Assembly: GCF_019649055.1 (NCBI RefSeq) | Contig: NW_026570377.1 | Location: 124,001 to 188,000 of the forward strand | DNA from: Paramacrobiotus metropolitanus | Lineage: Eukaryota > Tardigrada > Eutardigrada > Parachela > Macrobiotidae | DNA length: 64,000 nt | Direction of reading: 5' to 3' | In this document: positions 1 through 64,000 of the stretch, in pieces | Layout of the letters: each line of letters opens with the position of its first letter | How positions within the stretch are numbered: the stretch's first letter is position 1 | The notes under the pieces: generated by a model | What the model saw: the letters and a program-made list of their open reading frames with translations, nothing else | The model's database searches: none | Told to the model about the DNA's origin: nothing | Program-made: the position numbers and the translations under genes

Positions 1-43
1 ATTTTATAGCTACTGAAAAGCTTTTATTGCTAGCATTTCGCAG

Positions 44-1840
44 AGATTGCCGACTGATTCTCGCCTGGTGACATGGGGATCGCTGGATTTAGGCGGGGCT
101 TCCACACAGTTCACATCGGAGATCACACCGACAACAACGAAAAAGATCCGCGCCACGTTTAGGATCACCCTTTATGGTCATGAATATAAAGTGTACACCA
201 GGAGTTATCTCTGTTATGGGAAAAATGAAGCTTACCGGCGCTACAAAGCTATTCTCCTAAGCCATAAAAACTTCACCGAGCCCATTGCAGACCCGTGCCG
301 ACCCATTGATTACGAAACAACCGTGGAGTCTGCCCAGCATTTCGGACGTCCGTGTAGTAACGGCTCCATACCTACTCATCATCATAAGGTTACTGCTTAA
401 AATCAAATCCTAATAAATTAAGTGATCAAGTGACAAGTGATTCACTTTTATGCTTATACTGTTAAGGCATACACAACATTACATGCATTTTACACACCAC
501 TATATAAATATAAATAGTACTCGAAGTACATATTTTTCCCTGATAGTATGCCAGTAATAAGTTAAATAATAATATGATTTTATATTACAACTTTTGCACA
601 TAAGATCAACTTTTGCACGTATGCGTTTTACTAATTTTAGCTGTAGTGATTGTATCTAGAATATCATGTAAATATTTTTTACAGCATCGCTCTTTTCCAC
701 GTAAGCTTGTGTGATGCTGCATTACTGTACACTACTTGAAATCCAATACCACGGCTACGGATATACACGTACATTTGTTTCTCAATGCCGTGACCTTTGT
801 ACAATTAGTCTGTGTTAATTTAGGAAAGATTTTCCGTTCGGGGGAGCGGAGATGCGGAAGGATGTCGGCAGCTAGTATCTGAATTATTTCAGAAGAACAT
901 GGATCTCTCACCTTCCGTTTGTCCCTTCGCTGATGGGGAATGCACATTTAGGGGCATCGAAAAGGGCAAGGTTGAAGGAAAATTTGTGGTCGGTATAAAC
1001 TTCAATGGAGTTTTGTGAATGAATGTGAGTACCAAACGCCTACAAAATAATCGTATATATTTCGACTGTAGGGTTCTGGAGCGCTTTATTATGATACAAA
1101 AAATCTGCGAGTGGTGTCCAACGAATCATTTTCCATTGATCCTTTTGATTTTGCCGGTTTTCGGGCAGCTAGGCAAGCCGTTTGTGGGAAAACACATTCC
1201 CAGGTGCGTATTGTATACAGCAGTACAACATATGGTATACAGTACACGTCTTTCACAATAAAGAATTGTGAAGTGAAAGTGATGTGATGCAAGTTATCAA
1301 GTTCTGCAGATGGAGCGGTTTATCGAACGACGTCCTGAACTGAAAAGCTTTTTCCTGCGGCAATGCTTTGATACAACCTATCTGGAAGTCTTGCTGGGTG
1401 AAGTTTACAACTTGTCCGATGAAGTTTTGGGGAACACGACATTTGCCAAAAAGGTTAAAGTTTTTTTAGCTGTTTAGATATACGATGGGTAGAGCGTATT
1501 TGGTGATATACGATGGGTAGAGCGTATTAAGCATTGGCGTACTGCACTGCTCGATATTACTGCAAGCTTAACATAATTATTATTCGGTAATCTAATATAA
1601 GTGAATGAAGATTTGACTTACTTAACGTAGTAGTTGTATTCGGTTCATAGTATGCGACAAGCACAATTTTATAAGTGTGTACTGACAATGAGTGGTCAGC
1701 TCATATATTTATAAAGAAAAACTTGGCCTTTGCAGATTAACGGAATAGACGTGGGATGGACGTTGGGATGGGCAGTTGCAGCTTCCTCAGATTTACCAAA
1801 CTCGGGTTATGAGTCGCTGTATTTATACAATAAGGGATAA
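44..1840 (+). CDS. ENTPD: NTPDase / ecto-apyrase (CD39 clade), 3' half
   Basis: Five exons of a nucleoside triphosphate diphosphohydrolase, which hydrolyses extracellular or luminal NTPs and NDPs to NMP. Exons: 44-388, 893-about 990, 1072-1203, 1310-1453 and 1736-1840; the 5' part lies outside the window. Seen: apyrase conserved region 4 (DLGGASTQ, about residue 13 of the visible part), the RSYLCYGKNEA motif typical of ENTPD1/2/3/8, a Cys-rich CPFADGECTF segment, GSGALYYDT, and the C-terminal WTLG motif. Phases are 0 at the joins I could test; the exon 2 donor is ambiguous (989 or 993). The protein ends 26 residues after WTLG without the usual second membrane segment, so it may be secreted or anchored only at the N-terminus, unless another 3' exon was missed. 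An AATAAA lies at 2059-2064. Family assignment is firm; the subtype is inferred. Confidence 0.88.
1477..1528. repeat. 24-bp direct repeat in apyrase intron
   Basis: Two identical 24-bp copies (1477-1500 and 1505-1528, containing ACGATGGGTAGAGCG) separated by 4 bp, inside the last intron of the apyrase gene. Probably a recent local duplication; no function is visible. Confidence 0.85.
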
Positions 1841-2443
1841 CAATTATGTATGTTGTTCTACTAAAAATTATTCAGCAATAATTCCGAAGCCTTTAATTTC
1901 AGCCGTGAATGTGACGCTCAGTTTGCAACCAAATTCGTTAAATTATTAGTTCGCGGCGAAAGTTATGTAAAAATATGTACATATTTTTGTTGCTTAAAGA
2001 TATAATATATCAAGGAATTAATTACTAAAGTGTATGGACGTACTATTTTGCATGTGCGAATAAAAAACTGTGTGTTTATGCTACAGGTAGCACGTACGCA
2101 TAACAGTACGTATCGATTAAATTAAAAAGTTGTTTCATATGATTTCCATGCAATGTCATGTAATAAACCCGATAGCAAAACTTGAAGAGGTGCAAACTAT
2201 GGATGCATTAAAGTAGCCGGTACATACTTGCACATTAATAAAATGGAATCGAACCGTTCTGATTCTTGACTTTTGAATTGCAGTTGATTTTGCTGCGTTT
2301 GCAAAGGGTACTTTATTGCGACCCAAATATTCATTGAACTCTATTTCCGAAACATCCACCGCATGCTACTAATAAATCTCCAGCGAGTTTCTTCGCAATA
2401 ATGACGTTTTACACAAATTCATGCATTTTAGTTTTTTGCAGCA

Positions 2444-4658
2444 CTATTCGACATTTTTGGTAGCCATTACCAGTCCTTGGATGGCCTTGGAAATGCATTC
2501 CGTTGGCTGAGCATACTTGCAGGCGGGCTTAGAGTCCATAAACTTAATCAAAGGAATATCCCTGACACTGCATCCGTACTTCTGGAACAGGCCATTGATG
2601 ATGCTATCAAAGGTGTCCTTGTCGGCTTTGCTTAGCTTTCCGGGATGGCCGCGTGTACTGGCGTAGACGAAGGGTTTATCGCACACATTGGTCTTCGTAT
2701 TGGGGATTATACAGCCGTAATCCACAGAGAATTTGGTGTTATCGTAGTACAGCCCGTTCATATTGTTAAGAACTGTAAAATGTATCCGTAAACAAAATTC
2801 ATCATAAAATATCAATGTAATAATACGTATAATTTATACTTATACGAATATCGTACCAGGCATTGGTTGACCCAGCGTCATAACATCAAACCCAATCTGC
2901 TGGCCGTTGTTGCCCACAGCTCCGGTCCAGAAACCGGTGTGACATGTTTTGTCGTTTTCCCCGTTATACTGGGAATACTCAATCCACTGCCACTGCGCCG
3001 GGATAGCGCTGAGCGGCAGTTCGCCCCGCCCGATGTTGTGCACGGTGTACTGCTGATTAACACTGTTCGGCTCGTCGGCGTACAACTTCCGGTACATGTA
3101 CCATAATCCCGTGACCTGATTTTAAATTTTAAAATTATCTACCTAATTATTATGTATTTTTTAGCATAGTTTTGCTTATAAAAATTGTAACCAAAAGTAA
3201 ACAAATGTTACCTATGCACCTGTTATGAGAGCGGCAGTTTACGAGTAAGTAAATATACAGTACTTTACATTTTTCGGTTCGTGTGTTTTCACTCCGGGAA
3301 TGGTCAGTGGCCATTTGCAGGCACTAGCACTGTTGCCGCTTTTGGAGGCAGGGACGTTGTTCGTAGCACCCGGCTTGACGACAATCTCACCGAGACCTTT
3401 GACCATCCGCGTGGTGCAATCCGGTGGTGCGGTGAATTCGCAGTACGGCTGCGACAACGACTTTACCCTAGGTATATCGTCAGCTGTGATACAGTATGGT
3501 TCCAGGAATGTACTAATAATTTTATCGAATTCCGCTTGTTTCTGTGTCGTCAAATCTTGCGGACGTATACGGATGTCGGCATAGATGACCGGCACGTCAC
3601 AGGTGGATTTCAGAGCGTCGTTGTCGTTCTTCCGGAAACAACCATACTGCACCATCAGGTCTTTGTTGTCCGTGTATACCAAGGCCAAATTCATTGGATC
3701 TGAAGAACACCGAGAGCATCCATTTTGTTAGTGCTACTGTATATAATGATCAAATTATGGATAAATATGGAAGTGATGCGCGTATATAAGCTTTCCTGAT
3801 TGGATAGTTGCATACAAATATGCACCGCGTTTTTTTCATTTTTTTATGTATACTTGTATATCTTTCAACTTACGGATAACAAACCCATCATCAGCCGACA
3901 GACCGTAGCCAATTTTGCGACCAGAGGTGGAAAACATGGCCATGTAATAATCGCTGTGGCATTTTTTGTCGTTGGGGGTCGTGTATGCGCTCGCCGTCCA
4001 GTATGCCTGGGCGGGATCATTGGTCAACGGTGTCGTAGTAGGGCCAATTAGTGTTACGTTGATACGAATATTACCAACATTCGGTACGGTGGTGTCAAGC
4101 TGCCGGTACCGGTACCAAATACCACCACTCTACAAACAATCACAACTGCAAACTATTGAGCCCTTTTCAAAATTCAGAAAATAAGATCTTAGTAAATGTG
4201 CTTCCTTGCGCGGATAGCATTAACATTACCGGCTGAAAGAATGGCAGTGACACAAACAAAGGGCAGACATTGCTTAATCACCTGTTCCGGCTGCACATTG
4301 CTTGCGAAGGTCGGCATTAGATAGGGAAACGTCTTTTCCGTGCATTTTGAGGGTTGCGGAAGCCGCAGTTGTAACCGATAGGACGGTAGCTACAATTACT
4401 ACTGCTTTAAGGATCACTTTTGGGTTTTTGCACGTTGCACAGATTATGCGGAGTAACGAATGCTTAACAAAGCTTGCTGATAGAGCTAGTGTGCATTCAG
4501 CATATGCTTCTACTCTGCATATACAACTGCAATCAACAGAACAGCAAACAAATACGAAATGTATAAACGAATGTAAACGAATCAAGTACAGTAGTATGTA
4601 AACGAATATACTTAAAAGAATCAAATGCCGTACCTGACAGATATGCAAGAAGCCACAT
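2444..4658 (-). CDS. Two-domain secreted lipocalin 1 (possible frameshift in exon 2)
   Basis: Most divergent of three lipocalin paralogs. Exons in transcript order: 4634-4658, 4282-4401, 3874-4129, 3269-3699, 2857-3115 and 2444-2772. Exon 1 (MWLLAYLS) plus exon 2 makes a signal peptide ending near TTAASA. Domain 1 opens with GIWYRYRQLD (GxW signature), followed by VYTDNKDLMVQYGC (TD motif) and DIRIRP (C-terminal Arg motif). Domain 2 repeats the order: GLWYMYRKL, LYYDN...VDYGC, STRGHP. The family binds small hydrophobic ligands in a beta-barrel. Exon 2 is one base too long to join signal peptide and domain 1 in phase: an AAAA run (4345-4348 on the complement) stands where lipocalins 2 and 3 have AAA. 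Either an assembly or allelic indel, or a real disabling mutation. All other exons are open and phase-compatible. Confidence 0.78.
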
Positions 4659-6025
4659 TTCCCGTTACAATTTTGGTTTAACAACGAGGCAATTATTCCA
4701 GAATCACTGAATCCAGAGCTAGTGCTCAAGAGTCAAGGCACAGAACCCATTAAGACGTTCTGCTTCTGTTCCTGTACGTGTCACAGTGTTCCCCATACCA
4801 AAGAGTGTGCGAAAAAAAATCAGATTCAGTGCGCTACCGCCAACCGGTTTTTTTATGCCGGTTACCTAATAAACAATAAATCATTAAGAAAGTGTAATGC
4901 ATAGTTTTTATCGCCTTCAACTTTTATAGGCGTGCTAATGCAAACACCAGCCATGCGCGTACCCATGCCCCACCAGTGCCACCACATACTCGTACCCTAG
5001 TGCTTGGGTATTTTTTAACTACGGATGAAAAATAGCTCAGCTGTAGTTTACCAAACCTGGATCTGAAAATTCAGCAATTAAGTTATCGCTGCTTTCGAGT
5101 TCTTGTTTCTTAATTATTGCTTCTGCGCAGTAGCTGTTATGTACATTGCTCGCAGTAAAATGTTTTATTAGTTTTCTTTGTCTAAACTATGGGGTAGTGT
5201 CACGGAAAACAACACAGCTTTAAGCAGTACAGATCTTTTACTGCTAAAAACCTTATAGATATTGCATAATAGTGCAATATATCTGTAGTGTATGTACAAT
5301 TACAGGGTATTTAATACTAGAAAAATGCACTTTGGCGTGCATTGGCAGACCGAAGCGCAGCTTAGTCGCTTAATCATGGTGTTGAAACTGTTTTTATTAT
5401 CCTTTTCCGTTTTTACTGAAAAACATCCGTCTTTTGATGAAAGTATTCTCATTGTGTCAAAAGTTTTATTAAGTCTCTTAATTCAGAAATGATTCCTAGT
5501 GATCAATGATCATACATACCTTAATCTCAAAACTTGATTTTTCAAGGAACAACCGTATTTTCTAGTGCGTGCTGAAGCAAAATAAAACCCTTTCATTTGT
5601 GCAAATTTTGAACACATTTCGACATACGCATTTGACCAGTAAAAATGCCACCCTTTTTACAAAGAAAAAAGGTGCCGACCTGACATTTTCAACACGCCGC
5701 TCTTGTCACCATAAAAACAGTACCCTAACTCTTTTACTAGAGTGACATCATGGGAGGAAATGCTAAGAAAAGCCCATTTACGTCTCTGCTACCGCACCGC
5801 ACGCATATACATCACCACGCGTCATTCCCAAATTTAAATGGTAGACCTAACGTTAAATTTTGTGCTTGGACAACGAATTCAGTTTTCCTGCATCCAAGCG
5901 ATTCATCGGCATGGAATTAATATACTTTGCGGCATAGATATACAGCACAAACGTCCAGCATATAATTGGCAGGTATACCTTGTCACTATACAATGCAGTG
6001 AACACACGTTGAACACTTAGCTTAC
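4659..6025. other. Gap upstream of lipocalin 1; nothing recognised
   Basis: Presumed promoter and intergenic DNA of lipocalin 1. I see no conserved exon, RNA gene or transposon end. Open frames here are short and resemble no family. Confidence 0.5.
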
Positions 6026-6294
6026 GAATAACATAGTCATCATCGGCGGAAAGCCCGTATCCCACCTTTACGCCCGGGTCGCCGAGGATGCCCATATGGT
6101 AATCCGAGTGGCATTTGCCGTCAGCGGTACTATATATACGCCGTGGTGGACCAGTAGGCGTGGGCCGATTCGTTGGTGAGCGGTGTTGTGGCGGCGATGG
6201 CTCCGATGAGGGTCACATTTACGCGAACGTTGGTAATATTACCTGGCTTCTTGCTGCCGTCAAGAGAGCGATAATGATACCAAATTCCGGTCCA
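6026..6294 (-). pseudogene. Orphan lipocalin exon (domain 1, first half), frameshifted
   Basis: Corresponds to exon 3 of the neighbouring lipocalin genes, with splice-like borders kept at both ends (CAG before 6294; C/GTAAGC after 6026). It encodes GIWYHYRSLDGSKKPG, TNVRVNVTLIG and TPLTNESAHAYW, then breaks at TATATATAGTACCGCTGAC: there are four extra bases relative to lipocalin 2, giving an in-frame stop, and the match resumes in another frame at GKCHSDY. No companion exons were found within 2 kb. Most likely a remnant of a fourth lipocalin gene. Confidence 0.82.
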
Positions 6295-7399
6295 CTGAAA
6301 ACAATTTCAGGCTTGTGCTTTTAGCTGTTGCGATCAGCCTGCCATTTATTTATTGGTGAAGAATAAACACGAAGTAGCAGACTAGAAGAGTAGAACTGTA
6401 GCACAGGAAGCAATTGTATCGATTTCGGCTTGAGGCTTCTTGCGACCATGATGGAGTGATGTAAGGGAACCATGCTGCCGTCAGTTCTGTCGGATGTGGT
6501 CTGGAAATCACGGCGCGGAATACAGTAAGCAGACTGTATAGTTGACCTTTTGGCCGGACACCATCGTGCTTTGTTTATTACGCTACACAGGCTCACAACA
6601 TATACCATGATGAGCTGTAGCTAACCTGCATTCCTTGTATTTGCTGCATTGGCGTTTTGTGGTTTGGTTTTCTGGATTTTAAAACATGTGTACTAGTTTA
6701 TTCCTTTTACATGCACTGTTTCGTTGATCGTCATTGATGTGTTTTCCTGGCCCACCATCCCTCCCTTTCGCATTTTGTACTAATTAAAGGCACAACTCAA
6801 CTCACTGCTCTCCCCCGCCACGGTACGTATACGCACGAAACCGCACCGAAAGGAACGGTAGCAAGCTCGCGCATTCCCATATACACCCTGGCCACGAATC
6901 AGGTTTCCTGGAGCGAGCACGAACCCGGGCATTCCATAAATTTTTGCATCTCTCAACCAGCACAGCATTCCTTCCGGTTTCCGGTGGCCAAGCATGTTCC
7001 GAGGCTATCTTGAGACCTTGCAGCCGAGTAGGGGTTAGCCAATGACCCAACAACTCGCCGGTGTTTCCTACGCTACGACATTAAGCGGTATTACCTAGCG
7101 ATTTTGCACACTGGGTAGAGCAGCAATGACCTAAACACAGGATATGTTCTTCCGGACAGGATATGTTCTTCCGGTCGCAACTCTCGGTATCGATAGAACT
7201 ACATCTTTTCACTGGTCGTGTAAGCGCTCAGTACTTGGTTTAGTACTGTATTTTTATGAGGTACAAAGTACGTACTACGTAATAGTACTCTTGACTGGAT
7301 AGCGACCTACTGTTGGTTTAAATTCGCACTGTTGATTTACCGGGACGCATTTAAAGTTCAGCTGGGTTAAAGCGCTTGATGAAATACGAGAATGCATAA
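6295..7399. other. Gap with no confident gene
   Basis: Contains overlapping open frames on the minus strand at 6780-7053 with GC-richer sequence, but no recognisable domain and no clear start or splice structure. A 19-bp tandem duplication (7137-7155 and 7156-7174, ACAGGATATGTTCTTCCGG) lies here. Confidence 0.45.
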
Positions 7400-7728
7400 A
7401 GAGAACATTTCTAAAAAAAACTTTTCTTCGTTGCGCATTTGTTCAAAAAAATTTAAAAATTCTGGCGGGGGGAATTTATCCGACTGGATGGAGAAGTTTT
7501 CCGTGTAGTTAGGGTTCAGAGTCGATGGCAGCGTTGTATCGGGGTCGAAATCTTGAGTGGGGAGGGGCTTCTTGGGAAGGTAACTGGAGTTTAAAAATTT
7601 AATATTGCTCCATGTCCATACTTTTTTCCATCTCGGCCATGAAGACGTGATTATCGGTAATTGCACTGCGGACGAATAACGTACAGGTAACAGGAGTAAA
7701 ATATTACTGTTGCAGATACAGCGAGCAT
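7400..7728 (-). pseudogene. Decayed 5' copy of the catalase-fold-like gene
   Basis: Aligns with the start of the intact gene at 21905-22861. The signal-peptide start (ATG at 7728) is followed by a stop after about 25 codons; in another frame it encodes ILNSSYLP-like, LPTQDFD and TLNPNYTE, then EFPP-like residues before similarity stops near 7445. The 5' flank (7730-7960) also matches the flank of the intact gene at 22870-23100, including the CACCAACTCC and AAAAGCCGCATTACGA stretches. A truncated, frameshifted relic. Confidence 0.82.
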
Positions 7729-8299
7729 TTTTACGGTTCTGAGACTAAATTAACCGCGTTCGACATAGGGTCGTCACCGCAGCATTGTGCATTGTCGGCT
7801 GATGTACCACCAACTCCTGTTGTTCACTACAACACTGATAAAAGCCGCATTACGAGCGTCGAGTGTATTGGCGCTTCTTCCTTAAGTCAAACGCTTGCAG
7901 AACCGAGGTACCCCTCGCATGCGGTTGCATATGTAGATGTGTAGTTTGGTTATATGGGTATATCCATGGCAAGCCAGAGCGGACTAAAGTAGAGAACCAT
8001 TAAACTGTGTCTAAACCATTAAACCATTAAACTGTGTCTAAACTCTAAAGGTTGATTATTAGTGGGAGAACGGGCACTTTTAATTGTGCCGGCTCAAATG
8101 ACTGCAACCTGTTCCAGTTTATTTCGTAGGTTTTCAAAACAACTCTGCGCCAACATAAGTACCGGCATCGAATTGCGTGTGTCACATTAACGAAAATATT
8201 GTTCGAAACTCTCCCACCACAAGAAACTGGAAACTGACAAAGGGCACACCATGATCACTAAGACTTGCCCTAAACTAGTTATCATCCTTCAGTGCCCGT
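7729..8299. other. Cassette spacer with local tandem duplication
   Basis: 7730-7960 is the homologue of the catalase-like gene's 5' flank. Around 7998-8042 the string CCATTAAACTGTGTCTAAA occurs twice. 8080-8290 resembles the 3' flank of lipocalin 3 (15470-15690), so this is part of the duplicated unit. No gene seen. Confidence 0.6.
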
Positions 8300-10922
8300 T
8301 CAGACCAAGGTGGCTCGTTTGAGACCCTCGACGGCCTTGGCAATGCATGCTGTGGGTTCGGCAAATTCGCAGGCTGGTTTGGAATCGATGAATTTAATCA
8401 GGGGCACATCTTTGACACTGCAGCCGTACTTGTTGAAGAAACCATCAATGATCTTGTCAAATTTGTCCCTATCGGCTTGCTTCAATTTGGTCGGTCGGGT
8501 GCGCGTGCTGACGTAGACGAAAGGCTTTTCACACACGCCGGTTTTTGTGTTGGGCACAACGCAGCCATAATCCAGCGCGAAATCGTTGTCGTAGTATAAA
8601 CCATTCATGTTGTTCAAAACTATAAAAAATACATAATTTGATTCTTAATTATTTTAGTTAAGTGCGGCTTTTCAGCAAAACGCGATTGAAAAGTGGTGTA
8701 GAAAGGCAGAACGTACCGGGCATGGGTTCGCCGGTGTTCGTAACGTCAAACCCAATCTGGGCCCCGTTGGCGCCCACAGCGCCCATCCAAAAACCGCTAC
8801 TGCAGGCGGTGTCCTTTTCGTCGTAGTACTTGGAATACTGAAGCCACTGCCACTGAGCGGCAATCGCACTGAGCGGCAGTTCGCCCAAACCGATATCGGT
8901 CACGTTGTACACCTGGTTAATTGTGTCTTGCTCGCCGGGGTACAATTTGCGATAGAGATGCCACAGTCCAACAACCTAAAGAATAATGTCAAGATATGAA
9001 GTGACTTATCCGTGTCAGCAGACAGAGTGGTTACCTTTTTCGGCTCGTGCTTCTTTTCGCCGGGAATGACCAGCGGCCACTTGCACTTGCTGTTAGTCGC
9101 CGCCGTGACCTTTTTGGCGTTGGGCTTAACAGTGATCTCAGCCAGTCCTTTGACCATTCGCGTCGTGCAGTCGGGAGCCGGCGTAAAGTCGCAGAAGGAC
9201 TCCGGCTTGTACTCAACTTTGGGGATATCAGTGGCTTTAATGCAGTTTAGCGAGAACATGACGTCGATGAGTTTGTCGAAGTCGGCCTGCTTCTGCGCGG
9301 TCAGGTCTTCCGGTTTGATGCGGGTGTCCACGTGGATGACCGGCTGGTCGCAAGTCGACGCCACGACGTCCTTGTTGTTCTTCTTGAAGCACCCATATTC
9401 GATCGAGAGCTCTTTGTTGTCGGTGTAGATCAACGCATAGTTCTGAGGATCTGAAAATATATTGCTGCTGTGATTAAAAGTAATAAACATGAAGAAGTTG
9501 CCGACAGCGGACAGAAACCGTCCACAACTAAATTTTATAACGCTTACATTATTAACGATATGTAATGAGCGAAATCAGTGGAGGTTTTTCTACACTTTGT
9601 ACTACCGGTAAAACCGGTTTTCGTACACTTGGTACTAAAGGTAGGAAGCAATTTTTCAGGAGACTTACTGTAATTTATTACATACCTTTGCATCAGTGCA
9701 ACACGCAGCACTTCAGAACATAAGTTACAAACACTGATTCTTTTGATATCAAAATTTATTAAACTTATTCGTAAGGCTGGTTACATGTCACCTGTAGAAT
9801 GCTGGCATGCGTGGCAGAGAATTACTGCTCGAGGCAACTATCTACCGAGAATGGCCGCACCTTTGCGCTATATAGTAACTAGTTATTTGTGATTCAGTGA
9901 CTATTGTTAACAAAAATGGAAAAGTTAGAACGGAATATCGGTAAGAAAAAAAGGCTGGCAAATATTGCAAAAAAGTGAGCACCATTATTATTGATTAGGT
10001 CGGCGGTATTCCGATAGTTATCGCTATCTACGTGTTAGGGCGTTTCTGCGAAAAATCTAACATTTTGTAATTGTACTGATAAACAGTGAACCCTTACGAA
10101 TAAGGGAGTCATCGACCGAGGAAAGACCATATCCAACCTTTCGGCCGGAATTGGAGTACATGGCCATATAATAATCGGCGTGGCATTTGCCATCATCGGC
10201 TTTATAAGCCGTCGTGGTCCAGTAGGCCTGAGCGGGATCGTTGGTTAGCGGAGTCGTGGTGGGTCCGATAAGCGTGACGTTCACGCGGACGTTGGTTACC
10301 GGTTTTCTGCTGGCGTCAAGAGAACGGTAGCGATACCAAATTCCACCCGTCTAGAAAAGGGTGGGGCATAGTATTGTGTTGTGCATAGTACTAATGTTGT
10401 TAGCTTGTCATGATCTGGTGCGAATTACATTTAGATAAAACTACAGTAAATAAAATAAAATAAATGAAGTACGAGCAATACTTAAATACCTAAATAAAAT
10501 TAAATACAATACCCGCAGTTTTTAAATAAATAGTATTAACTAATCAAGATAAATAACTGCATTAATAACAATGGTAATAGATTTCGATAATTGATAGATT
10601 AATGTAGATACATAGATTTAGATAATTGGTTATTTATAATAATTTTACTTAGATGAATTTGGACTTTTCAAAAGTTTACATAAAATTAAAAAAGTATACC
10701 GTTTCCGGTTTGGCGTCTGCAAATGTTGACATCAGGTAGGGAAACCTCTTTTCCGTACATTTCTGCGCCGAAACCACTACGCCCAGAAAACACACTGCAA
10801 TAGATACACAGTTTAGTGACCTTTATAGCCGTCTTCTGTAGCCGGTTCAAAAACCCAAAACTATGTAGTTTAGATTGAAAATGTGTTGACTAAAAGATAC
10901 CTGCAAGGTTAATGTATCTCAT
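8300..10922 (-). CDS. Two-domain secreted lipocalin 2
   Basis: Exons in transcript order: 10901-10922, 10700-10794, 10098-10350, 9035-9450, 8717-8975 and 8300-8619; all phases match, giving about 454 residues. Signal peptide MRYINLAVCFLGVVVSA, then QKCTEKRFPYLM. Domain 1: GIWYRYRSLD, HADYYMAMYSNSGRK, YTDNKELSIEYGC, DTRIKPEDL. A Lys-rich linker leads to CKWPLVIPG. Domain 2: GLWHLYRKL, LYYDNDFALDYGC, STRTRPTKL, then a C-terminal helix. These are the three structurally conserved lipocalin signatures (GxW, TD, R), present twice. There is no membrane segment after the signal peptide, so I infer a secreted ligand-binding protein. The donor of exon 3 was set at C/GTAAGG because the same site (GTAAGT/GTAAGC) is conserved in lipocalin 1 and the orphan exon. 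Ligand unknown. Confidence 0.88.
10436..10690. repeat. AT-rich low-complexity expansion in lipocalin 2 intron
   Basis: About 250 bp rich in AAATAAAAT/AATTAAAT units in intron 2 of lipocalin 2. The same intron in lipocalin 3 is only about 109 bp, so this stretch expanded after the duplication or was lost from the other copy. Confidence 0.6.
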
Positions 10923-11037
10923 TTTCAATAAAGTTGATTCACCGACCCACCAACTCCACAAGCCAGACTCAATCACTGTTCACAGTTTGTCGATGGGAGC
11001 CCAAACTGCTTTTTATATGCTTTGAACATAATGATGC

Positions 11038-11252
11038 TGTTACGAGTACGCCTCGTAACGATGGCGTGTCATGTCGTTTTCTGGTTTTCTTCTGCTTTCC
11101 GCCCTTCCGGGCATGTTCGATTATATTCACGGTTATGTGGTGTCGGATGTTCTTGCTTCTTCGGTTTCACCAACACTATTTCGGGTTCGTGTTCTTGTAG
11201 TTGTGGCTGTCACCCGTTGCCCTTTCTCGGGCGCCGCAGCACCCGCGCGACA
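11038..11252. mobile_element. Solo-LTR-like insertion, 215 bp
   Basis: Starts TGTTACGAG, ends GCGACA, and is flanked by a perfect 4-bp duplication ATGC (11034-11037 and 11253-11256). The paralogous position near 18510, in the cassette carrying lipocalin 3, lacks the insert and reads straight through (ATAAT...GCCATCGGC). TG...CA ends, a 4-bp target duplication and an empty paralogous site fit a solo LTR from a Gypsy/BEL-type retrotransposon. Its GC-rich content differs from the flanks, and open frames in it are incidental. Confidence 0.6.
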
Positions 11253-11731
11253 ATGCCATCGGCATTTTGACTTACAGTGATATAAAACTACTCTAAAGCA
11301 GAAATAATTTTAACCCCGCGGCGTTGTGCTTAGAAACTGTCATTACATGTCCGCAAATTGTAAATTGCGTACTGCGGTATAATGTTTTGCTTTGAAGTGG
11401 GCGTGCGGCAAATTACGTGTTTTTTACCGTTGACTTTTTTACAAATCCTGTTCTGGGTTGCTGAACTGCTAATAGGTTGAAAATGCAAATCATGTATGTT
11501 CGGTCCGATTTTGCAGAACTCATACGTTAATAACAATACAGGTGCAGTAGATTATAACAACAGCATAAGAATACTGTGACTAAAAAAATAATAATTGGAC
11601 GTTATAAGATTCGGTCTGCACGGTCTGTCGTTGCTTTAATTTTTATGTTTGTTTCGCAGAAGCGCGAATAAAAAGAATCACAAAATTTACGTACAAAATT
11701 GAAGCGTGACAACTGGAAAGATATTTAAAGT

Positions 11732-11882
11732 GTACAAGCTTGTCCGGTAATTTCCTACGTAAAGGTACAAACAGCACATATTTAGCGCTGAGTTTGCCTT
11801 ATGGCAATTGCCACTACACTACGTCGTAAAATTGTGTGTTTCGTTGTATTGATTCGTAAGAAATTACCGGACAAGCTTGTAC
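11732..11882. mobile_element. 151-bp element with 28-bp terminal inverted repeats
   Basis: Left arm GTACAAGCTTGTCCGGTAAT... (11732-11759) is the reverse complement, with one mismatch, of the right arm (11855-11882); the centre of about 95 bp is unrelated. The matching interval beside DPBB gene 2 (about 18950-18970) has no such sequence. It resembles a miniature inverted-repeat DNA transposon; no clean target duplication could be fixed. Confidence 0.65.
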
Positions 11883-11924
11883 GTCCCCCCATACGTATTA
11901 ACTGCAACATGAAAATTTGTGGTT

Positions 11925-12490
11925 TTAGCATTTGACAAAGGAGTAGGTGGCTCCCTGCAGAACACCGACAGAGGTAGCAGCAAACTGCTGGAAAGCAGTT
12001 TTGGACAGATCCAAGTGGGTTTTGGAACAGCTGGGGCATTTGTCCTTGACCGGCACTTTAATGGATTTGCCGTTGTAGGTGACGCGGACGCAGACGTTGT
12101 TGGTGCAGAAGGGGTCAACGTTGGGATTGGCGGAAGTGTACCACTGGTGACTGATGGCTACCAGGTTCTGCGTCGCAGCATTGATCTGTGTACCACACGC
12201 TCCGTATCCGGCGTCATCGTAATAAGTCAACTTTGTGCCGGAAAAGGTCTGCCCCCAGGGAATGTTGGCTTGAGCGCTTGCAACCTGCAAAATAAGGAAA
12301 TATAATTAATTTTATAATAATCTTAGGTTGCAACTTGCACCGAAGGAAATCTGTTATATAGTCTATATTCTATTTGTAATATGTGCCGCGATAAGCTGCA
12401 ATTACGACAACTGTTGAAATGTGTAAAGTGTAAACCGATGCACCGTACCATTGCAACTAAAACAAAGAGCGCGGGGCAATATGTGTCCAT
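11925..12490 (-). CDS. Secreted double-psi beta-barrel (DPBB) protein 1
   Basis: Two exons, 12449-12490 (MDTYCPALFVLVAM) and 11925-12284, joined at phase 0: signal peptide ending VASA then QANIPWG, about 133 residues in total. Mature domain: TYYDDAGYGACGTQINAA, SHQWYTSANPN, PFCTNNVCVRVTYNGKS, VPVKDKCPSCSKTHLDLS, AFQQFA, GVLQGATYSFVKC. This is the RlpA-like/barwin-type DPBB fold shared by expansins, fungal barwin-like secreted proteins and the Streptomyces papain inhibitor. Six Cys suggest three disulfides. There is no catalytic HFD motif, so lytic activity is unlikely; inhibitor or carbohydrate/protein-binding roles are possible. The family is mainly bacterial, fungal and plant, so ancient horizontal transfer is plausible. 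The single intron right after the signal peptide is shared by all copies. Confidence 0.9.
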
Positions 12491-13525
12491 GATTTTCAAA
12501 TTATACGAAAGCTTGAATTAAGATTAAAAAGCTCTTTTACGTATATTGCGGTGAACGGGGAGGAATTTAGGAAAATCACTCGGATCTAGGAAAATAAAGC
12601 GCTATAAACTTGAATGTAAATTCCGGAGCTTACTGAGCTTTATATAAGAACCACTGGTTGCGGTATGAAATGCTATACCGGAAGAAAACATCCTGAAATT
12701 GCGCGTTCGCTAGTAACAGTTTCGATAAACTGGAAGACATCCTGCATTTAGCTAAAAGTAATAGCAATATCATAAAGATAACAGAACAGACTGTAAAAAT
12801 GTAATACGTACTGTAAGGGCAAATTACAAGTGCACTGGTTACTCACCTTGAAGTCGAAATACGCACGCGTACACGGAAGGCACTTATCTCGTCAACAAGG
12901 ATTCAACAGGGATATGAAAACTAGTAAGCGGAAAACTATCTGGTAATTTTCGTAAATGTTTTGCTTTCAGTCTTGAGGTTTACGAAGTTACTCATCTTGA
13001 AAGATATCGTGGGCAGTTATCTGATGTAGAATGCGAAGTGCGAATAGACAACGCCAATTTACCGCCAAAATGAAACTGGGCGTACGTCGATCGAGAACAT
13101 AAGTACCGCATACAAATAAGTTTTAGCGGGTAAAAGTGTTAATCAAAGATCGAATTTTAACAAAAATCATTAATTTTATGCACTGAACTATATATTTAGC
13201 ATTTTCTTCGCATTTTAACATAATTTCAAAACGGGTGTTAACACACTGTGTATGGCCACGGAAGTTAGTGAATCCAACTTGCCCGATATGCGATATAAGG
13301 TACTGCAAACACGCTGATATACTTACTTTAATTTTTATCCTATAATTTCGTGACACTAATAATAGAGATACCGGTAATTAAATTCAGTAAAGCCTCTATT
13401 CAAAGTGGACAGGAAGTATTTTATTGCAGTCGTCCGTATTTGGTCGCTACGAATTCAGCTGTGCTTGAAATTGAAAGGAACGCATAATAAAACGGTACAT
13501 AAAGTAAAAATTTTTTGCGCTTGAT
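12491..13525. other. Cassette spacer; nothing coding recognised
   Basis: Parts align with the 19550-20720 interval of the second cassette (for example TATAAACTTGAATGT near 12604 and GGTATGAAATGCT near 12662), so it is duplicated non-coding DNA and DPBB promoter region. No open frame resembles a known family. Confidence 0.5.
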
Positions 13526-14056
13526 TAGCCACGTACAAACGGGAATTTGCTCCATGCAGGTGAGCATTAAAGTTGTCGGACAGCTTCTGCACAGCCGGTG
13601 TTGGGCCAGTCGCTATGGCAGCCTACGAGTATGGCAGCCAGCGACAGTCCCGCTTCCGGTGTGCTGACTCACACCGAGTCGCACTCGCTGTCGAGCGCTA
13701 GATCGGCCTCGACTCAGGCAGCTTTCCGCCCAGCCTTACGTCTCGGCCAATCATCGGCCTCGATGTAGGTGGAGCCACGCCCCACTTCCACATCTCGGCC
13801 TATCAGCGTTCGTTCGCTCGTGTTGGATCTGCCCAGTATGCCGCATAGGCTTTTTCCATGCTTTGGCTCGATATGCCGTTCATTTCTATTTCACTAGCAT
13901 TATCATTTTCACTGTACTTTCACGATACTGCTCGCACCTCGAGCCTTTGTGTGTTGGTTCTTCACTTTATTGCTATCACAATAAAGCCTTCTCTCACTAT
14001 CGTGAGCCTTTGTTCGCCAGCTGTCACACCGGTTTGGAAAGAATCAAATGCGCACG
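13526..14056 (-). pseudogene. C-terminal DPBB relic split by an LTR
   Basis: 13526-13598 and 14033-14056 together match the 3' end of the DPBB relic at 20722-20820 (shared strings AATTTGCTCCATGCAGG and GGTTTGGAAAGAATCAAATG). The frame is broken and only the last ~30 codons remain. The 430 bp between the halves is the solo LTR listed separately; similarity stops at about 14056. Confidence 0.75.
13599..14028. mobile_element. Solo LTR, 430 bp, 4-bp target duplication
   Basis: Begins TGTTGGGCC, ends CTGTCACA, and is flanked by CCGG on both sides (13595-13598 and 14029-14032). The paralogous copy has the uninterrupted site AGCCGGTTTGG (CCGG at 20793-20796), so the insertion boundary is exact to the base. 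AATAAA occurs at about 13980 near the 3' end, as in an LTR polyadenylation region. The first half is markedly GC-rich. No internal retrotransposon genes are present, so I infer recombination between LTRs of a Gypsy or BEL/Pao-type element. Confidence 0.8.
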
Positions 14057-14289
14057 ATTAGTACTTTTTTCTGACATTTAACAAGACAAAGCCCAAAACA
14101 ATTTTCTCAAAGCTTGAAAAAAGGACAGTTTTTAAATTATCGTAAACTTTTTATATTATATTATTATAATAAACGCGAAATTGAATGTTTATGAGAAAAA
14201 GCTGCAGAGCAGTTCTGTATTAGATCTGATGGCTCTCGACAAAATTTAGATTTTTTTAAGAAAAATTTTTAAGAACAATTCGAAATTGA

Positions 14290-14990
14290 GCAATTTAATG
14301 GGGGAACGTGAGCGGATGCACTGTTAGTCGTCGGACGAATACTGGAAATGCCCTGGAATTCGGAAATATATGTTAAAGGATGTCACCACTCACGAAATCT
14401 TTATGGAGTGGGACTCCCTTTTTGGTTATTTAAATCGATAAAAAAATATTCGAAAAGTCTATACCCTTAACCCAACTCGTCGCAATATTAATGAACAAAA
14501 AGAAATTAAGGTTATTGTACGTACTGAATCTTCGAATAAATTCGATTAGATTTCTTGAACAACGAATACTGCTATGCATGCGAGTATAGGAAGTCACTAA
14601 TTATAGGTACTTTAATTGTGTCTCAGCCGATCAACTAACTGTGCATACAATACAGAAAACACCATAAAACTATAACAAAAAAATCTCGTTAAGTTTATCC
14701 GCGCCTTCCATGGTGGCCAGCCCCGACGCCGCATCCCCACGTTGTATTTCTATCGGTGTCACTAGTACGTACAATTTACATCAGTGCCACATAAAATTTT
14801 ACAGTTCGTTACCAGTGGAGTAATTTACGAACAAAGATATCAATCAGGTCACAAAGAAGTTTAACGGAAAATGCGGAGAAATACTGCACTTAAGGAAATA
14901 TTGAAACACAAAAGTTGAAACAGACACAGTAGTGTATACTTTGTATGCACAACTTTTCGAATGTGAGTTTAATGCAGTCAGCGCAAAACA
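14290..14990 (-). pseudogene. Displaced copy of the 5' end of the LolA-like gene
   Basis: 14310-14440 aligns with 32700-32830, the signal-peptide part of exon 1 and upstream leader of the LolA-like gene (shared AGCGGATGCACT, TCTTTATGGAGTG and GACTCC strings). 14805-14960 aligns with that gene's upstream region at 32997-33150 (ACAGTTCGTTACCAG, AGGTCACAAAGAA). The frame is interrupted and no later exons follow. A segmental fragment inserted between two lipocalin cassettes, 18 kb from its source. Confidence 0.75.
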
Positions 14991-15695
14991 CCCAATTGTC
15001 TACTTATCTGGAAGCGGCAATTTTAAGATAACCCGAGCAAATATATATATATAAAACATTTTATTATGCTTCATTTAGATACCAAATATGGCTTTTGCAC
15101 ATTTTTTTCTTTTTTTAGATTTTTAAACACTTGCAGAAAAAATATACCTGCCTTCTTAGACCAGATTCAGTTTCTGGAATGCAGTATTTACACAAATGAC
15201 ACCTTGTTGCATTCGGGTAAATTTGCGCCAGACACAAAAAATTTCAGCTTTTGAGAAATTCCGCTAGTAGGTACCCAGCAGGTATAAAACAGTAGATAGT
15301 AGGTACCTTTGCCTAAATGCCCGTGAAACATCCGTTTTTTTCTGTCAACTACAATAGCGCCTGTGGAAACAAGAACACGCTTGAACGTAGGGTTTTTTAA
15401 CATCAGTACTTGTACAAGGACAGCACACAGGAGTGTAGCTCGCTTATCAAACATTACGAGTAATCTTAATTGTACCGGCTCAAGACATTCCTACCCTATT
15501 CCCCTTTAATTTCTTAGATTCTCAAAACAAAACAATACATCAAAAGCAGGTACCGGCGTCAGATTTGCATGTACCGCATTAACGAGAACATTTATAAATC
15601 TTCTTTTACCATAAAGATATCAGTAAATCTGATAAGCGGTACACCATGATCATCAAGCTGACGGGTCCTGAACAATTACGATGCTTCAGTTTTAT
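14991..15695. other. Spacer before lipocalin 3
   Basis: An ATG-started minus-strand frame at 15188-15454 begins MFDKRATLLCAVLVQV, faintly signal-like, but has no recognisable domain or paralog. 15470-15690 matches 8085-8299 and belongs to the duplicated unit. Confidence 0.4.
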
Positions 15696-18400
15696 CTATG
15701 CCGAGGTAGCTTGCTTGAGGCCCTGGACGGCCTTGGCAATGCATGCAGTGGGTTCGGCAAATTTGCAGGCTGGTTTGGAATCGATGAATTTGATCTGGGG
15801 AACGTCCTTGACACTGCAGCCGTACTTGCTCAGGAAACCGTCGATGATCTTGTCAAATTTGTCCTTATCGGCTTGCGACAATTTTGTCGGCCGGGTGCGG
15901 GTGCTGGCGTAAACGAAAGGCTTTTCGCATACGCTGGTTTTGGTGTTGGGTACAATGCAACCGTAATCCAGCGCGAAATTATCGTCGTAGTATAAACCAT
16001 TCATATTGTTCAAAACTACGAGTAGAAAAAATGCGTAGTATGGTATATAATCTTATATGTGGTGGTGCGAGTATCTGTATCTAGTATTTATAATTACATA
16101 TATATTCTATATATGTCGAAGTATTCATATGAAATATATTTATATGTAGTATAGTATGATTATTATGTTTTAATTAGCGTTAAATACGCTGTTACAGCGT
16201 ATATAATGCGTTGAAAAATGGCATCGAAAATAGACAATTACCGGGCATGGGTTCGCCGGTAGTCATAACGTCAAACCCAATCTGGGCTCCGTTGGCGCCC
16301 ACAGCGCCCGTCCAGAAACCGTTGCGGCAGGTGGTATCCTTTTCGCCGTTGTACTGCGAATACTGAATCCACTGCCATTGAGCGGCAATCGCACTCAGCG
16401 GCAATTCGCCCAGGCCGATGTTGTTGACGTTGTACATCTGGTTAACTGAGTCTGGCTCGTCGGCGTACAGCTTGCGATAGATGTGCCATTGTCCAACAAC
16501 CTAGTGAGTTACAATAATTTCAAAAAAATTAAATTTAATGTCATTTATTTTATTAATTATGAGAAGCTAATCGGCCGCGTCTGCAGAGGAGGATGGTACC
16601 TTTTTTGGCTCATGCTTCTTTTCGCCGGGAATGACCAACGGCCACTTGCATTTGCTGTTAGTCGCCGCCGTGACCTTTTTGGCGCTGGGCTTAACCGTGA
16701 TCTCAGCCAGCCCTTTGACCATTCGGGTTGTGCAGTCGGGAGCCGGTGTGAAGTCGCAGAAGGCCTCCGGCTTGTATTCCACTTTGGGGATATCAGTGGC
16801 TTTAATGCAGTTAAGCGAGAACATGACGTCGATGAGTTTGTCGAAGTCGGCCTGCTTCTGCGCGGTTAGGTCTTCCGGTTTGATGCGGGTGTCCACGTGG
16901 ATTACCGGCTGGTCGCAAGTGGACGCCACGACGTCCTTGTTGTTCTTCTTGAAGCACCCATACTCGATCGTGAGCTCTTTGTTGTCGGTGTAGACCAACG
17001 CCAGGTTTTGAGGATCTGAAAAGGGGTAGCTATTGTGATTAAAAGCGATAAACGACTTACCGGCATTGTACATGAAACGTCCGCAGCTTAATTTACGATA
17101 GCGTTTTGAATAAAATCAGTGAGGTAAAACCGGGTTTTTTCTACAATTATGGTTCGTGTCAAAGTTAATAAGTACAACACTTATTTCAGGAGAATTGTAC
17201 AACATACAGTATTTTTACCTTTGCGTCAGCGAAACTGCAACATGCAACATTTTAGGATACAAGTTACAGATGCAAATTATTTGATTATATGAAAATTATT
17301 GGAAAGGCTGGGAACATCTGTCTCATTCTGTTCCAACAGAATGCAGATAATAACACCTGCAAATCCTAGCATGCATGCGTAGCAAAGAATTGCGGCTCGA
17401 GGCAACCACAAATCTCGAAGACGCACCTTGGCACTAGAGTGGTAATTAATTTGGTGCAGCAACTAATATTAAAAAAATTGAACAAAAATTAGACCGGAAT
17501 ATCGACAGAAAAAATCTGGCAAACTAGCACATAATTATGGCTCGGGGAAATAAGTCAGATAACCGCAAAGATGTACTTGCGCGCTACTATCTTTTAAAAA
17601 CTGTTAATGCAAACGATTAATATTACCAAACGTCAGCACCACTAGGCCAGCGGTATACGAATATTCACCTGCTGTTGCCTTAATGAAAAAAGATAACATT
17701 TGTAATTATACCGGTTGCACAGTGAACCCTTACGAATAAGGTAGTCATCGTCGGCGGAAAGACCGTATCCAACCTTTCGGCCGGAATTGGAGTACATGGC
17801 CATATAATAATCGGCGTGGCATTTTCCGTCGTTGGTCTTATACGCCGTCGTGGTCCAGTAGGCTTGGGCGGGATCGTTGGTCAGCGGAGTCGTGGTGGGT
17901 CCGATGAGGGTGACATTCACGCGAACGTTGGTAACCGGCTTCTTGCTGGCGTCAAGGGAGCGGTAGCGATACCAAATTCCACCCGACTAGCAAACGGACG
18001 CATATTACGTTGTGCATAGTAATGCATTTCGTTAGTTTATCGTGATCTGGTACAAAATAACGCAAATTTAGGCAAAATGCAAAAAATGTATGTACCGTTT
18101 CCGGTTTGGCGTCGGCAAATGTTGACATGAGGTAGGGAAACCTCTTTTCAGTGCATTTCTGCGCCGAAACCACGACGCTGAGGAAGCACGCTGCAATAAA
18201 TGTGCAGTTTAGTAATCTTTACAGCCATTTCCCGTAGCCGGTTCAAAAACTAAAAGTTTAGGTAATGGTAATGGTTTATGTAATGGTTTAGTTTAGGTAA
18301 GTTTAGCTTAGGTAATGGTTTAGGTTTAGGTAAACTAAAAGTTTAGGTAAAGTCAATACTCTACAGACTAGCAGATACCTGCAAGAATAATGTATCTCAT
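15696..18400 (-). CDS. Two-domain secreted lipocalin 3
   Basis: Exons in transcript order: 18379-18400, 18096-18190, 17734-17986, 16600-17015, 16242-16500 and 15696-16015; phases all match (22+95+253+416+259+320 bp, about 454 residues). Signal peptide MRYIILAACFLSVVVSA, then QKCTEKRFPYLM. Domain 1: GIWYRYRSLD, YTDNKELTIEYGC, DTRIKPEDL. Domain 2: GQWHIYRKL, LYYDDNFALDYGC, STRTRPTKL. Exon lengths and sequence are nearly the same as lipocalin 2, so the two are recent duplicates; exons 3 and 5 occupy equivalent positions, showing that the two-domain form arose by internal exon duplication. Domain 2 has YYDD/YYDN instead of the canonical TD. Predicted secreted carrier or sequestering protein; ligand unknown. 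Confidence 0.9.
18251..18350. repeat. Degenerate GGTTTAGGTAA minisatellite in lipocalin 3 intron
   Basis: Imperfect repeats of TTTAGGTAATGG and GTTTAGGTAA in intron 1 of lipocalin 3. Absent from the matching intron of lipocalin 2, so it expanded after duplication. Confidence 0.8.
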
Positions 18401-19006
18401 GTTCAATGCAGTAGATTCACCGACCGACCAACTCCACAAGCCAGACTAAGTTACTGTCACGGTTTTTCGATGGAAGCCCAAACTGCTTTTATATGCTTTT
18501 AAAATAATATCGCCATCGGCATTTGAATTTCAGAGGCATTAAACTATTCTCAAATAGCAGCAGTGTTACTTTAGCCTCGAGTCCAGTGTTGTCTTAACGT
18601 GTCCGTAAATTGTAAATTGCGGTGCCATCTTTTGCTTTGGACAAGTACGTCTTTTTTATACCTTCTAAATTTTTTATAAAATCCTGTTTTGGTTTGTTGC
18701 ATCTATTAATTGGTTGAAACTGCAAATCATGTGAGTTCCACACGATTTTGCAGAACTTATATGTTAATGACAGTACAGTTGTAGTAGACTATAAGAACAA
18801 CTAAAATTCTGTGTCTCAAAAATATATAAGTATATGGTCATAAGTTACAAGTCTGTCGTTGCTTCAATTTTTATGTTTGTTATGCTAAACAGATGCGCAA
18901 ATAAAAAGAATCACAGATACATACATAATTCAAACGTAACAACTGGAAAGACTTTGAAGCGTATATCGCGTATGTGTTAAGTAACATCAAAATTTGTGCT
19001 TTTAAT
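18401..19006. other. Intergenic, lipocalin 3 promoter side
   Basis: Aligns with 10923-11731 of the other cassette minus the 215-bp LTR. No gene seen. Confidence 0.55.
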
Positions 19007-19548
19007 TTAGCATTTAACAAAGGAGTAGGTGGCTCCTTGCAGAACACCAACAGAGGTAGGGGCAAACTGCTGGAAAGCAGTTTTGGACAGATCCAAGTGG
19101 GTTTTGGAACAGCTGGGGCATTTGTCCTTGACCGGCACCGTGATGGATTTGCCGTTGTATGTGACGCGGACGCAGACGTTGTTGGTGCAGAAGGGGTCAA
19201 CGTTGGGATTGGCGGAAGTGTACCACTGGTGACTGATGGCTACCAGGTTCTGCGAGGCAGCATTGATTTGTGTGCCACACGCTCCGTATCCGGCGTCATC
19301 GTAATAGGTCAACTTCGTGCCGGAAAAGGTCTGCCCCCAGGGAATGTTGGCTTGAGCACTTGCAACCTGCAATAAGGGAGTGCAACTGATTTCAAAATAT
19401 TCCCTGGTTGCAATGAAGGAAATATTATGTTATAGTCTATTTTTAATATGTACCGATTAGCTAAAATTACGACGATTGTTGAATTATATAAACCGATGTA
19501 CCGTACCATTGCAACTAAAACAAAGAGCGCTCCGCAGTATGTATTCAT
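19007..19548 (-). CDS. Secreted double-psi beta-barrel (DPBB) protein 2
   Basis: Two exons, 19507-19548 (MNTYCGALFVLVAM) and 19007-19366, phase 0, about 133 residues, signal peptide ending VASA/QANIPWG. Nearly identical to DPBB 1 (differences include NAASQNL for NAATQNL and SITVPVK for SIKVPVK). The same motifs are intact: GACGTQ, PFCTNNVCVRV, DKCPSCSKTHLDLS and GATYSFVKC. The close match to DPBB 1, together with the matching flanks, places this copy in the duplicated cassette. Role as for DPBB 1: a non-lytic, disulfide-bonded barrel, possibly a protease inhibitor. Confidence 0.9.
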
Positions 19549-20721
19549 GGTTTCGGAATGTGCGAAAGCTTGAACTGAGGGTAATTACTCCTATACTTAA
19601 TTGCAGTGAACGAGTAGAAACTCAGAAAGATCAGTCGGGTCTAGGGAAATGAAGCAATATAAACTTGAATGTGAATTCTGGAGTTAATCTTGTACTGATT
19701 TTGAGCTTTATATATGGACTATCGGTTTGCGGTATGGATTGCTGTACCGGAAAAAAGCATCCTGAATTTGCGCGTTTGCTACTAATAACATCTGATAAAC
19801 TCGGAGACATCCCGCATTTGGCGGAGATTAGTAACAGTTCTAGAATATAAAGATAACACCACAGATTGTAAGAACGTAATAAGTGCAAATTAATATACTC
19901 TTATTACTCACCTTTAAGTCGGAATATGGACGCATACACTGAAAGCGTGTACGATTTTACTCGTATTGTATGTGCGTCCATAGTTATCTCGTCAACAAGG
20001 ATTCACTGGGGTCCGAAAATCAGTAAGCGGAAAACCATCTGGTAATTTCCGTAAATATTTTGCGCTTGATTCAATCTTGACGTTTAATGAGTTACTAATC
20101 TTGAGAGATATCTCGGGCAGCTATGTGATGTGCGAAATACGAACAAACAACGCTAAACTGGCGTGTGCGAGAACATGTACTGTACCGCACACAGATTTTA
20201 ACGGGTAAGAGCGTTAATCAGAAGTCAAATTTTAGCAACCTCTGTCTTCCAATTTGACAAATTTGGAATATTTTATAATATTAACATGTCAGTTTCATCC
20301 GATTGTTTTCATTGGTGTAAATATGAAGCTGTTATTATTACTGATAGATACAGACAGTTATTTATATTAATCAAAGGAATCGACTTGATACAACCTTTGG
20401 ATTCCGGTCTGTTTGCTGCAGCTTTTGCTTAACAGCTTTTTTTGCATACTTACTACAGCCAGATGATTTATATTCATCTACTGGGTAGGTATTTAGACGT
20501 CGGTACCAGTGCGAAAACGGACTGGTTCTGCAACTTCCCCCTGGAAGGTGTAGGTGCAAAAAAATTCCAAAGATAATTAAGTTTGAGTGAAGACAGTATT
20601 TTACTGAAATTTTCAGTATTTGGTCGCTACAATTTAGCGGCTTACCGTTCCGGATAATGAAACAGTGAGCGACAAATACGTATGTATATGAAGCACAGAA
20701 CATAAGAAATTTTCGCGCTTA
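19549..20721. other. Cassette spacer; nothing coding recognised
   Basis: Corresponds to 12491-13525 of the other cassette, with many small differences. No conserved exon seen. Confidence 0.5.
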
Positions 20722-21281
20722 TTAGAAGCGCACGAACGAGAAATTTGCTCCATGCAGGATAACATTAAAGTTATTGGACAGTTTCTGGAAAGCCGGTTTG
20801 GAAAGAATCAAATGTGTTTTCGAACAGATAAGAAATCTGTTCTTGACCGGCACATTGATGGAATCGGCGTTGCAGCTGACGTGGATGTAGACATTGTCCG
20901 TACAAAAAGATCAACCAAGGTCAAGAATTGAGAGCTGCTAAACACGAGGTCCTGTCGGCCAGCCTGGCCCGTACAGTCCATCCCCATAGTAAAAGGTCGG
21001 CTGCGCACCGGTAAAAGTTTCACCCCAGGGAAGTTTGGCTTGAGCACTGACAAACTGCGAGAAGACACCATAATTATAGCCTTAAATAGATTTTCGAAAA
21101 CTCACCGAATGCAAAGAATGTGGTCGACTTACTCGGCGAAGTTGTCATTAACAAGCACATCGCTAAGAAAATGTAAACCTTTTTAAAGTATTATATGTTT
21201 CATGTATAACTTTGTAATTACATACATGGGTACTATTGCCACCGCAACAATAATTAGTGCGCAGCGACAGTATACGTCCAT
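20722..21281 (-). pseudogene. Decayed DPBB gene
   Basis: Both exons of a DPBB gene are traceable: the signal exon (ATG at 21281, MDVYCRCALIIVAVA) and a second exon opening FVSAQAKLPWGETFTGAQ. In-frame TAG after about 38 codons, then a frameshift; the rest reads FCTDNVYIHV, VPVKNRFLICSKTHL, KPAFQKL and GANFSFVRF. The CPSC motif has become FLIC and the last Cys is Phe. Clearly a dead paralog, older than the DPBB 1/2 split because a fragment of it exists in the other cassette too. Confidence 0.85.
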
Positions 21282-21904
21282 GGTTTCTGTAAGGGATAAG
21301 CAGTTTTATTATTGCGAAATTAATAATAATGCAACGTAGAATGATAGTCTGATTAACGAAATCACATGGCTAATGAATGCAGTCTGTAAGTGAATTCACC
21401 AAGGGCATTCAACTTTTGAAGGGTTTGGCGCTAGATTGTAAATTTTTGTTTCGGGAAGTACTTCCCGATACCGATTCTCGATGTTGACGTCACATTTATT
21501 TTCGGGATGTCATCCCAATTTCATTTTCATACACAGTACCTACTCTGTATTGTAGAATATAGAATTCTCTATGTTATGTTTTATTAACATAACTATTCTA
21601 CAAAAATATCCGTATAGATGACTGGTGTGCGACCAAACAGAGATCTAGATCGATAAACCAATAATTATTAGCGTTGATGCTGCCAGTGTTGTTACGTAAG
21701 TATATGTGTTAAGCCGTTAACATTCGTTTTGTTTTCTCTGTACAGTGTACAGGTATCGAATCATTAATGATTTTGTTTTCTCGTACAAAGTGCATAAAAG
21801 TTTTTAAATTTCATGAGCATTTCCAACATGTAAACGCAAAATTAAATAATATTAACAAAAGTTTCAGAAAATTAAAATAAGTATAAAAAATCGCAGACGG
21901 GACA
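21282..21904. other. Spacer between DPBB relic and catalase-like gene
   Basis: AT-rich. Contains short palindromes such as CGGGAAGTACTTCCCG near 21454 and an inverted TATGTT...AACATA near 21570. No gene recognised. Confidence 0.45.
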
Positions 21905-22861
21905 TCAACACCGCTTGAAAGGATGCTGGAACAACAGATGATTATCACCATAATCGGACGCCACAAACTGTGTCTCTAAAGTGACTTGACCAATCAGCTG
22001 GTCCGTCGCGTTTTGCGTCGGCCTGGCGTACACAGCATACAATAAGCGTCCGGCCGGAATTTTCGCCAAATTCACTCGAAAATCCGTCGTGTCATTGGCC
22101 GGCTCAGCGTTATCCGGATTGGGCACCAGCGTGTAGATCAGCGGCGGATACGGATAACTCACGCTCTGCCCATCTTGCTGTACTGAGGCAGCCGACAAAA
22201 AGGGCAATTTATTCTCATCCAGCGGCTGATTGCACGGACCACCGGGCAAAATTTTAATCGTCTGTCGCGATGCATTGACCAAATTTTCCGTCATCGGACT
22301 GAGACTACTGGGAATGGGTATCCAATTGCTAAAGTTATGCAAGAAAAAGTTGTGATTGGATCCCTGGCCAGCCAATCCGGTGACCATGTCCTGCGCGAAC
22401 ATATTCACCGATGCCTGTCCATCAATGAAGATCTTCATGGCAAAACCGGGAATAATCGCCGTCATATCCAAGTTCAGCCAGGATAAACGGACCAGGCCGA
22501 TGTTCTCGCTCATCCCTTTGAAGATGCCGGTGTAGGGCGACTGGGGCAGCAGGGAGAAGAGCACTTTGGCCACGACGCCAAAGTGGTGGATGATCTTGTT
22601 GCGACCCGGGGGGAATTCATCCGACTGGATGGTGAAGGCTTTCTCCGTGTAGTTCGGATTGAGGGTCAATGGCAGGGTTGTGTTGGAGTCAAAATCCTGC
22701 GTGGGGAGGGCCTTGTTGGGAAGATAACTGGAGTTTAAAATATTATTCCATATCCAGGCTTGTTTGTCCACTGCGGACATGGAAACGTAATTATCAGGCA
22801 GTGCATTTAGAACGAATAAGATACAGGAACAGAATAATACGGTTACAAATACAGCGCGCAT
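21905..22861 (-). CDS. Secreted catalase-fold-like protein
   Basis: Single exon, 318 residues from ATG at 22861. A hydrophobic signal peptide (MRAVFVTVLFCSCILFVLNA) precedes LPDNYVSMS. The middle (about residues 75-170) carries KIIHHFGVVAKVLFSLLPQ, SPYTGIFKG, GLVRLSW, PGFAMKIFIDGQASVNMFAQ and NFFLHNFSNWIP, a pattern that resembles the N-terminal barrel of the heme-dependent catalase superfamily. The classical catalase heme-Tyr helix and a full-length fold are not seen, so peroxide dismutation should not be assumed. A relic lies at 7400-7728. Several N-glycosylation sites (NSS, NTT, NYT, NFS, NAS, NDT, NAT) fit secretion. Fold assignment is from pattern memory and moderate; the gene itself is clear. 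The start is chosen because the signal peptide follows it directly. Confidence 0.7.
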   Translation of the reverse strand: MRAVFVTVLFCSCILFVLNALPDNYVSMSAVDKQAWIWNNILNSSYLPNKALPTQDFDSNTTLPLTLNPNYTEKAFTIQSDEFPPGRNKIIHHFGVVAKVLFSLLPQSPYTGIFKGMSENIGLVRLSWLNLDMTAIIPGFAMKIFIDGQASVNMFAQDMVTGLAGQGSNHNFFLHNFSNWIPIPSSLSPMTENLVNASRQTIKILPGGPCNQPLDENKLPFLSAASVQQDGQSVSYPYPPLIYTLVPNPDNAEPANDTTDFRVNLAKIPAGRLLYAVYARPTQNATDQLIGQVTLETQFVASDYGDNHLLFQHPFKRC

Positions 22862-24093
22862 TTTTATGGTTCTGAGATTTAAAGTTTTTAAACCGTGTTG
22901 ACGTAATGTCGTCACCGTAGCGTTGCCGGCTGGTGTACCACCAACACCTTTTATACACCACAAAAGCCGCATTACGAACATGTTTATTAGTGTTTTGTCC
23001 TGATGTCGTAAGTCAAACGCTTGCAGAACCGAGACAGTTTTCGCGTGTTTCGCGGTTGCATACGTGTGCAGTTTGGTTATATGGTCATCTCATTCATTAC
23101 AACTTGTCATGGCTTAATGTCAGTCCCTGTCATTAGCCCCATTGTGCTACTGTCAAAAATAAAGTTTGGCTGTAAATTTCATTAAATAATGTTTGTTTTC
23201 TTTCGAGTTAGTAATATCCGGCAATACAAATTTATTATACAATTAGGAAATATATATAATATTATGGCTTAAGCTGTTTATCATTGCGAAATAGCAGCGT
23301 GCATTGCACAAGGATAATTTTTATCTGCCCACTTCAAATTTTCGATTATAAACTGGAAACCACCGCAGCACGGGTGCAACGTTAATGGTTACACACAAAT
23401 TCTTAATGAATTATGGCGATTTCCAAATGTCCAGAAGCGAAACTCGCACTTTCCGTTGACCTGTCGACTATTAAAGAGATTCCTGTGTTTTGCAGAACAT
23501 TTCTGGATCCTTAACAATGATATTTTACATTACGCACAAAGGTATATCCACAGGTAGATTTACATATTACGGCATATACACAGTGGCTTACGCACAAATA
23601 AAATAATTACTGTAGTCTGTTACGAGCCGAAATTCAAGTGCGCACTTGTTTAAATACTTTATATCATACTAATTTTTACGAATCACAAAAATTGATGATG
23701 CCCACATGTGGAATTAATGATTCTAAGTTCAGTCGACACTATCACCGCGCATGTACAAACAGTAGCCATATATACGTGAATATCTTTTAAAATTTAATAA
23801 ACTTTATTAATCAGTTTAATCAACTGAATATAGATATAAGATGCTTTAATAGTACAGCTTACTGTATGTATATATAATTATATATTACATACTTCTGTCT
23901 CATAATACATAAAGATACTTACTTTTTTTTACTTACTTTTTTTCGAATTCCATAACACTTCAGCATCGAAAAAGGAGATCATGATCAGTGGCATCGGCCG
24001 GAATTGTTTTGATGTGTACAAGTTTCAGATCCAGATTCCATGTATCAAATTTTTTAAAAGCTAGAGTAGTGGAATTTGCGGATAGCATTATTA
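22862..24093. other. Intergenic between catalase-like gene and GPCR
   Basis: 22870-23100 is the duplicated 5' flank shared with 7730-7960. The rest (23160-24090) is AT-rich with no recognised feature. Confidence 0.5.
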
Positions 24094-25333
24094 TTAAACA
24101 CCAACAGCGTGAGCGTAGTGATTCCATTTTGAGTTATGGAAAACAAACATTTCACGGTCACAGTCATTTGGTCGGTTAAGAGTGTGTCTTTTGTGAAGAT
24201 TTGTGCGACAAAACGTTTTTTTGAAACCAGAACGATAATTTTTGGACAGCAAAAACAAAAGCAAAGGGTTGATCAGAGAATTACTGTAGCCTAGAACATA
24301 GACCAGGGAACGAAACGTCCGGTATGGAAGGGTTGCATATGATTCCGAAGAGAGATTTCCGGACTGAAAAGCATCCTGCATCGGCTCGCTGTCCATAGTC
24401 GAGTAGCCAAAAGCAGACATCATTTTATTTACAGCATGCGGTCCCCACGGTATAAGGAACGCCACCAATATCACCAAAAACAGCCGTATACTGCGGAACT
24501 CCTTAGTACGGAAGAACCTTTTCAGTCGCGATTTCTCATTAAAGGTCACCGTCTGCTGACTGAGTCGCTGGCTGGCTAAGCCGTTGGCTCAAATCCGCTG
24601 CAATCAAATCACGCAGCTTATGTGACCTTTTCAGCCGGCGAAATGTCAAAGCAATAATGCGTCCATAACAGATTAACATAATTATCATGGGAACAAAGTA
24701 CTGTAATAACGATTCCATTACAAACGACGCCGGCGCAAAGCACTGCACACAGTTGCATTGTTGGCGATTGTAGGCACTGCATGTGTCATTAGTCCTGCCC
24801 GATAAGGAATCGCTATCGTACGGATAAAGGTGGAAAAAGTACGGCACAAATGTCCGTAGATAACTGGTTCCTGTTGGGTATATCCAGCAGAGCACCATTG
24901 GCCAGATGGTTACTTTTTGAAAGAATACCTCATAAAATCGGTTCTCGCTGTGAAATAATCGCATATAACGTTCAATGGAGATGATCATCATGTGAATGAC
25001 ACTGACGGCGATACAGTGCTCTTTGGAAGCGTAGTACCACAGGCATAGCCAATGCTCCAGTGGCCAACATTCGTGCATCAGCCATAAGGTCACGGCCACT
25101 GGCAGGACATAGATGCCCACAAGGCAGTCAGCGACGCAGTTGGATACCAGCAGAATATTCGCGGGGGTTCGAAGTTTCTTGTAGGGAATCACCGATAAAA
25201 TAAATACGATGTTTGACAGAATGGTGATCAAAGCGACGGCGTATATAGCGCAAGCCAGTGCTAGTCGTGATGACGTGATGTCCAGCTCGGATGTGCAGTT
25301 ACAAGCTTTGGGAACAATTATACTGGAGTTCAT
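24094..25333 (-). CDS. Class A (rhodopsin-like) orphan GPCR
   Basis: About 394 residues if a 55-bp intron (24572-24626, AG/GTCACA...GCCAG) joins 24627-25333 to 24094-24571; the two frames overlap, so a frameshift is the alternative. Seen: TM1 with LSNIVFIL, TM2 VADCLVG (Asp 2.50), TM3 starting at Cys (WLCLWYYASK) and ending SIERYMRLF (ERY in place of DRY), TM4 Trp, TM5 FVPMIIMLICYGRI, TM6 FLIPWGPH (W6.48, P6.50), TM7 NSLINPLLLFLLSKNYR. Position 3.32 is Lys, not the Asp of aminergic receptors, and NPxxY is NPLLL, lacking the Tyr. Glycosylation site NSS at the N-terminus. Ligand unknown; the gross layout resembles muscarinic/histamine-like receptors, but the key residue argues against an amine ligand. 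Confidence 0.85.
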
Positions 25334-26327
25334 TTTGATGTAGTAAGTTCCATGTATAAGCCGTATGCCAACCAGTATGTTTTTGATAAAAGCGCTTTCA
25401 TCGTGAAAACATGATTTAAATACTGATCCAGTGCTAAGTAAGTGTAAGGCGCCAGTGTAAGGCGCAGCGTATTAAATTGTGAATTGGTAGGAGCACATGT
25501 TTAACTTTGTTTACCATGGTACTGACTTTAGCATCAGAAGTTGGTGAAAGTGAATTTTAAAAGTTTATGATGAGTCAAAGACGGTGGCTGCAATCTGTCT
25601 GATATCGTAGTTCCTACACGCAGACATAAGTATTTATCATTTTTATTAGAGAAATTCAAACACCTGTGAATGCAGATTAGACTGCCAGGCGATATGTGTT
25701 GTGCAGACCCGAGACGTGACGGCGACAGTATGTTTAAGTAGAGTTATCGCGCAATGTTTGACGTTAATTGGTACGTCTGGAGTACGTAGACTACGTAAAA
25801 TTACAACGAAATTGTTACAATTAAAACGCATCCGTCCTGGCTCCGTATTTTGACGGGGCTCGGCACATCTAATCCATGAATGCCTTTTTACGAAATCGAA
25901 CGGGTGAGTAACATCCATATACATCCATGCATAATTCAGTACGAAATCATAATGCTAATCATAAGGGGCAAAGATTTTTTGAGATTGCAGAACAGATTAA
26001 TATTTTAGGCTGCTTTTTGAAGTACACATTTTTACTGTCATGTAGTGCGCTTACCTGAACTGCATGATGTCTGCATCTTAACACCCGGTTGGGCTGGATA
26101 TTTTTACCGAACAGTAAACGGTGTCTGATGTAGTGGCATGTAAACATCTGGTCGAGTTTATCGGAATTATAAGTCATTAATTTTAATGAGCACAGATTGC
26201 CGCTTTATAATGTCACAACAAGGCTAACGTTATACAAAAATCTAATCAGTAACTGATTATGAGTACGCGAAAGACAAGAAGGCATATAGTTTATCACGCA
26301 TTAGCTATATCATTAATATTTGTTTTT
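25334..26327. other. GPCR upstream region; nothing recognised
   Basis: Open frames here (minus strand, 25646-25924 and 25959-26177) show no domain, signal peptide or splice context. Treated as non-coding. Confidence 0.45.
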
Positions 26328-26807
26328 TCAGCATTTCACAAAGGAGTAGGTGGCTCCCTGCAGAACCCCGACAGAGGTATCGGCGAACTGCTGAAAAGCA
26401 GTTTTGGACAGATCCAAATGGGCTTTGGAACAGCTGGGACATTTGTCCTTGACCGGCGCAGTAATGGATTTGCCGTTGTAGGTGACGCGGACGCAGACGT
26501 CGTTGGTGCAGAAGGGGTCAACGTTGGGATTTGCGGAAGTGTACCACTCGTGGCTGATGGCCACGAGGTCTTGCGAGGCAGCATTGATCTGCGTACCACA
26601 TGCTCCGTATCCAGCGTCGTTGTAAAAGGTCAACTTCGTGCCGGTAAAGGTCTTTCCCCAAGGAATATTGGCTTGAGCTGATACAATCTGGTAACAAGCA
26701 GTACCCATTTATAAAAAGGTCATAAGTTAGCAAATGACAAGGTGATTTAATGCATCATTACGTACCACTGCAGCCAGAGCAACAAATACACCGTAATAAG
26801 AAGCCAT
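26328..26807 (-). CDS. Secreted double-psi beta-barrel (DPBB) protein 3
   Basis: Two exons, 26766-26807 (MASYYGVFVALAAV) and 26328-26697, phase 0, about 136 residues. Signal peptide ends IVSA/QANIPWG. Motifs: TFYNDAGYGACGTQINAAS, SHEWYTSANPN, PFCTNDVCVRVTYNGKS, APVKDKCPSCSKAHLDLS, AFQQFA, GATYSFVKC. More diverged from DPBB 1 and 2, with a 68-bp intron, and not flanked by lipocalin or catalase-like copies, so probably the older or founder copy. All Cys and the DKCPSC/HLDLS core are conserved, indicating purifying selection. Confidence 0.9.
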
Positions 26808-27524
26808 AGTGCCGACTTTATAAGAAAAAAAGAACTGTTTATAGAAGGTTTAAAAGGAAACAAAACTGGTTATAGAAGGTTGAAGTTCCTACTTGAATTT
26901 ATTTCGAAGTTACCGCTGATTGTTTACTGAATGTGCGTTCTGGTGCCGCGCTTTTAAAGGGCGTCAAGTATTTGCAGAAATTCGATGGGCTGCGATTAGC
27001 ATACCGGAAAAGGATCTTCTGTCTCACCGTCTTTGCGACATATGTGAGAGATATTTCCTTTACGGCGCATCAAACAACAGTTAAGGTAATAAACATTTGT
27101 CCAGATGGTAGTTAGATAACACTGCATCATCAGCTGGAGCTACGTAAAATTGGTTCAGTACTGAATATCCCTCCACACAGTTATCGTTTTCATAGAAATG
27201 GAACAGCCATTCATATCAGAAGTAAATAATAATTATGAGTAAGTGCTCGGTATATTATCCGGTAATTTCCGTTAAGATCAGTCACACTATCAGTGCTCGT
27301 ATCAGAGATCAAATCGCTTTGATCATACTGATCACGGTTAAATCTGATGGTGAGCGTTGGAGGATGACCCCCGGATCTGGAAGGTGGACAGCTGTAAAGT
27401 ACGCACTTCTTACTGTACTTGAAACGTACTTTTGGTCGTTGTGGGTCACATCAACTGCTGACAAGAATAAATACTGAACCAAATGAAATTAAATTAATAA
27501 GCACTTATTTACAAAATGTATGTA
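26808..27524. other. Intergenic; nothing recognised
   Basis: DPBB 3 promoter side. No conserved exon, RNA or repeat seen. Confidence 0.5.
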
Positions 27525-28127
27525 CAGTGGAACCTCCCGATCCTGAACACTCTCGGTACGGAGTTTCTTGTTCAAGGTTCGGGGATGTTCAGGGTTTAGA
27601 AGTACTGCTGCCAGGGGCACCGACGCCCCTGGGGGGGCGCATAAAATTCCAGTCGTAATGATGTATATTATATTAGCGCGTATGCTAATATGCAAAAGGA
27701 TATCTGCTGTACTTTAATATATTTCACGTCGTAATTTATTAATTAATTGATTATAATGTTATTCTGGTGTTATTTTTGTTGGCCATGATGACTAAGGTTT
27801 CAGTTTCATGAACTGAAACTAAGGCTACGGATTGGTACTACACGAAACAACACGTTATTCTCCGCTAATCTGCTTGCGGTGAGATCCGTGAACACTTTGA
27901 ACAGTTCCCGGATGCTTTCACTGTTTCGCACACAAAACGCAGCCGCTCTCTGTTCACGTTTAGAGGTCCGTTTTACTAAGCAAACGTATCACGGTAAGCA
28001 GCCAGGTGTTCAGGGTTCAGAGGTCCCCCTAATGTTATAGCTTACGAGAGTTGCGCGTACGAAAAAAATTGCTCAAGATTCGGGGTTGTTCAGGGTTCAG
28101 AGGTGTTCAAGATCGGAGGTTCCACTG
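27525..28127. mobile_element. 603-bp MITE, pogo/Tc1-mariner type
   Basis: Terminal inverted repeats CAGTGGAACCTCC(C)GATC(T/C)TGAAC at both ends, flanked by TA on both sides (27523-27524 and 28128-28129), the target duplication of the Tc1/mariner/pogo superfamily. Subterminal direct repeats GTTCAGGGTTCAGAGGT occur near 28008 and 28089, with a related copy near 27587; these may be transposase-binding sites. A near-perfect palindrome GTTTCAGTTTCATGAACTGAAACT sits near 27797. No transposase frame, so non-autonomous. Confidence 0.85.
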
Positions 28128-29176
28128 TATTGTACAATACAGTACACGTATTCTTTGTAAGAGTAATTATTATTCGCTGTTAATAACCAACAGCTACGTG
28201 CACAGATATAGTATTTCTTAAGCATGTTGAAAATGTCTTTCGTACATTTGATGGTGAGTCTATGTGTAGATCTATATTGTGCAGACGTCTGTAGCACTGC
28301 ATGGATTATGTTTGTACTTGTATGTGTCGCATCATCTACTTCCCTAATTATAGTACTTCACTAATTAATGGTACTGGTGCATGGTACAGAAGATGATAAG
28401 TTTAACATCACCAATATTTTATTTTTTAACACATATGATGACTGATTGATCGCTGAGCTGTTTGCAATAAATGGTGTGAATAACGCGAATAAAAAAATTG
28501 TGGTTTGGAAAACTGGTAAAAAAGTGAAACAAGCTTCAAAAGTTGGCACAGCTGAGAAAATGTAATGCAAGATAAGGAATATCAAAGGCTACTACACTTG
28601 GTTTCAATTCCTGGTTACATCTTTTAATTTAATTCATAACACGACAGTCTGTAACATCCAAACAGTCACAAAGCAGAAACACGAACAAAATATCACTTGA
28701 AGCAGCCAATGTGCAGGGCAATGAGAATGCAATTCAAAATCTGAAATCCAATAAAACATTCGTCTGAGAAATAAAACCCGAAGCCCTCGAAACACGGTTC
28801 CGAAGGCAAGAAAAACATCTCTCTGACATTACAATAAAAAAACCAAACAAAAATGAACCAAGATTCTAACACAGATCCATGTTCATGCTGCCGAAACATT
28901 GTGAAGGGATTAACAGTTCACAAGTATGCCGTGCAGATTCCCCGGGGGCTTATATGTGTGAGTACGCAGCACAGTGCTGACACACTCGTCCGCGAACCAC
29001 ACTCTTAATGCATGCTGTAAAAAGGATGGCGCAAAAATTACCCTACTGATGTCAAATTGTACAAAATGTCAAAAACGATACAAAAACACATTGTATTCAC
29101 GAAACAGATGCGACACGGTTGGTCTGGTTGGGTTGTTTTTTTTTTTCTGACGCAGGACACACATATTCCCTGTGAG
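28128..29176. other. Intergenic, 3' side of LolA-like gene
   Basis: Presumed 3' UTR and spacer. Minus-strand open frames (28361-28585, 28693-28899) show no recognisable domain. Confidence 0.45.
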
Positions 29177-32100
29177 TTAATCGTACACTTGGTAGGCGAT
29201 GCCGGTGTTGCGCTTCCACATGAGAAACCCGGCAACGAGTCCGGCCACTCCCCCGATAATGATCATGGCGATGCCCAGACCGGCCATCGAGCCGCTGGTG
29301 TACCCGTCTTGCACCACCGGGGCGGCGGTCGGCGTGTCTGTGGGGTGCAGGGTGGTCGCCGGGGTGGCTGGGGAAATTGGTGCGGCAGTCGGCTTGACAA
29401 GATCACGGCCGCTCTGAATCGAGCCTTTCAGGAAAGTCACGCTCTGCAGGAAAACAACGCCTTTTAGTTTTTCATTGTTTTTAAATATTTTTATTGCCAA
29501 ATGGCGTTTTGTGCTGTGTTATAAATGTATTGCCCCATCATTTCTCACTGCCAATTTGTCAGTAACGCATAAGAATTTTTACGCGCATTAAATACATAAA
29601 GTTTTCCCTTCTGCCAAATAATCAGACGACAAATCTGCCTGATTTACGTCCGAATAGGTGCCAAAAAAATTGTCTGATTTCCTAAACTAACAAAAGGAAA
29701 GTATTGCAAATGCTCTCGTAAAGCCTTGTTCAATAAAACATCTGGGAAAATACACAAAAATAAGCTAAATTAATTCCGAGAGAAAGTTGGACCAACGTTT
29801 AACCTTGCAGTAAGCAATATGATTTTATTACTAACATAAATTACTAAGTAAATGCTTCATTTCATACCTGCGTTCTGTTGGCAAACTTCATCACGAACGG
29901 CAGATCCTTATTGTCAAACAGCTTCCTCAACGCGTCCACCACTTCCGATGCATTCTGGTACTTTGTCACGTTCGTTCCGCTGACGGTGATGTTGACCCAG
30001 TCCAACACTGTCACCCAGATATGCGGCTCGTTCTCCTCGTCCCCTTTCATCACCTGGATATCCGTGAACTGCAGCGGCGACGTGGCGGTCAGATTGGACA
30101 GGGCATCGCGAATGGCCGTCTCGAACGCCGGCATCCGCATCTTCACATCCGTGTAATTCTGCACCTTCATGCAGAACGTTATCATCTGCTGTTTACCGTT
30201 CCGCAGACAATCCACAACGTCAAAGGTCTTCCAATAGAATGGGAAGGCGTTGAAATCGCTGACCGTACTCTGAAAGGTTTCCAAGATCGTTCCGTTGGGG
30301 AATGTCCGATAGATAACGACTCCGACGAGCACGCGCTCAGCGGATGACGTCCAATTTTCCTACATAAAACAAAGCATCTAACAACTGATATCTAAACGAA
30401 TTTCAGCATAAACACCAAGAATTCGCATAAATACTGCACAGTACACACACATTTTTATTGTAGCAGACACAAGCTGCTTCCGCACTAACATATTCTCTGC
30501 TTTTTTCTGATATTAAAACAGTCGATTAAGCATAAAAACCGGAAAACTGTCGATAAACCGAAACTGGAAAACGAGTGGAATTCCCCGTATACGTCTGCAT
30601 AACGAAGCACATGTGTTCATACGTTATTTACGACAATGTTTAAAGGAAATTATTTTTCACTGGAACACTTATCATCCAAGGTCGTTCACCTAACAGGTTT
30701 GCGCTTAACAAAGAGAGTCTGACTCACATGCAGCCAATAGGTTTCCGTCGTGGTGGTGATATTCCGCTTGCTGTCGTTACTGCTGCGCTGCGACACCCAC
30801 ACATATGTCGGCATTCCGTTGAAGTCCCGCTGTCCCACGTACAGCGCACTGGACCGGTTCAAGCCAAACAGATCACGGGCGCTCTTCAGGTGAACCACTC
30901 CCGAACTGTCGGATTTGGTGGCGTCCAGGCTGCCACTGTCGATGGCTGTCACGTTGCATCCGGCACCGCCCAACAGCCACGTGCCCACTGGCATCGTGAA
31001 CGACAGACCGCTGTTGTAGTCGTGTACGGTACGGTACAAGGTGCGGTTCTTCACGAAGGACGGCGGAAAGTGGGTACCGCTCAGCGAATCCGTAATGTAA
31101 GAGACCAAGAAGTGCTGAGAGTCGAAGTTCATCTGAAATAATTCAACAAATGTACGTTCAAATAATTTCGACAAACGATTGTGGATCCTACATAAACACC
31201 AACGGATAGCAAAAAACCAAAAGCCAAAAACGCAACAACCAACGATCTTTTTAATATGAAAGGCGGAAGTCACTCAAAGGTTTTTATTGTGGAAACTGAT
31301 TTGAATGATTTTTGTACTGTAAATGCATATGAAGCAGCGGCAAAAAGGGCTTACTTTAAGGCTGTGCACATCCCTGTCCTTTTTGGCCAACGTGAGCATT
31401 GTGAGACTGAACTGGTCTGGGAGTATGGAAACGCTCTGGTTTTCCCGTCTCCATCCCGGGCAATAAACTCCTGGATCGGGCTAGAGAAGGAAGATTTCGG
31501 GTAAATTAAAATACCAAATCCCGATGCTAATCTGGTTCTAGTTCATACCAAAAAGACAGACTTGTCCTTCACTTCCGGATAGTAGTATGTAAAATCGTAC
31601 ACCTGAATTTTTCCAACATCTGTGAACGTAAAAACTCGGGTCGTAACTCAAATGCAATCCAGTCAGGTAATGTCACAACAGTCAACTGAGTTCTTGAAAA
31701 ATTCAGATACCCAAAACAAATAATGGTAAACGCAGAACCTGTACGCAACAAAACATCAACGACTGTCTACACTTCATTGATCAACAACGCAATGCGCATA
31801 TTAATTTTACCTTTTCCGTCAAGCTGCAGACTTTCAAACCGAATTGGTGTGGCATTCTTAGATGGGCTCGGAGGGGTGACACCGGGAGCGGTGTAATAAT
31901 AGCGATTCCTCCATGTTGTATTCAGATTGTTATCGTGCACACATTGCTCCCACATCTGCACTTTGATGGCTCGCACCGTAGTATTCTGAACACCCTGATC
32001 TGTGACATTGCCGGGACTGATGTTACATTTGCCGGAGGTAACAGAATATCCGGCCAATTCCGCAATGAAGTACGCATACGTATTACATCCCGTTTTCCAT

Positions 32101-32807
32101 AAATCTTCTTTCGTACACTGTCGCCCTGCAAAAATAAACAAAATTTGACCCTTTTTTCTGAAATATAAGAATAAACACAAAGCAATTCTCTCACTGCTGC
32201 TCAGCAGTTTCAGTGTTAATGCTAATAATCCAGAAATTAAATATACGAAAATTAATTCATACGAAAAAGCAACAGAGCAGTTTTGCATAAAATCAGACAC
32301 TTTGTGGCAAACTTCTGGTTAATTAATAAAAAAAAAAAAAGCTTTTGCCGTTCAAAAGAAAATGACAATCTAATACACCAGACTGCAAAAACAATATTTC
32401 CGACAACGACCAGCGACAAACGCACCACTGTATTCATCGTTTTCTCCCACGACGCTGAAGGCATCTCCCGTTATGAAATCATACAGATATGAGGTCTTGG
32501 TGCCTTGTGACAAGATGTATGTTGCACCTCGCTGTCCTTCCTTTTCATAATAACCATCCGAGTCAAAGTACGCGTTCTCTCCGATCTTCCCCTCCACTTT
32601 AATAGTAAACGTCTCCGCTAATTTCGGCACGGGGGTCTGCGTCGAAGGTGTTGTATTTGTGGAGAAGTTACACTGGGGATAAATCGAGAAATTGAAGGGA
32701 GGAACATCAGCGGATGCACTATTAGGCGTCGGAAGAATACTGAAGATGCCTTGAAAACATAAAAAGGATGCCACCAGCCACGAAGTCTTTATGGAGTGAG
32801 ACTCCAT
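29177..32807 (-). CDS. Type I membrane protein with LolA-like ectodomain
   Basis: Seven exons in transcript order: about 32411-32807 (donor 32411 or 32429), 31773-32125, 31549-31602, 31355-31480, 30728-31132, 29868-30359 and 29177-29443. Phases match with either exon 1 donor; about 690-700 residues. N-terminal signal (SWLVASFLCFQGIFS). The ectodomain contains a first module with AETFTIKVEGKI and TSYLYDFITGDAFSV, a Cys-containing segment (QCTKEDLWKTGC), PDPGVYCPGWRR followed by ILPDQFSLTML, a second module with DLFGLNRSSALYVG and MPTYVWVSQRS, then a membrane-proximal domain. The C-terminus has a TM helix (GLGIAMIIIGGVAGLVAGFL) and a short tail ending YQVYD. This order matches the metazoan LolA-like domain family, whose function is poorly known; the match is from memory of its motifs. 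About a dozen NxS/T sites indicate heavy glycosylation. Confidence 0.78.
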
Positions 32808-35800
32808 TTGTGGTTTCTACAAATCACAAAAAGTTGTTGTTATATCCTTAAACCCAGTCACCACATATAACGCAAAGAAAATTCGGATCTACTGAGTATG
32901 TTCTTAGCGATTTTCGAAGAAATCCGATTCACTTTCTTCCAAAGCGAATATACATATGTTATCTTGCGGGCCTGCCCATGAATACCATACAACATTTACA
33001 GTTCGTTACCAGCGGAATACAGTTTTGTAAATAAATATCAACAGGTCACAAAGAAACGGTATGCGGTAAAGTACTTGGGGGAAGAAAGAAACAAAATTGT
33101 TGGTACAGGCTCTGCATACAGTATAGTATACACAACTTCACGAAATCAGTAACACATACATTCCACTCTGTACTTCAGCACTGATGATGAATCTCATAAA
33201 AATTTTAAGACCATAACCAAGAAGAAGATTGCCAACAACAACCATCTCACATGTTCCACCTACTAGGACCCACCCTGGCAAAACTAAACAGACAAATCAC
33301 TGAATTAAATAATGCGAAGTGCGAACGAATAAAACTAGACAGCGCTTTAATGCTATTATGTATAACAGAAAAATTCTATGAATTAAAAGGAAAGAATATC
33401 TATCTTACAAAGATCAAAGTGAAAGTCTTTTTCTCATAGAAGTATAAGAAAAGCTTTCACAATGTTGAAACTGTAGAAATGTTACAAAATGCTGCACCCA
33501 GGCTTTAACTACATACAATAATACTATCAACGATGATTCCATGAGTAACCGGAAATTAGTAACATTTGGGGTAAGTTCTGGCCAGCGACTATGCACTAAT
33601 CTAAACTCAGCACATGCCACAACGCCACCGACTACGGTAAAAACAAGAACCATCTATTCGTAAAAAAATGCGTCGGCCTGTGCGAGGGAATGCAAACAAT
33701 TATTAGTAGAAATATACTTATTTTTGTGATGAAAAACCAGAGCGTGTCGCATTACAAGTATAGTCACAAACAAAGCATCCTTCTGCCGAGTCGGCGAATA
33801 AATGCAGAAGTCACAAAACCTCTATGGAATAATCGCAATACGATAACAAAAACACTTTCTGCTTTTCAACTGAAAAATTTAAGTGGAACGGAGTCGGTAA
33901 AAAAATATACGACCATGGCGATATCTGAGCAGCGCTGCAGAGTATGCAAAAAAATCCCGCAAAAATGAACACAAATTTATTTAACAACTGTTTCCAGATT
34001 TTTCCATATAATAATTCTACGGTTCGGGTAAGAAAATAGACAGTAAGGAAGCACTCTGCATCTGTGCCAACCGGAATTTTGTCCGGTTTCAACGAAACTG
34101 AAAGTGCCGCTCAATAAGACGCCCCAAGGCCACCTTTGACCTGCAAAATCTTTGACTCAATAATATTAATGAGCTATAAATCCATCGTTCCGGCGTCATT
34201 TCCTAATAAAATGCCGCGCATCAACATCACATGACCACAAAAAACGCATTATGGAAATTACAGCTATCGACTTGTCCGACTATACAGTCACGGATTTTTA
34301 ACCGGAAGCCCAAAATCGAAAAAATCGAAAATTTGCTATTTAAAATATTTCCGCGAATAAAAAAGTTTGACTGGGCAAAGAACGCACGGTCCGCTGTGCA
34401 CTGAAACTCATATAAAAATTTTAAAACACTGTAACGAACCACCAACTCCTTAAGTAACACTAAAAATAATTGCAAGAACATATTATAAAAATTATTTACA
34501 GTACTAGCGCTTCTTTATATCATAAAATAATAAAATTTAGCGAAAATTCTTGATTTGGCACAGCACCACAATTTAAAATTCACTGGAAAAAATTGAATTT
34601 TCAAATTGTAACCAGATTTCGATTAACTTCCAAACCCGGACAAATGACGGTTAATTCAACACGCATACAAATATTTACCTCGCGGCCGAGGTTTATGAAA
34701 TGAGCACTATACAACACGAAGCACAACAACACCGAAAACAGCGTTCATAGGCAGGCAGAAACGCCGCCACTGCAACACATTGAAATTGTCTTACCTTGAC
34801 ACGAATGTCAACAATTTCGTTTGTTCTGCGAGTGGCAATTCGTAAAATGCCGTTGACCGTCGCGTCAGCACAATTTCCTCTCACTGGGGGGATCGAACCA
34901 ATTCAGATGCCCGTGATTTCCCCCTAAACACACGAAAACCTTGAAATCACTTCAAAGCAGACCATACAAAGCAGTTTGAAAACACAGAAGTGGTTCCTGT
35001 GTTCCGTGCAGTTGCAAGAATCCTCGCACTTTCGAGGTCTCAGTTCTCAAAATCAGAAGATTCTCGATGATTTCGCCAGAAAGCATCAAAGCCCAATCAA
35101 TAACTGCGTAACTGTCTCAATTTCTTAAACGATTCGCGACAGAAAACAGTTGCTAAAGATTCAAGAAACATAACGAGCGCAGGAACGCATTAGAAGAGTC
35201 CAAGATCTCGTCCGCGAAACACATGCAGAAGAAATCTTGAATTATCAATAAAAGCTGCAAACTTAACTGCAGACCTAACAAAAGCGCCAGCTCTGCTACA
35301 GTAATTCTGAAAATTAATCATTAATGATTATATTTTCACCCATCTAATTGGTACCTGAATCGTGATCTTCCAAAGGCAAAAGTAAAAAGTTCTAACTGTG
35401 TAGAACAGATAATTTTAACCAATTCCGAATCGCTGATTATCATAACGATCAGCCGTGCAGAAAACCTGACGACCTTGACAGTTGACAGGGAAAAACTCCG
35501 ACTGATTTGAGAACGTGCCTAATCCAACGGTGCTTCGCAAAAATTGTAGAATCGAATAAAAAACAAACCTGATATTAAAACAAGACTTATGAGCACACAC
35601 ACGTACCGACACCGTATGCGCGGCAATTCGCTCACTGTCAGCGCTGATTGTTGTATTATAGTGTATCAGTCAGGCATCACGTACGTACCATGCACAGCCG
35701 GAAGTGAACGAGCAGTAGTACGGAACGGTAAAAGTTGACTCGTACCGCCCTGGCTGCGTAGATGGCGAACGCCCAAGGTCGGCACACCGAGCTTACCGCG

Positions 35801-38800
35801 GAACTGCAGCTGATGTTTTATTCATTTCCACTTGCAAGTTAGCAAACCTTTATACTTTTTAGTTTTTGTTCATTTATTTGCTTGAAGCATCCGTATTTTA
35901 AGTTTTAGCTGTGCACCCATGTGACATGTTCGAAATTAAACAATCAAAAACAAGTCAAATAAAACAAGTTTAAGTTCAGCAGCTAATATCCATGGTCCGA
36001 AACTGCAAGGTTTATATCTATATCCGGTCGGGAATCATGCAAAGAGATTTTTTTCCCGTTGATTACAGGACGTACTACGGTACATCGCCGGTTTTGAGTA
36101 AAAATTCGAGCGGCCACTGACAAGCTAGGTAGCAACAAAAGGGTATGCCCGCGTGAAGCAATCAACATGTATTGACACATCAGCCGTACAGACTGCATTG
36201 TACGTAGGCTTTAAAGTGAGTTTAAACTGCAGCTATATAGCTTCTTACCTAAACAGTAGACGGACATTTTCTAACCAACGGACATTTTCTTTTTCTTCAT
36301 TTTCCAACATAAATGAAAACAACTGACAATGAAGATGATTTTACGACATTCGCGAAATCTGCAAACAAAGAGACTGATAATAAAACTAGAGAAGCAAGCA
36401 GCCAGAATCCACAGCCAGGTGCCACACCAACGAGCTTGCACTGGCTATAATATATACAGTATAATACAGTATAATTTTAAAATTTGATTTGGACCACTTT
36501 GTACCTACCCTTTAATTAAGGGCCAAACGTAGAGCGCTGCAAGCTAGCTAGAGCAAGCCCCCGATTGCTTCGAGCATAAACATCAGTAAAATCGGACCAC
36601 AAACATCCGTCTTCGCCCATCGCTTCGTCCATCCGTATCCAGAGTTTGGGAGATCCACATCCGTTCCACGATGCCACAAGGCACAACGACATAAACAACG
36701 CGGCGGATTCAGAACCCAGTGACCTTTCGGTTAGTTCGCTCAGTACGTGCCCGCCATGTGAATGGTTTTTATGGACACTACTGCATATGGCTGTCAGTTT
36801 CTTTAAATCCTTAGCAATTTTTAATTGATGAGCTATTTGTATTGTACAATTACTGTATGAGTGTATGTCAATAATTACATATCTATATCATGCAGCATAC
36901 AGTAATCATATTGTATCTAGTACGGCCTGTACGGGTAGCTGTTCTTCTAATCGGCTAACCCTAGATCCACCGGAAGCATGTTTTATAATATTAGCTAACG
37001 CATAGGTATTATCAGTTCGCTTACAGCAGCAGCTTGTAAAAATAAAGGCCTTCCCTTTATCTAAAATCTAGCGCTGCTAGATTTACAGTAGATCTGCTGG
37101 GAGAAGCTTGCGTAATAAACGAGTATTACTAGAGTAGATTGATTTTTCTTGTCGCGGTATGCGCCAAAACATATGTCGTGCATGCGTTGCGACGTTGCAA
37201 AAGGATTAATGGGCAGCATCATTTTTCACAGTATATGCTATTAACATTATTTCCCCTGCATGTAGAATTAATCAAGGGGTCCATTGTCCAAATACAGTAA
37301 TATTAATGTGAACACCTCGTGTCACAGTCTTATGTATAAGTACCTATTTCGATAGACAGAAACAGATTTTATCCGAAATGTTTTCCGGTACAGATAAGGC
37401 AGTGCAACAATGATTGTTGGGATGCCGGGCATTAATACTAGGACTTCGTATCAGGGATTATGGCCACGCCAAGCGTGACCTAAAATTAATCGATAGGAAT
37501 GCAAAAATTGGCAAATTGGTCCTTCCAAAACGGGGTGTTAAAGGCTCCCCCAAATGTGCGCATCCGCGATTTGTGCACGTAGAAGCACGTTGCACGTGTT
37601 GTTAAGTTGTAAATAGTAATCTTTCACAGCTGATGTGCGAACAATGATGATGTTGACACAAAACTGAATGGCTCCCCGTGCCGCCATCAGCATTTATCCG
37701 AAGAAATCAAGGCTTAAATAACATGGACCACATGGCAGTTAGTGACATACCTTTTCCGGGTTAATCGTCGCACTTATGGGAGAATAACACATCAAAACGG
37801 GGCTGGTACTTTGCGTCACCGAATGTAGGCTGCAGGAGTTGTACATAGACCCAGTTTACAATGCAGTGCAATCTGCGTGTGCAGCGGGTTTCTTTGCATG
37901 TATAGCTAAGATGACCTTTAGTGGTCGAAGTGGGAGTACGCAAAATTAAGGTTTCGCTGTGCGCACTCGATTGAAAGTTCTTGGATCCTTTATGTGCGGT
38001 TTACATGCTAACTTTCGAGGAACATCCGGTGTCAGAACTGGGATAATAAATAGTTAATTTTAGGTTATCACGAAATACTTTATGCAACAGGCAATGTTCG
38101 TCATGACATGGGTACATTATTGCATGCGCAGATTCCAGAAGGCACTAGGTCGGTACAGAAGTACGAGTACTTAAGACAATCCATGCCGGTTTCATATCGC
38201 TCGTCTTATAGTCGTTATGGATACCTAATAACAAAGGTGATCTCTGTATTAGAATTAGTAAGACAATTTTGACGTAATCAACAACGCTGTTTCCTTAAAT
38301 GTTAGGTTACCAATACGGTATGTGCAATACCCAAACCAGCATCGTGGTCACTGCCAAGTCACCGATAAACAAGGGTCTTCATTGAAATAATTACGTGTTT
38401 CGCAATCTCTTCATGAAATTATTGATTAACGCAAACGCAACCTTAAGCTTACTGCCTCTACATACAGATAGAGCGAGAGTAGCATCCGTTGCGTAAATTA
38501 AAGTACCGAAGTAACCATAAAATTATAAATTGTGTCCTACAAACAGCAAAATTAAATCTACGTCGCAGCGTCGAATACATGCGCACGAAATTTTGAATTA
38601 GTATATATGTACCACGCTATGGTCTTACATGCCCGATAATAATTATAATGCATAAAACCCTCGTATTACGTATACATATGCCATTGAAATTAGTGTACAA
38701 GAATGCATTTTCAGAATTACTGTTCAGAGACAGCAGTACTGTATGTGTAAGTATCGGCAAAATTAATGGGAAAACTGCGTAAAATATTCTATCTGTATTT

Positions 38801-41002
38801 ATGTGCTGTTTTATGACAGCACTCAATAAATTTGCAAATAACGGATTTTGCCTCAGAGTGGCTCTCTTAGCTAGGGATCGTTACATACATAATTTGTAAT
38901 TACCGTACTTACATGTTATTTCTTTATTCATTCTTTATACTGTGTGTATGCTGGGGCGCGGCACTAGTTTCGGAAATATTGAATGCCTCTTTAAATAGAA
39001 CTCTCTACGCATGGTGCGTACGTACGGATGCGTCAAAATGACAAATCTGACTTGTGAGTTTGCCCAAGACACGTAGTACTTACAAGTTAGAAGTTTTTAG
39101 GATTTATAATACATAATTGTAGCAGTAAATTTTTTTAAAAACCACTTTGAGATTACTCTGGCGGCCAACAATGAAAACTGCTGTTGTGCAGGCTTATAGA
39201 TCCTTAACGTAAGATTAATTATAAGTAGAAGTACTAGTAGTAACTGGTGACGTACAACCGCATGCTTACCTATGGTGACAATAGTATTTTTACTTATGGT
39301 GGCAATAGTCCTAGCTCCTACCAAACGGAAAACGAACTATCAATAATATAATATTACTTTACAGTAAACCGTAAATTTTGGTTCCTGATCTTATCGTTCC
39401 CTTTCTCTGAATTACCATTACAATTCATTTCACTTACACGAAATCATGCATTGTTAACAAAGATTTATTTTTGTCTACAAGTACACTAGATTGTTCAAGG
39501 AAACCGAACAGATACTCAGGGCTTACAACAAATCAGCATGTGCTCCAGAAAAATTTTGCTACCATTTCGGCACCAAGAAAAAATGTTGCAGGGTGCATTA
39601 CTGTACGTGTATAAAAATTTCAGCTGTTGTGTGATTATAAGTGCTTCATATCTATAGATTTTCTAATTATGAACATGATTCACTGCTATTATGCTCGCTA
39701 ACACTTTATCCAGTATTAGTTGAGATCTAAAGCGCTTTGCATTATTTTATCCGCTAAACGTTCTCCTGCCGCAGCGTTCGAAACCTACTTACGACGTCCT
39801 TAAAGTCATCCATACCGGGAAGACGTTGGCCCAAATCTGAGATTGCGCGATCAACCAACGACAATGCCGGTGTATCCCCTGTGTAAAATAGCAATTACAC
39901 CTATATGCGATCCAGAGAAAACCAACGCTTGTCGATATGTAACACAATGCCCGTCAATCAATCATAGCAATCTGTCCGTAATTATCGGCCGAACCGGGAT
40001 GACCCTTCCCCAGCGTTTAAATATGCCGCAACAGTTGCTTCCCCCGCCGGACGTACGGTTCTTGGAAGATGCTTCCCTAGCCACTGTTATCAACTGCGCC
40101 ATTCCTCTGGCAACGTCCAGGAATTAAAAATGTAACATCCAACCAAATGGCAATAGATTACACCGTTCTACACGACAGTGCTACTTTTCCACCCACCTCT
40201 GACGGATACGCCGTGGCCCCGCCCCGACCTTTCAATACAATGGCCAGCGCCGGCTGCCTCGCCGTATGTATATATATAACCGCGATGCAGGCAGCAGTGG
40301 ATAATAATTTCTTTTGCGTGGTCCAAAATTTTCTTGTCTTGTAATTCCGGACATACTGTTCTACTTGTGCACCACCATAGCACAGAAAACGCGCATCTGT
40401 CCAGTTTCTTTTTAATAGACTCCATTTCTACTGTATGGCCAGAGATACTTAAGACTATTGTTCTCAATACAAGGGAAATACGTCGTCGTGTCTCCTTCTC
40501 TCTTCGTTCTCTCTGTGTTGGCTTGCCATCGCCTCGGCTGATCCGTTGTTAAGCGAGCAGTGTGATTGTGGTGCAGTGAGGTAGCTTTTTGCAGCTTTTC
40601 CAACTGTGCAATAATGATGCATATTGGCGTTTTTCTACCAATAACCACCGACTAATAATTCCGGTTTTTAATGGTAGTGTTTTTCGGAAAGATTCGCGTT
40701 TCCGAAATGACAGCGCTGCGTGGAGGTGAAGCCGGCACTGTCAGCAGACGACCCTAAGTTTATTACGGTTATATATCCTTATTATCCCCCTACCAAGTGT
40801 ACATATACACATCCCACGGTTAATAGCCGGCAATTGTGTGCAAAGTGTGGCAAAGGTAATATAATCGTCATTAGCACTAATGTGTGATTTTACCGATTGA
40901 TTTCAATGGAAACCGGTGAGTTTGTTTATGTTGCAGATAAGAGGCCGCACGAGTTCACTCATTCCTTATCTGTCCCGTGTTCACATATATATTATCAGAG
41001 GG
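32808..41002. other. 8-kb stretch between divergent genes; no supported gene
   Basis: Lies between the starts of the LolA-like gene (-) and the ImpL2-like gene (+), so it should hold both promoters. 32997-33150 is the source of the duplicated fragment at 14805-14960. I read all open frames (longest about 110 codons) and found no domain, signal peptide or phase-matched exon chain. 34886-34925 contains a tRNA-like B-box string (GGTTCGATCCC on the minus strand) without a foldable tRNA. The CT-rich stretch 40480-40560 could be a 5' UTR or initiator region of the ImpL2-like gene. Confidence 0.45.
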
Positions 41003-44000
41003 ATGCATAATATATTCTTCAGATTATTCAGCCTTTGGCTGACATGCATATATTCGCTTTCAGTACAGGTATGTGGCATATTTTAATATGATTTAAAATC
41101 TAAAATTACTACATTTATTTATTATATGCAATAACGTAGCAAAACAAGGTAGTTTACAATTTCGCACTGATCATGATTGACACAGAAGAAATCGCAGCAT
41201 TGCCCTTCAGAATTATCCCTAATAAATATTAAGCAGACCAACCTCAGTTTTTCTTCATAGAAAAATCTTTTATATGAGAAATGGTTAGCCTTGATGAGCA
41301 ACAAGATCAACGGACTTTTACACTTTGCGGTCGACGTCTAGCCGCTGTTTCGTTTATGAATTATCGTTCAAGATTGTTTTTCTCATCACTTTCACCCACA
41401 CGAAACCACTTCACAGTGTTGAGCAGAATTTGTCAGTTAGCGCATTTTTTCAATGAAATTATGAGCTGCGCAATCACACCTTTACTTAGGTAACCTAGAA
41501 ATTTTATCAGCGCAGTGAGTTAGTGGATCACGTAAGCCGCGACCAATGTTGCGTATTCTTGTCTGTAAAACCATAAAAGAAATCCTATATATTCAAATTT
41601 TTGTGCGATACGTTTTGCAGTTGCAATCTCAACCTTTTAAAATCTTAAAAAATCCAACTCGCTGCTGTAAATCTAAATTGAAAATTTGTTTATAATTTAC
41701 GGTTGCCTTTCTGGCGACAGTATAAACTTTAGTGCTCAAGTGCATATATTCTGTAATATTATTAGGCTTGTTTTACCATTGATTACGGTGTGTCTGCTGC
41801 ACAGTTCTGGTAAATTAATAGAAACGAAATTTCGGTATGGCCTCGGAAATGCTTATTTAAATGTATCTCGCGTGAAACCAGTGAAAGCCAGAAGACATGG
41901 TATTATTTCTGAATAATTCCTCTACAAATTGCCGTGTCGAACTGCATAGTTGACTTCACCAACACTTCCCAACTGCACATGCAAACGATCATGGCTATTA
42001 ACACAGCCTGATTGATTTTAACGACTTGCAGTGCGTAAAAACGCCAATTGCAACAACGGGCATTGTTAGTGATACACAAGAGACCAATCAAAGTGCAGTC
42101 GTACATATATACGTCGGCAACACCAGGGAATACATATATACAGTAATTAGCATATCAGCGGACAAACGTTATACAAAAACCGCCACGGCTGCCCATTAGC
42201 TTATTAAGTAGCCGCGGCATAACTGTCGCGTCTTGTGGCGTGTCATGGGCGGATATTGCTGGTCAGTCCGTATATACGCGTTTCCGCCGATAATGGATTG
42301 CTTTTGAATTGGACAATCAGCACACGTACATTGTTATTACATATAATATTATACGCCGGTCCTACCCGTACTGCAGTGACGTTGGACTAATCCGTAAATG
42401 ATGCAGTATAATTGTCGCGATTGGACAATGTATTATTATGACGTTTGTGGCAATGTAACGCACACTCCATACAGTTATGATTATGGTATTGTATGCTTGC
42501 GGTGCTTGCACTTGTATCCCCAACGTCTGCCGTGTTGAATGGTCCCTTTGCAACACGCCGGCGGCCCATTGTTTACCGCGGGTGCGGAAGTGGCGTGCTA
42601 GGCCCGCGTTGACCAGTCCATTAAACACTTCGTCGCGTAAATACACAAATGTCACAATGATTACGTATTCTTCCGCAATGCAACATTGTATACGGTGGGA
42701 TTTTCCTGCGCCTGACATGCGCTTTTATTTATTTTTCGGATCTTTTACAGGCGTTCCCGGTTCAGAATTTGCACAGTTTACCTATACGACCAAGGAGAGC
42801 TCTACAAATAGATTCTATTGCGGGTAAGATATCGTCAGATGGTTTATCACAAAAATGCTAACAAATAAAATGAAATGCTTTGGGATATACAAACGTATTT
42901 TTTATATATACGAAACTTTGCTTTGGAGTGACAATCGACAAACAAATTAAACAAAAGTTGGTTATCTATAAATGCTGGACCTTTAAATTTTTAAATACTG
43001 TAAATTAGTCTTTTTTGATTTTGTTGCGAATATTATACCAAATACTCATCGTTATTAAGCCGGTGGCTCGGCTTGTTTTGTACTCGTATACACAGCTGTA
43101 TATATATTGTGTAGAATATTTTAATGTACTCGTATTTGTAACTACTATTTGCCAAGATATCACTAGTAAAATAAACTAGGTTAGTATAACTTTTTACCGC
43201 CACAGGTGATGAAAGTGCTGTACTAGCCCACCAGCTAGATTTCCTGGAAATTAAACCCCCTTCCCACATGGAAACCTTCGCACACGAATCCGTGACCTTA
43301 ACCTGTCAGGCCGGCGGTAATCCCCCACCGACCATCCACTGGCTGAAGAACGGCATCCCCATCATCCAGAGCTCCTTCGAGAACAGTGAACTGCTACTGG
43401 AGCAGTTATCGGGGCGCGGTGGCGGCGCTTCCGGGCTGGACGAGACGGAGGCCAACAGTAACACCCCGGTGATTGGCATCAGCTCTACCCGCTCCCGTCT
43501 CTTCCTGGACTGTCTACAGCCCAAGGACTCGGCTATCTATACATGCGTAGCCGAGACTCCCTATTCCCGGATCAGCACCGACACCAAACTAATTGTCGCA
43601 GGTACACTTGGGGCTAATGCGCTCCAATTACAGGTTAACAAAACTGTACAGAGTGACTAGGGAGAGGGACAGACACATAACGGTATACATAGGCAGTTGG
43701 AGCGTATCGTAATTGTTTAGCCGACGGATTAACCGCGCTATGCTACGGATCCTCATTGTTCGGGCGGATATAATTCGTATGACAGGCAATTATCCACTCC
43801 GACTGTTGCGATGGTCCTATTCAACAGGCTGATAGCAGTGCATGTGTACCGGTAATTGTGCGTCCTGATTAGGCTGCCGTAATTTGTGCAACGACTGCCT
43901 ACGTTTACAGTGCTGTGCATTAACTGTCGATAATGCATACAATGCCGTGATTGCAGCTGATCGCTCTTCACGCTGTTCATATTATCTTATACATACATGG

Positions 44001-45683
44001 GAAGCTGCAGAACTGAGGGATTCTTGGTAGAGGTAGCGAGCTAATTTCTGGAAAATTTCACAATATCACTATTGTTTATGTTCGGCCTAATCAAATAATT
44101 TTCACATAAACTTTATTGCCGTTTTTTAAGTTAATCGATAATAAATGTTTCGCATATTTTATATCACTGTGGTATTATTTTATTGTTTTGATCGTGTGAA
44201 TGGCACTACAAAAGCTTTTCAACAGAATATTACATTGCACAGCGGAACAGGCAGCACAATTATTATGATCACCCTTGTGTAAACGCACGCCCTGACGCAC
44301 TTCCTGAATTACGCAATGCCCTGCATGTGATCATGAGCGGATCTGAAAAACATCACAAGTTGGTATCCTGTGTGGGTTTTGAATCGTGAGATATGACGGA
44401 AGCGTGAGGCGATCATAACGGGAATTCTGTCGCGTTTCGAAGAAGTAAAGCGTTTTTTCCTATGAGAATTCATCAGCTTTACACTAAAATTACATACGAG
44501 TATATCGAACATGCAAGCGGTATGAATAAGACTGATTATCCTGTAACCTTCCTTCCGCTCACCGTAGCACAATTCACACGTGGTACGCCCAACTCTTATG
44601 GTTAGCTAAAGATAGTAGCCGGCACAATGGGATGATCAGCTGCCGACATCACTTAACATATTACTTACAACTTCTACTGTATATTTATAGACGATCTATC
44701 GCATGAATACGTTTCCAAAGTTGCTGTGTGTTGCAGATGGGCCCAATAAATTAGGCGGAAGTGAGTGTATAGAGAAGCGGAGTAGCAGTACTGGCTACGG
44801 GAAGCCGGCGCGGATAACAATGTGGACGGACACCCGAATGGAACTCACCGGCGCTGACGTCAAGCTGTTTTGTCGTGTATCCGGAACACCCACACCCCAA
44901 GTCGCCTGGGAGCGGGCCGAGGACGGAGAGGTCACCCCGGAAGTAATACATAATGATGCCAGGCATAAGGTAAGATAGCCGAACAAATTTCTGCAGAAGT
45001 ACATTACGGCAATTTTTATCATTCTATATAATATTTGCCTTTACGACCGTCCTTTATAAAACGAGCTTTTTTTGCAAGAAAGTTATTTCAGGCTTTTACA
45101 ATCGTTACAGCTGCTGCACTTTTCGTTAAAAATGCAAAAATTTGTATATGCGTATGTTTTATTGTTCTTGGTTTTCTAATATTAGCCATTGCAAAATGAT
45201 CTATAACAGCGTATACTCTGGTGGTTCCAGTTCAAAACTATGAGTTTTATTGAGCGATATAACTACAGAGTAAACTTACTTGATAAATTTTAGGAGTTTG
45301 ATGTATTGGTCCGTACACTGGATGTCGAAAGCGTGTTGTTGTGCTTTTATAAAATTATTAACACGTCTAATGTTTTGCGAATGTGATCTACCCTAGCGTT
45401 AGCATATGTACCACTGTGGAATACGTAGTAAACTACCGCACTACATTCCATATATATTTTGCAGATTCTTCCCAACGGAGATCTTATAATAAAGAACGTT
45501 AGCTGGGAAGAGGACATGGGAAGGTTTATCTGTGTTGCTCAGAACAGTTTAGGCATTGATAAGGCCAAGATGTTCCTTTATCCGACTCCTGGGGTAAGTT
45601 GGCGTATTTCGGGCATAGACAGCGCAACCGGATTACGCGGCGACCGGGTAATGAATCCCAAAGGTCACACTGCGCTTAATTGA
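41003..45683 (+). CDS. ImpL2: ImpL2-like secreted insulin-binding Ig protein
   Basis: Five exons: 41003-41068, 42751-42823, 43206-43601, 44737-44969 and 45465-45593 (phases 0, 1, 1, 0). Signal peptide MHNIFFRLFSLWLTCIYSLS. First Ig domain: SVTLTCQAGG, IHWLKNG and SAIYTCVA, with an unusually long low-complexity loop (LSGRGGGASGLDETEANSNT). Second: GYGKPARITMWTD, VKLFCRVSGTP, VAWERAED, then ILPNGDLIIKNVSWEEDMG, FICVAQNSLG and KAKMFLYPT. The NGDLII-W-DMG...A-N-G-D/K-A-FLYP pattern is that of Drosophila ImpL2 and the nematode zig proteins, which bind insulin-like peptides in body fluid. About 300 residues. After FLYPTPG there is a good donor (GTAAGT at 45594); reading through gives a stop at 45683, otherwise a short last exon exists downstream (46780-46990 has a candidate). 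Confidence 0.88.
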
Positions 45684-48567
45684 AATACGGTATTTGGCGT
45701 AGTCTTGATAGCGGGTTAATTCTTATGGAATTCACCGTCAGGGTCATTATATTAGCCGGTCAGGGAACATTAGCTCTCTATTCATTACCGGAAGCGGCGA
45801 CGCGTTGTACTGCTAAAGGAGCGTTGACCTTTATCGCGATTCCGGTAACGGCTCGAGCACACTGTACAAAATCGCAGAGCTTACAAGAGCATAGGTGCCG
45901 CTCTACGGTCTCTGAAAATCGCGGTTCCATAACTTTGACTGGCAAGCTTACATTGTGTCATGCCAACGTTTTAAATAAGGTTTGCTTTACAATAGCACAT
46001 GCAGGAAACCTGCCAATAAAAACCAATTTTATGACGATCAAGTCGATAAATCAAAGGCCTGGTTAAAATTAAAGACATTCAGATGAAATTTTGACAAATT
46101 TCACTTGCCAGTGGACTGCTGTTGTGTTTAAAACGGGAGAATATGCAAGTTCCTTTGGTATATGAATCACGTATCATAAAAAGGTAAATTTACTGGCATA
46201 ACACGAAGCTAGATTTAAGACTATTTTCCAAAGGACAAAAAGTTTTAATTTTTTTGACGTAAGATGAATTTTATGCACCTTAGGTAAACAAGTTACAATG
46301 ACATGTTTTGAACATTGAACGAGTATCAACCGGAAAATAGATGCACGACCTTTCTCGATGCTTGAGGAAGAAGAACATATGGTCAGTCGTCTTGCTATAC
46401 AACCACGCAGGGACGGGAAAATAATTAAGAAATGTCGGTTATTTAGTAATTCAGAGGGTGCTACAAATATAGCTCCGATCCACGGAGACGTCACATGGAT
46501 GATCCGAACAGAGTGTAAACGTAGTAAATAATGTAGTAGGTGCCTTCAGTTTCCGCCTTTACACTGGAAAGGCGTGACCTGGACGCCTATTAATTATTTA
46601 TCATTGGAAGATATTAAAGCGAATGCAGGTAGCTGCACCTTAAAGATCCGCTCCCTCTTGCATTATAAGTTTGTTGCAATAAAAGAAATGAATCCGGTAA
46701 AGCGTGCCGCATTGTTCTAATATAGTACAGTTTTATATAACGAAAGAACTGCAAGTAATTCTGGAAATTTTTTTCAGCTCTGACACCGGCTCAGCTAATC
46801 CAGAGTGCGGAGCAGCACACGAGTCAGACCTTATTCTTAGTCCTGAATGTGAAAAGAGATTTTGTTCCGAGTGCCCAAGTTTTTTGTTTTTCGTTACGAG
46901 AAAGCGGCGGTGATAAATTATCCCTGAGAAACTAACAAGAGATGACTACCACGCACTGCAGTCTGGCGCATCTTTATACTCCCTTCCCTACGGCCCCAGT
47001 GTTCGCCCGCGTTCGCCCATTCCTTAGCCTCTCCCCTGTTTGAATATAATCCGTATTCTGAGCAGAGATGGTTTGAAAGTGCACACCACTGCAATGGAAT
47101 ATCCTATTACTCCAGCCCCACATTTGGCAGAAATCCCTCTGGAGTACACTCCTTGTGTATAAAAAATGTTGACCAACAACGGCCTCTGCACCCTATAGAA
47201 AGGGATATGAATACTACGGAAAATGTCGTCCGGCAACAAAGGTCACGGATCAAATATGCATACAGGGCACACTCTATTTATATCTCGCTATTTTACCGGC
47301 ACACTTCAATACTCACCTCACAGTATTCTTATCGACACTCCTCTCTGCTCGGCATCTGCGGTATTATGATCTCTCAGAAAATTATTTGTTAATATATAAT
47401 TAAATAATAATCCTTTTGTCAGTTCTGTGAATGTCTGTATAGATACTTTATGTAAGGCTAAGGTATTGCTGGCAAATTTTAAAGCACAAATCTTCACACA
47501 AAGATGCGCTTCGTATACTTTGTGGTCGGCCATGTAAAGTGTGGATTTTAAATGTGTGTATATATGCTAATTGGAAAATATTTTGGTGTCTTATTTTTCT
47601 AAAACCTGACGCTGTTGTGGGTACCTTCTTTTCCGAAGGAACTGTAATGGACTTTGGCTAGCATTATGTTCTTCTTGTCTTTTTTGCATGTGCGACTGCT
47701 TGTCACGAGGAATTTTGTTGACGTTGTTGTACCGGAAGCCCGCGTGCCCCTGCTTTAACCGGTTGACGGTAGCCTCCAATGTATAATAATAATATAATAT
47801 AAAACTGCAATTTTACGGATCCGAGATTCAGCTGACTGGACTATTTACTGGGCCGTCCGCTGTTATTGTTTAAAATCTCGCTGCACTTGTATAGAACACA
47901 ATAAAATAACACTGGTAGTTAACCTGCAAGCAGCATTAAACAAAACGCACTATTTTATACAGGGAAAATCAATAATAATTATACAGAATAATATTATATA
48001 CTCCTATCTTCACAAAAACAAAAATTTCGAACCATAGTTTTCATTAAATAGAACAACATTTGTACGACTCAGACAGTACAAGCTCAAACGAAGTACGAAG
48101 ACTTGAAATTCGCTACAGTGCACCTGCGCAAAACCGTTTTTTTTCGATCTACTAAGCTGCCATATTACCAAGCCGCAATGTCGTTCTCAAAAATAGATTC
48201 GGCCATTACCAATTAATGGTACCATTACTTGATTGTTGGCACTTCCAATCAGTAATATTTCTATGTACAGCAATAATTCATTTCATAGAAATTGCTATGA
48301 GATTATTTCTCTGGAAATGCAATTCAACAACTGAGAACCAACACAACTATCAACTCTCTGCTAAGCAGAAATCGTACTACTAAAGACATTACTAGAAAAA
48401 GAGGCTCGAACTACAGTTCACTAAATCAAATGGTGCATTTCAATTTTAGTGGTGCATCAGGGCAATTTAACCCGAAAGAACGTAATGTAGAAGAAAAAGT
48501 AGCGGCTAGTCGCGTTTCTCGGTATACTTCGAAGTATACGTAGCCATTGCACAGTCCACACCTTCCG
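45684..48567. other. Convergent intergenic region, ImpL2-like to NSMCE2
   Basis: A candidate last exon for the ImpL2-like gene lies near 46780-46990 after a polypyrimidine tract. A minus-strand frame without ATG (47591-47779, rich in Arg/Gln) has weak likeness to a dynein roadblock chain but is not supported. Otherwise nothing seen. Confidence 0.4.
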
Positions 48568-50405
48568 TTAATCCTCTTCCTCTTCGTCATCATCCATCTG
48601 CTGCGTCCGCTCCACCTCATCCGGCTCGGCCTGATTATCCGCCGGCCCACCAGCGGCGGTGTTGCGTGCCAAGAAGCGGGCATAATCCGCATCCTCGATG
48701 AGATCCCGCTCATGGATGACCACACCGCAGCCCAAGTAGGCGCACTTAGTGGGATTGCCGCCGCGCTGGGCGATCAGCTGCAGGATGGAAGCCCGCTCGT
48801 AGATATGCGGCCCCTTACAGACCCGACTCCGTACCGGATCAGTGCTGATGGGGGACTTCGTGATGGGATCATCCAGGATGCGCTGGACTACCTGGCTAGC
48901 CAGCACCGTCGACGGGCGTTTACTCTCCTTAATCACCCCGTCCTCCGTCAGGCTCCATTTATAGCCTGTTGAATAAGCGGAACATGGTAGTGATTAAGGA
49001 AACACTGGCGACGCATTGTCCCAACCTGACATTTCAGGGTGGAATGCGTAGGTCTGACGAGCGTCACGCAATTGAATGAAAGAGGATAATTCCAGTTACC
49101 AGGATAAAGGACTGGTATTAAATGTTGCTAACCGAATTAAGCAATCAATACTTTTATGATTACAGGAAAGACATTCAAAAGGGATTAGAATTAGACGCTA
49201 CATAAAGAAGACCTGCTGGATTTAAAAATCCAAAGAAATTCCTGAACGATCAAGAGAACCAGATCTGAAAAAAAACCTTTTCTATTTGTGGGAGTGAAAT
49301 ACCGAATGCTGTACGGGACAATAGTCGCACTTTCTATGGAAAATGACACAGCTATAATTCGCACAGAAAGAAGACAAATCCACCCAATTGCAGTAACAGT
49401 TTCAGACACTAACGGATTTAATAACAATATTCCACTCCTTTGTACAACGGTGCAGGAAAGCAATAAGCAGCGGAACTTCATCAAAAATTAAAGGTTTTTT
49501 AGAGAAAAAAATTTGAAAAGCATTTGTGAGGCGTATCGCGGCAGCATTGTTAAGCAAAGATATCCCAACTAAAATATACCAAACATATAAGTGAGGAAAA
49601 TGTGTATAAGAAAATACATAAAACGTAATACGAAATAAAATATCAGTTTTTGCCTTACCTCGTTTGTCCAGAATCTTGTCCAACACCCTCTTCAGCGTTA
49701 GCGCATTACCTTCCTGCTCCTTACGCAGTCCCACCAGGAACCCCTTCCTCTTATCTTCCAGAAACTGTGCATTCTTGTACTGCGAAATCACCCGCGCCGT
49801 CTCGTTGGCGGCCTCGTTCTCCGCTTCTGCTTCGTCGTTTTCATCATCTTCGGGATTCTCCTCTTCCTCCATCCCTTCCTCCTCATCGCTATCCAAATCC
49901 CTCCGCGTCCCATGGCCCCCCTCCGCCACTTCAATCGGCCCTACATTACTGGCTGGTAATTCACGCAGCAGTCCCAACAACTCTTGCAGAACCTTGCGAT
50001 CGGCCTGCACATCGATGGTGCTGTGCAAAGCAGTGTGTAGATGCTGCACCAACTGTTTAATATCCTCCTTGGGCAGACCGCCCTTGTCCTCCGCTTCCAG
50101 AAACTCGTCCACGGTGGACTCGAGGGCTTTGACGAAGGCCCGCAGATGGGGCACGTAGGTCATGGAGGCCTCGATGGTGTCTTCGATGTTTTCTGGAAGG
50201 ATGAAGTGTCGCCCTGCTGCGTGAAGATCTGCAGCGCGGACTGGAAACGCTCGTCGCTGGTGCGGGCAGGAGCGGCGGCCGCGGCCTGCTGGCGGTGGGA
50301 GCTGGGGGGAGAGGGCTCGGAGAGCTGCAGGAAAGATTCCAGGTCGGAGTTGGCAGCGATCTGGAGGTTGTAGACCAGTTTGCGGGGATCTTCCAGTTTT
50401 TCCAT
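48568..50405 (-). CDS. NSMCE2: NSMCE2 / MMS21 SUMO E3 ligase
   Basis: Subunit of the nuclear SMC5/6 complex that sumoylates repair proteins. Two exons: 49659-50405 (ATG in ACACCATGG context) and 48568-48965, phase 1 junction at DKRG/YKW. Exon 1: an N-terminal helical SMC5-binding region (MTYVPHLRAFVKALESTVDEF-like), then an acidic stretch (DSDEEEGMEEEE). Exon 2: SP-RING core, residues DPITKSPIS, then Cys and His in VCKGPHIYERASI, then KCAYLGC, giving the expected Cys-His-Cys-Cys zinc set. Acidic C-terminus ending DDEEEED. About 380 residues versus 247 in human, from the acidic insert and longer N-terminus. Exon 1 is split by a -1 shift at 50212-50214: the run reads GGG, and only GGGG keeps the frame and the splice phase. 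Confidence 0.88.
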
Positions 50406-51479
50406 GGTGTTGTAATTGTTACTGCTGTAGTCGCGTCGAACACTCACAGCGTGCGATACTCGTTCTACAAGTCTGCAACGTTCGCAACGTTTCGAAACGG
50501 CAATAATTCTGTTATAATAAAATTAACTACTTAAATTATTATGAGTTACAAGGTAAATTAAAGTTGAAAAAGTATACACTGATAACTGATTTTAAAACTA
50601 ACAAAATCAAAGGCATTCAAATTTCAAAGCCACTGGTTAGTCCCAAAACAAAGACACTGGTGAAATTTGAAAATGAAGCGCACCGATGTAAATACCATTT
50701 TCCAATGGATTTCCGATGCTTTTGTTGGAAATGGATTAGGCAACAGTTGGCATTTCCGCCTCGGCCTCAAAAGGCTAAGTCAATCTAAATTCTAATCAAT
50801 AATTTTTCAGTTTTCTCATCCTTGGTTGCTACTGTGCCGCTTACTACCTAATCATGGCAATTTTAAAAATTATTACTTAATAGTTAAATAATGAAGGTTA
50901 AACTATTATCAAAAATTTTAAGTCAAAATTTGTTGTTAAGGCTTTTCACAGATTGGATGTTTACAGAATTTTATCGCTCAGTAGTTATATTAATTCATGT
51001 CGTTCATAATTATGAGTGCTGACAGGTGCGTGGGATTTTCCGATTTGTCCTATCAGCCGGAGAGGTGAATAGCTATCAAACTGATAATGTATGAATGTAT
51101 TGTATTACGTATGTAAACTTTGTAAACAGCTGTGCCTCATGCACGGACAGCGGGCTTCAAGATCGTCCCTAATCTTTTAAAATCGTTTCAGATCTTTCAA
51201 CTTTCAGCATACTTATAATTTTAAAACAATCCTTTCGCGTTTAACAACAGTACTCGTATTGATTTTACTCTGTATTCGCTGAGCGCTTTTCAGCTTGGCG
51301 AATCAATGTTATTAGTGTTGGGTGAGCCGCCGGTAATTTCTTCGAAATCCATTAGCTACTGTAATAACTAATTTACATCTTTTTTGCCGCATTCCGGCAG
51401 CCGGGACTACTCACTGTTTACTATTAGGACTAGCTGAAGTGATTCATTATTGCGACTCTGCAGACTCACATTTTGAATT
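50406..51479. other. Divergent promoter region, NSMCE2 / makorin
   Basis: About 1.07 kb between the start codons of two divergent genes, probably holding both promoters. No motif stands out. Confidence 0.5.
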
Positions 51480-53599
51480 ATGGCACAAGGATATTCAAAC
51501 ATATCCTTACGCAGGTACGTGGCAAATTAAGATTTAATTCCTGATAATTCTGGTACCTCGATTTGGAGGGGTTTGATCTTTGATGATTTGGATGGTCATA
51601 AATAACTACTTTACCTGATTTTTAGTATGAGTACAGTACTTATCGTTAATAATTATAACAGTGAAGTTATTTTTATTGTGAAATTTTTCTGTGAACTTAA
51701 CCATTAAACTAATATTTTACATTGTAGTGGAATACTCGCACCTATCATGCTATACTCGTATCAAAGCCGCTAACTTAATTTTCGTCACAGATATTCTGCA
51801 TGTGGGCCATCTTTACGGGAGCATTGCCCTTTTCCACATGGCTCTTGCACAGGAACGGGGAATTTTCGCCGTTATTTTCTTCGCGGAAGATGTTCTTACG
51901 GCCATTCTTGCCGGTGTGTGCTGTAAATGTACAATAGCTCGTCTCGGGTTACTGTATCTTCAGTTTTGTATGTACAATACATTACAGTACAAAACATACA
52001 GCGTGGATAATTTGTGCTGCCGGTTTTTCCTGTATGCGTAACAAATTTGCCCCATAAGGTTGTGAAAAGATACTACTTACTCGTGTATAATTGTAGCATG
52101 TGCAGTGTAAATCATGAAAATGCAATAATAATTTTTAAATTATAATTGCATTTTTTATCAGTTTACTGTACTAGTACTTCATCCGTAAATTCGCTTAACA
52201 GTAACTACTCTAATCGACAATGTGTGGACGACTGCAGGTTCGTCCATGATAAGGATCTCCGACACACCCTGCTAGATAAAGCCAACAGCCCACCACGCCA
52301 GACATCATCGTTGCGGATCAAGGAAAAACAGAAGCGGAAAAGGCTGGTGAAGGTGGAAGCGCCACCGAATCCAGTTGCTGATTTGAATGGTACAGTACTT
52401 ATTCATTATGAAGCATGCCTTTGGTGTATCTATATGTATTCCTAATTTCCTTATAAAGTTGCATGATAAAGCTGATAGTCCGTTTTGTGGGGTTTTCAGA
52501 CGATTTCGATTGTACTAACTTCCCGGCGCCCGATGAAAAGGTCAGTGTAGAGAACGTCTCTTTCAAGCAGTGTCCGAAATCTATATTCTCAAGCGGCAGT
52601 TGCCTCGAAGTTTTAGCATAATAATGTATTATTGTGTTGATTGTCTACTTTTAGCCGGAACAGTGGCAAACGTGTTCTATTTGTTTCGAAACTATTCTGC
52701 TACAACCGGACGCTACAAAGCGACAATTCGGACTGCTCCAGAACTGCTCCCACTCATTCTGCTTCGACTGTATTATAACATGGAGAAAACAGTCCGAACT
52801 AACAGTGAAGCTGGACCCTGTAGTAATTTGGTGAATACGACGAACTAACCAAAATGCAAAATAATATGTACTTATTCAAGGTTGGCAATATAGATTATTA
52901 TTAAATGTTTATCACGATCTGATCAAACTCTGAAATTAAATTGAAGCTGCACTGCTCTTCTGTGCGTTACACAGCGATTTTTCTTCTTCGTTTAACGCAA
53001 CGTAGAATAAGCGTGGGATTCTTGCAGGTCATGCCCAGAATGTAGGACTTATTCCGACTATGTAACTCCTAGCCCAGTCTGGCCCGAATCGAATGCCCAG
53101 AAAAAGAAAATCAGATCTGCGTATAAGAAGAAAATGGGGTAAGTGGAAATTCGCTGATTACACACTGCGATGTGCACGAATTATCTCAGCTTGGCATATT
53201 TCTAGTCCCTGCGTTTGTACTACTCGTTCTCGTGGAATCGGAAATGGGAGTCCGTGTTGGTATTCCCATGTCCTGGCTGGTATTTCTGCTGCCGGTATGC
53301 CGTAAATTGTGCTTTCAGTTATCCAGTGATCTCCTCTGTAGCTTTTTCTCTCTTTAGGAGAACCGCGAAGGGTAATCTCTGAATCTACTGTCGAAGACGG
53401 TTTTATGGACGAAGCCACCATTGAATTGATATGGAGTGCCATTCGGGCACAGCGTGAAGTAAGGGAAAGGACTGTGACGGGGGCAGGGAGAGTTGTGTCT
53501 GTGGTTCTGCATCCAGGAAACGATTACCTTCACGATGCACTCGTATTGGCGCTCTTATTGATTTTAGCCGTGTGTTTGGTTTTGTCTTCATTTTGCTGA
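51480..53599 (+). CDS. MKRN: Makorin-like RING/CCCH E3 ubiquitin ligase
   Basis: Eight phase-matched exons: 51480-51514, 51791-51913, 52238-52389, 52500-52609, 52655-52830, 53028-53138, 53206-53279 and 53358-53599 (about 340 residues). RING: CSICFETILLQPDATKRQFG, then NCSHSFCFDCIITWRK and SCPECRTYSDYVTPS, the makorin C3HC4 pattern including FGLLQNCSH. Upstream: RYFLRGRCSYGHSCRFVHD, a CCCH finger whose first Cys is Arg. Downstream: RGIGNGSPCWYSH, a worn third finger. Makorins bind RNA and ubiquitinate targets; finger loss would weaken RNA binding. The last exon could end at a good donor (GTAAGG at 53459); read through, it adds a hydrophobic tail (ALVLALLLILAVCLVL) that is not makorin-like. The donor of exon 4 (GAA/GTTTTA) is weak but phase-correct. 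Confidence 0.82.
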
Positions 53600-54390
53600 A
53601 TGTCATATTGTCCTTTTGTGGCATGCTGATTAACTAGATCAAGAAGTTTGAAAATGTGATGCAACTGACAGACGAGTAAAACAGGAAGTAATGCGTCCTT
53701 AATTGTATACTAAAATTTACCTAGTTTGTTATAAACCTGAGCTTAGATATTACGTTAAGCTGCTGCTGCTGCTAATTGCACATATAGAATAAATATGTAG
53801 TAGATATAATGTGCAGATGCAGGAACTACAGATTTGCGGCATAATAATAATTATACACAGCTTCCACTGATTTGCTTTTTTGAACTGCTCAACTCTTTGT
53901 AGCGCGCGATTACAGTAGAAGTCGCATTTGTATATTGTTAACTGCTATTTTTATTGAAGGTCATTTTGTTATTATATTATTCATTTGATTAATTATTTGA
54001 TATGAAATATCGCAGAAATGTTTATACTGACTGGTGAGCCGCAGCAGGACATCGCTTCTCGGTCAATAATGTTAGCACGAAAGTTGAAATAATAATAGTA
54101 CTGTACTACGGGTAGAGTTTATCCATGGTGCTGGAACATTGCAAAATGGGCCTGAAACACATACACGCAGAAGCGATTTTATACAGATTTTCCATGTGAT
54201 TGCTGATTCGTCTGTTACTGGCCACAGTCAGTGGAGTTTCGTATGTTCTTTGTTGGCGCCGCACTTCCTTGTCAATTTGCAATCCGTATGCTAGCATTTT
54301 TGATTTTCGGATGGTTTACCTGTCAGGTTAATTCTGGAGTTATCGGTTATTTATGTTTACTATTTTTTGTAACAAACGTTGTTAGCGTCC
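53600..54390. other. Intergenic, makorin 3' side to HtrA2 copy 1
   Basis: 3' UTR of the makorin gene and promoter of the first HtrA2 gene. Contains a short CTG/GCT run near 53760. Nothing else seen. Confidence 0.5.
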
Positions 54391-57300
54391 ATGAAAATGT
54401 TGATCCCAGTTGTAACGAAATTCGTTTCAAGCTCCTCTACCGTGGTTGCTCGTCCATTCCGCTCGCCTCTTGCTCAGTGCCAGTGGATGGCTGTTTCACG
54501 GACGCTTCACAGCGATCGCCTGGTTATGCTCAATAATAGCCTTCGGACCAGGAAACATGCTGCAAGCATCATTCGTGCAGCGGGATCTATGATAGCCGTG
54601 GGCTTATTGTACCGTTGGTATTCATGGAAGAGTGCGTCAGCCCAGAGCCATGCTGGTTCGAGGAAGAGTTTCACGGGAAGCCCCATATTGCGCCAGGTCT
54701 ATGCCGAGGAGGCCGTCCAGCCGATGCCGCTGGTTCCACGCAGCCGCTCTCTCAACTTTGTTGCCGATCTTGTGGATACCATTACGCCGGCCGTTGTTTC
54801 CGTTCTGGTGCAGTGCAGGTGCGAATAAGGTTAATTTTTTTTAAATCAGGCAGCTGCTTACACTAACAGCTGTGCCGCGATGTATAAAATCCTGTGTCGG
54901 ATGATCATCTCCTGATGTTTCCTACCTGTTCCTCTTTGCAATGAAAATGCTGCTCTCCCTGTAGTCACCATATGCATCCGGGAATGCTTTACTTAAGCCA
55001 AGGATCGGGATTTGTGGTTCGCGAAAATGGTCTGATTTTGGTATGTTCACTTTCAGTGTCCAGTTGATTATGACAGTAAACCATGGTGTGACACATCTTT
55101 TCCAAAATAATTTCCGTTGCATATGTACTGGTGAATTTTTGCTGAGTATATTGTTTTTAACTGGGATTTTTTGTTGTATTTAAAATTTGCTGTGTGGTGT
55201 GTTTGATGCGTGTGTTCAAGTTATCAGCGTAATTAAACTTGTGTGTTACACGTAGTTTACTAAGTTTAATAACAAATTATGTGTTTCGGTCGGTGGCAGA
55301 CGAATGCGCACGTTGTGGCCAATCAAGTGCGCGTGGAAGTAAAATTCAGCGATGGTCGACGACTGCCCGGCCGTGTTCTGTACGCGGACGGTGTATCCGA
55401 TCTGGCGGCTATCAAAGTGGAAGCAGTGAGTATGGAATATTTTCTAACTGGTGCTTCTTGTTCCGTTCGGTTGTGCTGTTGTCGGGGGTACATGGTTCGC
55501 CCATAATCAGCGTATGTTTTGTATTTACCACATCGTGTTCCTTATATGTACATAGTGTTATTTCTTTGTATTCATCAGACAAACTTGCCGTGTCTGCGGC
55601 TGGGCTCCGTGACGAAACCGCGAGTTGGCGAATGGGTTGTCGCCGTGGGCAGTCCGCACAGTCTGGCCAACACGGTGACCACGGGAGTGGTCAGTGCATT
55701 CCGGGTCGGCGCTGAATTAGGGATGCAGGGACAGGTGGAGAAGAGCATCAACTACATTCAGACGGATGCTGCCATCACGGTTAGTGCGCTTTCGACATGT
55801 CTTACCACCGATCAGTTGCAGATAAAATTGCAAAACCAATCAATTTCATCGAAATGTGGTGAAATTGATAATTTTGCTTCCCATTTTCGAAACATCCACA
55901 AGGTGTGTCTGTGCAAGATTATCACAGTAGGAATAGCGCATGAATGGTGCGAAGGTAATTGTTCGTATTATTCGTATTCGCGATTGGTTATCGCAGTATG
56001 TGACGTATTGTGACGTATTGTGGGAGAGTAAGTTTGTAGCTTAAACTGACCATCGATTCTTTAATTTTATACGATAGTGCTTATCGTTAGTTCTAAGATA
56101 ATTACGATAATATTATGATAATCTATTAAAAACGAATTTCCCTTGGCAGGTCGGCAATTCAGGAGGACCGCTTCTTAACCTGGTATGATTGTTATTTTGG
56201 TGCACGAATATTTACGGCTTTCAAAAAAGTACCGTGCTTTACTTTTTTACAGGATGGGGACGTCATCGGTGGGAACAAATTCTTGGTTTTGTTTGGGAAA
56301 TAGTGTTGGATTTTTTTCATAATGCGTAGCACTTGTTTTATAGGGATCAACGCCAGGAAGGTCAAAAGTCTCGGAATTGCCTTTGCTATTCCTTCGGATC
56401 AAGCCAAAAGTTTTTTGGACAAAATTGATTCATTAGAACAGAGTACGGTTACTATGAGTACGGTGTAGCTTGCTTTAGTGTTTGTTACCGGTAGTTACCA
56501 GTTTGTCGGTCATGCAATTGACTTGGATTCTAACAGAGTATGGTGGATGTCTAAACATGGCCTCGGTTGGCTTGTAGGTAACCTACAGGCGAAGCTGCCC
56601 AGTCCATCGGATCCCGTTGGCCCCCAGAGCAAAGTGATAGGGGTCACGTTGTTGACGATGGAACCGACTTTGTCGCCGGATGTGGTCATGGCTATGGTCC
56701 AGCGTTCTGGCGGCTCCCTAGAGGCCCCGAATGGCGTTGTGATTGTTTACCAGATTATGCCTGAATCTCCGGCTGCAAAGTATGAAATTAAATTTGCCCT
56801 AAAATGTATAGACCAACTCTTAAGATACCTAGTAATTCTTTTGTAAGGTTCAGCTCATCGTAGTATTTTTTATATTATTGTACTTCAAGTACTTATTTCT
56901 CCAAGATACTACAACACAAACTGTTTTTAGGATGTTAAGGCCAGTTATTTAATTTGGTTATGATGGGCACTGTTGCGGAGTTTCATCAACTGTACAGTGT
57001 ATCTGTACACTGGCTTTATATGATTTAATTAACAACAATGTGGCCTTTCATTTAGTTCACAATACATTTTTATATTGGGGTTTCTTGGACACTTTTCGAT
57101 ATCACTGTAATGAACGAATTTCTGCCAGTAGTTGCCCTGTACAGGCATTCAATCTTTTTTTGGAAATGCCGCAGTGTTCCCTCCGTTTTGGTGCTCACTG
57201 GAGCTATTTTTCCTTGTATCACGCTGAGGCAATTTACCGGTGCTGGTAATTTTACTTTGTCATAGGTGCAGACTGAACCACGTTCGTTTTCTCTTTAGAG

Positions 57301-57518
57301 CTGGCTTGCGCCAGGGTGACCAGATAATAAGTGTCAACGGGAAGAGTGTTGGTTCTGCCAAAGAGGTCTTCGACATGGTCGACCAGGAGGCTGTGCTGGT
57401 GATAGAAATCAACCGAAATGGGCTCCGAACGTTAGCGCGTTTGGAACCGGAATTAGTGCAGCTGGCTGCAGACACGAGTGCACCTCCGTTGAAGGAAATT
57501 CCTGTGGAGATTCAGTAA
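54391..57518 (+). CDS. HTRA2: HtrA2/Omi serine protease, copy 1
   Basis: Mitochondrial intermembrane-space trimeric protease for protein quality control and, when released, apoptosis. Nine exons: 54391-54818, 54965-55040, 55300-55425, 55579-55779, 56150-56182, 56253-56268, 56344-56447, 56589-56779 and 57299-57518. About 464 residues from ATG 54391 (a second ATG at 54397 aligns with copy 2). An Arg/Ser-rich presequence is followed by one TM helix (AGSMIAVGLLYRWY), then the protease: Gly-Ser-Gly-Phe loop, catalytic His in TNAHVV, Asp in VSDLAAIKV, Ser in VGNSGGPLLNL; then a PDZ domain (KVIGVTLLTM ... AGLRQGDQIISVNGKSV). The mature N-terminus after the TM may expose AVQP, only loosely like the AVPS IAP-binding tetrapeptide. 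All three triad residues are present, so it should be active. Confidence 0.93.
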
Positions 57519-58296
57519 TTATCCTTCCATGGCCTTTGTGCTTACAGTTTGTTAGTTTCCTGCTAGTTTGTTTTTTTTTTAATTGTTGGTCTCTGACTCT
57601 GTTTTTGCTTCCGCTAAAAATGTAGGAGGGCAATACTTATCTGTATAGACAAAAAGTTTTTTAATAAAACTGACGAAATGCGGCGGGGCCGAGAAGGAGA
57701 ACTGGCACGTGACATGAGCTATGCTACTCTAGCTTTTAATAGCCATTGGATGATGCACCGAGTTATGCGGATATACAAAGTTACAAATTATGTATACTTC
57801 CTTTAAATCGCCTATTAAGTACACATAGCTCATTTTTAAATGGGATATGACATGCTTTGTCGCTCAAAACAGTTCATAAAATCGATAAGGACACATTTAC
57901 AGAAGTGTTTTCCTGCTTGTAAGCGCCTGCTGGTAGTTCTTCCACCGTCGACCTTGGGCACTGCCACAGGAAGAAAATACAGTACTCGTAGAAATACGTC
58001 CTACCTTCAAACGATAAAGGATTGGGCCCAGCATTGGGGCCGAATGCCGCCAGATTAGTACTTAGCGCAGCCTCCTCCTGGAGGCGGTAGTTTATTGGGC
58101 CTTTTATGCTTGAATATTTTTTGTGAGGTTGGACCTGGTTGGTCTTTTTCAAATTTGTGTTTTATGACTTTTATGAGTTTTATCATCGTTTTACAGCTTT
58201 CGTTTTGTAGTAAAGTTTTCATGTCGAATGCCGACGGATGCAATTGTGTACTTTAGTACGTTTATTTATACAACAGAGTTGAACAGACATACGACA
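57519..58296. other. Spacer between HtrA2 paralogs
   Basis: AATAAA at about 57663 is a likely polyadenylation signal for copy 1. Remainder is the copy 2 promoter; nothing else seen. Confidence 0.55.
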
Positions 58297-61200
58297 ATGT
58301 TGATCCCAGCGTTCGTGAAATTCACATCCAGTTCCTTTGCTGGAGCTGCTCGTCCTGTCCGCTGCCATCAGTTTGCACGATGCCAGTGGACGACTGGTTC
58401 ACGAACGTTTCACCATGATCGCCATGTTATGCTCAGTAATTTCCTTCGGGCCAGGAAAAGTACTGCGAGTATCGTTTGTGCTGCGGGATCTGCGATCGCC
58501 ATGGGCTTTCTGTACCGTTGGTATTTATCGAATCGGACGAATGTGACGCACGCGAGTCGTGCTGCTCCGTGGAAGGGGAGCTGCATTCTCCGCCAGGTCC
58601 ACGCCGCGGAGCCGATTCCACGGAGTCGCGCTTTCAACTTCATTGCCGATGTTGTGGAGACCATTGCGCCAGCCGTCGTCTACATTGAAGTACAAGGCAG
58701 GTGCGGATGCGATCCGTTTGTGCGTCGAATATCTGCTGAGCAGCTCGTTGCCTAAGAGCCTGTGTGCATCGGATGATCAGTCTTACAGCTGACTTGTGAT
58801 TGAGTGATAGCTGCTCTTACATTCGAGCCCCGCTAGTTCAGTGCTCCGATGATTCCACTGGTTCTCCCTGTAGGCACCAAATGTTTCCGGGAATGCTCAA
58901 CTTGAGCCAAGGATCGGGATTTGTTGTTCGCGAAAATGGACTGATATTGGTACGTCTGTAACGTCTGTTGATTGTTGAGGTTTAAATTAGCAGATCTATG
59001 GTCTGTACATTACAGATCCTGGCAGATCCAACTAATTTACACACTGAGTTTCGCTGATATTAATTTTGTTTTTCGTGAGGATTTTTGTTAATATTTTTAA
59101 GTTTTGGATTTGTTGTTAAGATTGTTCGTTAAGTTTTTGTCGTATCGAAATTATGTAGCTATACAGTTTTCGGTGCAAATCTTTGCCAGCAAATTGTTGG
59201 CAGCAATGAATCACGTACTGTACTGATTTATTTTGCACGGTGGCAGACCAATGCGCACGTTGTTGCCAATCAAGTGCACGTGGAAGTGAAGTTTAGCGAC
59301 GGTCGACGACTGCCCGGCCGTGTTCTGTACGTGGACGGCGTATCCGATCTGGCGGCGGTCAAAGTTGAAGCAGTGAGTATGGAACGTTGAAAATGTTCTC
59401 TTTAGCTGATTTATTCTGCGTCCGAGATTGTGTAGTGCTTAGTTCGTTGAGTACGATAATGTGGTTGTATCAGACTGGCTTGCCATTTCTGCGGATGGGC
59501 TCCTCAACCAAACTGCGCGTGGGTGAATGGGTGATCGCCGTCGGCAGTCCGCTGAATCTGTCCAACACGGTGACCACGGGAGTGGTCAGTGCTTTCCGCG
59601 GCAGCGCGGAATTGGGGATGCGGCATCATGTGGAGAAGAGCATTAACTACATTCAAACAGATGCTGCCATCACGGTTAGTGATTTTTTCTGGTTTTTCCA
59701 TCCGCTAAGCGGGGATAACAGTGTGTAACGAAATATACAAATTAATCTGATATTTATTAATGTCGTATCCAGAACGTACACCGTCCTGAGAACGGTCATG
59801 AATTATTTTAAATTTGGTGATAGTAATATCTGTACGGTAAACGGTTGCGTTCTCGGTTAGACAGTTGCCAGTTGTCCATCGCGCTTGCTTTGTTGTGAGT
59901 TACGAGTAAAAGTTGTACAACTGACTGTTGGCTGTTTTTTTTTCAATCCTTGTGGTTAAAATTTTCAGTGTGTTGAAGAATGGGTTTATTTTTGCAGTTC
60001 GGCAACTCTGGAGGACCGCTGCTTAATTTGGTAAAGTTTTTTGCTGTACGGATTTGTTCTTACATATGTCTAAACGGGTATCCTGCTTTTCAGGATGGTG
60101 ACGTGATAGGTGGGAGCATACATTCTAGCTTTGAATGAAAATTGTGATCTATCTGAAATTTTTCTTCACAGTTCGCGGTTTTTGATTGACAGGAATCAAC
60201 GCTATGAAGGTTGGTGGTGCGGGAATTTCTTTTGCCATTCCGTCTGATCACGCGAAGGATTTCTTGGCCAAAATTGATTCATTAGAACAAAGTACAGTAG
60301 AACTGACTTTTCCCGTTTCTTGTCGCCTGCTTTGCTGGTTTTATCAGAGTATAGATTATGCTATGTAGAAGCACAGAAAACTAGGCATGAGTATGTCAAG
60401 TATTATATGTAGGTAGTATGCTTTGTATATGTATGCTTTGTAGGTAGCCGGCAGCGGAAGTTATCCGGTCCGTCGGATCCCGTTCGGCCGCAAAAGAAAG
60501 TGATAGGGGTCACGTTGTTGACATTGACACCGGATATTGTCATGGCTATTCGCCAGCGTACGGACGATTTCCCACCGGTTATCAGCGGCGTGCTTGTTCA
60601 CCGGATTGTGCCGGAATCTCCGGCTGAAAGGTACATGTCATAAATGTAAACTAATTCGGAGAATATATATTACTTTCCGAAAGTTTGCTAACGTCTGTTT
60701 TGCTGAAGTATTATGGCGAAGTTTGAAAATTACAATCGATTACCGAATTTTGTTACGGTAGGCGTTCTTGAAGTCGTGGTATAATTGCTAAAGTATTATT
60801 TAGTTTGAGATTTTTATATGGTTGCGGGATGTGGCTATCACTTTTGAACGTAGATGTTTGCTCAATTTCGACAGTAACTTATTGGATTAATACATTTTAA
60901 TGGCTGTAAAGAAGCGAAATCGCCTGTTTCTCGAAAATTTGATATCGGTTTGAATGGTTTGATGTGCACTAACTGTAAGGAACGGAGTGTTTGTTTCGGA
61001 ACTGCACGCGCATTCGATATTAACAAAACATCAAACGTCGGATATTTTGCAGTTAATATGTATTAGTAGGATTTATATGCTGACTTTTCCGAGCTTTTAT
61101 CGATTATAATACTGAAATACAACCGCTTAATACCTGTACTGATTGACATCAGCCAGCCCATGGAGAGCAATTTTTATAATATTTTTTACTCTTATTGTGT

Positions 61201-61517
61201 ACTCATAATTCCGGTGCGTGAATGCAGCAGTGTTTTCCCTTGCTTTGGCTTTTGCTGATTCCGTTGCGGTTATGTCATGCAGAATGACTTACGTAGAGCG
61301 AAGCTGATAATTGTATTGTATTTTATACACTAACGCTCGTCTTTCCATTAGAGCTGGCTTGCGTCGGGGTGACGTGATAACGAGTATCAACGGGAAGACC
61401 GTTGCTTCCTCCAAAGAGGTGTTTGACATGGTCGGCCAAGAGGATGTGCTGGTGATAGAATTCCAGCGAGATGGGCGCAGCGCGTCAGTGCGCTTGAAAC
61501 CGGAATTAGTGCAGTAG
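58297..61517 (+). CDS. HTRA2: HtrA2/Omi serine protease, copy 2
   Basis: Tandem paralog with the same nine-exon structure: 58297-58700, 58875-58950, 59247-59372, 59474-59674, 59998-60030, 60094-60109, 60193-60296, 60455-60630 and 61352-61517 (about 433 residues). Exons 2 to 7 have exactly the lengths of copy 1. Presequence, TM (AGSAIAMGFLYRWY), His in TNAHVV, Asp in VSDLAAVKV, Ser in FGNSGGPLLNL, PDZ (KKVIGVTLLTL ... AGLRRGDVITSINGK). Differences: the region between TM and protease is shorter, with HAAEPIPRSRAF in place of AEEAVQPMPLVPRSRSL, so the AVQP candidate is missing; the PDZ exon 8 is 15 bp shorter; and the C-terminus stops at LVQ, where a TAG replaces the Leu codon of copy 1, removing 18 residues whose codons are still partly recognisable downstream. 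Triad intact. Confidence 0.93.
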
Positions 61518-62614
61518 CCTGCAGATATTTATCCGCTGAAGGATGCCAGTGGATGGACCGAGCCAGCTACGAAGTGAAAGGCAGTTGGTCTACTGGGAAA
61601 GGTACCTTCTTGCGCGCGCGCTTTCTCTCTCTCACTCGACCGGGCCTCTGATGTAAATGGGGCTGCGTCGAGGGATTATAGCCGGAGGTGATTGTATACC
61701 TGGCTTTGAGTAATTGACGTGGGGTCTTGTTTGGCTGCTCTGGCTCACAAATGGGGGACTTTTTGGGAGTGCATGCTGCTCGTTCGGATTGAGTAACGGT
61801 TGTCAAATACGGAGGAACGCGGATTTCTCTGGAAGCTCAGTATCTAGCGTGACCTTTGTTTAATAAAATTAACACTTACGTGTGCCAAAAATTTGTCCAA
61901 CCTCCTGTGGTTGCCGATAAGTAAATGTTATGTGTATTTTGCTGTTGGTCCAAGCGAACACAAACCCGTTAAGATTATTTTTTTATATGGTCGTCCAAAT
62001 TAAAAAATCGTAATTTTTAAAACTGGATGATTTATTATCAGTTTCATGGACTGGGTTTGCCGTAAAAGGGCTTGTTTTGCTTAGTTAAGTGTTTATGCAA
62101 TAAATAAATTTATTGTTTATCGGATTTTGAAATACAGAATCGGCGTTGCTTTTTGCTTGTTGCATTTTTTTTCGCGACCGTATTGCACTGTGGTACAGTT
62201 TTCGGTGTTGTTCTCATATTGGAAGTCCGCTGCGGTAGAATGCGTGGACTGTTGAAGTTGTGAATGTTTCGTTAACTGTTTGCGTAATATTGAAAATGCT
62301 TAGTACGGTCTAAGCGGCGTTTTTTGCATTGATATTGCTCAGTCAATTAATACAGAGAATAGCTGCTTTTTTTAAAAATGGTAGCTGTTTTATGAAACTT
62401 TTGTTGATTAAAGGAATTAAAGCAGCAATGTCGTTAAACGGAAATTTCCATTTCAATATTTGCTTTCCACGGAAACCATCAACACTGGATCATTTTTGAA
62501 GTGAGATTAATAAAGAGTCATAAAGGCAAATCCTTGTCGTTGACTTTTTTCTCTGTCACAAATTCCCAGGATAAACATCCGCGCTTACCACTTCACCACA
62601 CTACCCCAAACCGG
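61518..62614. other. 3' flank of HtrA2 copy 2
   Basis: 61518-61555 is the untranslated remnant of the copy 1-type C-terminus. AATAAA occurs at 61861 and 62099. No gene seen. Confidence 0.5.
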
Positions 62615-62791
62615 TCAATCCGGCTCCATCCCCTCCGCTGCAAATTCATTTATACGTTCGTTTATGGTCTGAATGGAAGAGGGCAGCCGCACATACTGGC
62701 CCTCGTATTGACATCCATAATGGGATTCGTTAGAGACATAATTTCCCGACTGCAATCCAGTGTGGGCGTCCGGGAAAAGTGGGGGCACTTC
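62615..62791 (-). CDS. Possible terminal coding exon, gene unknown
   Basis: Open after an acceptor-like TGTGCAG at 62792 and ending in TGA at 62615, 58 codons. It reads EVPPLFPDAHTGLQSG, SHYGCQYEGQYVRLPSS, then INERINEFAAEGMEPD. Composition is protein-like (polar, balanced, with few low-complexity runs), unlike neighbouring random frames, but I do not recognise the family and found no upstream exon before the window ends at 64000. Confidence 0.3.
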   Translation of the reverse strand, partial: EVPPLFPDAHTGLQSGNYVSNESHYGCQYEGQYVRLPSSIQTINERINEFAAEGMEPD

Positions 62792-64000
62792 CTGCACACT
62801 GGTATAGTTGCTTATGCCATACTCTTATATACTGTACTTGTAGATCTGCGGAGTACATAGTACATACATACTGTGCGCCGGGATTGTGGGAATGTATGTA
62901 GCGATAATAGTGTTATCGGGGGGATCGGTTCTGCTTAGTGGATCATTTAGGCACAGGCGAAGTGCAATGAGTCGTGAGTGGGGGAACCCACTAAGCAAAT
63001 GAGGGCGGATATTGGGATACATTGTGTCGACATACAGGCAGGCATTGTTGCACTGTGCGGGCATATTATTATTTTCTGTTTGCCAGTACTGCGTCAGCAT
63101 GCGCTGTCACTCTGTGGTTCGGTTACTGCTGTAATGCAACGCATGATAGAGCTCGGGACATATAATCGATAGTCAAATAGCGATTGCGCAAGGGATTGGG
63201 ATTTCCAGTTTCCAGTGTTCTCCACTGTGTCATTATTGAACACCGGCAGCATTTACAAGCATTAATATAAACATTACGCTAAATTAATAATTACGATAAC
63301 GATGTGTATAAATAAATACATTTGTGCTAGCGTTTAGCGGAAATGGACTGAAGCATAACACTGCTACGATTATCGCTTGAACTTTTATACGTCTGTGAGA
63401 TAAATTTTGTATTTGCGCGAAGATTGCGATTAAATCTTGACGGTTTCCAGATAAAAACCACAACTTTGAAATCCTTATTTTGAATGTTTTTCCTTGTAAC
63501 ATGTCGATGTTTCGCAATTTATTATCACTCGGTCAATCCAACCGGCATGGGCCGCGCAGCGATTGACAAGCTTTGTGTCGAATCCCACAACTGCATCAAA
63601 TGTTACAATCCCATTTCCACAGTGGGAGTCAGCGATGTCAGCAGTGACGTTGTCGTTCCCAGCTGTTGACGGAGTACATTTGTGTAGCGTCAACATTTGC
63701 CGTCCGTCTCAACTGTACGCTCAGCATATCCCGCTCTCTATCGCTTTCCCATCGGAAGTTACTCCGCTTTTTGCCGGTATAAGACCACCAGATTCTCCAT
63801 CTCAACGTATATATGTAAGCCCGGGCGTCTCGATTAGCACTGCCATATTCCGCTCTCCCAGCACACTGCACCAACCACCACGTGTATATATTCGGCGGGT
63901 TTTACATACACAAATATTTCCTAACATATTAAGCACTGCACACACAGTGCCTGTATCCAGCCGCGTATATAATATGATTTATTGTCCGTGTGCCGGTCAC
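62792..64000. other. Window end; nothing firm
   Basis: Upstream exons of the candidate at 62615 would lie here or beyond the window on the minus strand. A TATA-like string (GTATATATGTAAG) lies at about 63807. No recognisable protein. Confidence 0.4.

Follow-up and report, generated by a model that had tools for sequence, protein, structure and literature searches.

Gene content and layout of the array

The stretch of DNA analysed here (the window) comprises 64,000 nucleotides of contig C157 (NW_026570377.1) of the tardigrade Paramacrobiotus metropolitanus, and all positions are counted from its first letter. Genes and relics of three families, lipocalin, DPBB and catalase-like, lie between 2444 and 26807:

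2444..4129, minus strand: lipocalin 1, exons 3-6 (3874-4129, 3269-3699, 2857-3115, 2444-2772), two lipocalin domains, open frame
5997..6288, minus strand: orphan lipocalin exon-3 fragment, a relic with a broken frame
7466..7957, minus strand: catalase-like relic, 73% identical to 22607-23084; it follows the lipocalin 2 stop on the same strand after about 340 bp
8080..13604, genes on the minus strand: colinear repeat unit, copy 1 (8080-13163 plus 13497-13604), from self-BLAST
8300..10922, minus strand: lipocalin 2, six exons, 454 aa, two lipocalin domains
11925..12490, minus strand: DPBB 2 (SPI-type), two exons, 133 aa
13497..14050, minus strand: block-1 DPBB relic, interrupted at about 13606-14028 by an LTR-like insert
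15466..20801, genes on the minus strand: colinear repeat unit, copy 2 (15466-20238 plus 20695-20801), from self-BLAST
15696..18400, minus strand: lipocalin 3, six exons, 454 aa, two lipocalin domains
19007..19548, minus strand: DPBB 3 (SPI-type), two exons, 133 aa
20695..21064, minus strand: block-2 DPBB relic carrying two internal stops
21905..22861, minus strand: catalase-fold protein gene, one exon, 318 aa, hydrophobic N-terminus
26328..26807, minus strand: DPBB 4 (SPI-type; DPBB 3 of the first-pass annotation), two exons, 133 aa

Self-BLAST of the region returns a single colinear pair, 8.08-13.6 against 15.47-20.8 kb, and each member contains a double lipocalin of six exons together with one DPBB gene and one DPBB relic. 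The offset between the two is 7.1-7.6 kb, and introns and intergenic flanks match as well as exons. The first-pass annotation had described two repeated blocks of lipocalin, DPBB and catalase-like genes at 7.3-14.1 and 15.4-23.1 kb. Colinear blocks are indeed present, with the lipocalin/DPBB pair on the minus strand and matching exon lengths and flanks, but in another register: the high-coordinate end of “block 2” holds the intact catalase-like gene and the low-coordinate end of “block 1” its relic, so that the two fail to align in the register drawn, and the gene falls outside the colinear pair.

The catalase-like gene and its relic are 15.1 kb apart, or two periods, which fits a tandem array of about 7.3 kb with gene losses. 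By tblastn, 13.6-15.5 kb gave no sign of a catalase-like sequence and 21-26.4 kb none of a lipocalin (best E 2.6 for either stretch). We therefore read the locus as a decaying tandem array with a period of about 7.3 kb, whose unit, read toward higher coordinates, runs catalase-like, double lipocalin, DPBB, DPBB relic; this forms part of an overall explanation that we judge moderately probable as a whole. The orphan exon and the 7.4-kb relic, assigned by the first-pass annotation to an older, eroded unit, are broken copies, as are both DPBB relics. Lipocalin 1 had also been thought eroded, a view we reject for exons 3-6, which have good splice sites, an open frame and few amino-acid-changing differences beside the silent ones (pN 0.18-0.21 vs pS 0.75-0.78). 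By our reading of the sequence as given, its signal-peptide exon near 4283-4400 is out of frame with the rest.

Sequence comparison by the NG86 method places all measurable gene pairs under purifying selection. Hydropathy profiles fit the expectation of signal peptides without membrane anchors for six products (lipocalins 2 and 3, all three DPBBs, the catalase-like protein): each has a hydrophobic N-terminus, past which no 19-residue stretch has a mean above 1.27. The array encodes proteins of three kinds, all of them probably secreted.

The DPBB genes and their origin

All three DPBB genes consist of the same two exons (42 + 360 bases), with dN/dS of 0.099 (DPBBs 2 and 3), 0.223 (2 and 4) and 0.182 (3 and 4). 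On sequence grounds they are of the SPI type, a bacterial-type protease inhibitor. One window DPBB scores 167.9 bits against profile NF041659, above the equivalog cut-off of 150, and only three of the 27 matches to this profile across the host genome pass that cut-off (160.9, 166.4 and 168.1 bits), all three being the DPBBs of the window; the next best reaches 87.9. Of 14 control genomes one has a match, and none has a match above the cut-off. The window DPBB matches the Streptomyces papain inhibitor (PDB 5ntb) at E 4.5e-39, and a plasmid protein of Streptomyces anthocyanicus, with the annotation cysteine/serine endopeptidase inhibitor, is 61% identical to it across 87% of the query (one of three plasmid matches, H3, was left out).

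In a tree of 17 rows the window DPBBs group with three Streptomyces-type proteins at 97/99, apart from seven other host DPBBs, a placement that carries a long-branch warning; among themselves, the other host DPBBs cluster at only 41/39. This tree took in those seven other host copies and left out L012 (near-identical to L011), the stop-bearing L004 and L010, L005, L008 and matches without a fetched locus. Transfer of the DPBB genes from an actinobacterium appears likely from these sequence comparisons. The nearest other SPI-like copies, on contigs C26 and C74, have stops inside, and no lipocalin or catalase-like match was found around them in the 7.5 and 7.0 kb examined.

If function follows family, the DPBBs would most likely block extracellular cysteine/serine proteases; the biochemistry of SPI is treated in PMC4757070. 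A quite unlikely alternative is that these proteins act on walls or polysaccharides, in the manner of expansin, RlpA or barwin, and not on proteases. Pfam assigns the window DPBB to DPBB_1 (E 4.5e-12), with weaker matches to expansin, barwin and kiwellin, as that alternative would predict. However, the same protein exceeds the SPI equivalog cut-off and falls well below that of the expansin EXLX1 profile (48.4 vs 100), and the tree joins it with SPI rather than with expansin-like rows. Our literature search found nothing linking tardigrades and the papain inhibitor. For these animal genes, whose origin is probably actinobacterial, protease inhibition is a directly testable function.

Lipocalins, catalase-fold proteins and a fusion gene

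Exon for exon, lipocalins 2 and 3 agree in length (22, 95, 253, 416, 259 and 320); both have GT-AG introns and 454-aa open frames, and the pair has a dN/dS of 0.136 (NG86). A G-x-W motif marks the first strand of both domains in lipocalins 1-3 and in the C60 fusion described below. The structural model, built for a distant paralogue whose sequence was read across an intron rather than for the window's own domains, is an eight-strand antiparallel barrel with a C-terminal helix, at middling confidence (pLDDT 69.7). Its best matches reach E 1.4e-06 in Foldseek and Z 12.0 in VIA, and the best 50 rows of both searches are lipocalins. Pfam gave no significant family for the nine members scanned (two unrelated matches, E 0.18-0.2), and a profile search of the PDB gave seven weak matches (E 0.53-1), three of them bilin-binding proteins. 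The family is large in this host, with at least 113 exon matches in the genome. Judging from the predicted fold, the double lipocalin would most likely bind a small hydrophobic ligand.

The catalase-like protein has, on the evidence of its model (pLDDT 93.1), a catalase fold that ends ahead of the heme-tyrosine segment. VIA places the model among catalases, catalase-related proteins and chanoclavine synthase (Z 10.1-11.1); Foldseek TM-scores are low (at most 0.37), and the best matches there are 3e4w, a 33-kDa catalase-related protein of Mycobacterium avium, and coral allene oxide synthase (E 9.9e-05 and 1.3e-03). Pfam found no significant family for the catalase-like proteins (stray matches, taking both families together, E 0.11-0.22), and a PDB profile search with this protein gave none either.

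The label “catalase-like” stands for the fold but not for the enzyme, and we reject “catalase enzyme” since the proximal heme-tyrosine segment is missing. One His and an R-x-S motif are invariant in all 26 aligned sequences, and may correspond to the distal His and Arg of catalase. Together with the fold, this invariance is what would be expected of a secreted antioxidant catalase, yet we consider such an enzyme highly improbable: the last residue of the model pairs with residue 347 of human catalase, before the heme tyrosine of that enzyme, Tyr358, and in all 27 relatives examined the chain stops no more than 11 residues past the region aligned.

An indication of a partner comes from contig C60, where a single gene of seven exons with GT-AG introns and a complete frame predicts a 759-aa protein joining a lipocalin to a catalase-like part. 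Among the rows compared, lipocalins 2/3 and the catalase-like gene both have it as their closest relative: its catalase part is nearest the window gene at 100/100 in a tree of 19 rows (10 host rows and nine of the 18 bacterial loci; L037, L043, L044, the C50 match and the window relic were left out), and its lipocalin part is nearest the window genes at 95/95 in a tree of six. Its dN/dS (NG86) is 0.197 against lipocalin 3 and 0.162 against the catalase-like protein. No DPBB match lies on C60 among the at least 28 listed.

The C60 fusion means that co-function of the lipocalin and the catalase-like protein rests on more than linkage, and it suggests that the two work together. The catalase-fold protein would most likely act on, or hold, the ligand of the lipocalin, given that at C60 both are predicted in one polypeptide. 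Fusion as well as linkage points to a partner for an orphan animal lipocalin. The proposed co-function of all three families gains support for these two, whereas the DPBBs are tied to them by linkage only and may be in the array merely by hitch-hiking.

The matches listed across the host genome (at least 28 DPBB, 113 lipocalin and 17 catalase-like) bring all three families together only on C157. Outside it, listed DPBB and lipocalin matches share only C114 (nearest about 32 kb) and C38 (more than 400 kb), and a DPBB is never listed on a contig with a catalase-like match. This scarcity, with the differential loss of units and the several relics, is consistent with the possibility, which we hold only tentatively, that unequal crossing-over simply copied the neighbours of the unit, which would share no task, the array being a neutral by-product. 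The C60 fusion, with both halves at a dN/dS of 0.16-0.20 against the window genes, argues against this for two of the families, but not for DPBB. Feeding secretion, defence, egg matrix and desiccation fluid all stay candidates among the uses named by the first-pass annotation. It is somewhat more doubtful that all three families belong to a single secretion, be it for feeding, for defence or as a desiccation fluid, and owe their joint duplication to joint use: colinear blocks, hydrophobic N-termini and purifying selection in the measured pairs would fit, but the catalase-like gene is intact only once in the window, outside both colinear blocks, so the set has not been kept together in equal dose.

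Combined reading and comparison with known systems

Our preferred explanation of the locus is a decaying array of SPI-type inhibitors, a double lipocalin for a hydrophobic ligand and a catalase-fold protein sharing that ligand. Counted against it are the seven of ten contigs with a catalase-like match that have no lipocalin match, among the matches listed, and contig C10, where the two are about 29 kb apart.

Bacterial relatives of the catalase-fold protein hint at lipid hydroperoxides. At 15 of 18 bacterial loci an alpha-dioxygenase-like protein lies within the examined stretch (L051, L064 and L069 are the exceptions), and at six it is in the same long frame as the catalase-fold part. All eight partner proteins scanned contain An_peroxidase, and in a PDB comparison of one of them, fatty-acid alpha-oxidase/alpha-dioxygenase matched at 1.3e-107 to 8.5e-106. 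In bacteria, then, alpha-dioxygenase-like proteins pair with a family of catalase fold that Pfam does not significantly recognise. Because of this pairing, a lipid hydroperoxide is our best, though speculative, guess at the ligand. One bacterial query found no such dioxygenase in the host genome, an empty answer that is no proof of absence, and the literature matches listed held nothing on alpha-dioxygenase/catalase-fold pairs or on this array.

A bolder and rather unlikely extension is that the animal has built a secreted lipid-handling protein from a double lipocalin and a catalase-fold domain without the heme-tyrosine segment, in which the lipocalin delivers a fatty-acid hydroperoxide to that domain, while the array also secretes a papain inhibitor of actinobacterial origin. 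If true, this would be an extracellular defence or feeding mixture made partly from bacterial parts.

Each component resembles a known system and departs from it. Homology of the DPBBs to SPI (PDB 5ntb; NF041659) spans the whole mature length, at the E-value and above the cut-off given earlier; the host genes differ in lying in an animal genome, in an intron after the signal-peptide part and in three intact tandem copies, with inhibition predicted only. The G-x-W start and the predicted barrel of eight long strands plus helix are common to the host lipocalins and to retinol-binding protein, nitrophorins and the Rhodnius biogenic amine-binding protein, whereas the host proteins have no significant Pfam match, carry two tandem domains per chain and form a large family, one copy of which is joined to a catalase-fold domain. 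Compared with the bacterial pairs (cyanobacteria, Pseudomonadota and Bdellovibrionota), the catalase-fold part is homologous throughout (28-39% identity), but a dioxygenase of that kind was not found in the host with the single query. The catalase fold is likewise shared with 3e4w and coral allene oxide synthase (1u5u, 3dy5), and coral 3dy5 also joins a catalase-fold domain to a fatty-acid oxygenase. The window protein differs from all three structures in ending before the proximal heme-ligand segment, and as fusion or neighbour partner the host has a lipocalin and bacteria have an alpha-dioxygenase-like protein, not a lipoxygenase in either case.

The tandem array and its gene structures

The genome searched was the host assembly G000 (169,799,020 bases, 533 contigs), in which the window is contig C157, positions 124001-188000; its GC content lies between 37.5 and 46.5% in 2-kb steps. 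Self-BLAST of window 1-30 kb returns ordered matches along one diagonal at 73-87% identity, and these colinear matches span exons, introns and intergenic DNA.

Self-BLAST pairs on the common diagonal (window positions; array genes on the minus strand)
8080-8622 and 15466-16018
8714-9488 and 16239-17053
9805-9962 and 17373-17523
10051-10427 and 17687-18059
10688-10854 and 18082-18250
10888-11032 and 18366-18508
11338-11734 and 18590-18963
11906-13163 and 18983-20238
13497-13604 and 20695-20801

The two colinear blocks described in the first-pass annotation are borne out along this diagonal (8080-13604 against 15466-20801), but the catalase-like copies do not belong to it: the pair 7466-7957/22607-23084 is offset by 15.1 kb, or two periods. 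The DPBB copies are placed near 12.0, 19.1 and 26.4 kb. The simplest reading of the sequence is one unit (catalase-like gene, lipocalin, DPBB, DPBB relic) recurring at intervals of 7.1-7.6 kb, of which the middle copy would have lost its catalase-like gene and the last its lipocalin; searches of these two units found no remnant of either. The DPBB relic in block 1 is interrupted by a 423-base insert at 13606-14028, which resembles a solo LTR because it has TG...CA ends, CCGG flanks on both sides and many copies in G000 (at least 40 near full length at 89-100% identity, among 152 candidates), some of them same-strand pairs 13-31 kb apart.

Lipocalins 2 and 3 have six exons each, of identical lengths, and encode 454 aa with two homologous domains (exons 3-4 and 5-6), each opening G-x-W. 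Lipocalin 1 had been regarded as part of an older, eroded unit; its exons 3-6 are open, although by our reading its signal-peptide exon joins out of frame in the given sequence. The three DPBB genes each combine a 42-base signal exon with a 360-base second exon (133 aa), and the catalase-like gene is a single 957-base exon (318 aa). The array proteins are presumably secreted. Applying NG86, in a script written for this analysis, gives dN/dS of 0.136 between lipocalins 2 and 3, and of 0.099, 0.223 and 0.182 in the three DPBB comparisons, values that mark constraint; between lipocalin 1 and lipocalins 2 and 3 synonymous sites are saturated (pS 0.75-0.78, pN 0.18-0.21). Gene conversion between DPBB 2 and DPBB 3 is possible, because 300 bases (11924-12223, 19006-19305) are 96% alike against a mean of 77% across the whole 1.3-kb match, and because dS is 0.20 for this pair and nearly double, 0.37, for lipocalins 2/3.

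The window also holds other exons. A Rhodopsin-family receptor exon (24542-25468, minus) falls within the array region and a GDA1/CD39 nucleoside phosphatase exon (17-397, plus) at the window edge. Two similar trypsin-like peptidase exons (55507-55995 and 59369-59725, plus), both just below the Pfam cut-off and in our view HtrA-like, are perhaps a second tandem duplication.

The catalase-fold protein and a predicted lipocalin fusion

The catalase-like protein has no significant Pfam match. Its AlphaFold model (pLDDT 93.1) has a catalase fold, matching a mycobacterial catalase-related protein, coral allene oxide synthase and catalases, with low Foldseek TM-scores and VIA Z of 10.1-11.1. The model's final residue aligns with human catalase residue 347, so that the heme-tyrosine segment is missing; we take the proximal heme tyrosine of the human enzyme to be Tyr358. 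All 27 relatives examined end at most 11 residues past the aligned stretch. We rejected the name "catalase" because the protein ends before the proximal heme ligand.

For the lipocalins, we modelled a distant paralogue readable without splicing (pLDDT 69.7; strands 3-11, 23-35, 40-53, 59-70, 75-81, 112-120, 124-133 and 139-148, with a short one at 88-90 and also two helices). All 50 matches listed by Foldseek (best E 1.4e-06) and all 50 listed by VIA (best Z 12.0) are lipocalins, and by homology to this model the window domains would share the fold. The family is large in G000, with at least 113 exon matches on 17 contigs, often clustered and often two-domain; nine members scanned gave no significant Pfam match.

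Catalase-like matches in G000 number 17 on ten contigs, among those listed. On contig C60, a complete predicted gene of seven exons (25, 98, 250, 419, 259, 617 and 612 bases; GT-AG introns; 759 aa) encodes the two lipocalin domains, and the catalase-fold domain comes straight after them within exon 6. In trees the window protein is sister to the catalase part of this gene (100/100, 19 rows), and lipocalins 2/3 are sister to its lipocalin part (95/95, 6 rows, one of them a long outgroup); synonymous divergence from the window genes is 1.2-1.4 and dN/dS 0.16-0.20. Most simply, the pair was already together before the two loci separated. In the window, lipocalin 2 is followed immediately downstream by the catalase-like relic in the same orientation, an arrangement that could give rise to such a fusion. 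The fusion is probably derived, because among the matches listed for the other contigs a lipocalin accompanies the catalase-like match only on C10, about 29 kb away. Among the papers listed in a search of open-access literature, none reported the catalase-fold family or the fusion.

The bacterial partner and a possible joint role

The 16 bacterial relatives found for the catalase-like protein belong to cyanobacteria, Pseudomonadota and Bdellovibrionota; three plasmid records also match, two of which entered the locus analysis. At 15 of 18 bacterial loci the stretch examined carries a relative of a single cyanobacterial protein of the peroxidase family; none was found in the stretches at L051, L064 and L069. 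At six loci (L059-L063 and L066, from Pseudomonas, Atopomonas, Fluviicoccus and a gammaproteobacterial MAG) partner and catalase-fold part form one long frame; at others the partner gene adjoins the catalase-fold gene on the same or other strand, or lies one gene off. The alpha-dioxygenase-like and catalase-fold genes are near each other at 6/6 cyanobacterial and 3/4 Bacteriovoracaceae loci. An_peroxidase was present in all eight partner proteins scanned, and the only one compared with the PDB (L060) matches fatty-acid alpha-oxidase/alpha-dioxygenase chains, presumably plant enzymes, at 1.3e-107 to 8.5e-106, with cyclooxygenases far below. A single query with the cyanobacterial protein found no match in G000.

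We propose that the lipocalin would bind a ligand and act jointly with the catalase-fold domain; that this ligand would be a fatty-acid hydroperoxide is speculation. The suggestion that all three array families function together gains from the C60 fusion for lipocalin and catalase fold, and for a task shared with the DPBBs linkage is the one argument.

DPBB proteins of the SPI type

The earliest pointer to the Streptomyces papain inhibitor (SPI) was a DPBB match to PDB 5ntb (E 4.5e-39). Against NCBIfam NF041659, an equivalog model for cysteine/serine endopeptidase inhibitors, the DPBB score is 167.9 (cut-off 150). Of 27 matching places in G000 only the three window genes exceed the cut-off, the next best scoring 87.9; one of 14 control genomes matched (Deinobacterium chartae), none above it. 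The five plasmid matches all come from Streptomyces and Streptantibioticus; the best has 61% identity across 87% of the query, and its annotated gene, at 1,146 bases, is longer than SPI. In a tree of 17 rows, small, with a warning of long branches meeting and the host as sole eukaryote, the window DPBBs join three Streptomyces-type proteins (97/99), that of S. anthocyanicus standing next to them (88/91); seven other host DPBBs stand apart, grouping together at only 41/39. Further host DPBB genes, in part clustered, lie on C69, C114, C74, C38 and C3 and are barwin/RlpA-like, not SPI type.

At nanomolar levels SPI is reported to block papain, gingipains and trypsin; it also inhibits growth of various bacteria and is missing from most sequenced streptomycetes (PMC4757070). 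Papain is blocked as well by a DPBB protein from a fungus, whose homology to SPI is 37% (PMC7662947). The window DPBBs may well inhibit proteases too. By sequence they add members to an inhibitor family already known, in a host where it was not expected; the catalase-fold family and the fusion with lipocalin are newer than they are.
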